Source of the DNA: Anadara kagoshimensis
Taxonomy: Eukaryota; Mollusca; Bivalvia; Arcoida; Arcidae
Length of the DNA: 64,000 nt
Assembly (NCBI GenBank): GCA_021292105.1
Contig: CM037874.1
Span: 23,681,534 to 23,745,533 of the forward strand
Direction of reading: 5' to 3'
Shown: piece after piece, positions 1 through 64,000 of the stretch
How positions within the stretch are numbered: position 1 is the stretch's first letter
Layout of the letters: each line of letters starts with the position of its first letter
Notes under the pieces: model-generated
Told to the model about the DNA's origin: nothing
Databases searched by the model: none
What the model saw: the letters and a program-made list of their open reading frames with translations, nothing else
Translations under genes and position numbers: made by a program

Positions 1-800
1 CAACATTGACCCGTCCGTTCGACGGTGTGTTCCCCGAACGCCTACTCGTATAAAACAACACCTAATTAGAGATGGGGATTAAGGGGCCTTTCAAGGGTGC
101 TTTACCTTTTATAAATAAATATTAAAAACAACAATTACCAACAAAACCATCCTCGTCTAATTTAAAGTAAAAAAAGGATTAAAATAATACTATCAAATAC
201 GCAAAATTTATTATTTAATATAAACTGTTAAGAGAATTTTATCAAATGTGATTCAAACATTACAACTCATTATGTATTTTGCGCAAATTCGTTAAGAATA
301 TTCATATTAGGATGATCCATTGATTATATATGTTGTGTTAGGATTTGCAATGAGTACACGGGTCAGTCGTTCGAAGCATGATTAGTTAAATCAATTGATT
401 ACTTAAAATTTAAATCAGGCACAAATCCAGAAATGTTATAAACAAAATGTTGAAATGTCGAAAATGAATAAAATTTTTTATCAAACTAAAGAAAATTGTA
501 TTTTTATTTTTATTCATGTTTTAAAAGTTTCGAACAACTGGGTCTTTGTGTTGACACCTCGATAATATTGTTTCCATTGGAAATACGAAATAAACATTAA
601 TTTATATTCACTATATACAATTTTTTTTTGTCCATTACAAATAATTAAAATTAAAGGTCAAGCGGACGGATCAATGTTGTTTGCCTTTACAACAAGGACT
701 TGGATAAATGGGATAGACATGTATTTCATGAGTTATGTGGTAATGTACGAACCGTTTAAAACTAATTCCGGTATTTTCAGCTGTTAGAAAGTGACGACAA
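1..800. repeat. Non-coding; terminal-inverted-repeat element, family A
   Basis: No gene is visible. The window opens with CAACATTGACC...GTTCGAC and near 655-690 carries the inverted counterpart GGTCAAGCGGACGGATCAATG followed by TTGTTTGCC. Similar inverted ends occur at 7625-7860, 14148-14735 and 28085-28315, so this looks like a non-autonomous DNA element of about 680 bp whose outer left end may be cut by the window edge. No transposase is seen. The boundaries are estimates. Confidence 0.5.
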
Positions 801-802
801 CT

Positions 803-1797
803 GCGACACCCGCGGATAGCGAATCACGCATGGTGACAGAAGCGTTCTTGTAACACCCAAGGATAGCGTATCACGCATGGTGATAGAAGAGTTCTTGTCA
901 CACCCGCGGATAGCGAATCACGCATGGTGAAAGAAGCGTTCTTGTAACACCCGAGGATAGCGAATCACGCATGGTGAAAGAAGAGTTCTTGTAACACCCA
1001 AGGATAGCGAATCACGCATGGTGACAGAAGCGTTCTTGTAACACCCGCGGATAGCGAATCACGCATGGTGAAAGAAGCGTTTTTGTAACACTCGAGGATA
1101 GCGAATCACGCATGGTGACAGACAGTAGCGTTCTTGTAACATCCGCGGATAGCGAATCACGCATGGTGACAGTAGCGTTCTTGTAACACCCGAGGATAGC
1201 GAATAGCGCATGGTGACAGAATCGTTCTTGTAACACCCACGGATAGCGAATCGCGCATGGTGACAGAAGCGTCCTTGTAACATCCGGGGATAGCGAATCA
1301 TGCATGGTGAAAGAAGCGTTCTTGTAACACCCGCGGATAGCGAATCACACATGGTGAAAGAAGCGTTCTTGTAAAACCCGCGGAGAGCGAATCAAGCATG
1401 GCGAAAGAAGCGTTCTTGTAACACCCGCGGATAGCGAATCAAGTCTGGTAAAAGAAGCGTTCTTGTACACACCCGCGAATAGCGGATCACGCATGGTGAC
1501 AGAAGCGTTCTTGTAACACCCAAGGATAGCGAATCATGCATGGTGAGAGAAGTGTTGTTATACACACCCGCGAATATAACAGCGAATCACGTACGGTGAC
1601 AGAAGCGTTCTTGTAACACCCGCGGATAGCGAATCGCGCATGGTAACAGGGGCATTCTTGTGTTGACACCCTCGGATAGCGAATCACGCGAACGCATGGT
1701 GGCAGAAGCATTCTTGTAACACGCGCTGATAGCGAATCACGCATTGTGAAAGAAGTGTTTTTTTAACACCCGCGGATAGCGAATAATATCAGAAGCG
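803..1797. repeat. 47-bp minisatellite, about 20 copies
   Basis: Tandem array with a 47-bp unit containing AGCGAATCACGCATGGTGAC, AGAAGCGTTCTTGTAACACC and CGCGGAT. Units differ by point changes and small indels, with a few inserted bases in later copies. It is richer in GC than the surrounding DNA. Open frames of about 90 codons on the - strand are by-products of the repetition (47 is not a multiple of 3) and are not called as genes. Confidence 0.93.
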
Positions 1798-2311
1798 TTT
1801 ATTAAATATGGTCCTATTTAGCAGACAGTTTAAATTATTGATGTTTTTATATTTATACCTATTGTGCATTTTTTTTTTTTTTTTTTTTTTTTGTAAGCTA
1901 GGGTTTGCTAATTCTTTTTTTACATTTAAGATCGCACGTGAACATTGAACAATTGTATTTACGAAATTACCAAATTTAAAAGATATATTTTGCGGTTTGT
2001 TCCTTTCAAAAGCTCCGACACGCCTATACTCTTTTGTTCTGTCAATTAATTAACCAACCTGTGTTGTCTACCTGGTTAAGGGGACATAACTTTTGAAAAC
2101 TTTACCTTACGAATCAATAATTGCCAGATTATCTTGCTTTGTATTGTTTTACATAGTATTTATCGGTTTCACGCGAATCACGCATTGTGAAAGAAGTGTT
2201 TTTTTAACACCCGCGGATAGCGAATAATATCAGAAGCGTTTATTAAATATGGTCCTATTTAGCAGACAGTTTTAAATTATTGATGTTTTATATTTATACC
2301 TATTGTGCATT
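1732..2311. repeat. Direct duplication of the minisatellite edge around a poly(T)-headed insert
   Basis: Bases 1732-1870 (last minisatellite unit plus about 90 bp of flank) recur almost exactly at 2173-2311, an offset of 441 bp. The DNA between them begins with a run of about 25 T at 1870 and has no coding features. The layout resembles a recent local duplication or a poly(A)-tailed insertion on the - strand. Confidence 0.75.
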
Positions 2312-2559
2312 ATCATTATATTGTTAATTCCTATGTTACAATATCAGTACATATTAATGCATACTGCTTGTTGTTAATATATCGTTACTGGTTCTCCTAA
2401 TGACCTTTAGTATGATATTAGTTTGGGAATTTGGTGTAATGCGTTATGGAATGATCTGCCTTAAGCTTGTACTACTGTTGCATACAATCCGGGCATCTTT
2501 AAGGTGCTAGGTTACCGAGATGTCAGTCGCAGACAACATAAACCATATTTCACCCAAAG

Positions 2560-2960
2560 TGGGAAGCGTCCTTTTGCGCCAAGTACATATTTTAGAGATA
2601 TCATTTCCGCCAATAATTTTAATTTCTGGTGTTTTAATTCAAACAGAATCTGGAGGTCTTCTGTGTCAGTCTGTCTGTACAGGTGGTTCATGTTATGGAA
2701 TCAATCATATAGCATGGATCTCAGTGGAAATTAAAAAGTTGGAAGCTAACAGGAAAACCAATAATCCTAAATGAAGAACACATCATTTGTCCCCAGCCCA
2801 GATAAAGGAGAAGAAAAGTAAAAATTGTCGTTCATATCTCCATCGCACTCTCAATAAAGTAAGACAGTTGAGTAACATATTGGCGCAATAGGAATAAGGT
2901 ATTTTAAAAAGTTGTGGCGGAAATGATATACTGGCGCAAATAGGTTGTAGCGGAAAATGA
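2560..2960. mobile_element. Possible MITE with inverted ends
   Basis: The left side has TTGCGCCAAGTACAT and TATCATTTCCGCCA. The right side carries the reverse complements of the same words (TTGCGCCA and TATCATTTCCGCCA read on the - strand, near 2880-2960). Ends are imperfect and no target duplication was established. The two overlapping short open frames here have no recognisable domain. Confidence 0.35.
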
Positions 2961-4031
2961 CGCTAAAATGACGTAAACGGAAATCAACCATACAAAAATG
3001 TTAAAGCATAATTAAACCCATTAAGTGGCTTTTTTTTTTATTATTACTTTTTTGCTTGGATTGGATTAATGGAGTTTCATGCCTCAGTCAAGATTTTTCA
3101 CGTATATCGAGGCGGTCAGTTCAGGAATGATGAAGAGAACTAGAAAGACATTCGATCTAAAAATGTATCGTTTTTTTCCAAATTTTACACAATCAGTGTT
3201 AGGATACTGGATCTGCTTCTCGTAACATATCTTCGTAACATCACACATAACGGTCCTCAACACAAAACACCATTTGTTTCAGTTGTGATCAAGTGGTTCT
3301 TAAACCCTATACCTTTAATCATCAATTTTAATTATCATGAGTTACCTCTCTTACTACAATAGAAAATATAACTTTATATTTGTTTTTACTCAAAGACGGT
3401 CAGAACGCCTCACACTGTGTGGGGTCAAATCCAAGTCGAGACATTATATATTGTCAGATCACTTGCTCAAAGACCGATTGTTTTTCCGGACAGAGCAGAG
3501 GTTTTCACCACTATCCATGAAGTAAGTGAAAGACTTAAACTCCGTTTCGCTTTTCAGACCAAAACCGTGGTTTAAAACTCCATTGCACTTAATTCTAAAC
3601 CAGGATCCGCTTGATATCAGAGGAGTAAGACACTGACGTAAAATATTTTTGATGAGCTTTTTATTTTCAAAACAAAATTTGAATGTTAAGTTTCAAAATT
3701 TTAAAAGATATAAAAGTTATTTATAAAAAGGACTGTCTCTAAATATTATAGATGAACAATAATGCCTGTTTTTTTACTATCGATCCAAGCGGAAGCACCA
3801 GATTATCGGATTTAATAAGTTAATAATGAATTATTTATAAACAGATAATTTAATATAACATCATTGTGGGTTTTCTTCAATTATAATTTATACACATTAA
3901 CCGTTGGCAGTAATATAAACACAGTACAGACATACAGCCAGTCGAATAAATTAAACATGACAAATTCCAGCTTCAAAAAAATGTACATCGTTATCAAAGG
4001 ATGATCATACAATGGTACAATGTGCTGTATT

Positions 4032-4079
<48 letters not shown>

Positions 4080-4420
4080 CACAAAATCGATAAAACTAAC
4101 ACAGCATTTTACTGTTAAATATTTAATGAACATAGAAAAGGAGGACGAGCGAGTTTAAACATTTACAGGGGAATGTTTTGGCGAAACTATGATTAAGAGG
4201 ACTATTAATTCCAGATTGCTTTAAAATCGATCCTTGTCGGAAACACGCTTGTTTTTTGTTCATGGATGAGATGGAAGAGCATTATTGATCCAGGATATAT
4301 CATACTAAGTTATTTGGTTAATTAACTTATCTATATACAATATATATATACACATGATCTAGGTAATTTCACACATATCACCGAACAGAAAGTGCATTTG
4401 TTTGTTTCATGCTATTCTAG
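2961..4420. other. Non-coding stretch upstream of the channel gene
   Basis: No exon recognised. 3068-3118 matches, on the - strand, the 3' tail of the SINE family seen complete at 62778-63108. An (AC)n microsatellite occupies 4034-4075. The upstream exon or promoter of the K+ channel gene may lie here but I could not identify it. Confidence 0.5.
4034..4075. repeat. (AC)n microsatellite
   Basis: About 20 uninterrupted AC dinucleotides. Confidence 0.95.
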
Positions 4421-4909
4421 AAAAAATCTCACATTGGATACTGCTGCTTGGAACTTGTCACATTAAATGTTGGAGGCACCATGTTTGAAATCACCAATGA
4501 ATGTTTGAAATCTTTTCCGGAAACTCGTTTATCCAACTTGTCGAGTTCATCTCCGGAATTCATTAAAGAAAGAAAGCAATACTTCTTCAACAGAAATCAG
4601 GAAGTGTTTAACTCTATCTTGGATTTGTATAGGACCGGAAGTTTGCATTTACCTACAAACATATGTGGCGCCACTTTGCGGAATGAATTAGAATTCTGGG
4701 AAATTCCCATTGAATATCTGTCAGAATGTTGTATTAAAACATACTTTAAATACGACAGTGATGTAGAGAAAGTGGAGGAAATAAACAGGGTGTTCGGTTT
4801 GAATGACACGGGGTACTCTGAAGAGGAATGTCAGAACAGTAAATGGACAAGGTTCAAGAGAAACGTATGGGTTTTCATGGATCAGCCGACATCCTCATTA
4901 CCGGCAAAG
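4421..4909 (+). CDS. Kv channel exon: T1/BTB domain
   Basis: Typical T1 opening LNVGGTMFEI, then YFFNRNQEVFNSIL and YRTGSLHLP, with H-x5-C-x20-CC conserved. The exon is taken to begin after the acceptor TTCTAG at 4415-4420. The core T1 homology begins near 4448 (Leu-Glu-Leu-Val-Thr-Leu-Asn). Donor GTAAGC is at 4910, immediately followed by a long CT microsatellite. Confidence 0.85.
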
Positions 4910-4987
<78 letters not shown>

Positions 4988-7900
4988 CACTTACCCTTCT
5001 GGAGCACCTGGACTTACTAACCTGATGAAAGTTCCCCGCGTTTAACTTAATTCGTCAGTTTTAATTTATCATAGCTAAATTGCTTTAGGATTGTGGATTG
5101 GCCATGAACTGTATGTTTGTCTTTAATTTAAGTACATGCTAGTCTCATTGATTCATGACAGGTGCATTTTTGTAACGTTATTATTTATTGTATTGGCGAT
5201 ATTTTTATCACTGATATTTAAGGCACTTATATAAGGCATAAATTCGATAAAATACCGTTGTCAATTTAAACTTCTAGTAATTATGTTCTAATGCTTTTTG
5301 TCAAGTACCTGGATTTTATTTGAAAATTCCTACTACTGCAAGAAAAACGTAAACTTCTAGTTAAGGCGAAGTAGTTGATGGTCAAAAGGGGTAAAATGTA
5401 TAGAAAACAAGCGTTGTATGCTGGTATTCTGATGGCTAACTTTAAAGGAATAATTTCTGTCTGTGTTTCAGATTACAATTTAAGTTTCTTATATTTTCTC
5501 TCTTTGAGCATTTGGTGTAACCAACTAGTAGCTGATTTGAATAAGCTTAGACAATAAGCATCTCTTTTATGAGCAAACATTATTGGGACAATAGTGTTAT
5601 TTCTATTTACAATCCGTGTTCTATTTCAAACCTAATCATAAGTTTTATTTCTCACATCAAGAAAAATCAATACCAGAAACCAAAATATGCAAAGTTAATA
5701 TTGCTTTCTAGGGAATATTTTGATGATGATTTAATGTTGCTGACAGCTAATTGAAGACAAATTTTGTCCTTTGTGTATTTAAAATCTAATTCTATTGACT
5801 GAAAAGATAACCTGTTTGAGCTTGTGGTAGCCGAATAAACCGTGTACTTGGCAACAGTCAATGCTGTCACGGACATCAAGAAATTGTCATACAATCTGTT
5901 TATAATTACTAGTACATCCATTACCAATAGTTTTATACTCGTCCGAATTTCTTTGTCCTTTTGTCTTGTTCTCTTGTTTCTTTATTGTGTAATTTCTTGA
6001 TATTCGTAGTAATTTCAGTTCTTTACAGTAATAACTACATCTGTTCTAAGTATTAAGTCGCTCAGTAAGTGGGAAGTCGTCGTGGGTTTAAACTCCGACC
6101 GGTTCTGACCCAAGACTTGAAACTGTTTTGTTCGCCAAGCACTCAGAATCAGGAACTGAAAGTCACGGTTCTTTGTGATGGGAACTTAAAATAAGCGAGG
6201 TCTCGTGTCACGGTGGGTCCGGAACGATAAAGAACCCTGCTGTATAATGCCATCATCGCAACGCATAGGCTAGATCTCTGCATCTTCGCCTATAGCTGGC
6301 GACGTCTCGATATAAATGAAATATTCTTGACTGAGACTTTAAACACCATTACTCAACTCTAAGTCTTTAGTAATCGTTCTGTGAAATAACTACATTCAAA
6401 ATAAGCGTTGTAGTAAAAACAGTCGGTAAGACAAATATTTCATTATTTCCTCGCCTCGCGTGTATGCTGTTTTGGCCATTTTTTCCACCCTTCTGCACAT
6501 GCAAACGTGATAAATAAATCAAAGCGTAGGCCGGTTTGGCGTTTCCCCTGAAGCACATTCGTACATAATGATCCAAATGTTAAGTGTTCATAGTGTTCAT
6601 GTTTTTGCTTATTTTAAAAAAGTGTTTATAATTTACTTAGCTATATTATTTCGTTTTCTTCTTTGTGTTGACTGTTGCCAAGAAACTGTTTTCAGTTGCA
6701 AATTTTCGTCATCTATTTTCAGTTCAGTAATTAGTAAGTGTCATCATATAACACTTTTTGAATGATTTTTTGATTAAATTAAAAAAGTGGTATATTACAG
6801 TAAGTTCTAGCATTTATCATTTGATATTTTTATTCATTGTTGTATGTACTGAAATATTTGTCGATTCATGACGTGAGTGACGTCTGAAATAAGTCTAAAC
6901 ATGATCAAATTACGATTCCACTAATTTTATTGATTGCTATATGTTCAATTGTATTTTAAAGCACTGGAGAGATATCAATTTAAACGTATAGTGTCTTTGA
7001 TGTTATGTTGTATGTTTCGGTTAAAAATACATTTCCTTTTTACACTGATTGCTTTTGAAGGTTTTATGGTCGTCAAACAAATGTTATCTCATGTAACAGG
7101 AAAGAGAAAAACTGCAGGGTCGGACCGGGGATCGAACCCGGGACCTCTCGCAGTATAGGCGAGTGCTTTACAACTAAGCCTTCCTTTTTTCGATTCAACT
7201 CACTTAAATCGAAACCACCAGGTTTCAACCCGGGACCAACCTGTCGATTGGCCACTTCCCAGGGTCGGACGAGCCCACAAATGTAACAGGGATCCAACTC
7301 GGGACCTCTTGCACTATAGGCGAATGCTCTACCACTGAGCTATCCAGACCGCTACACATATAAATGTGTCAATTCTAGGCGGGTCAGGTATTCTGATTGG
7401 GTTGCAAGCAGAAATAGTGTGAATCTACTTTATCACAGTTTATCAACGGAAGTGGAAAGTAGTGTAGCACGAGTCAAAAGCACCATTATTCAGTCGTAGT
7501 GGAAAGAGAACAAATCACACCAGAAACACATGTACAACTGAAGCATGACAAGTTGTTAACGTATCAATAGATGATCTGGCAAACTGATGACGATGTTAAG
7601 TCGGAGCTGTTAAGTAAATCTTATGTTAAAGTCAAACAACATTGACTTTAGCGCTTGACCTTTCATTTAAATATTTATTATGGTCCAGTGCATTTAGTTA
7701 TAAGGAAACAGATGTTTATATTTGCTGCACCATGTGACACGTGCGTTGTTAATGTATTTACTGAGAACTCTAACACTACCCATGTATTAGATGGGCCCTT
7801 CTGTATGAGTATTCATAATGAAAGGTCAAACGAACAGGTCAATGTTGTTTGCCTATACAATCTTCTATTGCAGATGTTTGGGGTTTTATTTATGTTAGTT

Positions 7901-8743
7901 GTATCACTCTCAGTGGTAATCAACGCCATGGAAACGGTTCCAGAATTCCGACAACAGATATACACAGATGAAGAACTTGAACATCTGAAGAACATATCAG
8001 GTCTACCTAGTATTTACAATCACATTGACCTTGAGAATGAAAAAATGAAATGGTCAGTAAATTCATTTCTAGTGGATTGGATTTATTACCTCGAAATATG
8101 TTTTTTCACTTTTTTCACATTAGAGTTTATAGTACATTTTTCATTTTGTCCAAATAAAATTACATTTTTCTGTAATTTCCTTAATTCTCTAGACGCCATA
8201 TTATGTGTTACCATGTGGACGATTTTAATTCTTTACCACGCTATGGATAAAGACTACGCAATTATGTTATCAAACAAATACACTGGGTTTTTATTCATGG
8301 TTTCAGCCTGCATTACAGCATTAAGACTTTTAAAAATATTTCGATTTTTAAAGAACTTTCCTGGTTTACACCTGTTGTATATGTCCATTAAATGGAACAT
8401 TAAAGATTTGGTGATACTGTTTTTAACATTTATTTCAATATGTTGCCTTTTCGGAATTGTAATATATGTTTGTGAATTTTATGAAAAAACTACATTTCCA
8501 AACATATTCATAGGTATATGGTGGGCTGTAATCACCATGACAACGGTTGGGTATGGAGATTTTTATCCTAAATCAGTTCCGGGTTATATTGTTGGAATCG
8601 TGTGTGCAATATGGGGTATGATGTTTCTCGCCATGCCCATAGCGCTATTGTCTTCGAGTTTCAACGAGTATTTTAAACGCTATAACGACAGGAAAAAGTT
8701 CCACGCCTACAAAAATAATCAGGGCGTATTTTGCCAAGAGTGA
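4421..8743 (+). CDS. Voltage-gated K+ channel alpha-subunit-like gene (two exons seen, 5' end unresolved)
   Basis: Encodes a six-transmembrane Kv-type subunit of the plasma membrane. Exon 4421-4909 gives the cytoplasmic T1 tetramerisation domain and exon 7874-8743 gives S1-S6, the pore and a short C-tail; both junctions are phase 0 (GTAAGC donor, TCTTCTATTGCAG acceptor). The H-x5-C-x20-CC motif in T1 is the zinc site of non-Shaker (Kv2/3/4-like) subunits. The pore has TMTTVGYGD. S4 is short: three of the usual charged positions are R, K, R followed by K, while the first is Thr. S6 reads AMPIAL where Kv1-4 have PVP or PIP. No ATG opens the T1 exon (the frame starts after an AG at 4420), so an upstream exon is expected. 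Loss of the second S6 proline resembles electrically silent modifier subunits, so it may work only in heteromers; that is inference. Confidence 0.85.
4915..4985. repeat. (CT)n microsatellite abutting the T1 splice donor
   Basis: About 35 CT units starting five bases after the exon end. Confidence 0.97.
4986..5065 (+). repeat. Dispersed repeat B fragment in the Kv intron
   Basis: The sequence directly after the CT tract (CACTTACCCTTCTGGAGCAC...GAAAGTTCCCCGCG) matches the conserved core of repeat B, best seen at 37385-38145. Confidence 0.7.
5066..6045. other. Kv intron, no feature seen
   Basis: AT-rich intron sequence. Short open frames on both strands have no recognisable domain. Confidence 0.5.
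6046..6365 (+). mobile_element. tRNA-derived SINE copy in the Kv intron
   Basis: Degenerate tRNA-like head (GTCGCTCAGTAAGTGG ... GGGTTTAAACTCC), then a conserved central part (CTGAAAGTCACGGTTCTTTG) and tail (TATAGCTGGCGACGTCTCGATATAA). The same order appears on the - strand at 62778-63108. Confidence 0.75.
7100..7360 (-). repeat. Tandem tRNA-like relics
   Basis: Two tRNA-like units on the - strand. 7121-7180 has a perfect five-pair anticodon-type stem (CTCGC/GCGAG) and a GGTTCGATCC B box. 7285-7350 has an intact A box (TAGCTCAGTGGTAGAGC). Both loops would read ATA. Neither has a pairing acceptor stem, so these are repeat-derived relics and not working tRNA genes. A third related segment lies between them (about 7205-7270). 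Confidence 0.6.
7625..7860. mobile_element. Family A terminal-inverted-repeat element next to the Kv membrane exon
   Basis: Left end CAAACAACATTGAC...GCTTGACCTTTCATTTAAATAT; right end ATTCATAATGAAAGGTCAAACG, then AACAGGTCAATGTTGTTTGCC. These are inverted copies of one another. The element ends about 13 bp before the first base of the Kv membrane exon. It happens to be open in frame with that exon, but its translation has no Kv similarity. Confidence 0.75.
7874..8743 (+). CDS. Kv channel exon: S1-S6, pore and C-terminus
   Basis: 290 codons including stop, starting MFGVLFMLVVSLSV (S1). S2 has the acidic Glu of LEFIVHF and S3 has NFLNSLDAI. S4 is ALRLLKIFRFLKN. The pore is IWWAVITMTTVGYGDFYP and S6 contains GMMFLAMPIALLSSSF. 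The C-tail after S6 is only about 25 residues, much shorter than in Kv2 or Kv3. A candidate AATAAA lies at 9317-9322. Confidence 0.9.
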   Translation: MFGVLFMLVVSLSVVINAMETVPEFRQQIYTDEELEHLKNISGLPSIYNHIDLENEKMKWSVNSFLVDWIYYLEICFFTFFTLEFIVHFSFCPNKITFFCNFLNSLDAILCVTMWTILILYHAMDKDYAIMLSNKYTGFLFMVSACITALRLLKIFRFLKNFPGLHLLYMSIKWNIKDLVILFLTFISICCLFGIVIYVCEFYEKTTFPNIFIGIWWAVITMTTVGYGDFYPKSVPGYIVGIVCAIWGMMFLAMPIALLSSSFNEYFKRYNDRKKFHAYKNNQGVFCQE

Positions 8744-9535
8744 ATGGATATTTAAACGCTTCATGTATACCAAACGCTTGATAATTGGTATTGTGATTTT
8801 TTTCTTGGTGTAAACATATTTGTCTTCTATTCTCAGTAAAAATTGAATAGTGGTTAGAATATATTCATAGTAATCGACAAATGACTATCAAAATCAGATA
8901 AGATTTAAATATTCGAAAACGTAAAAAATGGATAACCATTTTTTGTTATCTCTGGTTTGACATTCAATGTCACAAGAGCAAAATAACATAAACAAGTTTG
9001 TAAAAGGTTGTGACAATCCGTTGTATTATTTATATTATCTTAGTTGCTATCTTTGTAAACATCACAATCCTATAAATATTAAAATATCACATTAAAAAGT
9101 CCTATTATATGCATCACTTACAAAGATAAAGTAATCTTTAATTATGGGTAAGTCGCAGTGATATATAAGGTATCATTTTGTGAATCTGTCTGTCTTTTCT
9201 ATTTTATCATTAAGATTTGTGATATTTGTAAACAATCACACACACACACACACACACACACCACATTTTTATCTGATGTGAGTTTAAACATGTATTTAAG
9301 GCATTAATATTATTTTAATAAAGTTTTAATGAACATTATTTCTCAACTTTCTACTTAATATTTTTACAATTACCAGTTATAAAACATAATAACAACTTAA
9401 GTATTTTATTTTTGTTTTATACATTATATTATATTGGCCGTCTCTACAATTATGGTAAGAAGTACATTTTGTATCCAACATTATATATATTTCACATCTC
9501 ATTTTCCTTTCATAATCAATTTTAATTTCACATAT
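8744..9535. other. 3' flank of the Kv gene
   Basis: Presumed 3' UTR and intergenic sequence. AATAAA at 9317-9322 is a candidate polyadenylation signal. A (CA)n run occupies about 9237-9261. Confidence 0.45.
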
Positions 9536-9539
9536 GGCA

Positions 9540-10115
9540 GATGACCCTAACTAAACAGAGAGATGCTAGCCCATCCGGAGCACACGGCCTCACTTCCCTT
9601 GTGACATTTTACATGTTTATTTTCCCTTTTTCAAAGTTTTTTTTATTTTTTGGATTGTGATTTGGACATGGATCATTTTTGATATGTTTGATTAACAGCG
9701 TGGCGGGTTTAGCAAGGTATACCAGAAACGCTTACCCCTCTGGAACACACGGCCTCACTTCCCTTGTGGTACATTATATGTTTACTTTCCCTTTCTCAAA
9801 GTTTTTATTTTATTTTTGATTTGTGATTTGGACACGGATCATATTGGATATGTTTGTATTTGATTGGCATTGTGCGGGTTTAGCAAGGTATAGCAGTAAC
9901 GCTTATCCTACGGAATACACGGCCTCACTTCCCTTGTGGCAGTTTACTTTCCCTTTCTCAAAGTTTTTATTTATTATTTCTTGGATTGTGATTTGGACAT
10001 TGATGATAGTAATATGTTTGTGTTTCATTAACAGCGTGGCGGGTTTAGCAAGGTATAGCAGAAACACTTACTATTCCGGAGCGCCTTTCGGGTTATTTGG
10101 ACATGGATTGGTATC
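9540..10115 (+). repeat. Tandem copies of repeat B core
   Basis: Four imperfect units of about 160-170 bp, each with CACGGCCTCACTTCCCTTGTG or a variant, TTTCTCAAAGTTTTTATT, GGATTGTGATTTGGACATGG and TGGCGGGTTTAGCAAGG. The last unit is shortened. Short open frames inside are repeat artefacts. Confidence 0.85.
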
Positions 10116-10352
10116 TTTATTTTTCTTTCTTCTTACATAAGCAGGATATGTGTTATAAAATTTAATCAGTTTCTTATACGTTTTATATGATTTACCATCA
10201 TACAAAATGTACTTCAGTAACAATTTTATGCAGAATATAGTAAAGTATTCGTAAAATGTAGATATAATGTAGATTGTAAGGTTTTTGAGTATCAAAATTA
10301 TATAACCAAACTTTACATGTCAAGACGATTTGGTGACTAAACAAGCCAAGTA

Positions 10353-10530
10353 CAGTTAAACCTGTCTATAAAGGCCACCCAAGGGAACCAGTAAAATTGT
10401 TCTATATAGGCAGGTGGACCTTATATACAGGTTCAATAATTTGTGTGAAGAACGATTGGGATACAATTCTACTGGTCTTTATAAGCAGATGACCCTTATA
10501 TAGAGATGGCCTTTAAGGCAGGTTGGGCTG
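10353..10530. mobile_element. Pogo/Tigger-type MITE, copy 1
   Basis: A 178-bp element flanked by TA on both sides, with inverted ends CAGTTAAACCTGTCTATAAA and GGCAGGTTGGGCTG. No coding capacity. The CAGT-AAACCT style end and TA flanks are typical of Tc/mariner-pogo elements. Confidence 0.75.
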
Positions 10531-11983
10531 TATTTGATCTACATTAATAAAACAAATAGGTACAACATTTAGCTAATTGTGTCAGTTAGATGTATTGGGT
10601 CGTTCTATATTTAACTGGATGGTGCTATTACACTTGTGTTTTCATTGAATATATATACTTTCAATACAACATTGTTTATACCCTGAGGAATGGTCTGTTA
10701 TTGATTTTTGCAACTGACTGTTATTTTATCTCATAATTTGAAACATGTAGAAACATTGTGGTAATATTGACAGTCTTAAGGGTTTTTTCATCCTAAACCT
10801 GAAGTACGGCAAAATGTATATTTTATCATGGCCGACAGGTTCTAGTTATTTATAATGCCGAATCAAAAGAAATGAATCTCATGAATGCATTTGACACTAC
10901 ATTGATACTGTATTAAGGATCCATTGTCTAAAAATAACATTAAGTTTTGTTTAACGTAAAGAGGCAACATTATAACTTATGTAGGATATGTTGAATCTGG
11001 AACAACATTCCATGTCATTTAAATAGTTCAGAGAAAGGTTTCGTCTGTGCTTGATATTCTATCGTATTTTTCTTTTCTTATTGTAAAACGTAAACTCGTG
11101 AAAACATGCAATTATAATGTGCATTAAATATTAAAACTTGATTTACACAACTATTTTAAAAATACGTGCTTAAAATAAAGTCTGAAATAAACCAGTTTTC
11201 TTTTTTTAAATTATTATACCCCAGACTAAAGTAGTATGTATAAGAGTAACCTTTTTTGTCTGCCTGTCTGTCTGTGTCGGCTCCGTAACCTTTTCATCTA
11301 ATGGCCTACGTACATGAAGCGATGTAGCGCGTTTGGCCATTTTGGCGTGTTGGTGAAAGGTTTAATTATCAAACCTTATAATTAGTTGCAGTTGGGTCAT
11401 TTAGCTCTAAAGTTTTAAGAGACAACCCTAGTCTACGTTTTTCGATATTAAACCGCATACCGTAACATAAGCCCCTTTTAAATATCTAAAGCCATTTACA
11501 GAAGATGTATGACGCTAATTGCTAAATATATTATGCCACTTCAGCAACAGATATGAATTTTATGTTGTCACCTTGTTAATCTGCTACATCAGCCTCACCA
11601 GTAACAATTCATTTATATAAAGGTATTATAAGAATAACTCTATAACGTCAAGCTCTAACAACTTGATTCGTTTAAACTAAGCACTATATCATCTAAATTA
11701 ACTTACTATATTTCCATGAAAACTATAAAATCGACCTTTTATTTTTTTACCTAGTTATAAGTAAATAAATATTAATCCTGACTGAATACCAAAACACTTT
11801 CCATCCTCCGTACCACCAAATATTTGTGACAACCACACTTGCAATGACCACAATAGGATCTGTCTGAGCACGATTAAAACCTAAGTAGGAAACAAGCTTT
11901 AGTCCACTCGGCTATCAATGTTTCTTACTTATTGGAAAGTTCTAGAATGTCATTTCCAATTACAAGTAGTATAATTCAAGGTA
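10531..11983. other. Intergenic, no gene seen
   Basis: AT-rich sequence without coding signal. A repeat-like stretch with TGTCTGCCTGTCTGTCTG lies near 11256. Confidence 0.5.
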
Positions 11984-12162
11984 CAGTCAAACCTGTTTAT
12001 AAACGCCTTACAAGGGAACCAGTTAAAGTGACCTTTATGGTCATTTGGTCCTGATATAGAGGTTAAAATAACACGAATAAAGAGCAATTGGTATTGTATT
12101 TTACTGGCGTTTAAAAGCAGGTGGTTCTTATATACAGATGGTTTTTAAGGCAGATTTGGCTT
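11984..12162. mobile_element. Pogo/Tigger-type MITE, copy 2
   Basis: Same family as 10353-10530, more diverged; starts CAGTCAAACCTGTTTATAAA after TA. The right end is decayed. Confidence 0.65.
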
Positions 12163-13139
12163 GAAATTTAAATCATAGTTTGAGGAATTGAATATATGTC
12201 CATCTTATTAGAGGTAGAGTTAACCTAGCGTTGTGCATAAATTCAATGTCACACCTAGTTAATCAAAAACAAACATACTAATCCATGTCCGTTAAATGAC
12301 GACATAATGTTTTCTATCAACATGGAAATATTCCAAACTTGGAAATACCGTATTTCCGTATATCCTGAATTACTTAAAAGAGTAAAACTTTAGATGCATA
12401 ATAAAGAACCAAAACTTATCACAGTTAATTATTATTAATACAAAATTGCCAGACAAAAAGTGCTACCTGACTAAAATCTTGCCACGATTTAGTAAAGCCT
12501 GTTTTACTTATGGTACATGTAGGGTTATGTGCAATTGCAATCGTGTTTCTGTAATGTTTATTTCTTGCTAGTTGGGCTCCATTGCTAAGATCAGTTGTGG
12601 CTGGCAGCTTGTTCAATTCAGTGGTCGGCTCTTGATTCCAGTTATAGTACGGATTAAAAGAATCATCAAATCAAAGTCGTTGGAGGAGACAGTGGCTGTA
12701 AATAAGAAAGATGTACCAACTCTGTTAAATAAGTATTTAGAATGCTCTTCAATAAAGTCAATTTGTAGGAATGGTCTTACCGTGACACGGATTATCTTTC
12801 AGATGTCTATAGGTGTTGATTGCTGGGTTAAAGAACAGTCACTGCCTATTTGTAAGTCTTGGTCAGACGCACATGACTCGAACCCATACCTCCCAAATAC
12901 GGAGGAAGCGTCGTTTTAACAAATAATTGTTGATAGTGAATGTTAATATAAGAAAACATATTTACATGTGAAATAATAATCTTGGTTTAATAATGTTTTT
13001 AGTTTCTCTATCGGATTCACCCCTTTTTATCACTACATCATTGATTTTATATGTTACCTTTCGCTTAATACATTTGCTTCCATTGGTTTTTATTTAATAT
13101 ATTCTTCTGTTGAAGTATTTGTAATTTTGTCTTGTCTTT
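12163..13139. other. Intergenic; weak tRNA-like relic near 12850-12920
   Basis: The open frame 12572-12919 (+) has no recognisable domain and is not called. Its 3' end overlaps, on the - strand, a tRNA-like half with stem CCTCC/GGAGG and GGGTTCGAGTC, probably a SINE or tRNA relic. Confidence 0.35.
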
Positions 13140-14040
13140 GTTGAGTACTTGAGTCAGGCTACTTGGAGGAATGTGACTATCAAACATGCGTCTAACTGCT
13201 CTAGGTGCTATTTGCAATAGTAACGAAGTCAATCTCAAGAACAAACTTTCCTCTTAATTCATTCTGAATCCTTCACTAGGTGCATTAGAACATGAGGGAG
13301 CTTTTGTCGATGGTGACGAAACCATAGATGCATTTGACATTACTGTTGGAGTTATCCATGGTTAACTAGAAGATCCCGCTGCTGTATTTATTACAGTGTT
13401 TGGAACACTAGAGGGTGTTACAATTGTTGCTGGTACAGTACTTGTCACATGAGTTGTTCCAGGTACTGCTGTTGAAGAACTTGTTATTGTACTTGTTAAA
13501 CAAGGGGTTGATCAAGTAGTTGCTGATGTTGAATTACACCAGTATTCGATGCACTAGTGGTTTTCATAGTTCCTACTAGCATAGAAGTTACTAATGCCCC
13601 AGATAAACTCGGAGTTGTTGCTGTTGTAGTTACTTGGTATTTTTGCCAATGAGGTTGTTGTAGCCATGGCTATATGGAAGTTTAAATCTCTACTGATGTA
13701 CACGTGCTTGTTGTAGTCATTGCTATATGGAAGTTGAAATCTCTACTGGTGTAGACGTGCTTGTTGTCATTGCTATTTGGAAGTTTGAATCTCTACTGGT
13801 GTAGACGTGCTTGTTGCACCCGTTGCTATATGGAAGTTTAAATCTCTACTGGTGTAGACGTGCTTGTTGTACCCGTTGCTATACGAAAGTTTAAATATCT
13901 ACTGGTGTAGACGTGCCTTGCGACGTAGTAATTCCGGTTTGGAAACTAAATCAGCAGAAAATTGTCCTGTAATTGTCAATATTAGCAGTTCAAAGTTGTC
14001 TGTAAATATATCTGCTGATGCCGACATTACTGCAATATAA
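13140..14040 (-). pseudogene. Decayed Thr/Ser-rich (mucin-like) coding relic
   Basis: On the - strand, a possible acceptor (CTTATATTGCAG, ending 14030) leads into ISADIF-type sequence with LTITGQFSADLVSK. About five units of 50-53 bp follow at 13656-13915, whose frame reads TSTSTPVEISTSI, and then TSTITSSSTAVPGTT and VTSTVPATIVTPSSVPNT. Each tandem unit carries a stop and is about one base short of 54, so the frame is broken repeatedly, and more stops occur near 13250. I infer an exon of a mucin-like or adhesion gene that died. No parent gene is recognised. Confidence 0.5.
13656..13915. repeat. Tandem repeat, about 53 bp x 5
   Basis: Unit contains TATGGAAGTTTAAATCTCTA then CTGGTGTAGACGTGCTTGTTG. 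Spacings between units are 50 to 53 bp. It lies inside the Thr/Ser-rich relic. Confidence 0.85.
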
Positions 14041-14147
14041 GGTCTGCTCCAGTATTCATGGTTGTTTGTCGTTATATAAAAAAAGTCTCTCTACATTTGT
14101 GAAATATTTTCCTGTAATATAACATAAATTGGCGATACATATTATAC

Positions 14148-14735
14148 TGTCAAACAAACTGTCCGTTTGACCTTTCATTTGGAATATCAATATACAGCAA
14201 ACAACATTGACCTTTTAATACGAATGTTCATATAGTAACGCCAATATATAGGTAGGATTCGTAGTTGATACATACACAACACTGGTGTTTACTCTTAAAA
14301 TAATAATAGTGTTTCCCACTATCTACGGTAAAATCTGTCTATAAAGGCCACCCAAGGGGACCAGTAAAAGTGGCCTTTATTGGCAGGTGGCCGTTATATA
14401 CAAGTTCAAATATTATGAATAAAGAAAGGTTGGGATATAATTCTACTGGCCTTTATAAGCAGATGGTCCTTATATAGAGGTGGCCTTTAAGGCAGGTTGG
14501 ACTGTATTGTAAATATTTAACTTGAAGAAATTTCAAGCGAGCAGATCACCGTTGTTTGCCAATACTATTGCCGAACCAATACATCAGTAAATTTAGGATT
14601 CGCATTTAATATACAAACAATTCATGTTACCTATGATGTACACGACAACCGCCTGTGACCCCTATAAATAATGTACTGGTCCATGATAAATATTCAAAAT
14701 TTAGATCAAACGGTCAGGTTAATTTTGTTTACACT
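14148..14735. mobile_element. Family A element, probably nested copies
   Basis: Left ends at 14148 (CTGTCCGTTTGACCTTTCAT) and 14195 (CAGCAAACAACATTGACC), and a right end at 14700-14735 (AGATCAAACGGTCAGGTTAA). A pogo-type MITE sits within it at 14336-14504. Confidence 0.55.
14336..14504. mobile_element. Pogo/Tigger-type MITE, copy 3
   Basis: About 169 bp with the same layout as copy 1 (CTGTCTATAAAGGCCACCCA ... GGCCTTTAAGGCAGGTTGG). Confidence 0.7.
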
Positions 14736-14989
14736 TACATATAAGGAGCATTGTTTCATTATATAAATACAAATTGAAAATATTCTAAAACAATCTAAAA
14801 ACATATACATATACTTTCATATGACTTCCAATCGTTAAAGCTAAGGGAGATGCATTTGATGTTGATTTATAACGTTAACATCAAAATTACCCTTAATAAG
14901 TCTATAACACGATGTGTTTATCACACCAAAGGGGTTTTCTAATGATGTATTGTTAAATTTAAAGTTTATATTTTATAGATATAGGACTC

Positions 14990-15575
14990 CAAATACAGAT
15001 ATATAGATGACGTTGTATCTCTTAATAATTATAAATTTGGAGATTATATGAATGTTATCTATTCTAGTGAGTTTGAATAAACGATTGATTCTTAATTTCT
15101 TATTCATATTTAGACTTTTACGTCAGTTATGACACCCATGAAATGTTATATATGACAAACGTAAAAACTTAAATTTTTCTGTGGTCAACTTTCCTTTTCT
15201 ATGCAGCAATATAACTACTTCTTGCTATAGTAGAGACGTTCCACTGCGGGGACTGCATACAATTTTTTTGCATACAATATTGCAAGCCTAAGCTTAAAAG
15301 GGATCTAAAAATAAGGTCGTCATCACAACATTGTGTGATGTCTCTGTGTCTAGGATTAGCCTTGATATATTTACCGTCCAATGGTTCCATGTTCCTTTCA
15401 CTCTCAATTTTATTTACATTCGTGACAGGTGTAGGTAGCTTAAAACGAGACTTTTACCCTTCCAGAGCATCCGGGCTCGCTTCCTCATGGAAGTTTATAT
15501 GCTCATCTAATTTGTCAGTTTTTACTGATTGTGAATTGAACATGGATTGATATGTTTGTTTTTGACTGTTAATGC
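14990..15575 (+). repeat. Dispersed repeat B, near-complete copy
   Basis: Follows the order of 37385-38145: TATAGATGACGTTGTATCTC, CTTTCCTTTTCTATGCAGCA, GATGTCTCTGTGTCTAGGAT, CCTTTCACTCTCAATTTTAT, and the CTTACCCTTCCAGAGCATCC core variant. Confidence 0.75.
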
Positions 15576-18500
15576 AGTCATTGATCATAATTATTAGCAA
15601 AAACGACGTTATCGTCATTGCAGTTTGAGCATAACCAAATTTTATTGATAATTTTGTTGATACATTGACGTTCTTGTGTTTTGCCTCCGGTTTATATCCA
15701 ATGTAAACGATATAGGTCAGACAGGCACTGAACTGTCAGATGTTGAGAAAACACGACCGTATCTCTGTATGAGAATGGAGGAAAACATGAGATGTCTGGA
15801 TATGTGGACGACAATTTTACAATTTTATTCAACTTTATGAGGAAACCCAATCCACAGAAAACAAACCAAGAAGTAGACACCCCTCTTCCATGAGTGTGAA
15901 GGATGAAGGGAGATATTTGCGGCTGGAAAAAATCAATCGTTAAAAAATACATTGAAATCATTAATAATAATTTATGCCCGTTATTCAACGTGATTTCCCT
16001 GTCAATATAAGTTATACAGGGTTTTGGCAGGCTACACGGCCACATTAATATTTGACTGAGTACATGGGGCTGTGTAACCTGCCAAATCCCTGTTTAACAT
16101 TTTTGTCACCCTTCAAAGCGGTACTTGTTTGATCTTTTTAACTTCCATTTCGTATTTTGTGTGACTTGCGTTCGTTAACGCCATGTTTGATTACCGTAAC
16201 TAGACGTCCTCGATGTATGAGTTACTTCCCTTTTACTGCTAAACGTCGCGTGCGTTCATGTACCCCGACATATTGTTTTAACATAGTTCAATGTACCCCG
16301 GCAAGTTAGTCAATCGTTATGCGAGAAATTTCTTTGAAATGTGATAATAGCTACATAATAACAATGCCCCTGTACATTGGACCAAGGTTATAAATTAATT
16401 TATTTGGAAAAATCAAATTAACTGCATGGAATGACCTTCCAGAGTCCGGATATGAATACTATTGAGGAAGTCTGTAAGAAACTCAAACAAATTTTACAAT
16501 TAACAAGTTGATAACATAACTAGAGATTGTAACTGGGATACCAGTTACGTATGATTCCCCACCATCCATAAATAATTTATGGCATATATCTGGTGAAAAG
16601 ACCCTAGCAGGGTTAGCGCTGGGTTGGAAAAGTCTGTCGCCAAGCAAATCGCCAGTTGTGAAATTTTGTTGCCAGTTTCATTACTGTGTCGCCAATAAGG
16701 ATACTTTTTTGACACATACAACATTTGACGTAATACACTAGTCGAGTCGGGTACCTGCATGTGCAGGTAGTCTTACATCAAAGTTACGGCCTTTCATATA
16801 TGAATTACAAGATTGAATAAAACAATATGTTGTTGTTTAGTTATTAATCAACAGGTAAATTTTGTGATTTTCGCGCCACATGCGTTTTTAATGTTGTGTA
16901 TATATTGCCTTGATGAACGGTTACATTCTAAAGGCAGTTGTGTTTGAAGTACATTTGTAAAGCGCCGACCTGGTAAACTAAAAAAATCATACCTTGATTA
17001 CTTTTTTAGACTTCTTTGAAAGTTAAAGTAGATTTAAATTAAAGTTTTCGGTTGAGAAAAATCGTACATTGGAAGGCCTTCTCGGCATAGGAAGTGACGT
17101 TTTTAATGAATTTCATTGAATAAGAAAACTCGTAGAACCCCTCTTAGGCCTCTGATACGGCCTCGCCGCGTGTTACAATGAATGAACACGTATGAGAGGG
17201 TTTGCGCTGGGCATCGCCAACGTCGCCAATTGCGATTTTTTTTCTTTAACTGGCGACAAAAAAACGGCGCTTTGCGATTTTTCTGGCCACAAGTTTTCAA
17301 AGTTCACCGGTATCTTGGTCACCAGTAATTAACAGGTGATAACACATTGAAGCCAGCGACGGATCGGCGAGTGTCACTGAATAAACACATTAATTAACGA
17401 CTGGTCTTAAAGAATGAGTTAATTAAGATCGTTGTCTTAGGTGTGAATGTAAGACCTTCTAATTATGGGCAGGTAGATCCAGGTAATATAGGAGCGTGTC
17501 GACATTGCATGAAGATATACCCAGGTGCCCTCCCGATGTCGTCAGACAGTATAAACACCGATGGACTCGGAATTATTGTAAAATCCAAAATAAAATATAA
17601 TAAAAGTTACCCTTTGTGATGTTTATTTAATATTTTTTTAAAAAGTTTATTGATTAATAATCGTGATTCAATGCGCAATACACATCGTATTTTAATTTCG
17701 CGACTTATATATCGGTTATTCCTATATGTTTGAGGTTCATGATCATAACGATATATCTACTCAGTCAAAATATATGAATTTTTGTAACCCTAGTTAAGAA
17801 TATTTCGTTCGGTCAAGAATATTCCTCATTTTTCATATATATATATTATTTTCACTGAAAGTTTTACAACTTACGAGTGTATATACAATATAGTACAATA
17901 TTTTGGCAATGTTCATGGAAATGGTACATTAAATTGAAATGTTTACAAAAAAATAATTATCCTATAATATACAAAATGGTAGTTATAAAAACTTAATTTT
18001 ATTTACAATTTTTGCCTTAATTTTACGAGTATGATTTCGGGAAAAATAAATATTGGTGCCTCATAGATCGTGATCACGACTAAGGGAACAAAATAGTTTT
18101 TCAAAAAATGTTCTAAATTTCATTTCAAATTTTAATATAATTCTCATCTTATGCATCACCATAGCGTCAATTTTCCAATATATTTCAACACACTATATAA
18201 AGTCCGGTTAAAGGAAAAAACGACATACCGGTCATTAGGAAAGTGTCAGTCAGTAAAAGGAGAAATTTTATTGGTGTTAACTTAAAAAGTGGGCAGTCTT
18301 CTACTTCCACAGTCAATGATTAACAGAATACCCCGAAGCCATTTCGATACGCTTAACCTTCTTCGATCTATCAAGGCAAATTGTATACACCATTCAGCTC
18401 ATTGTGTAAGGTTTTAATAACAGGCGTGTGACGTGACAAGCTGTGGTTGTAAAAATCGCGAAGTTTTTGATGGTCACTAATCGGATTAACTCATAGGTGA

Positions 18501-19103
18501 AAGCATTTGCTTGGTATGATTAAAGTGTCGTAACCAGCTTATGTCCATTCAGAATTAGTTTCCCCGGGTATTTAACTACGTATTCAATTAAGCAATTTAC
18601 ACCCACCCACCCACCTTCAAGATAACGAAAATGAACATGTCTTGATTATCTACACAGACAACAGATTATTGGTACCAAATTTCATCTAAATCCATCAAGC
18701 CGTTCCCGAGATATGCTTCAGCATAAAAATAATAATAATAATAATAATAAGGAAAAGAAGAAACAGAACGAAAACAATATAATTCCCCACCTTTGGTGGT
18801 GGGGAATCATAACTAGTGTGGCTCTACTTGAAACATCAATCAAAATGCATAGACAAATATTTCTCTTGAATACATACAAGACCTTTATCAGAGCATCCGG
18901 AGATTATCTGCAGTTATCAGAGCTAGAGGATGCATTATAAAATAATAAGGAAAGATTTTTATTTATTTCTAGTTTTGTAAATCCGATTGGAAAACTAAAA
19001 ATTAAAAAAAAATGAAATTCATGTCTGCCATTTTGATTTTGCCAATGCTTATAACCAATGACTGAACATAAACATTGCTTATTTGTTCATTTATACGAAA
19101 TTA

Positions 19104-19165
<62 letters not shown>

Positions 19166-19780
19166 TCCTGTTTCATTATCATCACTTAACATGCTTCACA
19201 AAGATGTTTTCTAAACGTAAATTAAGCAATTTCTTTTGGAACTACAATTTTTGGCAAAACTAAATCATATTATAATGCCTCATTAGAAAAAAACAACACG
19301 ATCTGTAATTTGATTGGATCGGGGTGGAGAAAACATCGTGTATCCCTCTGAAAACATCATATCCCACCCCTTCGGAACACACCGTGGCGTCACAATGATA
19401 TGGCGTCATCGATGGAGAATCGGTCACGACGTTTTAGCGTTTGCCTCCGATGAATTCTGATAGGAGACAAAACAATGAATCGGAGAAGGACTGCTGTTTT
19501 CATGCTGTCTTTTTCTGTCTTTCTGTCTTTTTATTACCATGGTTATCTTTCGGTATAATAAACAATTTATTGCCCGTGAAAGTTGCACTCACGGGCAATT
19601 CTTTAAAATGACCCTTTAATGTCTAAATATCTTTATTAATTAAAAAATTTAATAAGATTTCAATTTTGCTATACATGTATTTACGTGTGAATGACTGTGT
19701 TTCGGGGCCTTGGTTAGATTGGTCATGTTTTGTTAGATGTTTGAAATATTGTCTACTTTCCTGGAACAAAGCGTGATTGA
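15576..19780. other. Long intergenic stretch, transposon relics only
   Basis: No intact gene. 16425-16499 (+) reads SPDMNTIEEVCKKLKQ, a Tc1-type transposase tail relic. The - strand near 16570-16700 and 17190-17290 shares a TCGCCA-rich motif of unknown origin. Microsatellites lie at about 18724-18751 (AAT) and 19099-19163 (TA then TG). A short hairpin GCCCGTGAAAG...ACTCACGGGC lies near 19572-19600. Confidence 0.5.
16425..16499 (+). pseudogene. Tc1-like transposase C-terminal relic
   Basis: Translation SPDMNTIEEVCKKLKQ resembles the SPDxNPIExxW block of Tc1/mariner transposases. A frame break occurs just upstream (WNDLP in another frame) and the rest of the element is not recognisable. Confidence 0.5.
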
Positions 19781-20045
19781 CAAGAGCAAAATGTTATCGA
19801 TGTCTCTGTGTCCAGGATTGCCCTGGATATATTTGACGTCTCATAGTTCCATGTTCCTTTCACACAATTTTGATAACACGTGGCGGGTGAAGCTAGCTAA
19901 ACAGGAGGTGCTTACCTTTCCGGAGCACCCGGCCTCACTTCCCTGATGGAAGTTCACGTGTCTAACCTAACTTGTCAGTTCCAAAGTTTTTACTTTGCTT
20001 CTGGATTGTGATTCGGACATGGATTAGTATGTTTGTTTTTGATTG
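19780..20045 (+). repeat. Dispersed repeat B, 3' half
   Basis: Well-preserved 3' half, from GATGTCTCTGTGTCCAGGAT through GTGGCGGGTGAAGCTAGCTA, CCGGAGCACCCGGCCTCACT and GGATTGTGATTCGGACATGG. Confidence 0.85.
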
Positions 20046-21605
20046 ATATTTTCTTAAACAACTTTTTTCCTTTTGTTTAATATTGTATAATCGGGTGCAG
20101 GTAAAAAATGGAAAATACTGATATATGATATTAATTTATGATGTCAATAAGAAAAACGATATACAAATATAATATCAAAATACCTTTTTAACTTGTATTT
20201 TGCACTATAATTTGTGATCCCTGTATAACACTGTACAGTTGAAGCGGACAAGTCAGTCAATGTTGTTCATTTGTTAGTCACATAAACGCGCGCGAGAAAA
20301 TGGTCGTTTTTATATGGTTGTGTCAATTGGAATCCACGTATTCACCACCACACAGATTGTGTATTTTCAAAAGTGGTATGGCGAATTTGTAAGATTTTAT
20401 TCTGAAATAAACCGTCTTGGTTTTAAAAAAATATCTTAATACTAAAATAAAAAAGTAATAGTGTCATGTTTGACTTTTCATATTTTAGCTCAAATAAAGG
20501 ACAATGTTATTGGTAATTTTCTTTGAAAGGCTACCTTTGTTTTTATATTCCTAAAATGACAAGAACCAGAGAGTTTTCTCCCTCCTTTGATCATTTTTGT
20601 CAAATTTTGCTCCTCAGAGGTCGTTACTGGTGTTTTGAAAATATTTTAATAGCATTTTTTATTTGAATTCAAAATGCCATCTGTAAAAGATTTTTTTTTA
20701 AAAAATAGACCTCTCCTGAGAACATTGTCATGAAACTTCAAATTGGGCACTTAACATATATTTGATGTTATACAATAAAAAGTATTTAAAAAAGAAAAAT
20801 GAATAACACAGATGTAAAGATTTGTTCAATACACTGTTCTTCAATTTACTAGATAAAACCCATTATGATTCATATACACGGTATATCATCATCAGGTTTT
20901 AAAAAATACATCATTTCCTTCATATAACAGTTTAAGCAGGGGCCAATGTACAAAGACGCCTATCATTGAAACACCATTACTCCTATAACGAAAATTTGAC
21001 ACCACAAAAATAAATCAATTTTCTATGTTTAGTTATATAAGAGACTTATTATAATTAACACAAATATAGGTAATAATAAAATTTATGAAAAAATAAATCA
21101 CTACATCTGCTAAATAATCACAAAATGTAAATAAAACTTACAGTTTTGCTCATAATTCCTTATGCGATGACAGTAAAAATGAAGTTTTGTTTTACCTCAA
21201 TCGTGTGAATTTACCTTTAAGTTGTTAATCCAAACATTAGTCGGATTAAAGAAATATAGATGCCATTCTGAATTAGTACCAGTGTTTTGTTCCAAGTTGG
21301 ATTCTAATATGAAAATTAAGCAACTCAACAATTGGATAATTCTATGTGATGTCCGCTTAGATTTTAATTCCGGGTTGATAAGATTTGAGGTATGTGCGAA
21401 AATGATGTAACACAGTTGTCTCTTTTTGACTGGTATGTATTACATTTTTTAAATATGGCTCTGGTCCCAGTTCCACACAATCGTTTCTCAACTAAGACTT
21501 TTCTTTAACTTAATTAGGCATAATTGAAATTTTAAATCAATCCCAAAAATCATTGAATTTTATATATTTGAAATGTATCTACTTTTTTAATAAAAAAAAC
21601 CCTCC
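20046..21605. other. Intergenic, no gene seen
   Basis: AT-rich. A fragment of family A (AGCGGACAAGTCAGTCAATG) lies at about 20240-20262. Confidence 0.5.
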
Positions 21606-21606
21606 T

Positions 21607-21649
<43 letters not shown>

Positions 21650-22805
21650 TAAAACCTCTCTAAACCGGACAAGCTCCGGACCATAGAATTTGTCCGGTTT
21701 AGGGAGGTGTCCGGTTTAGGGAGGTTTTGAAATTCTTAACCTGGATTATCTCCCCTTAACTAAATAACTCTAGATAGAACCGGATATGGGATTATGTCAT
21801 TTCTCTCCATATAAAGCACTGTTAATCATTATCTTATGTCTTATGTGTTAAACAATACAATTTATGTGCTAATTAATTAATTAATCTGAATAACTTAAAA
21901 GTTAAAAAATCAATGAAAACAGATATGTCTATGATGGAACGGATTTGAAACCTCCTATTTTAAGACTAATAGTTCTTGTGAAACCTTGTTTAGCTGGAAG
22001 TTTTGATGTTTCTAATGATGATCTTTTTACTTCTCTTATAACAATTAAACTTGAAATGGACTTTTAATGTGATACATGTCAGAGAAGCCATAATCATCAA
22101 CACTGTACATCTTAATGTTATGTAAACATATCATTATAAGATATTCTGTAGGTAAAAACACTATTTGGTTTTAAATCACTAATTTACTTTCTTACGTTTC
22201 TAATTAGGATACTTAGGTTAGGGCAATCAACACTATCATCATTAATCCCTGACAGGACAACAATAGTGTTGACACTTTATCAGTCACAAGGTGTTACTAA
22301 TTAACAGAAAACTTAAGCAACTCCATCGAAGTGCTTGGTGGTAATTATCTTAGGTTGTAGTGTTAATTAATAAATCAATAAACAAATTGATTAAGAAAAA
22401 TCACAAAAAGAAAGAATAGAAGAAATTATAAAAATGAAAAATATTTTAAAAAATTAAATACATAAGTAATAGAGTTAAATACCAAATATTTTAAATAAGA
22501 ATAAAAAAGATTAAAAAATACTTATATTTTTATGTAATTGAATTTTTTTATAAATCTGTTTAAAACTTATCTATTTAAAAAAGGGGAAAACGAGTAATTA
22601 AAGAAAAAAATCAAAATGTTGTCCGGTTTAGAGAGGTTCAATTTAAAGGATATAAGCAACTTGGGACTGAAAAGTTTGTCCGGTGTCCAGAATAGAGAGT
22701 GTCCGGTTTAGAGAGGTTTTTGTTAAATGAAATAAAGAAGGACAAATTCGGGACCAAATATTTTGTCCGGAATAGAGAGTTGTCCGGTTTAGGGAGGTTA
22801 TATAA
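21606..22805. mobile_element. Pogo-like non-autonomous element with sub-repeated ends
   Basis: After a (TA)n tract the left end reads CAGTAAAACCTCTCTAAACC at 21647, followed by inverted and direct copies of GTCCGGTTTAGGGAGG. The right side has GTCCGGTTTAGAGAGG at about 22620 and 22700 and GTCCGGTTTAGGGAGG at about 22782. About 1.15 kb, very AT-rich inside, no transposase frame. The right boundary is uncertain (22720 or 22800). Confidence 0.7.
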
Positions 22806-22939
22806 GCAATAAAATAAAATTCCAGTACTAACAGGCACTTGAAGATAGCTTAAAGGCCATCTTTAAGTAGCTTAAATATGGCTTATAGACATATCTAAGT
22901 TATCTTTCAGTCGTCTCTTAGCTAGTTTAAAGATATTTC

Positions 22940-23070
22940 GTTTTTTGGAGGTGCCTACCCTTTCGGAACATCAGACTTCTCTTCCCTTATGGTGGTTAAC
23001 GTGTTTCACCTAACTTATAAAAGTTTTATTTTACTTTAGATTTTAAGCATTATTTATGTTCATTTTGCCT
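22940..23070 (+). repeat. Dispersed repeat B fragment
   Basis: GCCTACCCTTTCGGAACATC, then CTCTTCCCTTATGGTGG, is a diverged repeat B core. Confidence 0.6.
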
Positions 23071-23733
23071 TCTTCAAATAAAAACAAGAAGACGATCAGC
23101 CATGGAAAAACAAATATTATACGCATGCCTTCTCCGTTTTATTGATGTTCTTGCTTACTTACCTTGTGAAATTATGTCATGTGACGTGAACAATTGCAGT
23201 TACGTAATTATAATTCATAAAAACATTCATCTGAATACAAATAAATGTACGTACTTCAATCTGAAAAAATGCATTCCCAGTTTTCCCAGTGTTTATTTCA
23301 ATACTTTTTATTTAAGTCATGTTGGAAAATAAATAATCATCGTCGAATAATACACGTTTCGCTGTTCAAATATTGCAAATATTTCACCCAGTGTCTTCGC
23401 CACCTTGTGACATATTCTTTCGCATGAGTACTCCGACCGGTATAGTATTAAACCACGAGATAGACGTTGATTATTTCTTTGATAACGAATTACGATCTTA
23501 ATAATATATATATTGTATTCTGTAAAGCGTTGTGGTGTATATCTATTTATCTTTGTGCAACTTTAAAAATAGTAATGGGATATCTATGAATTTTTTGTAT
23601 ATTTAAATATTTGAATAATTTAACGTAAACAAACCAGGAACCAGGAAGTGATCACGAAACCCTTGTGAACAATGTATTAGAGTAGTCAATTTGAAAATAT
23701 CAGACAATTAGGACACAGTGACAAAGGTTCGAC

Positions 23734-23810
23734 ATGACAAAAGTACTTTTACCCTTTTTAATCGTAAGCTGGACAACGATTTTAACTGTTAACGGTTTAT
23801 TGGCAGGAGG
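23734..23810 (+). CDS. Exon 1: signal peptide
   Basis: The ATG at 23734 opens [19 protein letters not shown], a basic residue then a hydrophobic core and small residues (LLAGG), a typical secretory signal. Donor GTATGT at 23811. Confidence 0.8.
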
Positions 23811-24075
23811 GTATGTTATGTAATTCATATACGTTATATATACAAACCTCTTAATCATATTTCTCTTTTTTATTTGTATTCTACGTGTATTTTACTTATG
23901 CTGTTTTCATTTAGATTTTAAGTTTATTTTTGGTAGGTTTCAACTATGATTTAAATGCCTATATTTATGTTGTGTTTTTATTTTGCAGGCATTTTTATGC
24001 TCATTTAGTTGCATGTTAGTATTTTTAGAATTTTAGTTAACCCGACTAAAGGTCATATGAGCTTATGGATTAGCG

Positions 24076-24126
<51 letters not shown>

Positions 24127-26034
24127 CGTCGTGAAAGCCTATTTCGACTTCTTTTCTGAAACTACTGGGCAGATTTCAATAGTACTTAGTTACAAGTAAA
24201 CATGGTGCAACTCAAACTTTTCTTATAGGAATGAGTATAAGAATACTGTATATTCTGAGTCACAAACAATCATTTGGAAATAAAGATTAAGATTATGTGC
24301 TCAACGTCACAGATGGGAATGAATACTGAAATAGTTAATTATCTTGATTAAAGAAAGATATTTACAAATTAAGGTTTCAGTTTTTCTGATTTCGTAAATA
24401 GTTCAGGAAGAAAGTATTTATCAGCTGAGCATATCGGGCCAATTCGGCCTCTTTTCATTCAACTGCAAGCTCATGTATGTATTTAGTTACACGCTTATAT
24501 ATTACATAGTATATCAATGTTCATTTTACAGCACTAGACAGCCGTTTCTGAATACAATTTCTCATCAGTAGTGCTTAGGCCAAAATTGAGACACCAAAAT
24601 TTCTTCAAGGGTTGAATAAGTATCTAAAGGACCAAAATATATTAAACAGAATTTAGCTAAAGATACTTTGAATAAAGTAGTATATCTTTTAGAGGATTTC
24701 AGATTTTAAGTAACAGGATATTTCTGACAATACAAAGTATTGCCTATTGAGTTTGTGATATCTTCGGGGAAATATCCATCAGCATATATCATGTTATGTC
24801 GAATTATACGCTCTATTGAGTTTATTTTTATGTAAATCAAATCGACGACAAAACAACTCCCTGTACCTTTAATTTAGGTTACTTTAGTTTATAGGCACAT
24901 AGTGTTTATAACCACAGATGAATCTTAACTACAAGAACTGGTAATATGAGCGTGGTTGTGTTTAGGTAGATATAATTAAGCTTTCCCACGCATTATTTGG
25001 AACAATAACTATCATATTCAAACAGTTTAGGTGTATACATTGCTATCAGATCATGAGCGACTCATGTTACACTATTAAAAGCATGAAGTATTTTGCGTCT
25101 TTAAACGAAAACGTACAGAAATGTTTATTTGTTCAACTTTACCGAGAAATATTTTACAATGCTGTTTTGTTTTCACAATAAAGCTACCAATGATGACACT
25201 ATAAATAGAAAACTTTTAGCACGGTACTAGGCATTTCAGAAAATATGCCTATTAGGTAATTTAAGTTTTTCTGAAAAGACTTTCCCCATTTTTTGCTATA
25301 ACCTTTTCTATGAATTTAAATGGCATTAAAGTAACAAAAACATTATGTTGAAATTAAAACATATTATTTAGAAAGGTCACAAGTTTTACTGATGAGAAAT
25401 TTTATTTCGAAATGGCTGTTTACTACTTCAAAATTATTACAAGTTTAAAAATAATTCCATAAAATTTATACTGTAAAATTTAAACAGGTTTGATTTGTAA
25501 TACATTCAGCTGATATCCATGATGATGGAATATTCATCCCAGGGGATATTCCTTACCCAGGAGGCAATTCATAGTACTCAATTGTCAGATAAACATTCTT
25601 CATCAAATTTATGTGCTTTGTAAATTTAAAATTCCTTAAAAGATAAGCTGTGCATAATCGCCCAAATTATTGGCTCAGGTTGATTTTGTAAAATAAATTT
25701 TAGTCCAATTTTCTCATCTCAACCTCTTACAAAAATTTTAATTTACACAATTTGGTCTTGGTACTACTGATCAGGATTTTTATTCCAATACGTCTAATGT
25801 TGCAAAATTAGAACTTCCATCGGAGAAAATATCAACAATTATTAAAAAAAAACACACATTACGCCATGACATAAACTTCAATTTTCATTCTCACTACCAT
25901 TATTATTATTACACTGAATAGGAAGCTATTGAATTGAAATTGCTTTCATATTTAAGCCATCCTAGGATGAAATATTTTATTTGAGAGACAATAAAAAGTT
26001 ATATTTTTAAACCTGTATTTTCATAAATTACATG

Positions 26035-26089
<55 letters not shown>

Positions 26090-26271
26090 CATCGATTTTA
26101 ATCTAAAAAGAAATTTAAAATGGGACAATCTCTAAAACAAATATGAATTAAAATCATTTGAGGTCATAATATAGCTGTACTAAAGAGAAGAAAAGATTTT
26201 TTTTAAAATAAAAAACAAAAAATTGGGTTCTTTGTATTATTCCTTATGATAAACAGATAAAAATAAATAGA

Positions 26272-26302
<31 letters not shown>

Positions 26303-29300
26303 AAAAGAGATATGAAAAGATAATTAAAATGATATTAAATATTAATGAAAATTAATCTGAATAATATTTTATATAAAAAACGGAAATTTGGGTTCTTTTA
26401 TTATTTGTTGTGACAAATAGATATAAATAAATAGATAAATAAATAAATTTCAAAAGAAATGTAAAATTATGTTTTGTTAAAGTATTAGTAATAGTATATC
26501 ATACTAAGAGCAAACACAAAAATAATTTTTTTTCTTGATCGTTTTCTTATTATTATGTTTATTTTTTATTTATTTTTTTTTCTGCTGAAGGAAATTGAAG
26601 TACCCAATGCTAAAAATACATAAATATATAAAAACACTAGAATTTACTTGTGATAAATCTGGGTAATAAATACAGTTCACTATACAAGATTCATTTACTA
26701 AATAGCTGGGATATCACCTTCTGTGTCACTTCCGGTTCTGTGCCCTTTTACTACCACAGGGAGATAACACCGTGTTTCAACAGTTTCAGGACTTTATTTT
26801 ACACCGTAAAATGACAGAAATGATTAAAACATGTTATTTGTGGCTAAATCGACTTTTTCTTATGTAATCTTTTGGAAAATAGTACTTAAAAATCGGTTTT
26901 TGGTGACCGGTGACCTTTAAACCTTTAACATAAAACCTTATTATGCGTTTATATTTGATTTTTTATCGAAGAATAAATGTGTGTACAGCTTATCAGAGAC
27001 ATTCGAGGACGACCAAATACAGCTGTGGATTGTTTGGTTGGTGGCGGTGTAGTAAAACAGTGTAAGTATATATGTCATTAGGTTCTTTGGTTTAAATGAT
27101 GAAAAAACCAAAATCATTGAGTTTATGGATAATTTGGTATGTATGTGTTCAATCACTTTTTGAAAATACCTATATTTGCCTTTTCTCTGATGTATGGACT
27201 TTTAATGTTTACATTTTATTCATCTACCAAATATGACAACCAACATGAATACATGGTGTCAACACTAGAGCGTTTCTCTTGCATCGCTTTGGAATGTAAC
27301 AGGAGATTGATGAACAAAATATGCAAACTTTTTCAAATTTTGTTCGAATCAACAGAACCTACAATTATAATCTAGAACCAAGTATTTTAAATACTTTGTC
27401 CAAGTATTAATGGAGTAATAGTTTTCAAGTTTCATTTAAACTATTTTAAATGAAAATTCATAAAGTTTTATGAAACTTAAATAAATATAGAAATAGATAG
27501 ACCGTATTGATACAACGTTCACAAATTTAATATTCTGCACTTAAATGCAAAATCAATAGTAGTTTGAATGTTGGAATAAATTGATATGTCTAAACATATA
27601 TATAGAGAGAGTTAAAATCGTCCTGTGCTAGACGTCATCAATGTTCTATTTGCAATATTTTGATTCACCCTATAATCAAATGTTTGCATTGAAATAAATG
27701 ATTTGATTGCTGTTGTACCATTTTGTGTTCATAAATAGTTTTTCTTTTTTAATTTTGTAGATATTATCAGGGTGCTAGCTACCATTGTTGCAGTGGATTC
27801 CATAGTAGGGATGACCAACATTGTGATTACGGTATAATATACATAAATATATTGACCGATGATAAATATTACAATTAAAGGGCTTTTGTATAATTTTGTT
27901 TGCCTATAACATATTAATTAATCGTTTAAACGTAAACGTGACAGGTATACATATTAGCATTAATGCTAAATATAACCATATATAATTACACAGAATGTAA
28001 GCAACAACAAAAATTGTAAAATACATTTTGACTCTGTGAACTAAAATTGGCCATAAACGTCAAGTTTTTAAACAAATGATAACAGTTATTATAGCCATAC
28101 GACAATGCCATTTCCGTTTGGCTTTCAATTTGAATATAGTTATGGACAAGTATTTTTAGGTATAGGTTACACAGATGAAAATGTCGTCTCTATCATTGTT
28201 TATTATTAACTGTGACTCCTAACACTAGCCATGAATTGCGTAGCTCCTTTACATGAATATTTTAAATAAAAGGTCAAGCGAATAGATCATTGTTGTTTGA
28301 CCGAACTACTTAAGTTCTGTCATCAATTCCCCTTTTAGTTTTGTTTTCCTAGTAACTCTGACGATTATTTGCAGCCAATACCTGTGGACATCCTGGTGTA
28401 ATACCCAATGGACATATAAGGGGAACTAATTTTGCACCTGGAGGAACGGTATATTACAGTTGTGATAATGGATATGAAATTGTACATGGAAGTCATAGTA
28501 GAACATGTCAGAAAAATGGGTTGTGGAGTGGTGTAAGACCTACCTGTCTAGGTAATTAACACATGGAAAAAATTTATTTTATAAGAGTATTTAGGAACAC
28601 ATATAAAGCGTTTTCCAAATTTGAGAATTTTTTTCCTACATACCATCAGGTTACTTGGTTTACCTACTAAAAGTTTCTGCAAGTTAAAATTTGAAATTTC
28701 TCAAAAACTAAGGTATACTCCCTCAAGCCAAGTATTTCCTTAGCTTAATTTGGTAAAATATATTTTGGTCCTTTGGGTAGCTTTTCAACATTTTTCAAAA
28801 TAATTTTGGTTTGATAATTTTGGTCCAAGCACTACTGATGAGGAATTGTATTCTGAAACGGCCGTCTAGTGCTGTAAAATTAAAACTGGTATAATATGTA
28901 ATTTACCTACTAAAACAAAGAGTACTCAGTCCCCGCGTTGACACCATATACACAATTAATATAATATAGTTTTAGGTATCTTTACCAAGTTCTTGAAAAT
29001 TGCAAATAATAAAGCATAAACACGCAGATACACCCAATGAGCTTGAAACAAAAGATACGACAGATTCTTTAGGCCCTCAATTATGACACCAACGAAATGC
29101 TTCATTTACAGCTATATGAAAAACGCGATGACTTCAAGTTTTGTCTATTTTCCTTTTTTGCGTTAACATACCTGCTTCTTATGCTATTGTATATCTGTTT
29201 CGGAATGAATGCATTGTGACTGAGCTAGTTCCCACTACAATTATTTAACACAAAGAAGTAGCATGCTTGCAAATATTTTGTTGACTCGGAGATATTCTTA

Positions 29301-32300
29301 TCAAGGTTTATGGTCGTCATCACAATATTATTGGGTCCCTGTATCCAAAATAAACCTAACCTGGATATATTCTATGCCCCATTGTTTTGTGTATTTTCAT
29401 TCATAATTTTGATAACACTCGCGGAGCCTCGTTTCTCTGGTGTAGGTGCACGCGTTGTCAGTCTTGAAAGTTTTTTTTTCTTTTTGCATCATTCTTTGAA
29501 CATGGACAAGTATGTAAGTTTTGAGTTTTGAAGTGACAAATTTATGTAGCTAAAGCTTTTTTTGTAAATTTACTCTAATAAAATAGCTCATCTTAAAGCA
29601 ACGCGTCTTTGAATTCATTATTTTATTCCAAAATTTACTTAATTATTTCACTAACTGTTAGTTTTCGGTTAAAAATTTAGTTGCTTTTCAGTCTTGTGTT
29701 TATTATTCTAACTCTAAATCTACGACGTGTACATTTGCTTAATACATATTTTTTATTATTATTGTGTCCTAATTTACCCGCCTGTTTTACTAGAAAACAT
29801 CGTGCAAAATTATTACTGAAATAAATTTGGTACCTTTTGCATTTTCTACAGTTGTAGATCCCTGCCTTAACAATGATTGTAGAAATGGTGCTTCGTGTGT
29901 TTTATCTGGCGGTGTTCAAATCTGTAACTGTGCTCCAGGGTGGCAAGGTGAAATTTGTCAGAATAGTAAGTAAAACGCTTTAGTCAGAACTGTTATTAAT
30001 AGACACTGACATACATGTAAAATTTATTATCCCATTCAGAAAAAAATCCTTTATTTCTACTGGTCAATTAGTAACATAGTATGGGGTTATATTAGGTCAT
30101 TACTGATTATCTCTCTTGCCCCAAACATATGCTGTCAGTACCGATTACGTCCCCTGAAACCTAGCCACAATGTCGTAGTCAAAGCGATTTGCTGTTTCTG
30201 CAGATGTACTAATATTTTGACATCTTGAATATCAAGATCTTTTGTGGGATAAATTCTTTCCACAGTAATTCAATGACCTAATACAGAAACATATGGAGTC
30301 ATTAAAATTCATGTTGGGCTACGCGATCTCAATCCCGATCATCTATGATACATACATTGTATTTTATTAATGTTAGTATTGTTAGTGACTGTTTTCCAAT
30401 AACATGCCTCCATTGCAATAGCTATTTATAATTTATAAACCGTGCATCAGTGTTGGCTGATTTGTTCTTTATTCTTATAAAGCAAAGTTTATGCAAAACC
30501 TTGTTGAATATAAAGAGAAGACTTTCGCCAAATCATTCAACTTCACATTCAGATATAAAGACGACGTTCTGTCTCTTAACAATCCTAAATGTAGAGAATA
30601 TGTGAATGCCATCTATCCTAGTGGGTTTTAAATAAATGGCACGACTGATTCCTCAAGTTTTGCTTAATATTTAGACTTATACCTCAATTATAACTTAACT
30701 TGTCAGTTCTCAAGTTTTTATTTTGCTTCTGAATTGTGATTCCGACATAGATTATTGTTTGTTTTTGATTATATTAAAAGTTAATATGGTGTTGTTTCAA
30801 AATGTCGGTCTGTTTTATCCTTCTGTCAGCATAAAATATCGTGGTTACATCAACATTTGCCAAGTACATTTGTAGCAGTTTTATCAATCTGTTTTATCTA
30901 ATTGAGGTTTATGAGCACTTCGGAAATATAGACCAATTTGTTTAAAAACAATTAGTTTCGAAATCAGAGTAAAAATGCACAGACTATCCATTCAAATTTG
31001 GTATTACTACAATTAGATCACTTATTGAAAAATATTATCTGAAGTGTTCATCTAAAGCTATAGAAAATGACAAGAGCACTTTGTGTCCTTTTTGTTAAAA
31101 ATTGGGGTGAAAAGAACAAATAGATGGTTTATTAAATAATGTGCTTATATTGTTTTAATAGGAATAGCATGCAGTGTACCAGACACTATCGAAAATGGTT
31201 ACATTATTGGGAATAACTTCCTTTTTGAAAGTAGCATAACATATGCTTGTAACCCGAATTTTAATTTGACTAATGGATACGTCACCCGTGTTTGCAAATC
31301 GGACGGAACATGGAGTGGATCCCGTCCTTCGTGTATACGTAAGTACTTTAGATACTGCTATTATCTATTTGATTCATACAATATATTGTAAGGTTCTATG
31401 TAGTAACTTGATGTTACCTCTACGATGTCGTGGGGTAAGATCCTTATTTCATCAACTATCTTGTTTTTTCTTGTGTTCTTGACCTATCATATATATTACT
31501 ACAGCTTTGTCAAATCAATATCAATAATTAAAAAATTATGATATGTTTCTTTTGCTGAATTGTTATTAAAACTTATAAATCTTTACAATAATCTGATAAT
31601 TGTTTTGGATTTTGAATGTTAGACAAGTATTTTCAATGACTTTTGTTTATATTAATAATGTATTGATTTTTTAGAATCCAATACATGTGTCAGTAGTCCA
31701 TGTCAAAACCAAGGGACATGTGTTGATGGTCTCGGGACATACAGTTGTATGTGTCCTCATGGATGGAGCGGAGTGCATTGCCAAAATGGTAGTTATATAT
31801 TTAATAATCAGTCATTTATTATTGATGATTAATTACAAATAGCCCTTATTGTTGCACGGTATCTATCAAATATTTTTCAATCATATTTTTTTCTTTTTAA
31901 CACATTACTGATTGGTTTAACTTTTAAACATGTTTTTGTATTTTTCCTGAATCCCATACAGTAAAGCAAGTTTCCTACCTTCAATAAATCATCAGTTAAT
32001 GTCTGTTGAAAAAGTAACAACATCCCTCAATTTCCAAACAGAAACGTCACCCTCTTGTTTAAAATCTAAAATCATTTGTTTATTATTTTACTGCAGTTGG
32101 TTTTACATATTAAGATACACCTTTTAATAAGACACGAAATTACGTATACACAACGTTTTGTCCACTTGTTGACAAAAAAACTTGTCTTTTTTTTTATTTT
32201 AAATTTAAACTGTTTAAATATAAAAAAAGCCATAAAATTCAATTATTTCGTAAAACAGTTAAACACTTGAAATTTTCAATCCAAAAATAAATATTTTAGA

Positions 32301-35300
32301 AGTAGTTGATCTGTGATGCAAATTTGATAAAAATATGGGATTGAAGTTTGATTTTTAAATAATACTGGAAACTGCAAAAGTACGTCCTAGGCAGAATTAT
32401 TAGAAAAAAAATGAAGATTATATGGTAAAATTGAAATCAGGTCAGAGTGATTATATTTTTGACTTTATAAACATGATTAATGCATTTGCTTCGTGTATAT
32501 TTTCTGTTGTGTATCTTTAATTCATTTTCCTTTTCCATTTTTGGTGCGTGTTTATGGTTATATTTGTCAAAGTTGACACCAGATTTTGAACAAACTCAAA
32601 AAATACCCGTGTTAAAATGGTCTAGTAATTCTCCTGACATGAATCCCATAGAAAACCTGTGGAATAATTTAAGAAAGAAAGTAGCTAAAATAATCATAGA
32701 TCAAATTCTAACTTTTTAAGCCCACGCAGAGTCACTGGTACGATAAAACAACTGTTTGAGTATGCCAAGACGAATAATGACTGGCGTCAAAGCAACTGCA
32801 GTATCAGCTAAATCATAATTCTCAGTTATGTATTTTTGTATGTATAAAAGCAGTTGTTTTATAAAATAATCCATGTCTCTTAAGTTCTTCTTAAATACAG
32901 AAACAATGGGATGACGTTTCTTTTTGGAAATTAAGGGGTTGCGTTACTTTTTGAACAAACCTGTACATACAAACACATATTTGATATGGTATACGTAAAA
33001 ATTAAATATTTGAACTCGTAATTTGTCATCTATTTTTACTACAATAAACAGGTACATTTATTGTTTTTGTAAAATGTTTACAGAGTTTAATATTCAATCT
33101 TGAATGTCTTTTGGTTATTAGAGCTAAGACTTATGTCAATATTTTAAATTTGCTTGTGTTTAATACACCCATATTAACACAAATACGTAACATTAATCCT
33201 TAGAATGATGAAACATTATACAATTGTATATAAATGTATATCTCTTTTGTATGTAAATTGTCTTATTGTCGCCCGGCAAGTGAAACAAGTGGCCCCAACC
33301 CTGGCACTTGACCATCCCCAATTCAATGTCTGGGACAAGAAAAACACAAATTACAACAAAAAAAACCAACAAAAAACACGGATACGTTACTTACCGACAC
33401 TTACAGTGCAAGTACGGCATGTCTTCTTCATATGTTTCTTCCTTCGCTGCAGTCAATGATATGTATTTATGTGCGGATACGATTTTGCTTGCACTTATGC
33501 TTACAACATTTTGATCTAGACGTGGATTAGTATCTGTGTTTGTTGACAACACATTAAACAATTCCAATCAACCCTGTTCAGGTCAATCGATCGTATTTAC
33601 TTCAAATGCCTGTTGGACACAATAAATATTATAAAATATTTTCTTTAAATGCATATACAATTAATACACTAGAACGACATCTACAGTCACACCAGAGACA
33701 GTAAGCTTTTTGGTTTACGTAATGACATTTCGTTTTTTCATTATTTAGATATATTAGCACCATCTGTTCTTGGATGCCAAAATGATGTTGTTGTTTATGG
33801 TTTAAAACCATTACAACAAGTCAATTGGACACAACCTGTTTTTGAAGATCCTAGAGGTGGACATATTGAAATCACAGCTAATTATGATACTGAATCTCAA
33901 ATGTTCCCGTATGGAACCTTCCAAGTGTATTATGAGGCAGTCAAACCAAATACTGGGATAAAGTCAACTTGTCAATTCGACATAACTGTTCAACGTAAGT
34001 GTTGCAATGCATAAATACACTTAACTCAACTACTGTTAACTATATTAAAGATAGGAATTTTCGATATACACAAAGAATGAATGATATGATGATACAATTG
34101 CAAAATAGAGTTAAAATGTATACATAAAATGTATGTATAACATTATTATAGGTTCGAGTTATTTCGATGTCACTATAGAATTGATGTAGTTACGTTTTAA
34201 GCATAGTCGATATACGAAACAAATATTTAAAAAAAATTAAACACGAAAGTGGCGATGGCCTATGTTCAAATCACAACCCAAAACAAAAAAGTAAAAGAAA
34301 ACAGTCAAGTTAACTTAATTTACAAAAGGAAAGAGTCATGGTACTACAAAATGGTTAATACAAGCTACAACCACCACGCATAAATTAAAATTAAAAATGA
34401 AAGGAACATGGAGCCCTGGGTATGGATAGGTCCAGGATAGTTTTGGATATAGAATAACCATCCCTATCGACAATAATGTTTTGACGGTAATGAATCGTTT
34501 TCAAGCCAAGACTTGCAATAACCCTGAGTAAAGCATTAGCGTAATGAGCATATTTTGAAATATAAACTTCCTAGTTTCATTGACCGTTCGAGGGATCTTT
34601 ATAAAATTTAATTATAAAAGTAAACAATTCCCTTTAACAATGAAATACTACAACTTGAATGCTTTTCCACAATAACTTTGATCTTGAGAATATTTTAATA
34701 TACAACTTTGTTCTTACATTTCTTCTTTTGTTGTGCTCTAGCTTACCCATGCGACGAGTTAAACATTCCACGTAATGGAGCACGTGTCTGTACAAATTGG
34801 AAAACAAGATTTGGAAAATTTTGTAAGGTGTATTGTCATGTTGGTTTTTCAACTCCAAACACAGATGCCAGTTCATTATTTGTATGTGGAGCGAGCGGAC
34901 ACTGGAAACCAGCAGTGTTGCTTCCAAATTGCACAGGTGAAAATTCAAATTCTACAAAGAAAGCTTATTTTTTCATATTTCAACCTTTGTTTCAATCATT
35001 TAAATTAACCAGATCTTTTCTGTTACGTTTACATGAATATATTGGCTCTCAGTGACGTCGTCTTATCATGAATGACGCACTGAGACATTTGAAATCCTGC
35101 GCTAGGATGGTTATTTTTTACTTTCTATGGCTATATTATTGTTGAAATGGTTGAATTGTGATCGATAATTTTCTATAAAATTAATTATAAGAAATCAAAT
35201 TATTTTTCGTTTTGTTATGGAAGTATGAAAGAGCATTTTGCACATATGTATTGTATATTGTAAAGTGCTGGTACAAAAAGATATTTGTTTATAAAATAAA

Positions 35301-35738
35301 AAATTAACTTTCATCCCATCTTTAATCTTGTTTATGCAGTGTGTATTTTAGGTACAGTCGTCATATTTACTTATTGTATAATCTTCAACAGTAAACTTTG
35401 ATTTTGTCACCATTGAGCATTTCAGTCAGGGACTCTGTTAAGATTTCCTCTTCCATATCTGGATACTCATAATAAATAATTAATATGCATAACGTAGGCT
35501 GAAAAATTTGAATCTGATATACTGCTTTTATTGAATACGTTTATTATTTTCAATTTATTTAGAAGTGGATTTTCCATTTAACACAGCTAAAGAACACAAT
35601 ATATTCTGTGACGATGCCAGCTCGATCAAGGATATAAAAATGCAGTTTTTACTTTCTTTAAAGACTTCACATTTCAGTTACTTCTGTCGACGGTATCAAG
35701 ACGAATGTAATGAGAAGAATGTTAGTGTCCAATGTTGA
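23734..35738 (+). CDS. Secreted CCP-EGF-HYR protein (nine exons, 448 aa), SVEP1-like fragment architecture
   Basis: Exons 23734-23810, 27761-27831, 28375-28551, 29852-29965, 31162-31338, 31675-31788, 33749-33994, 34742-34936 and 35563-35738 join in frame to 448 residues. Order: signal peptide (1-24), short CC-containing segment (26-49), CCP (50-108), EGF (109-146), CCP (147-205), EGF (206-243), HYR (244-325), CCP-like (326-390), Cys module (391-448), stop. All internal exons from the first CCP on are phase 1-1, the class used for shuffling extracellular modules. No transmembrane helix, so a secreted adhesive or complement-like protein is inferred. HYR, CCP-like and Cys module follow the same order as in the convergent - strand gene, but this protein ends where that one continues into ephrin-receptor-like repeats. 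AATAAA is at 35920-35925. Confidence 0.85.
23811..27760. other. Intron 1, repeat-rich
   Basis: Holds (TG)n at 24079-24121 within a repeat that starts CCCGACTAAAGGTCATATGA, copies of repeat C (about 24528-24735 and 25630-25815), (AAT)n at 26037-26088 and (AAAT)n at about 26258-26305. Open frames at 26941-27375 show no domain. Confidence 0.6.
24528..24735. repeat. Dispersed repeat C copy
   Basis: Contains TTTCTCATCAGTAGTGCTTA, then CCAAAAT and AAAGGACCAAAATATATTAA. Related copies occur at about 25630-25815, 28665-28895, 37257-37335 and 48205-48400, in both orientations. Confidence 0.65.
27761..27831 (+). CDS. Exon 2: short Cys-rich segment
   Basis: Reads [20 protein letters not shown] then CDY. 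The CC pair and C-terminal Cys recall the CCxGF ends that often precede EGF/CCP arrays, but no named domain can be assigned. Acceptor TTTTGTAG, donor GTATAA. Confidence 0.7.
28085..28315. mobile_element. Family A element in intron 2
   Basis: Left end CGTTTGGCTTTCAATTTGAA, right end AAAAGGTCAAGCGAATAGAT then CATTGTTGTTTGACC; about the same size as the copy at 7625-7860. Confidence 0.6.
28375..28551 (+). CDS. Exon 3: CCP (sushi) domain
   Basis: Four cysteines in CCP order: [39 protein letters not shown]. The conserved Trp and Pro are present. Phase 1-1. Confidence 0.93.
28665..28895. repeat. Dispersed repeat C copy
   Basis: Inverse-orientation copy with AAAATATATTTTGGTCCTTT, then TTTTGGTCCAAGCACTACTG and ATGAGGAATTG. 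Confidence 0.7.
29035..29530 (+). repeat. Dispersed repeat B, diverged copy
   Basis: Follows the repeat B order (GAGCTTGAAACAAAAGATAC, GCTTCATTTACAGCTATATG, GGTCGTCATCACAATATTAT), with the core decayed near 29440. Confidence 0.6.
29852..29965 (+). CDS. Exon 4: EGF-like domain
   Basis: Six cysteines: [15 protein letters not shown], then [16 protein letters not shown]. Phase 1-1. Confidence 0.93.
29966..31161. other. Intron 4; repeat B at about 30475-30775
   Basis: 30475-30775 matches repeat B parts (GTTGAATATAAAGAGAAGAC, ACTTGTCAGTTCTCAAGTTT). From about 30475 onward this intron is homologous to 37385-38530. The rest shows no feature. Confidence 0.6.
31162..31338 (+). CDS. Exon 5: CCP (sushi) domain
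   Basis: [43 protein letters not shown]: four Cys, Trp and Pro conserved. Phase 1-1. A duplicated, disabled copy of this exon lies at 38537-38711. Confidence 0.93.
31675..31788 (+). CDS. Exon 6: EGF-like domain
   Basis: [18 protein letters not shown], then [16 protein letters not shown]; six cysteines with the C-x-C spacing of EGF. Phase 1-1. Confidence 0.93.
31959..32963 (+). mobile_element. Degenerate Tc1/mariner element in intron 6
   Basis: The ends are inverted repeats of at least 60 bp, with AATTTCCAAACAGAAACGTC on the left matching AATTTCCAAAAAGAAACGTC read on the - strand at the right. Both outer ends start CAG after TA. A transposase remnant lies inside at 32549-32815. Confidence 0.8.
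32549..32815 (+). pseudogene. Tc1-like transposase C-terminal fragment
   Basis: Reads [20 protein letters not shown], the block before the last catalytic region of Tc1 transposases. After a stop (about 32719) and a frame change it ends with [18 protein letters not shown]-stop. The N-terminal DNA-binding and first DDE parts are missing or unreadable. Confidence 0.85.
32964..33748. other. Rest of intron 6, no feature seen
   Basis: Open frames at 33205-33514 and 33629-33811 have no domain; the latter overlaps the start of exon 7 on the opposite strand. Confidence 0.5.
33749..33994 (+). CDS. Exon 7: HYR (hyalin repeat) domain
   Basis: 82 residues with [40 protein letters not shown] and [11 protein letters not shown], the usual HYR order (Cys, W-x-x-P, G-x-x-x-V-x-Y-x-A, C-x-F-x-V). 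Phase 1-1. Confidence 0.92.
34742..34936 (+). CDS. Exon 8: CCP-like domain
   Basis: [51 protein letters not shown]. It has six cysteines, an extra pair compared with the standard CCP, as in the matching exon of the - strand gene at 55064-55261. Phase 1-1. Confidence 0.88.
35563..35738 (+). CDS. Exon 9: Cys module and C-terminus
   Basis: Contains C-x25-C-x6-C-x8-C and then stops (VSVQC-stop). The same spacing is found in the - strand gene (54076-54257 with the start of 53393-53657). No known domain name can be given. The stop comes directly after the last Cys of the signature. Confidence 0.85.
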
Positions 35739-35919
35739 TCTATTGTGTGTTTTATGTGAATATTGTTATAAATTGGATAAATTAACATTTTCTAAATAAG
35801 CATGACATTTATATATATGATGATATAGTTGCTTTTAAGCAGAATGATAAGGAATATTATCGTTAATTTGGACAAAATTTTATTTTTTGTAAATATCCTT
35901 GTATATATATTTGTGAAGT

Positions 35920-35925
35920 AATAAA
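35920..35925 (+). promoter_or_regulatory. Candidate polyadenylation signal
   Basis: AATAAA, 182 bases after the stop codon of the secreted CCP-EGF-HYR gene. Confidence 0.6.
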
Positions 35926-36129
35926 AATTTTGTATTTGTTGTCATTTCCCTGAATTAAATATAAATTTTAAGCAAAAATAAATTAATAAAAATAAAAACA
36001 AGCAAATAAGTTCCTATTCATAATTTACAATTGATAATCTAAAACCATCTTATTGCTTTCAAACATCATATCTGTAATTTAAAGATCAATATCAATAAAA
36101 ACAAATATATGTATATATATTTGACTTGT

Positions 36130-36940
36130 TTTGCTTTCGCCTATATTAAAACCTTGTTGAATCTGGAGAAAAGACTTTCTTTCTATAACACAACAGCAAA
36201 TACAAATATAAATAGCAATCTTATCTAGAAACCTGGATATATTTGGCATCTCATAGTTTTATGTTACTTAATTCTCAATTTGCATTTTATATTTGGCGGG
36301 TGTAGCTAGCTAAACAGGAGGCGCTTACCCTTCCGTTGAATCCGGGCTTGCCTTTCTTCACGTGTTTATCTTAATTTACTAGTTTCAAAGTTTTTATTTT
36401 GCTTTGGAATTGTGATTTGGGCATTGATTAGGATATGTGTTTTTACTTTAAATCAAAGACACGACTGATTCAAAAGTCCTTCTTCATATTTCACAATCAT
36501 GAAAAACTATATTTGAAACTATATGACAAATGTGATGATTTCGATTTGTTTTGTCATCTTTCGTTGTTTCTTTGCAGTAATAAAACTTCTTTTCCTGCTG
36601 ATGGTGTACTATTAGACCACCAGGACGTTATTCAATGAAAAAAGTTGAATGAATGAAGTGCTTGCCTTGCCTGAGCTCAAGGCCATACTTCACTAGTGGA
36701 AATTTACATGTTTAACTTAATTTGCACTTTTACAGTATTTACTGGATTGTGATTTAAACATGGATTTCTATGTTTGATTAACTAAAGGATGTAGCAAGGC
36801 TAGGATGATCAAGACACTAAAAAAGGCCGTCACCACAATATTGTTGATCAGTATGATCTCTGTATTCAAAATCATTCTGGATATAGCTCATGTCCAAGAA
36901 ATCCAAGTCTATCGTTTATTCCAATTTTTGGTCTGTTCTA
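36130..36940 (+). repeat. Dispersed repeat B, rearranged copies
   Basis: The first copy (36140-36450) has GTGTAGCTAGCTAAACAGGA, GGCGCTTACCCTTCCG and TGGAATTGTGATTTGGGCAT. A second partial copy (36455-36780) repeats middle and 3' parts. Remnants run to about 36930. Confidence 0.75.
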
Positions 36941-37384
36941 CATTAACATACTGAATTATTAAGAGCGGTCTAATTGTAAATGTATATATAATATTTTCCT
37001 ACTTTCCCTGTAGGTGAGCCCATGGACACAAATCCTTGAACTTTCTACCCACAAATAAAGGTATAGGGCATACTTTAAAGCAGCAAAAAGTATTGAAACT
37101 TTACATATTAGACTTAAACTACGATTTAATGACACCATTTATTCAACTAGTTAACCTTATCCGCTGCCATATAAATTTAATAACTTTAAATTTGCGCCAA
37201 ACAAGTGAACAAGGAAAAACACATCACTGAATTTGTAAATCTTTAATTTTGTTTTTTACAATTTTGGTCTAAGCGATATTGATGAGAAATAGTATTCCGA
37301 AACGACCGTCTAGTGGTGTTGAAAAAAGTTAAACAAATAATATAGCTGACTTTTGCTTGCTGATATGTTTTTTTATTCCTATGA

Positions 37385-38145
37385 AGCAGAATTTATGCAG
37401 AACCTTCCCTGTTTAATCTGGAGAGAAGACTTTTGCCAAATCATTCAACTCCTTGTAAAGATATATAGATGCTGTTCTCTCTCTTAACAATACGGAATTT
37501 TGGAGATTTTGTTACATTTAATTTATTCTAGTGAGCTTGAAATAAAAAGATACGACCTCAAATTCCTGAAGTTCTGCTTCATATTTATACTTATACCTCA
37601 ATTATGGCACCTACGAAAGGCTACTTTTGAAACTTCATGACAAACGTAATGGCCTCAATTTTTCTATTGCCAACTTTCCTTTTCTATGCAGCAATATACC
37701 TGCTTCTTCTGCTTGTGGTGTATTTGTTTCGCAATTAATACGCTACGGTAGTGTCCGTTTTCACTACTGGGACTTTGTACAACGGTGGAAGCTGCATGCA
37801 AATGAATTGTTGACTTAGGGATATTACTAACCTAGGTTTATCAAGGTCCTCAAAAAGTTTATTGGTCGTCATCGCAGTATTGTTGATAAGTTTGATGTCT
37901 CTGTGTCCAGGAATACCCTGGATATATTATTGACGTCCCATAGGTACATGTGCCTTTCACACAATTTTGATTGTACACGTGGCGGGAGCAGCTAGCTAAA
38001 CAGGACGTGCTTATTCTCCCAGACCTACCGGCCTCACTTCCCTAGTGGAAGTTCACGTATGTAACCTGACTTGTCAGTTTCTACGTTTTTATTATGCTTC
38101 TGGATGGATTGTGATTTTAACATGGATTAGTATGGGTACTAATGG
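37385..38145 (+). repeat. Dispersed repeat B, reference full-length copy
   Basis: About 760 bp: CAGAATTTATGCAGAACCTT, CTTTCCTTTTCTATGCAGCA, GATGTCTCTGTGTCCAGGAA, GTGGCGGGAGCAGCTAGCTA, GGCCTCACTTCCCTAGTGGA and GGATTGTGATTTTAACATGG in order. No inverted ends and no long open frame. Class unknown. Confidence 0.75.
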
Positions 38146-38536
38146 TATTTGAGGTTTATATAGTTTTGTTTCAAAACGTCGGTCTGTTTTATATTTCTGT
38201 CAGCATACATCAAATATCGTGTTAATCGGCATTTGCCAAGTACTTTTGTGCCAGTTTTATCATTCTGTTTTTATCTAAATGAAGTAAGCGATAATTTCGA
38301 AAATATAGGCTGATATTTTTGAAAACATAGTTTGTAAATCAGAGCAACAAAATACACATTATATCCGTTCCAATTTGGTATAATTACAATGAGATCACTT
38401 ATAGAAAATTATTAAAGTGTTCATCTCAAGCCACACTACATAATATGGACACATTGTGTTCTTTTCTATTAAATAGTGGGGTGAATAGAACAAAAAGATG
38501 ATTTATTAATACCATGTGCTTACTTTGTTTTAATGG

Positions 38537-38711
38537 GGATAGCATGCAGTGTACCAGACACTATCAAAAATGATTACATATTTGGGAATAACTTCCTTTT
38601 TGAAATTAGCATAACATATGCTTGTAACCCGAATTTTAATTTGACTAATGGGAAGTTCACCCGTGTCTGCAAATCGGACGGAAAATGTAGTGGATCTCGT
38701 CTTGTGTGTAT
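38537..38711 (+). pseudogene. Dead duplicated CCP exon
   Basis: Nearly the same as exon 5 (31162-31338). Its splice acceptor is changed from AATAG to AATGG. The conserved Trp is Cys (GKCSGS), the Pro near the last Cys is Leu, and two bases are missing before the donor, which shifts the exon phase. The open frame ends in the intron a codon later. Confidence 0.88.
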
Positions 38712-39360
38712 GTAAGTACTTTGAGAAACTTATTATTTATTTGACAATATATTGTAATGTTCTATGTCGTAACTTGATGTTAGCTCAATGATGTCGTGGA
38801 GTATCTTTTTTGTGCTCCTGACCTACAAAATACATTTCGTAATATGTCTTTTTTATTGAATTGTTAATAAAACTGATTAATCATTACAATCATCTGATAA
38901 TTGTTTTGGTATTTTGTTTTGGTTTTTGGATGTAAGACAGGTATGTTCAATGTCATACACTTAGAATGAATGGAATGATGACACAATTGCAAAATACAGA
39001 TTGAATTCCAACATAAAATGTATCATAGCAAATTTATTGGTTTGAGTGATTTTGATGTCACAATAGAATCGCTGTAGTTGAGTTTAAAACATAGTTTCCT
39101 GTTATCGTTATACGACTGATACAATTAAAAAGTAATAAAATACATGTGTAAATCCTAACCCAATACTCAAAAGTAAAAGAAAACTGACAAGTTAAGTTAA
39201 CTTCAAAAAGGAAAGGGTCTGGTACTACGACATAATAAACGCAACCTTCAACCGACACGCATCAAATTAAAATTGAAAACGAAAGAAGCATGGAACTTTG
39301 GGACGTCAAATATGGCCAGAATAGTTTCTGAATATAGAGCAATCATTTTTATCATCAATA

Positions 39361-40740
39361 TTATCATAACAACCATAATATATTCAAGGTTAATCTATTT
39401 AAGACCTTAGTAAGACCAGTACTGCTTTATGGAAGTGAAACTTGAAAATAACGAATATACACATTATTTATTGTATTTGCTACTTTGATAGTACAAATAT
39501 ATATATATATATGATTACTATATAGACAAATATGGTTGTGTTTTAGAACGAAACAAAATAAATTTAAAGATAAACCAATTATGTATATATTTGATTACGA
39601 TATGATTTTTATAAGACATCAAAATATTAATTAAAAACACTGGATTAATACATGTATTACAATACCTATTTACAAAACTAATTTAATAAGAATCATTACT
39701 CAATTCAAAATTATTCTTTATAATAAAAGATGATGAAAAGCTTAAAAATATTTACAAGTCTACATTCATATATATGTTACACAAACTCTTATTTTGAATT
39801 TTGACGTCTGATAATTACAGCTGTAAAACCTGAAAGTAAAACCTAAAACAAAATCTGTTGCGTTGCAAAACTTGCACATCTAATAACTGTAAAACGATGA
39901 ACTTTCCTTGGTCAATTACTGCTCTAGTTATTTCATTTTAACTAAAACACGTGAAGGTCATAATAACATTACATTCTGCCTACCTCTTGTAATTGTGCTT
40001 ACATACAAACAAGAAAAAGTTGTCATTCTATCCCTTTTTAAAGGACATTTATTTAGTACTTTACACGTGCTTATTACACGGTTATTAGAAAAGTCCATCA
40101 CATCGGTTATTTAATTAAATATTTGCTTACAAAACCGACCTGTTTGATGTCTAGTCTCAAGATGCTATATTATGCATTTGAATGTATTAAAATTATAAAA
40201 TTGAACGAGAAAATAAACATCTCCAAATACAACGGGAAAGGATATTTATTTGGACCACATCAAGAATGATTAAGTCCATCATGTTTTTATTTGTTATTAG
40301 TACATTCAACATTTTTTAATTTATGTGTTTAAAATTTTTTGTTGTATAAGGGTTTTGGAAGATAAAACCAACCCGCCTCGGAATTAATATTTTTGTCTGC
40401 CATTTCCATTGTGTTTTAACAAACATTCCTAATGAATCTACGCAATATTTACAAATATAATGTAAACAATTCAAGTGCTTCCATTACCATATGTTACAAT
40501 TTTACTTCAATCTAACTTTGTAAAAAAAGGATAATTATACTGGTGATAATTTTACAAAACTAGACGACCGGTTTTTTCCTTAGTTTTGTTTATATTTTTA
40601 CTAGCTGCAAATTTAGACATTAGTGTTATAATAAAAAATAAAATACACTTGTGTTCAAAGACAAAAATGATGCTTTGAGATTCGGAATATGGTTGATTAA
40701 GGCTTTCAAAAGTATCTTATATACAATAATCTCCTATGAC
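39361..40740. other. Gap between the two convergent genes
   Basis: No exon seen. It contains a LINE relic at 39395-39445; otherwise AT-rich sequence. Confidence 0.55.
39395..39445 (+). pseudogene. LINE reverse-transcriptase relic
   Basis: Translation LFKTLVRPVLLYGSET then stop matches the TxVRPVLLYGSETW block found near the end of LINE polymerase domains; the Trp codon TGG is now TGA. Nothing else of the element is recognisable. Confidence 0.6.
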
Positions 40741-40743
40741 GGC

Positions 40744-40749
40744 TTTATT
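40744..40749 (-). promoter_or_regulatory. Candidate polyadenylation signal (- strand)
   Basis: AATAAA on the - strand, about 135 bases after the stop codon of the transmembrane SVEP-like gene. Confidence 0.5.
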
Positions 40750-40882
40750 GTTTTTTTACAAATGACGGTGTAAAGTACAAATAAACAATAATCTATTCCA
40801 TATTCCACATACATTTCACATGTATTCAAAAAATTGACAAATGCATCAGGAAAAACAGTACCCACACATTCTGAATGGTTAA

Positions 40883-40986
40883 CTACTTGTGCTTCATTCT
40901 TCTTCTATGCACTATTATTCCTATTACAACCGCTATAGCTATCACCGTTACAGCAATAAAACCACCAGTGATTGCCCATATTGTGC
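40883..40986 (-). CDS. Last exon: transmembrane helix and cytoplasmic tail
   Basis: TIWAITGGFIAVTVIAIAVV then IGIIVHRRRMKHK-stop. About 24 hydrophobic residues followed by a basic stop-transfer tail of about 8 residues; type I topology. Acceptor TTTTAAAG at its start. Confidence 0.9.
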
Positions 40987-43900
40987 CTTTAAAATATAAA
41001 TAATAATATCAACATCACTTGGAATAAATCCGTCAATTCATGCATTTTCCACATTAAGACTTAAGGTTTTTTTTTTCATTTTTGTTGATCTAGTTTTCGT
41101 AAACTTAATTTGTTTTTGATTTGCAGTCTCTTATTGGGAGGCATATTGTTAAAGCTTTAAGATATAATAAATATCATAATATACACAGATCTCAATAGAA
41201 TGTCTGCTATTTGACCTTTTCTGACAATAACGTTTATTCTATCATGTTTTATATTTCATTACCAATCGCCAAAAACATATTTGCCAGTTAGAACCTTCTT
41301 ACATACAAACTATTCAACTGCAATAGTGAACTTTGTCCTCCTTTTAACCAACTTAAAAGCCATCAAATATTTAAACAAGCAATTTCATTACTGGAGACGT
41401 CATGCAATATTTGAAACTTAAATATACCATTTAACATACATAGATTTTATAATTTTATATATAAATTCTTTATTTCATACACAATATTTTTGATGCAGTA
41501 TTTACCAAATTCTATAATTAATTAAATAGTATAAATTATTCATACCTGCGTCTAAATATTGGAATTCTTTTGTTTTAATCTCTTCCGTATTAACTAAAAT
41601 ATTAATGAAACATTTGATTTCATAGAAAAAAATTACCAGCGTTTGAGTAGTACTGCTTCTGGATGTTTATTTCTTATTGTTTCTATGATACTGCTAACTG
41701 AATTCTCATTTAGAAATATTTAAAGATGCAAGTAACTTAACAAAGTAATAGATATGTGTAATTTGTCAAACGTGTTTATGGAAGTCATTGTATTTTTTAC
41801 AGAATAACGTGTCGTATTACAGTACATTGTTCAGGAAATTTGCTAAAATTTCTTGTTTGTGATAAAAAATAGGTTTATCACCTTCTTTAACAACCTAAAA
41901 ATTACACTTTCACCTTATATTCAACAGCATGGATCCGTCTGGTCTTAAGAGGGCGAGTCAATAAGTAACCAGCCTACATTATTACCGGTTGAAATCCACC
42001 TATTTTTAATGTAATTACCCTCTAGTGGATATATTTAGACCGACGAAGTACAAGTGCCATCAGTCCAGAACTCCAAAAAGTCCGGGTCTTTTCCATTGAC
42101 CCACTTCTCAACTGTCTTTACGACCTCTTTCTCAACATCCATTGTAACTTTGCAAGTGTTGTCTTTCAGGTTGTACAATAATGTTTTACAAAATGCACGA
42201 AAATAATGACAGTGTCAGATCTAGACAATCGGAAATGGAATAGGCTGGTTAGTTATTGCTTAGGGTTTGTATTGTATTACTTTAGCTGTTGCAATATACA
42301 CGTTTTGTAGTTGCAAATTTATTTCTTGTAAAGATATAAATAAATAATTAATATAAAGGTTATTTTACATGTACTAACGAAGTGTTATAGTCACAATCTG
42401 ACTAGAACAATTGTATATGAGTAATATGATCTATATTTTGAGAGTGAGGTATAATGAATGTTATTGTGGTTTTTTAAAGCAATTTATTTTTTTTCACATT
42501 CTAACTTATTATATTAGAGCCTACAAATTGCAATATGATTACGCACGTATTGTATAGCATTAAAAATAATATATAACATATACCCTTTATGTGAACGTAA
42601 AATTTACACGTTGAATTGTTTCCGCTTTTATCCGTCGCCATATAGTGTATCAAAGTAGAAGTATTCAAATTAAACGACGACCCAGGTGGTGAACCCGAAA
42701 CAAGATTTACTATCGGAGGGTCTTCAGAGTTGTCAACTGGTATAGGCTCAGCCCAAGATACTTCTATTGCGATAGATTTAATGTCAACAAAAATCGTGAT
42801 ATTTTCTGGACATGATCCGTCGAAATCTGGTGGAATATTATCTTTAAAAAATATAATTACAAATATTAGTAAATAACATAAATTGCCTATTCGAACTTCA
42901 ATTTGAATATGCTCTTGTTTTATTTTGCAAGGTTAAAATTTATCTGTCGATTCGATGTACTCGTGTCGCTTGAATATCTATATTTTTGAGATTGTGATTG
43001 AAAATTGATTGATTTGTTTGTTGTAGATGATTAGGGTACAATGCTTACTGATCGTGAACTGTATCAGGGAAACCCGGTTAATTGATAAATTTTGCATTTA
43101 ATTATCGTATAACGTAATACGAGTAAATTATTGAAGATTCTATGTTGCCAAAATATGCGTGTAAACGTTTTCATGACGTAAAATTTAAAATGAGTCTCCA
43201 ATCAAAATATATTGCCCATAACACAAAACCGATAAAGTGCATAATTTAAAATTGAATTCACTGTGCACATTTCGTCTTTTTTTTTAGACTTTTTTTAAAA
43301 AGGTATTTCTGATTTCTGTAGGTTCAGGTGATCTATTTTTAAGTTATTGTACATTTTTGTACAACGTTCATCATTGATATTGTTTTTAAAAAAGTCGATT
43401 TTACTTCAAATTAAGTTTAGAAACATATTGAAAATATAAGAATAATTGTCTTTCAATTTACCGCAATTTTTAAGAAATGAACCCGTATTACAATAGTAAG
43501 CTAGAAAATTTAAGATAAAATTGAAAATTAAATGTTAAAAATATATCCACACCTATGCATTCATTTATCGACACTGATCCTCTTCCCAAAGTTGTGTAAT
43601 TTTTTGGACATTTGCTGCACATGACTTGACCATTTTCTGATTGATATTGACCATAATCACATTTCTTACAGCCAGTGCCATCATGGTACTTGCCTTCTCC
43701 ACACGGTACTTTAATGAAGATAAAGAGATAAAATGCATCTGTTGCAATAGGTGCCGTATGCCTCTCAATGGTATTATTGAGATAAGGTACAGTAAGCAAA
43801 AAAAAAATACAACTCATTACATGTATGTCATTAGAGGACAATTGGCCATTTAAAAAAGAGATATAATGTTTACTTCATAAATCATTTTAGAAATTGATAT

Positions 43901-46900
43901 GAAATTCTATTACAGGCAGACAATCACTACTGTTTAAATTATGTCATTTAATTCTAAATACCAGTAATATAAAACTACTTAATATATAAAAATGCTTATT
44001 CAAGATTTCTATAAAGGCTCGTTCTTTAGAGTATCAGCACAGAATTCATTTACTGTTTTATATATAGTAAAACTACATGCTATCTAGAATTAAAATGATA
44101 AGTTTTGAAAAATAATATTGAAATATTAAGGAAAAATAATATCAGAATTTTATTAAAGGGGTGATGGTACTTACCACAATAATAAGAAACTTTCTCATTT
44201 CCTTCCGGACAAGTGATGTCTGAACCAACTGAGGAACTATTTGTATCGGCTCTATATTCTGTACCGTTTATTTCAATATTTAATGATCCTTCCAAACTCA
44301 AACTATGTAGTGTATTTACTGCTTCAATCAAAGATTTACCACAAACTTCTGGTCCGTCTAAAAATATACTGATAGGTTTAATCACATCCGAGACACGTAA
44401 AGGCGCTTTAACTGAATATTGTTTATCGTGTCATTATTTATAGCAGATGCGTTTATGAAACAATGATTGTTGTAGTCGCTCTTGGTAGAACAACAAAACT
44501 ATTACATCTTTTCGAAAACTAGGAAAAGTCTAAATCTTTATCAGAACATCACTAAATCAGTTTAATAATTTTTTGGTGTATCTTGTTAAAGATTTTCACA
44601 TATAGTTGGATGACCAGGCCCTGGTTTCAAAATCATTTCTTAATTAAGATTTTCCTTAAAATAAATTGAGCAAATTTAGGCAAGCTCTTTTTGAAACTAC
44701 AAATAAATATTTTTGTCAAAACTAATGCAGATGTCATTAGCTTTGTATAATCTTAAAAATGACACCTTAAATTTCCCAATATCTTAATAATTTTACAAAG
44801 TTATACAGGTTTTTAATTTGCCAGATTTAAGTTTAGGAAAATCTCAAGTTAAGAAATCATTATGAAACCGGGGCCAGTTCTGAAATAGTGAAAAAAAAAC
44901 CGAAGCATCTAAGTGAATACTTTCGGTCACTGACAAACCATTTCGGTCACTGACAAACCATTTTTACAATGATCTATCTTAGATGCTATGATGTCTATGC
45001 TAGCAATTCTTCAATTCGATTCTTAGTTGAATCAATATCAAACGTTATTCAATATTCTTTTTGAATTTACAAGACAAATTTGTATGTTGGAATGTTAAAC
45101 TATAACTAAAAACTTACCTTGGTTCGGATCACATGACATCATTGCTTGAAGTTCAACATTAGTTTTAGATATCTCACGTTTTTCATTTTCAAACAACTTG
45201 CAGTGCCGTGATGTAAACTCGTAAGAATCACAAACATTTTCTAAAATGCATTTAACATTTTTCTTCGTAAGGTTAAAAAGTCGTTGCATTTCACTGTTAG
45301 GTATTATTGTTGTTTGTTCACTGTTGCATATCAATCCAGCATACTCAATGTTATAGGTAACAATCAATTCCGAGGCATTTTTCACCGCTACAAGTAATAG
45401 ATGTTTTATTTATATCAAAGACATTGCCAAAAAACCATCTCTTCATAAAACATAACAACATGTATCTATACTCTATAGATGCTAGCTTCGTATTTTACTT
45501 GATATATAGAATAAAACATGGTGGAATCCATATCATATGCCATATCTGACAGACACAACCCAAATCACTGATATTGGTCAAGTCCGATATGACATATGGT
45601 ATGGATTTCACAATGTTTTATTATGTTTACCATATACTTAAAATTTCGCCATTTAGAACAAATAATTCATACAGACATTTGCCTTAAATATGACAAATAC
45701 ATTAACTTGACAGCAATTAGACGAAAAACACATTACTTCAAATACTTTAAATCCCGACATCGCATATTTCTCATCAGACGAACATTTGTTAGGCCTTTTA
45801 ATGCCGTCAAAATTTTCTAAATGACATGGTGATTGAATCTATCTGTTCCAAAAAGCTGGTCTGATATCGATATCAGACAGGTGATACGGATTTTCCGACC
45901 GGGCACGTGCGGTCGGTGATATCGATTCCGTCAATTTAGACATATCAGAGTATGCAGAAACAACGTAATTAATACAAAGTATATGATAAATGATTAGAAA
46001 AAGTTTAAACCGATGGTGTATATGGGTGTGTGTCAAAAGATTTAGGTTGGTATTGTATATGAAGTATGTTTCGGAAACTCATCTTAATTGCAAAGAACAA
46101 ACTCGTTGCAATATTTTGATTAAAGTAAAGCTGTTTTGTAACAACACATTTTTGTATCATTTCTGATACACATCATTTTTCGATCAGAATCTTATACGCA
46201 CCATTACAAGACGGAATCCTGTTAGCAGGGTTATCATCCGTTTCGAACTCCCATAGGTGAAATGTACTGGGACCACAGAAATAGTAGTTTCGTGGATGAC
46301 TGTCAAATTCAAAGCCTTCATTACAAGTTAACGTGCAGTTGATTCCATCTTTATCAGTTTCATTAACGCATACAAGTGATGCATTATCAGGTGCGTCCCA
46401 GTGTCTACATGCTACATAAACAGTTATATATTGAAAACATATTAGTTTCATTGTTTTATTGATCTAAGCGAATTAAAGTAATACATGCATATCAATATGG
46501 GTTTTAGCATAATGAACCACAAACATACAATTTTATGCTGAAATCATAATCCCAAGAACAACAAAAAACTTTTAAAACTGACAATTTAATAAAAACGCGT
46601 TTAAATTTCACAACGCATGGAAGTGATACCGGAAATAACGATGTAAACAAAATGATTAAAAAACGAAGACATTACGATACTTATTTTTGTTAAAATGTCT
46701 CATTTTATTAATCTATTGCATTAGAAACATTCTGTTTACAAGGCAATATAAAATGGAACATGACTAAAGTGCAAATGCTGGAGAAATATTGAACATAGTT
46801 CATAGGGGGTTTGAGGAATTATTAGTTAAAGGATTTCCTACGTACGACAATAACTTCCTGATAACCATTATATAAAACCATTTTTGTATTAAGGATGTTA

Positions 46901-49900
46901 ATGTTTGTGTTTTCGTCACCATTTAATTGAATATGCTGAAATTGTAAAATAAATAATCCTAGATATATTTATCATACTCACTCATACATGGTTGGATAAC
47001 ACAATTTTCTATCTGTGTTGAATTTCCCTGACAATTCGCACCACCATTTAGTGGCGGAGGGTTATTACAAAAACGAATTCTTGTTTTTTCACCAACATCA
47101 CATGAACTTGAGCAATGTGACCATTCGTTCCACTCTGTCCAGGAACCATTAACTGCCACAAAAAAGAACAATATATAATCATATGACACTGATTTTCTAT
47201 GTTTATACAGGAAACACTCAATGACATCACAGGAAACACTCGATGGCATCCAATGAAATGTTGTCATCATTAGGGGTTTAGTAATAAAACGAAGATGTTT
47301 ATTAAATAAAATAAGTTATGTGACTTCAAGTAATGTGGAAATAAAGGAGTTGGAATTATAATCGTCTTGAGTGTTGCATTATTATTCGTATTATTATATT
47401 CACAGGCATGTCATATCGGCCCGAGACCAATATCAGACCTCGGGTTCTGATATTGGTCGAGGGCCGATATGACATGTGATATGGAATTCATCGTGCTTTG
47501 TCCTTTTTATCATATATTTGAATTTTTGCAAGTATGATATCAATTACAAAAAATTGTCATCACTTATGAGTAAAATAAAATTTATTAATTTTATTAATCT
47601 TGATTATATGTTAAGATTGTATCATCTCCCATGCTATTTTCTGCTAAATCTATCATTGTCATAAACCACTTTTCTAAATTATAAGATCAAATTTAATAAG
47701 TGAAAAAACTAATTCAAAGGTCAAAGTTGAAAATGAAATTTCAAAAGTCCCTTCAACGCTTCCGTATCTGATGCGATATCAATAGCGCTTTAGTCGTGAA
47801 ATGAGAAAAGTTCGAATTAGAATTAATGAATTCAATTCATTAGTTTGATTTTCAGGATTCAATTTTATGCACCGAAATTTCAGAATGGTAATAATTTTAT
47901 CAAAAATGTGACTTACCGACTGTTATTTCACAATATTCCCCTTTGTAATTATCTTCACAAAGACAATCGTATGATCCTATATTATCAATACAGCTTGCAT
48001 TGTTTTCACAAATGTTTGCAACACAATCATCAATATTTTTATCACAATCAATCCCAGTGAAGCCAAAATCGCAAACACAGAGGTGGTCGTTTAACATATC
48101 AATGCACTGTCCAAATTTACATGTTGTGTTAAGACATTCATTAAAATCTGAAAATAAAGTCAAAGTGTAAGTGTTATTGGAGTTCAACGGTTACAATTAT
48201 TACTAAACCTGTTTAAAATTTGCAGCACTAGGCGTCTGTTTCGGATCAAAGTCCTTATTAGTAGTACTTGGACCAAAATTGTAAAGATCAAAATCTTTTA
48301 AGATGTTGACATAAGAAACATAGAAGGACCAAAATGTATTGGTCTAAATCTACCCAGTGCAATACTTTGAATTATAAAGCACATCCTAGTTTTTGATAAC
48401 TTTTTAGATTAAAGAAAGTAATGAAGATAACATTTAGGTAAATGTATTTTATGTTTTTAAATTGAAACAATTACAGCAAAAATAGTTGTTGCTAAAACAC
48501 TCACCATCACATTCACTTGGTACATCAGTGAATGTTGTTGTAAGTATATCCATGTTTTCAAACTGTTTCCAACTCAAAATGTCTCCAGGGTCGTTATTCT
48601 TGCACGTTTCACCTAACGCCGATATACCAGTATCGGATGCATTTACTGACCATATGTTCATTTGAGAAATCTTGCCGGTAAAGTTAGATCCTGAGATGCA
48701 AACATTATTTACAACTTAAATTAAAACACAACTACTATTTTATTTTGTTTATGATAATAAAACATAATTTTTTCTTTGCTTTCCATTATCAAAATATGTT
48801 TCTATTTGTAATTGTTTGTTTGAGTTTTTAAGAAACTACAACGAATTGGTCTAACGTTACAAGACGGTTTAGTAACATGCATAGTTTATTTAAAATTTTC
48901 TATCTTGAGAATGCATTTTTTGTATTTATCTTTTCTCAAATTAACCCATTCTTATCAAATTGTCAAGCCCAAGAGTGAAATCCACACTACCATTTTATGC
49001 TTATCCTTTTAATACACTTTTTTGTTTTTAATTCACCACTTTTTTACTACGAGTCTGAAAGGTATTTGTGTGATATGCATTCTGTAAAATAACCAACGAA
49101 TAATTAATAATTGTAAGTGTAGAGTATTGTTTATTGCCGTTTCGTTGAAGAATACACTAATACTGCGTGATATAATACTTATAAAAAGATATAAGCAGAT
49201 TAAATAAGACACTTATCTTCAGAATAATATGTACTTCTGTTTCTATCAATTATGTTTCTTTTCCATTTGTGCTTATTTCATATAATATACAACTGTACAT
49301 AAATATAAGTTATTTGTGGTTTGCACATGATTTTTACATAATTTAAAGAGAAACACTTACTAATAATGTTACAATATGTTAATTCATAACAGTCTTACCA
49401 ATATAAAGTTTTGAGTTTGCTGGAATCATGACACAGGACTCATTAATTAGTTTTTGTTGATTGTTGACTTTAAATGAAACGTTGCCTTTATAAACTGTCA
49501 GACTTATGAGATTCCAACTCTGTAAGACAGGTTTTATTTTCACTTTAAAGCTACAATAAAATATTTTAAAACCTATTATTTTAATTTGCTAGAAATTTTT
49601 TAACTACATGTATTTTATAACAACATCATATTAATTTTGAAGCTTTTTTGTGTATTTTCAAACCATCATGTGTTTTCAAACAATAAACATTATTCACTGG
49701 ATAATAAATTCGTATTTTAAATTATAACAATATTGAAAATTGAGACAACACAAAAATGCAATAAATTTTGAATGTTGCAATTTTTGAAACCTTACCAGCT
49801 ACCAAGTAGATAAAATAATTCTGCATAATAAACAATTCCTACGTTGGTGGTCCCATCGTCAATATGTACCACTTGAAACTGGTCAGACATATCTGCCAAT

Positions 49901-52900
49901 CGGATCCACATCGAAAATTTAAAATTTCTGACAACTTCTGTGTTTGAAACATTGATAGTTATGCCGTCTTGGGTTTTGTTCAAAAATACGATGTCAAATT
50001 CTGAAATTAAGAAGTGAAGCAGTTTTACGTGCGGTAAACATACTAATATATATTTGTCATACATGTAACTTCTTATTGCCATAAAAATTGTATTTTTTAA
50101 ATATTCTTTCCTAATTTAGCTTTGATAAGTTGTTTGTGTGTTTTCATTTTCTTTTTTTTTTTTTGTGTTCCATTGACAAAGTACATTCTTTTTCAGATTC
50201 AAATTTTAGACAATAACTTGTTCAGATTGTATTCTTACTTTTCATTTAAGGACAGAATCAATACTGAAAATACATTACAGGGAAATGATGGCATTTATCA
50301 ACCAAGCTTTGCAATGCCAATCACTTAAGCATAGCAGAATACATTTTACCTTAGACAACTGAATCAATATTGTGACTTTAAAACTTATATTTTTTACGTT
50401 TGTATAGCTGACACTTGTTAGTTAAATTAAAGGTTCTAGATAGATAATCTTTGTTTAGCTAGCTACAACCACCACGTTTGTAATAAAAACCGAGTATTGA
50501 AGGAAAATTAGAGTTTGAAAAGTCGAATATAATAAGGATAATTTTTATATAGAGAGACATGATAAAAATCATCCATCCAATTTACTTGCTGGTTAATATC
50601 TAAACCTTATGTTTAATAATAACCTTTACAATCAAATATGTTGTCTGCTCCTGTGAAAGAAGTGGTTTTTCCTTCATTACATTTGATGCATTCAGTAGAT
50701 CCTTCCTTGCTTTGATACGTCCCTCGATTGCATGGAATACAGGGCGATATACCATTAGCTGACCAATACCCAGGCATACAAGCAGCTTTAAATACAAAAG
50801 TGATCAATTGGACAATTAAGATTTACTTTTATCAAAAGACATATGCAATTAATAATTACTGACCAATGATAACCGGATATCATCAACCAAAAACGATTGG
50901 GTGTATATATTCTTTTGTAGTTTTCACCTTTTTATCAGAAATATAACTGATGTACAAGATAGTATATGATTGTTTTACAATTTGTCTCAATTTGAATTCC
51001 TACATGTTATACTTTAAAACAATATATATCCAATAATCAAATTATTTCTTTAAACCTTTTAAGTATTCACCTTAAACAGAAATTTATTTTTTGTAGTCTA
51101 GCTACTCAATTCCTAAACGCAACAGACTACGCCTCTCTTTGGACACAATTCACAGCACACCTAAGTGAACTACAAGAGTTGTAGCGACGCCCTGATAAGA
51201 CACTCATGTTTGGCGAATATGCAAATTGAGGTACTTGGTATATATTTTTATACCCAAAAAACATTCCTGAGCAATTTTGCTCTTATGTCAAAGAGCATTG
51301 CCATGTAATTAGGCAACATGTATTATTCTGGTTCCTAAACGCTTTTTCAGGTAAAAGGTTTTAACCATTATATAATTTCTGTACTCCTAAACCACTAGGA
51401 ATTCGAATTTGCACCACAGTATCGTTAGAATTCAAGAGCATTGGATATAAAACCTCGTTAGTATTGATAGGGCGTTTTGCAATTACAGGACATTTACTAT
51501 TCTACCGATCCATTTATTTATTTACCTATTTTTTAGGTTCAAAAAAGTGAATCCAGGTATTATCCTTTGTAAACAAACTAACTATGGTTCTACCTTCATA
51601 ATAACTGTATATTTCAAAAGTTGTTTTGCAATTTTGACACAGGATGTTTTTTGTTCGGGTGTCAACAAATATGGAATCCTTGGGCATCGACATCAGATCT
51701 CTAGTAAATAATTTAGAAACATTACCTGATGAATTACCTAATGTGTCAGAAATACATTTCACTGTATATCATCTATACTCTTTTATCATGCGTTTGATAG
51801 CAGCGATGTTTGCTTTTGTGCTTGCAGTTGTCGGTCGTCTAGAACATACTGAGCCATTTAGGGTCATTTTACTCTTTTTAAAATATTCAAACCAACTTTA
51901 AACCGTGGCATTAGGAAACCATAGACGTCCAATATAATTTACAAAGTTCGTTGAATAACTGGTAGGGTATTTTAATATTCTATCGACTATTATATATAGG
52001 CGTGTCTCATTTTACCTCTGGCTTCCTTTTCAAATGAAAGGTGACAAGTATATATGACTATGACTGTTGTAAATACACACGAAGGAAATGCGGGTATGTA
52101 CATGAAGCTCGTGTTTTGAACAACTTATCGATTTTTAATAACCTATATAATGTTTTAATGTTTATGGTATTCCAAGCATTTTAAAACTTTTGAATGACAC
52201 TCGTTATCGTGCTCAAACGTACATAAAACTAACTCATGAACTAATAGTTAGACAATACGTTTTTTACATGCAATTAACAATTGTTCTAAAGTCTTGTATT
52301 TGATTATCCGCTCGTGTTGTTTCTCAGTCGAATCTTTCATTATGAAACCTTGTTAATGGTCCTTATTAGTATAAATGCATAGTTTGTCACAAATAATAAT
52401 GGTCGTAGATAACATTTTAGTGCATCAATTTGTGACCCTTACTTTAAATGTTAATTGCGTTTAAAGATAAAACACTATATATACGTAGTAATGATGGATT
52501 TAAACGTACTTAAATTTTGTTATCGCAAACCCGTCTTGAAATAAGTGTTAATATTACGTCTTTCTGTTTTCATTAATGTTCAATCATTTTTCATTTGTAT
52601 ATTGAGCTCCCATTCTATATGTTTTCGTGTAATACAATATTAAACTGATATTTTCACAAATACCTTTGCAATCTTCATATTCTGTTGAACCAATATATTC
52701 AGTTGTAGTGCTAATAGGACATGTTATACAAACTTCGGCGTATGACTTGTTCTGATAACTCCCTTTAGGACAAAGAATGCATGACTTTGTATCCACATCA
52801 TAAAATGTTCCTTTCTGACATTCAGCTATGGATTGAAAAGAAATTTTAGTTTACTAAATTCAAAATTCATTTTTACAGATGAATTGAGTTCAAATTGGTC

Positions 52901-55900
52901 AATATTGTAAGTACAAAAGTAATTGAAACGATAAACTAAAAAGCAAATATATATGAAATATAAAGTATATAATGTCATTAAAAGCAACAAAAACCAGTTA
53001 ACAACAACAATTTAAAACGCAACATAATGAAATGGAATCCTTTTTTTAAATAAGTGTAGATCAATATTGAATGAGATTTGTTTAATTGGCCAGGCATTTA
53101 CAAATTAATATGCATTACCTTAGCAAAGACCAATCATAAGATTATATAGAATTAATGATTCAAAACAAACATCATACCGATCCACGTCTCAATAAAACGA
53201 ACTTAGCAAAACTGAACATCCAACAGAGAGGTTAAAAATCAATTATTCCTGTAAGGTAAGCACCTTCTGTTAATAAGCTATACAGTCACATGTAATGTAA
53301 CAAGAATTATACCAAAATAGAGAAATAAAATTTATAAAACATAACATACTTCAATATTTTGTCAACAATTGTTGTATTTAGACCTCACTTACCACAACTA
53401 AAGGTTGAATATGATGGAACAAGCCCCCTTGGGCAATGCAGTTCTGCTGACGTTTGTCTGATTTCTAAAGGTATAAGTTTTGTACTGTTGTTCAAAATTA
53501 TTTCGTAACTATCCGTATTATTTGCATTAATGTTTACTTGATTGAAAAAATCCGATAACGGTGACTTCGAAAATGATTTATCTGATATTAGTTTTAATTT
53601 GAATTGTAGTTCCATCATGTCGGCTGAACGTTTTTGTGTTTGTGTACCACATAAAACCTGTGAAAACAATATTGGTAGATATTGATAATGTATTGAATTG
53701 TATAATACAAGTCAAATATACAACCTTATGTGGCAAACCAATTGTGAATATGAACGCAAGCATTTTAAAAACTGAAATATTATAGATTAACAATATCTAT
53801 TAGTGCCAGTCATTGACAAGCGTTCTCAGTTCACAACATTAATACAATAAGTAAATCGGCTATCTATCTATTAAATGAAACACATTAACGTGGTTGAGCG
53901 TTAAATGTATCAGAGGTACACATGAAAGTAATATGTTTTTTGGTCGAAACAATCAGTTGTGCTATTAACATTTGCCTTCTTTGCACCGCGAACTATCCGG
54001 AAAATTGAATAACAATACAGTAGTAAATCTACAGGCTACTACGTTCCCAAAACCCGCTTAATACATTTTCCTTACCTGTACGTTTTCTACTTGACATTTA
54101 TCTAAAATCGCCTTGCATGCTTGACTGTAAAGAGAGTCTTTAAATGTCTTGATGAAGTTTTCTTTAATTTCAAGCTGGACATTTGCCTCATTGCAGTTCC
54201 CATCAAAGAAATAATGAATAGATATTGACAATGAAGCGTTGGACACAGGTGTTAATCCTGAAACAGTTATGATATAATGATATCCCAGTGAATATATCTT
54301 ACTTTTGTAGCAAAGCGTTGAAGTTACCAAATACATCTACTTTCTGAGAAATATGTTTATGACAAAAAGGGAACATTTGCAAATATTTAAATCTTAATTA
54401 TTCGGATATTATTGTTTTAGGTGGTTAATAAATTACATATTTGCCTGATCAATACTTGAAATTTGATTACTGTGAGCTTTATAACTAAAAATAAAAGGGC
54501 AAGTCTAAAATTTTTAACAAACAAAAGTTTAAAAAGTGACACATATTTCTGCTTTAAGTAGGTTATTGGTGATATCACTGGCCTAAAAGGAATAAATCAT
54601 GATTGATTGACATGTGATCTCAAACGGGTTATCAAACAAGCGAATAGTGAATAGTGAGATCATAGAACGTTCTTTTTCGTTTAAAAATGTTACAGGCGGT
54701 TTTTGACTGTGAATGATTAAAACCATATGTTATTGTCTCCGGCAATTGGAGACTAACGAAGTAAAACGCTTTTGAAATAGGGAATCATTTAGAAGACAGG
54801 CAATTTGATGAGTTTGATTGGCTCCGGCAATTGGAGACTAACGAAGTAAAACGCTTTTGAAATAGGGAATCATTTAGAAGACAGGCAATTTGATGAGTTT
54901 GATTATAAATTGCGAGATTCTATCTAGCTGTAAATTTATCACAACCCGGACCAGATTAAAGTTTGCATACAAATAACGATATATATTTATGCACCGGTAC
55001 CTCTGGTTTAATGTTTATGCAAAACATACATTACTATTATAATAATAAACCACAGGCACTTACTTGTACAATCAGGTATATTTGTGCTAGGAAACCATTT
55101 GCCTTCCTCTGAACACACAAACATTTGATGCATTCGATAAGCTGGATCAATGTTATATCCTTTACGACACTGCATTTGGCAAAATTTACCTCCAAGCCAA
55201 TAATCACATGCTAGTGCACCGTTAGCTGGTGGATTTAACTTGAGGCTACATATTTCCATAACTACAATTTTTTAACAAAAGGCTAATTAAATAAATTATT
55301 TCCTGAGTTTATAAAAGCTATAACTTGTTTTTATTTACTTCCATTATCAATGGTTTTTTTAATATATAGAAAGAGAGAGTATATACTAAATAACCATCTA
55401 TAAAGTTGTATAGTATACATTTTATTATTGATTTGTATTACAATGCTGTCGAATTATGATATTTCATGTTTGCTTTACAAAAATAAAAAAATATATATAA
55501 ATGGCTAATTGGTTTTGTAAATTAATCAATACTGTAAAAAGTACCTATAGTATAAAAGAGATTATCCAATGCAATTGGCATAGTCGTGTTTCTTTTTTAA
55601 TTGTTTGTCCCTTTGAGCTAAAAAGTAGCACGGATGTGGCTACCAGAACTTTTAGACGCGCGCCACTGTACATACAGTAGAGTATAATCAGTGATATCGA
55701 ACACCCTTCCAGAACACCTGGCCTCACTTTCCTGGTGGAAGTTTACGTGATAAACTGAACTTGCCAGTTTAAGAAGTTTTTACTTTGTTTTGGAATTATA
55801 GTTAAGACGTTGATTGGTATTTTTGTTTGTTTTGATTTGTGTTTTCATTTTCTAAAAGTTCTGTCTTGTTTTGACATAACTGTAATAAGTGTTATTTCAT

Positions 55901-58900
55901 GTTCTTAATTGCGCTTTTCCACTATATCCTCTACGCTACGTTTTTCTTTCTGTATTATCATATGAACACAGCTAACATAATTAAATGGGTTTTCTGTTGT
56001 CTGGAGTTAGGATTAACATTTTAGTTTCCTAGCAAATTTTACTTACTTTCACAGTAAGGTTCAAAGTCTCCCCAGCTCCAAAACCCATATAACTCGTCAT
56101 GTTTTTTCTCGCACATAACTTCTGATGGGCCTCTAAGCAATGAACCGTCTGCACACTCATATTGACATGACGCCCCGTATCTGTTTCCATTTTCGCAAAC
56201 TATTTTAGTATATGGTTTGTCGAACAACTTTGGGCAAGTTATTTCTACAGGTTACACAAATGTCATAAAAAATGAAAGCACAAAAAGACCAGATTTATAA
56301 ATTTACAATATAAGAATACAGTTTTTAAAAAATGAAATATTAACCTTAAAAGACATTTTAGCAAATATAAAAACTAAAATTCCGTGTCAAGTAATTTCTA
56401 GCTTATATTTTATCCAAACTTCATATAGAAACAACTGTGATATAACACATGAAAATGAAAATAAAAATACGCATAGATTGGAATATCTGAAAGGATAAGC
56501 AAATTAGTAGCAAATCATCCAATATTTACATTATAGCTTTGAACATGTTTACTACAAATTCTAACCATTGCTTTCAGGGACTAGTTCCTTAAGAGAAGTT
56601 TAACGCATGAACGAACAACTACCGACGAAGTTTAAATGGAACTGGATTACAAGTTAAAGATTAAACGTTTATTATGTAAATAAACATAAAACAATTTAAA
56701 TGTAATGGGATTTAAACATTTCATTGATACATACATTTTCGTAATTTTTTTAATTATCAGTACTCGATAAGACATTCAAATATACTCACGCTTGACAATA
56801 GTTTTTATATGACACTGTTTAGCTTTATTACCAGCCCTGTCAGTTGCAAGATATATTGACACATGAGAACCCGTTTTCACAACGCCACCTCTTCTTGGAC
56901 CAGACAACAAACTTGATGTGATTGGCCCGTCCACGTTGTCTGTGACTTCCGGTTCTGTCATTTCCAATTTTGTTGTATCTTTGTTTCTATCAGCATACTG
57001 AATATAAGTTTCCGTCGGACAGTTTGACCATTCTGGTGGCAAAATATCTGAAAACAAAAATTTCAATGAAACTTTTTCATTTAGTTTGTTTGTCTTTAAT
57101 TTATTTAAAATATTAATATCACTTTTCCTTTTAGATATATGAACTCAATTGTATTTAAAACTAGAGCTGTTTCTAAAGGAGACTAATACCTCCACAGACC
57201 CGCGATCTGGAATCGATAAATACAAGCGGTTCATGTATCACTTAGCTATTTAAAATTTTAACTAAAAACAATGAATAAAGAATTTACTAATAGAGTATAA
57301 AAAGAATTTAGAATTAAAGTAAGTTTTCAGCGGACACGATATTGTAACGGGAAAAAAATAAAATTTGACCTAGTGATCTTGACTTCAGACTTATGCACAA
57401 AAATAAGGTATGTGACACGTCGTGTCATGTTGGTTTACGTCTGTGCCAAATTTGATTAAAATCCATGATAGATATGGAGCGGTCACAATATTGTGACGTG
57501 ATAAATAAGATTTGACCTCATGACCTTGACCTTTAACCTTTACACATAAATTTAGTATGCGACATATTGTCTCATGTTGGTTTACATTTGTGTCAGGTTT
57601 GATTTATCCCTATATATAAAAGATGTAGAGCGGACACCATATTGTGGTGGAAAAACTAAGATTTGACCTCCTGACCTTGACCTTTGACCCATGTACATGA
57701 ATTTGGTACGCGACATATTTTCTCATGTTGGTGGTTTACATTTATGCCAATTTTGATTAAAATTCATCCATAGATATGAAAGATATAGAGAGGACACGAT
57801 ATTGGGACGGACAACCATACAGACAGCAGACAGGTTGATTCCTATATACCCCCTAAACTTCTCGAACAGGAGAAGTCGAGTCAAACCTTAAACCTTTTAA
57901 ACCAATTTTAAAAAATGCCCTTTTGTGAAGATTGACTGTGTTTCACGATCACTTTTTACATTCTCCATTAAAAAGTAACACTATATTAAGGTCACTGTCT
58001 ATAAAGCCACTAGTAGTGATGTTTGTATACAACTTTTACTGTATTTAATTTAAAAGTAACTATCTCCTAGTGTTTATTCTTACATGCTTCAGATAATGTT
58101 TGTTTTAAATCTGATTAAACACATACCTTTGCATGTTGGCTGATCACTGCTCCATTTACCGTTTGACTTGCAGTATAATACCTTTGATTGGTCGTCGGGT
58201 ATACCGTAACCATCGTAACAGCCGTAGGTGCACCTGCTGCCATAATAGTTCTTATCGGTGCAATTAACCTCGGTTTGAGCCGAAGTTATTATTAATTTAT
58301 CGCATTTCACCCCTAGAACATAAATATTAATACATGGGCCTTAATTGGTGCTCATCTGAGAATATGTTCTATATTTTTATGCAGAAGTTCAATTACATTA
58401 TTTATAGACAACATGTGAATTAGATGTAAGGCTTCAAATGGAAATACTACTTTGTTAGTTTCATCATAGTTCTTTTGCAATGCACTTGACATTCAGAAAT
58501 GAGAGCCCCGGGGTCCTCCGGAAGCGAACTCAAAACCAAGGTTTCGTGTCACGGCATGTATGGCACATAAATATCCCTGCACATTGCACTGCAAAGATAA
58601 AATATCTGTCATTTTATGTATAACTCATGTTTCGATATAAGTGAATATTTCTTAACTGGAACGTAAGACTCAATTTAATCATTCTATCAATTATCGATGA
58701 ATAACCTTAGACTAAAAATAATTTTTATAAAATGAATGTAAAATGCCATGGTTATGGTTCACTGTACGGGCCAAATTTGCATTATCGCTTCTTCACCTGA
58801 AGTCATCGTAACTTTGAAGGGGAAATAAAGCCAATTTAGCCCTTACAGAACACCATTATACGAAATCAGAACATTAAACATACTTTGACATCTAGGTATA

Positions 58901-61900
58901 GAAGTTACGTTCCAGCGTCCATACTCATTACACTCGAATTCTGAACTTCCTATCACATTATATCCTTTATAACAACTAATTCTGCATGTTGTTCCATATA
59001 TCCTGGTATTGGCAGGTAAACACTGGATATAACCACCAGTAATAGATCCAATAGGTTTACATTTCATTACTGAAACAGAGATACAAAATAAATACGATGG
59101 TCTGACCAAGACTTGAAAATAGATACCTACTGTTCCTTTGCAAAGTACTCAGTATTTAGAAATAAAAGTTACGAGGTCCTTTGGAAGGGAACTTAAAATC
59201 CGAATTCCGTGGATGACAGGCATGACAGGCTAAAGAACAGTCCATCCACAATGCCCTGTGCACACTACAAAGATCAAAATTTCTGCCATTTCACCAATAG
59301 CTGATGACGTTTCGATAAACGTGATTTTTTTTATTCGGAAGTATAACCTCAATGAAACAATCAATCTGCAGCTAGATTAAAGAATGTTACTGTTATTAAG
59401 TCGATGTAGCTTTTAAAACGTTTTAAAAACATTAAAATAACACAATAATGCAAGTCGCATAAACACATAAACAAGTTTTTTCGTAGAGTTAAGTTCGTTT
59501 ATTGAACCGATGGTCTCTACTGCAAGTAAATGGACGACGATATATCAAAATACGACCATTCGGAGTAATTCAAATTTGCATTTATAATTTCATGTTTAAA
59601 TTCATATTTGTTTAATTATGGTTTGGCATACATCATTTTTAAAATCTTTTCCTATAGTGAAATGGTTTGTCTTTTTCGCTTAAGTTATCTAGCCTGACAA
59701 AGGACAACACGCAGAGGTAATAAAAATATTATAAATAATGCCGATAATTTCATCAACAGAATAAGCATCTAGAATTGAGAATAAATATCACTGTTTAGGA
59801 ACGATTGGAATTTACATGTTAGACATTGAACTCAAACCTTATGTGAAAATGATAATAATTTCAATATGTATAGTGCGTCAAGTGCGACTTTGTCGTTTCA
59901 AGTTTGATTTAAATATTCAAACTGATATACCCTCTATGTAATTAAAATACTATGTAAAGTTATGTAAGGATATATATAGTAATACATGGTACCGGGTGTC
60001 TTGGCACATGCTGTCTTACCTAAATAATCAAAAATGAAAATACTAATCCATATCCGAATCACAATCTAGAAGCAAAGTAAAATCTTTGGAACTGACAAGT
60101 TAGGTTATACACGTGAACTTCCACCAGGGAAGTGAGACCGGGTGCTCCGGAAGGGTGTTATCAAAATTGTGTGAAAGGAACATAGTCTATTATTAGCCCA
60201 ATCAAGTTTTCAAATCAAAGGTCAAACGGCTAGGTCAAACTTAAAGCATTATATAAATGGATCTTGCATGAGTGTTTATGTAATATTTAGTATTAGATTT
60301 ATCAAATGAGTTGCATTAACATTTTACTTAATAAGTTTAATAAATTCAATACATGTGTTACAAAACCATAATTCGCAACCGGCTACAATATGACGTCATA
60401 ATATGTTATCGCATAACATCGTTTCCCATTGAAACACGAGTTATATTACACCTGTATATTATGACTTTTATAATAAGGATTATTGTACAGATTTTTGGTT
60501 GATTATACAATAAATGCATGTATTTAGCAATGATTATGATGGTTTAATAAATAACATGTGTAGAAAAGTACCTTTGACATTGATATTAAAATCACATTTC
60601 CCTAAATTTCCAACTCTATCCAATGCATAATGCGATGCTTTGGTTGTTCCTTCAAAAAATATACTACCAGGAGGCCTTGGGCTCGTATGGACGCTGAAAG
60701 GAAAAAATATATACCTTTATGTTTACTTCTTGTTCCATAAGACACAACAGCACGTTGAAGTTTTACCGTTTAACTTATCTTTTAAGCCCACCACTGCCTT
60801 TATGGTCAGTACAATTTTACCTCAAATGACCTTTATTCATATGCCTGATGAATAAGGAAGGACCTATTGATTAGCTTAGCTACACCCGCCACGTGTGAAA
60901 TCAAAATGGAGAAAATAAGATAATGGGATACGGAAACATCATACTTGTCAAAAATGTTGCAATTTTGCAACGGCGGCCATTTAGGTGCCTTGACCAGCCC
61001 TTTTCTTGTAATATTCCTGGCCAATTAAAAAACATACTTATTCATATCCGAATCACAATCCATAAATAAAGTAAAACCTTTCCTACTAAGAAGTTAGGTT
61101 AGACACGTGAACTGCAACCAGGGAAGGGAGAACTTACCCTAGGAAAGTGAGTCCGGTTGCTCCTGGATAGAAGTTAACTCTTGTTTAGCTAGCTACACCC
61201 GCAAGTGTGTGAAAGGAACATGGAAATATTGGACGTCAAATATATTCAGGGCAATCCTGGACACCTCATCAAACTTATCAAAAATACTGTGATGATGACC
61301 ATAACACTTTTTGAGGTATTAGTCTAAATATGAAACAGAACTTCAAGAAGCAGTCGTATCTTTTATTTCGAGCTAACTAGGATAGATGACATTCACATAA
61401 TCTCCAAATTTAGAATTGTTAAGAGACAGAACGTCATCTATATATCTGTATCCAACTCATTTTTAAAATAAAAATTATGTGCTATTTATAAAATGCAGAC
61501 AACAAAAGTATAAACAGAAATGGATTACACTCAGTTATTTGTCTCTAAAACAATTATTACTGAAAATATTTTATTTTTTCTTAATAAAATATATTAATAA
61601 TCAACCGGCCTAATATGCACTTTAGGCTTCCATAATGCATAGTTTGCTATAATCCAGCTTTACTGAGAAAAATTTCACAATTTCTTCAATGATGAAAAAT
61701 TAACAAAGTCTATTTACTCCGCCTTTTTCCCATGTAAGGCATAGCGATAGTTCATGACCTTTTTTCATGATATAACCAGTTTATTATGCAAGGAAGACTA
61801 ATCAACCATGTGCTCTGCCCTGTATTAAGGCCAAACCAAATCAAGTTCTGTTTAATGTTATTTTACCATAATGCATTTTAAAGAAATTTCCGCTATGATT

Positions 61901-62748
61901 CAGATGGGAAAATGCTTATATGAGCAAGTAGATATATAGAGGGAAGTTAGATATGTATCTGGAATTAATTTTTTTAAATCTCTGAAATATACAGAGATGT
62001 ACATCTCAAACCTAATACTACCCATTTACCCGTAGCTTAATTAAGCAATGGATTAAAAACAATTAGTGATACGCTTATGGTTTTGTAAACAGTTAAATAT
62101 AAACATGTATAAATTGCATTCACTTCAAATGCAAGTCATTTTGCAATTTACCTGACAGTTGTTGGATCTATGTTACTTTCTCCATAACCTTATACACAGG
62201 TGTTTATTTTCCTTTGGCCTCATTTGGGTGTCATAAAGCTGTTGTCCAGTCTATAAGTCAATCACCTGTGACACCTTTTAAACTTTGAATAAAACACATA
62301 GTAAAAAGGGTTGGGTTTGTCATAAGAGGTGGAGTCAAAAACTTAGATTTTTTCAGCTTGAACATTTTTGACAAAAATTTACACTATACAGAGGCAAAGT
62401 CTCAAGCGATAAAAAACTCAAACCATTATGATAAATTAGGCCGAGTCTTGTTATATACACAGCCAAATTTCTGTTTCTCATCTTCAACTAGTTTTTGAGA
62501 AAAATCCATAAAACTGAGTGTAACCATTTCTGATTATACTTTACCAATAAAAAGACTTAGGATATAATGAGATATTTCAACACAATTAGGTTACTACGAA
62601 AACGCCATATCTACTAACGTAAGCCGATTAAATACGCCATTGTCATCTACTGTCGGTAACTCCCAATGGACATTCCGATACAATTTCATTCTTTTAGCTG
62701 TACTATTTACATTGTTGCATCCAATAAGCACGGGTGGCGATGAATCAG
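40883..62748 (-). CDS. Transmembrane SVEP1/Polydom-like modular receptor (23 exons, 5' end outside window)
   Basis: Twenty-three exons from 62748 down to 40883 join in frame to about 1,406 residues plus stop. Domain order: HYR, CCP, CCP, HYR, CCP, CCP-like, Cys module plus linker, two ephrin-receptor-like repeats, pentraxin/LamG, two EGF, TSP1, CCP-like, second Cys module plus linker, ephrin-receptor-like, HYR, juxtamembrane linker, one transmembrane helix, short basic tail. CCP-HYR-CCP-ephrin-like-pentraxin order is that of SVEP1/Polydom, an extracellular adhesion protein. The TSP1, second half-array and membrane anchor are unlike the vertebrate protein as I know it. Most exons are phase 1-1. 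The first codon of exon 62619-62748 is split, so more exons lie beyond 64000. A cell-surface adhesion or recognition role is inferred. Confidence 0.87.
41546..41593 (-). CDS. Juxtamembrane mini-exon
   Basis: 48 nt, phase 1-1: NTEEIKTKEFQYLDAG joins the HYR exon to the transmembrane exon in frame. Acceptor TATTTTAG, donor GTATGA. Small but supported by frame on both sides. Confidence 0.75.
41594..42583. other. Intron, no feature seen
   Basis: AT-rich intron between the HYR exon and the juxtamembrane mini-exon; no repeat family or exon recognised. Confidence 0.5.
42584..42841 (-). CDS. HYR domain exon (membrane-proximal)
   Basis: DGSCPENITIFVDIKS, VSWAEPIPVDNSEDPP, IHYMATDKSGNNSTCKFYVH: complete HYR with D-x-S-G-N before the last Cys. 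Phase 1-1. Confidence 0.92.
43553..43708 (-). CDS. Ephrin-receptor-like (GCC2/GCC3) repeat exon
   Basis: PCGEGKYHDGTGCKKCDYGQ, YQSENGQVMCSKCPKNYTT, then NECI: the C-x2-G-x-Y ... CxxCxxGxYQ ... CxxCPxxxTT pattern. Phase 1-1. Confidence 0.9.
44175..44357 (-). CDS. Second Cys module, linker exon
   Basis: Begins GPEVCGKSLIEAV and ends ITCPEGNEKVSYYC. The closing CPxG...C matches the end of 53393-53657, in both cases directly before an ephrin-receptor-like repeat. Phase 1-1. Confidence 0.85.
45118..45387 (-). CDS. Second Cys module exon
   Basis: Contains C-x25-C-x5-C-x9-C (from GLIC through SRHC), the same overall spacing as 54076-54257 and 35563-35738, then MMSCDPNQ. Unnamed family. Phase 1-1. 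Confidence 0.85.
45511..45625. repeat. Foldback (hairpin) repeat in intron
   Basis: Arms of about 40 bp: ATAAAACATGGTGGAATCCA and following pair with the - strand of the sequence ending near 45621; the loop is about 35 bp. A 20-bp perfect palindrome (GTCTGATATCGATATCAGAC) lies downstream at 45859-45878. Confidence 0.8.
46202..46411 (-). CDS. CCP-like exon
   Basis: TCRHWDAPDNASLVCVN, INCTLTCNEGFEFD, YYFCGPSTFHLWEF, RIPSCN. Six cysteines, as in the other CCP-like exons that directly precede a Cys module. Phase 1-1. Confidence 0.87.
46412..46981. other. Intron, no feature seen
   Basis: Nothing recognised between the TSP1 and CCP-like exons. Confidence 0.5.
46982..47152 (-). CDS. Thrombospondin type 1 repeat exon
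   Basis: NGSWTEWNEWSHCSSSC gives W-x-x-W-x-x-W plus CSxSC, then RIRFCNNPPP, GGANCQGN and ENCVIQPC: six cysteines of TSP1. Phase 1-1. Confidence 0.95.
47407..47476. repeat. 31-bp-arm hairpin in intron
   Basis: CATGTCATATCGGCCCGAGA and the following 11 bases at 47407-47437 pair with 47446-47476 with two mismatches, around an 8-base loop. It shares words (GATATTGGTC, CATATC) with the foldback at 45511-45625. Confidence 0.9.
47917..48147 (-). CDS. Two calcium-binding-type EGF domains in one exon
   Basis: First: FNECLNTTCKFGQCIDMLND, LCVCDFGFTGIDC. Second: NIDDCVANICENNASCIDN, YDCLCEDNYKGEYC. The second begins D-x-D-D-C like a cbEGF. Phase 1-1. Confidence 0.94.
48205..48400. repeat. Dispersed repeat C copy in intron
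   Basis: Contains AGTAGTACTTGGACCAAAAT, AGAAGGACCAAAATG and TACCCAGTGCAATACTTTG, matching the copy at 24528-24735. Confidence 0.65.
48505..48690 (-). CDS. Pentraxin/LamG domain, third exon
   Basis: FTGKISQMNIWSVNAS, TCKNNDPGDILSWKQF: the G-x-(I/L)-x-x-(M/V)-N-(I/M)-W and ILxW end of pentraxin domains. Phase 1-1. Confidence 0.88.
48691..49398. other. Intron, no feature seen
   Basis: AT-rich, no recognised repeat. Confidence 0.5.
49399..49550 (-). CDS. Pentraxin/LamG domain, second exon
   Basis: SWNLISLTVYKGNVSFKVNN and NSKLYIG; enters in phase 2 and leaves in phase 1, joining neighbours in frame. The codon shared with the previous exon is Cys (TG|C). Confidence 0.88.
49796..50000 (-). CDS. 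Pentraxin/LamG domain, first exon
   Basis: FDIVFLNKTQDGITINV, FKFSMWIRLADMSDQ, DDGTTNVGIVYY: start of a pentraxin fold, with SMWIR equivalent to the C-x-WxR of pentraxins. Confidence 0.87.
50001..50623. other. Intron, no feature seen
   Basis: The + strand open frame 50122-50328 has no domain. Confidence 0.5.
50624..50785 (-). CDS. Ephrin-receptor-like repeat exon
   Basis: ACMPGYWSANGISPCIPCNR, GTYQSKEGSTECIKCNEG, FDCK. The donor GTTATT is weak but is the only one that keeps frame. Phase 1-1. Confidence 0.88.
50786..52663. other. Intron, unassigned open frames
   Basis: A 78-codon - strand frame (51526-51762) containing NILCQNCKTTFEIYSYYEG is not assignable. It has no splice context matching the receptor and is not called. 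Confidence 0.4.
52664..52825 (-). CDS. Ephrin-receptor-like repeat exon
   Basis: AECQKGTFYDVDTKSCILCP, KGSYQNKSYAEVCITCP, YEDCK. Standard repeat. Phase 1-1. Confidence 0.92.
53393..53657 (-). CDS. First Cys module, linker exon
   Basis: Starts VLCGTQTQKRS (carrying the last Cys of the C-x25-C-x6-C-x8-C signature) and ends HCPRGLVPSYSTFSC just before the ephrin-like repeats. Phase 0 at the 5' side, 1 at the 3' side. Confidence 0.87.
54076..54257 (-). CDS. First Cys module exon
   Basis: From GNCNEANVQLE to ILDKCQVENVQ: C-x25-C-x6-C, with the fourth Cys in the next exon. Donor GTAAGG in phase 0. Confidence 0.88.
54737..54906. repeat. Exact 85-bp tandem duplication in intron
   Basis: CTCCGGCAATTGGAGACTAA begins at 54737 and again at 54822; the units appear identical apart from the very ends. 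Confidence 0.93.
55064..55261 (-). CDS. CCP-like exon before first Cys module
   Basis: MEICSLKLNPPANGALAC, GGKFCQMQCRKGYNI, MFVCSEEGKWFPS, IPDCT. Six Cys; closest in layout to + strand exon 8 (34742-34936). Phase 1-1. Confidence 0.9.
55680..55820 (+). repeat. Dispersed repeat B fragment in intron
   Basis: CACCCTTCCAGAACACCTGG then CCTCACTTTCCTGGTGGAAG. Confidence 0.75.
56047..56244 (-). CDS. CCP domain exon
   Basis: ITCPKLFDKPYTKIVCENGN, GASCQYECADGSLL, VMCEKKHDELYGFWSWG, PYCE. Six Cys. Phase 1-1. Confidence 0.9.
56245..56789. other. Intron, no feature seen
   Basis: Nothing recognised. Confidence 0.5.
56790..57047 (-). CDS. HYR domain exon
   Basis: PPEWSNCPTETYIQYAD, MTEPEVTDNVDGPIT, VSIYLATDRAGNKAKQCHIK: typical HYR with ATDRAGN. 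Phase 1-1. Confidence 0.94.
57320..57850. repeat. About 130-bp tandem repeats with TGACCTTGACCTTTGACC
   Basis: Four imperfect units, each with GAGCGGACACNATATTGTG, AAGATTTGACCTCNTGACC, TTGACCTTTGACC and GCGACATATTNTCTCATGTT words (N where units differ). The repeated TGACCT half-sites include a DR1-like arrangement at 57672-57690. Confidence 0.85.
58127..58312 (-). CDS. CCP domain exon
   Basis: VKCDKLIITSAQTEVNC, GSRCTYGCYDGYGIPD, VLYCKSNGKWSSDQPTC. Six Cys, Trp and Pro conserved. Phase 1-1. Confidence 0.93.
58500..58680 (+). mobile_element. SINE fragment in intron
   Basis: GGTTTCGTGTCACGGCATGT, ATATCCCTGCACATTGCACT and TTTCGATATAAGTGAATATT match middle and 3' parts of the SINE at 6046-6365. 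Confidence 0.55.
58884..59069 (-). CDS. CCP domain exon
   Basis: MKCKPIGSITGGYIQCLP, GTTCRISCYKGYNVIG, FECNEYGRWNVTSIPRC. Phase 1-1. Confidence 0.93.
59130..59350 (+). mobile_element. SINE fragment in intron
   Basis: Carries the GCAAAGTACTCAGTATTTAG, GAACTTAAAATCCGAATTCC and AATAGCTGATGACGTTTCGA parts of the same SINE family; the tRNA head is missing. Confidence 0.6.
59351..60571. other. Intron; reverse repeat B core at 60030-60185
   Basis: 60030-60185 is repeat B on the - strand (AAGTGAGACCGGGTGCTCCG, GAAGGGTG). A family A end fragment (AAAGGTCAAACGGCTAGGTC) lies at 60218-60237. The rest shows nothing. Confidence 0.6.
60572..60693 (-). CDS. HYR domain, second half exon
   Basis: VHTSPRPPGSIFFEGTTKAS, HYALDRVGNLGKCDFNINV. 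Enters in phase 2 and leaves in phase 1. Confidence 0.9.
61022..61470 (-). repeat. Dispersed repeat B, reverse copy in intron
   Basis: Reads in - orientation with AATCCGGTTGCTCCTGGATA-like core variants, TATATTCAGGGCAATCCTGG and TCTATATATCTG landmarks. Confidence 0.7.
61508..62546. mobile_element. DNA element with about 45-bp inverted ends, in intron
   Basis: The left end AAACAGAAATGGATTACACT, CAGTTATTTG is the inverted counterpart of the right end ACTGAGTGTAACCATTTCTG. TATA flanks both ends. About 1.04 kb, no transposase frame. Confidence 0.7.
62619..62748 (-). CDS. HYR domain, first half exon (most 5' exon in window)
   Basis: SSPPVLIGCNNVNSTAKRM, VHWELPTVDDNGVFNRLT. The donor GTTAGT (after ...CTTAC) is the choice that makes a Thr codon with the next exon and keeps HYR register. 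The acceptor TTATTTTCCAG is close to a SINE tail. The first codon is split, so the gene continues upstream. Confidence 0.88.
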
Positions 62749-62777
62749 CTGGAAAATAATTCAAATTGATTAAATCA

Positions 62778-63108
62778 ATGGTGCTCAATGCCTCAGTCAA
62801 AATTATTTCGCTTATATCGAGACGTCACCAGCTATAGGTGAAGGTGCAGAAATTTTGCCTATGCGTTGCGCTGATGACATCATACAGCAGTGTTCTTTTT
62901 CAAGCCAAGCCTTCCGTGACACGGACCTCTTTTATTTAAGTTACCACCCAAAAAGAACCGTGACTTTCATTTCGTAATGCCGAGTGCTTTGAGAAAGAAC
63001 AGTCACTACTTACTTTCAAGTCCTGGGTAAGACCCGGTCGGGGATCAAACTCACGACATTACATTTACGCAACAAGCAATCTACCAACTGAGCTACCGAA
63101 GTGGTCAA
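62778..63108 (-). mobile_element. tRNA-derived SINE, complete copy
   Basis: On the - strand: A box TAGCTCAGTTGGTAGA, B box GTTTGATCCCC, central GAAAGTCACGGTTC, tail TATAGCTGGTGACGTCTCGA. It ends about 30 bp before the HYR exon at 62748. Confidence 0.9.
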
Positions 63109-64000
63109 GCAATTGCAATGATAATGTAAGATTTAAAAAAGCACCAATATATGGACCACAGATCGAACGGAAAAGAATTGAAAAAAATCTGTTGTGTATT
63201 ATATTCCCTGTAACAAAACTAGTAATTAAAATTCTTACAGTTTTTTGTTCTACAACTCCAACCAGGCCAGAAGAAACATCCAATTGCGTGAAAAAACTTG
63301 TGTAAAAAACTAGACCGTCTTTTTCTCAAAATAAGTTGTGTATTGCCATGCTCTGTAAAACAAAAAATGCGTTGTTAATACACCAATGCTAACATTGTTT
63401 TGTAAAACATTTATTTTCTGAAGCATTTGATAACGCTTTTTAGTAGACATGATTGTGAGACTGTTAACAGAAAACTAATTCAACAAAAATATATTTTAAA
63501 ATTCCTTTCATTTTTTTTCAATTTAGATTACACACGTACTTGGTGTAGCTAAACAGCGAGTGCTTGCCCTTCCAGAACACTCGGTCTCACTTTTCTGGTG
63601 AAAGTTCTCACTTTCCTTGTGGACATTCACGAGTTTAACCTAATATACAAGTTTCAAAGTTTTTCAGTCGTGGGTTGGTGTATTAAAATTTTGATTAATT
63701 GTTTTTCAGCCAATTTCTTACACTACTTTTTTTAAATTTTTTTTACAACATATGAGGCGTTGAGTCAGTAAGCTTGATAAGTTTTCAAGATGGAATGCAA
63801 TCTTCTGCTAGATGCTTACTTATTAGCAAGGTTACTTAAAATTCAAAACTTATTTTAGGTTCCAAATTATCGTTCCTCGTATTGAATGTCGTTTGACACA
63901 TTTATATGTTTTCTAACCGACCCAGACAGCTGTATGCTATATCCAGTCTGTTTCTTAGATTTGTGTCTGTCATGACAGGTTATTGTACGGTGGTATTTAT
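63109..64000. other. Intron or 5' flank; repeat B fragment at 63530-63700
   Basis: No exon of the receptor recognised here. 63530-63700 (+) carries GCTTGCCCTTCCAGAACACT then CGGTCTCACTTTTCTGGTG, a diverged repeat B core. Confidence 0.6.

Follow-up and report, generated by a model that had tools for sequence, protein, structure and literature searches.

Polydom proteins combine VWA, Eph-like, HYR, STT2R, EGF, PTX and CCP domains, according to the available part of PMC10281526. For Nematostella, the accessible portion of PMC12549020 describes four shorter polydom-like sequences, which share EGF-Sushi-HYR-TKE, are without VWA and pentraxin and carry additional domains, TSR or Ig-like among them, together with one 'polydom-related' sequence consisting of Sushi-HYR-TKE. 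Here we analyse a window of 64,000 nucleotides (the whole stretch of DNA under study) from the bivalve Anadara kagoshimensis, in which two predicted genes lie tail to tail. With a probability of roughly 65%, we assign them to the polydom/SVEP1 family as divergent, non-canonical members, the minus-strand gene encoding a membrane-anchored protein and the plus-strand gene a short one. A literature search joining HYR domain, mollusc and sushi found no publication.

Two predicted genes in tail-to-tail arrangement

The sequence-based exon models span 23734-35738 (plus gene) and 62748-40883 (minus gene), with stop codons 5,144 nt apart (35738 and 40883). These coordinates agree with the initial annotation, which had placed two convergent modular genes about 5 kb apart within 23734-62748; in the models, the plus gene has its ATG at 23734 and 62748 is the start of the first minus-strand exon recognised. 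Its proposal of an SVEP1/polydom-like architecture is borne out by Pfam families above curated cut-offs in both predicted genes (families were counted above these cut-offs, stretches at E up to 10). Most domain exons of both are symmetrical 1-1.

The plus model comprises nine phase-compatible predicted exons and 448 residues without an internal stop, in the order leader, CCP-EGF-CCP-EGF, HYR, six-Cys CCP and half of an unnamed Cys module. Pfam counts three Sushi, two EGF and one HYR.

23734..23810, plus strand: exon 1, ATG and presumed signal peptide (leader by eye)
27761..27831, plus strand: exon 2, short Cys exon without a convincing Pfam match
28375..28551, plus strand: exon 3, four-Cys CCP (exon model, Pfam)
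29852..29965, plus strand: exon 4, EGF (exon model, Pfam)
31162..31338, plus strand: exon 5, four-Cys CCP (exon model, Pfam)
31675..31788, plus strand: exon 6, EGF (exon model, Pfam)
33749..33994, plus strand: exon 7, HYR (exon model; Pfam 24.2 bits, cut-off 21.7)
34742..34936, plus strand: exon 8, six-Cys CCP (plus CCP3), reciprocal best match of the minus CCP4 exon (phmmer)
35563..35738, plus strand: exon 9, opening part of the unnamed module; the stop codon immediately follows the fourth Cys (exon model, phmmer)

The length of 448 residues first proposed for the secreted product stands; its leader is a presumed, by-eye assignment. Mean hydropathy stays below 1.8 in every 19-residue segment of the protein.

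The minus model contains 23 predicted exons encoding at least 1,406 residues and is open at the 5' end, in keeping with the earlier figure of at least 1,400. Its first part reads HYR-CCP-CCP-HYR-CCP-CCP-module-Ephrin_rec_like x2-jelly roll; EGF x2-TSP1-CCP-module-like-Ephrin_rec_like-HYR-TM and an 8-residue tail follow. Pfam counts four Sushi, three HYR, three Ephrin_rec_like, one TSP_1 and two EGF (EGF 22.0 bits, cut-off 21.5).

62619..62748, minus strand: HYR1, first half; first exon recognised in the window (exon model, Pfam)
60572..60693, minus strand: HYR1, second half (exon model, Pfam)
58884..59069, minus strand: CCP1, six Cys (exon model, Pfam)
58127..58312, minus strand: CCP2, six Cys (exon model, Pfam)
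56790..57047, minus strand: HYR2 (exon model, Pfam)
56047..56244, minus strand: CCP3, six Cys (exon model, Pfam)
55064..55261, minus strand: CCP4, six Cys; best match in the window of plus exon 8 (phmmer, tree)
54076..54257, minus strand: module A, first exon (exon model, phmmer)
53393..53657, minus strand: module A, second exon, fourth Cys followed by QKRS (exon model)
52664..52825, minus strand: Ephrin_rec_like 1 (exon model, Pfam)
50624..50785, minus strand: Ephrin_rec_like 2 (exon model, Pfam)
49796..50000, minus strand: LamG/pentraxin-like jelly roll, exon a (E 6.9e-4, below Pfam cut-off)
49399..49550, minus strand: jelly roll, exon b (exon model, below Pfam cut-off)
48505..48690, minus strand: jelly roll, exon c (exon model, below Pfam cut-off)
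47917..48147, minus strand: two EGF domains (exon model, Pfam)
46982..47152, minus strand: TSP1 repeat (exon model, Pfam)
46202..46411, minus strand: CCP5, six Cys; groups with CCP4 and plus CCP3 (tree; not recognised by Pfam)
45118..45387, minus strand: module B, first exon, called module-like only for its Cys spacing and position (exon model)
44175..44357, minus strand: module B, second exon (exon model)
43553..43708, minus strand: Ephrin_rec_like 3 (exon model, Pfam)
42584..42841, minus strand: HYR3 (exon model, Pfam)
41546..41593, minus strand: short linker exon, a weak call; frame kept if skipped (exon model)
40883..40986, minus strand: last exon, TM helix, 8-residue tail HRRRMKHK and stop (exon model, hydropathy)

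As the initial annotation had it, one product carries a membrane anchor and the other does not, the TM exon being present in the minus gene only. One such exon was found in 42583-40701 against 0/300 dinucleotide shuffles, under criteria set after the exon had been seen, and an AATAAA lies 134 nt beyond it. The jelly roll matches Laminin_G_3 with E 6.9e-4 and 20.2 bits, below the cut-off of 27.6, and Pfam lists no pentraxin family for it. Scanning 62749-64000 by eye, we recognised no further 5' exons of this gene. A VWA domain, a long CCP tail and a large EGF array were not seen within the window; the VWA may be encoded further 5', beyond 62748.

The plus model might end too early, its last exon splicing at a weak phase-0 donor at 35720 to further exons. 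The donor-like AATGTTAGT at that position and the phase-0 intron of module A near the same place fit this reading, which we nevertheless regard as very unlikely: the stop stands directly behind the fourth module Cys, an AATAAA follows 182 nt after it, and profiles of the second part of module A and of Ephrin_rec_like, run on plus-strand 35738-40800, gave nothing better than E 4. Pfam likewise finds no Ephrin_rec_like in the plus gene, the best downstream plus-strand value for this domain being E 4.9.

Comparison with polydom and selectin architectures

HYR and CCP domains occur together in the predicted minus protein, and Ephrin_rec_like (STT2R/TKE) repeats follow this CCP/HYR core. With vertebrate Polydom/SVEP1, as covered by the accessible parts of PMC10281526 and PMC12549020, the locus has in common CCP, HYR, Ephrin_rec_like (STT2R), EGF and, weakly, the jelly roll. 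The minus gene differs in its TM helix, its TSP1 repeat, the position of the jelly roll ahead of the EGFs, a second CCP-module-like-Ephrin_rec_like stretch and the lack of a long CCP tail; no VWA was seen in the window. As modelled, it is no canonical polydom, because the TM exon is present and the long CCP tail is absent.

The Nematostella polydom-like and polydom-related proteins offer parallels in their short members without VWA, their EGF-Sushi-HYR-TKE base and extras such as TSR (PMC12549020, in the part available). The content of the plus gene is EGF-Sushi-HYR without VWA and pentraxin; it differs in having no TKE (Ephrin_rec_like), which that source includes in the polydom-like core. 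The minus gene differs in its jelly roll, and a membrane anchor goes unmentioned for the Nematostella proteins in the accessible text. Unusual in the minus gene are its anchor and the CCP-module-Ephrin_rec_like block, which is possibly present twice.

Selectin CCPs have six Cys, and CCP1-CCP2 of the minus gene match E-selectin in the PDB (4c16, E 4.8e-10), with better E-values for CR2 and beta-2-glycoprotein I. A C-type lectin domain, as in selectins, is absent among the Pfam matches here.

The minus protein may act in cell-surface adhesion or matrix tethering, presenting CCP/HYR/TSP1 surfaces. Because its tail comprises 8 residues, it would need a partner to signal, and the tail argues against a self-signalling receptor role. 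The plus protein, by analogy with the Nematostella polydom-like proteins, is presumably secreted and would be an independent component of matrix or body fluid.

The CCP and module exons common to both genes

Relationships between the two genes were sought with phmmer among 2,100 six-frame ORFs of 20 aa or more. With the plus module as query, the minus-strand ORF 54061-54336 came first after the self-match (E 2.1e-4); with module A as query (its exon 1 with 14 residues of exon 2 appended), the plus ORF was outranked only by the two exons of module A itself (E 6.4e-5). The CCPs preceding these two modules are reciprocally best (E 2.6e-11 and 2.8e-11). Identity between the genes is 25/63 (40%) for the CCP exons and 17/56 (30%) for the module exons. 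In a CCP tree of nine short rows, the three module-preceding CCPs cluster with modest support (80/85) and long-branch warnings. The computation shows the CCP+module exon pair of the two predicted genes to be paralogous; protein identities of 40% and 30% in the shared exons indicate that this paralogy is old rather than recent.

Of the exons whose sister relationship the initial annotation had put up for checking, the same search bears it out for CCP and module and fails to do so for HYR. The plus HYR has no significant partner among the minus HYRs (best E 0.63, or 0.058 from HYR1), and a tree of only four short HYR rows resolved no grouping. The HYR-CCP-module order said to be common to both genes holds for the domains of the plus gene and for the shared CCP+module; in the minus gene, two CCPs stand between HYR2 and module A.

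A receptor with a soluble partial copy had been put forward, suggesting a decoy, a co-receptor or heterophilic binding; as a decoy, the plus protein would compete with the minus-strand receptor for its ligand. The TM segment in one gene and not the other, and the exon pair common to both, would suit such a decoy. Set against this are the 40% and 30% identities, the plus HYR without a significant counterpart, the small share of the minus ectodomain represented, and the plus gene's own CCP-EGF-CCP-EGF half; this alternation of four-Cys CCP and EGF has no counterpart in the minus gene, though single EGFs do resemble each other. We consider the decoy highly improbable, and the two products need not interact.

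An unequal inverted duplication, with the plus gene a recent inverted partial copy, had also been put forward, and the opposite strands agree with it, as do the matching order and phase of the two shared exons. Against it, blastn of 23600-41000 (run as 23600-36200 and 36200-41000 against the window) gives in the minus-gene stretch only repeat-like matches to sequences recurring elsewhere in the window, and detects no intron sequence common to both genes beyond repeats. Protein-level identity suggests that the genes separated long ago, and the later duplication visible at the locus is direct, not inverted:

38062..39360, plus strand: damaged direct copy of plus-gene segments 30691-31437, 31541-31614 and 34048-34475

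By blastn, this copy derives from the middle of the plus gene and sits between the two stop codons; one damaged CCP exon (38537-38711) lies inside it. A recent inverted duplication accordingly retains next to no credibility. An old inversion with later divergence may still account for the pair.

The genes might instead be unrelated mosaics of exon-shuffled common domains that acquired CCP+module separately, in which case the polydom label would be overstated. Symmetrical 1-1 exons move easily, and most domain exons here are of this kind; the unpartnered plus HYR and the missing VWA in the window point the same way. Yet the order CCP-module-Ephrin_rec_like occurs twice in the minus gene, if module B counts as module-like, and each module is preceded by the same type of CCP, as expected of an inherited block. 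We judge separate assembly unlikely. As modelled, the two genes appear to be long-separated relatives, not a receptor and a decoy recently copied from it.

The unnamed Cys module

Pfam returned nothing for module B and the plus module, and a chance-level match for module A (MSG, E 0.11). A profile of module A exon 1 plus the plus module gave 0 PDB matches at E up to 10, and module A searched with Ephrin_rec_like gave only chance-level PDB matches over the module part (WTAP, E 0.39). The predicted structure of the plus module has two helices and a mean pLDDT of 67, its best PDB match being E 3.6; that of the module B exon (mean pLDDT 40) is unusable. A SEA-like topology was an idea formed by eye only; Pfam gave no SEA match.

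Sequence comparison did not show modules A and B to be homologous. Cys-preserving z-scores were 0.2, 1.8 and 1.1 (first exons, second exons, whole) and 1.4 against the plus module; ungapped values were -0.4 and -0.5. Module B is missing from the matches of the module A plus plus-module profile at E up to 10, hhalign gives a probability of 0.4%, and it is absent among the best nine phmmer matches per query. It may be called module-like by Cys spacing, position and the preceding CCP type only. The Cys spacing pattern, which was defined after the modules had been seen, occurs three times in the two proteins and twice in the six-frame ORFs (just two because module A spans a splice), against a mean of 0.01 per shuffle over 2,000 shuffles. 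Comparison of a 482-residue stretch of the minus model with viral and prokaryote contigs gave 2 and 9 pattern matches, respectively, and confirmed none of them.

The module could conceivably be a domain at which polydom-family proteins are processed; the plus gene would then directly encode a product of the kind that the minus protein would shed on cleavage. The minus ectodomain has four KR/RR sites only, one of them in each module, 6 and 7 residues past the fourth Cys, exactly the Cys at which the plus gene stops. The furin consensus has arginine at P4; the module sites are without it, no R-x-[KR]-R site was found, and the observation was made post hoc. In the mouse, polydom is cleaved into N- and C-terminal parts (PMC10281526, available portion). 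On balance, we hold the processing idea to be quite doubtful.

In vertebrates, Polydom/SVEP1 is important for lymphatic biology (PMC10281526), and descriptions of short polydom-like genes are now appearing for cnidarians (PMC12549020), as far as the accessible parts of these sources extend. A membrane-anchored member with a possibly doubled block, beside a short secreted paralogue, would show the extent of diversification in this family, and the two genes give a handle on an unnamed Cys module outside Pfam coverage.

Gene models and membrane anchor

The minus-strand gene, which resembles the polydom/SVEP1 family, is predicted to comprise 23 exons running from 62748 to 40883 and encoding 1,406 residues, its 5' end lying outside the window; the short plus-strand gene, presumably secreted, is predicted to comprise nine exons (23734-35738) and 448 residues. 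These models agree with the initial annotation, which had given at least 1,400 and 448 residues, and the stop codons, 5,144 nt apart, bear out its spacing of about 5 kb. All junctions of the minus-strand gene are in phase 1 apart from three: the one within HYR1 (phase 2), the one within module A of the unnamed Cys module (0) and the one between jelly-roll exons a and b (2); the first junction of the plus-strand gene is in phase 2 and the remaining seven are in phase 1. Above curated Pfam cut-offs, the minus-strand protein contains HYR, Sushi, Ephrin_rec_like, TSP_1 and EGF domains, and the plus-strand protein Sushi, EGF and HYR; the jelly roll has a sub-threshold Laminin_G_3 match (E 6.9e-4).

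Using criteria fixed after the exon was seen (an acceptor followed by a phase-1 frame, with a hydrophobic stretch of 20 residues ahead of a basic tail and a stop), a transmembrane terminal exon was found once on the minus strand in 42583-40701 and in none of 300 dinucleotide shuffles; its tail reads HRRRMKHK. No such exon was found on the plus strand in 35564-40800, and no 19-residue window of the plus-strand protein, whose putative signal peptide was assigned by eye, reaches a mean hydropathy of 1.8.

Other features of the window are as follows:
1015-1762 (-): overlapping ORFs in which peptide units recur, suggesting a tandem repeat
4421-5017 and 7652-8740 (+): BTB_2 (E 4.3e-23) and Ion_trans (E 2.7e-26) stretches, which we read as a putative voltage-gated potassium channel-like gene, the channel type being interpretation
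7122-7184 (-) and about 63095 (-): tRNA-like stretches (Rfam tRNA, 38.1 bits, and a box-like motif, respectively), perhaps SINE-derived; ARAGORN found no tRNA gene
32477-32716 (+), plus-strand gene intron between EGF2 and HYR: DDE transposase-like fragment (DDE_3, E 2.5e-4, below cut-off)
54732-54901, minus-strand gene intron: near-perfect (99%) 85-nt tandem duplicate

Relationship of the shared exons

The six-Cys domains previously termed CCP-like are CCPs: Pfam Sushi matches four of the five in the minus-strand gene, and CCP1 and CCP2 match PDB chains of CR2, beta-2-glycoprotein I and E-selectin. CCP5, the one that Pfam does not recognise, was detected with the plus-strand six-Cys domain, CCP3, as query (E 0.0013). 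For the module, neither Pfam nor PDB, the latter queried with module A and the plus-strand module, gave a significant match; in the plus-strand module, RR stands at residue 433, between the second and third Cys.

Exon pairs were aligned and scored against 300 Cys-preserving shuffles each. Plus-strand CCP3 and minus-strand CCP4 gave z 10.0 (25/63 identical), and the plus-strand module and module A exon 1 gave z 5.8 (17/56). Both pairs were reciprocally best in phmmer searches of 2,100 ORFs, module A's own second exon being set aside, and a nine-row CCP tree placed CCP4, CCP5 and plus-strand CCP3 together (80/85), with long-branch warnings. From these results, the last two plus-strand exons seem to share an old sister relationship with CCP4-module A. 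The sister relationship that the initial annotation had proposed for checking by all-against-all alignment thus finds support for the CCP and module exons but not for the remaining exons, among them HYR, which had no significant phmmer partner among the 2,100 ORFs and whose four-row tree gave no resolved branching. The plus-strand HYR scored z 6.6, 2.2 and 5.1 against HYR1, HYR2 and HYR3, which scored 4.2, 8.8 and 9.1 among themselves. Within the plus-strand gene, the two four-Cys CCPs match one another best (z 11.3).

Partial copies between the genes

Stretches of the plus-strand gene recur as direct copies in the gap between the two genes:
38062-38803: direct copy of 30691-31437 (80.6% identity)
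38842-38916: direct copy of 31541-31614 (86.7% identity)
38934-39360: direct copy of 34048-34475 (71.4% identity)

The copied CCP exon is identical to its counterpart at 159/175 positions; identity is 82% and 91% in its intron flanks and 79% in the sequence that follows HYR. This exon copy has GG where the plus-strand gene has its AG acceptor, a 3' end shifted by two single-base gaps, and a Trp codon changed to Cys. The stretch expected to hold EGF2 and HYR is missing from the gap copy; most simply, the copy has lost it, the alternative being that the plus-strand gene gained it. Further matches within the gap, which also occur at other places in the window, are probably dispersed repeats.

Family comparison and proposed roles

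Polydom contains VWA, Eph-like, HYR, STT2R, EGF, PTX and CCP domains and is cleaved into 115-kD and 270-kD parts (PMC10281526). Nematostella has four shorter polydom-like sequences that have EGF-Sushi-HYR-TKE in common, lack VWA and pentraxin and carry extra domains such as TSR, as well as one 'polydom-related' Sushi-HYR-TKE form (PMC12549020); SVEP1 is named in a table of a Mytilus tissue RNA-Seq paper (PMC4581086). The minus-strand gene has the polydom core, yet is not a canonical polydom. The plus-strand gene is closest to the short Nematostella forms, but lacks TKE. No membrane-anchored family member was found in the portions of the literature searched (including PMC6993872), which is no proof of absence.

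Because two KR sites lie at matching places, the module could be read as a processing domain and the plus-strand gene as a ready-made fragment, a suggestion from sequence that we consider improbable. Most simply, the minus-strand protein would be a cell-surface adhesion or matrix-tethering protein, any signalling by which would require a partner, and the plus-strand protein would be an independent secreted component.
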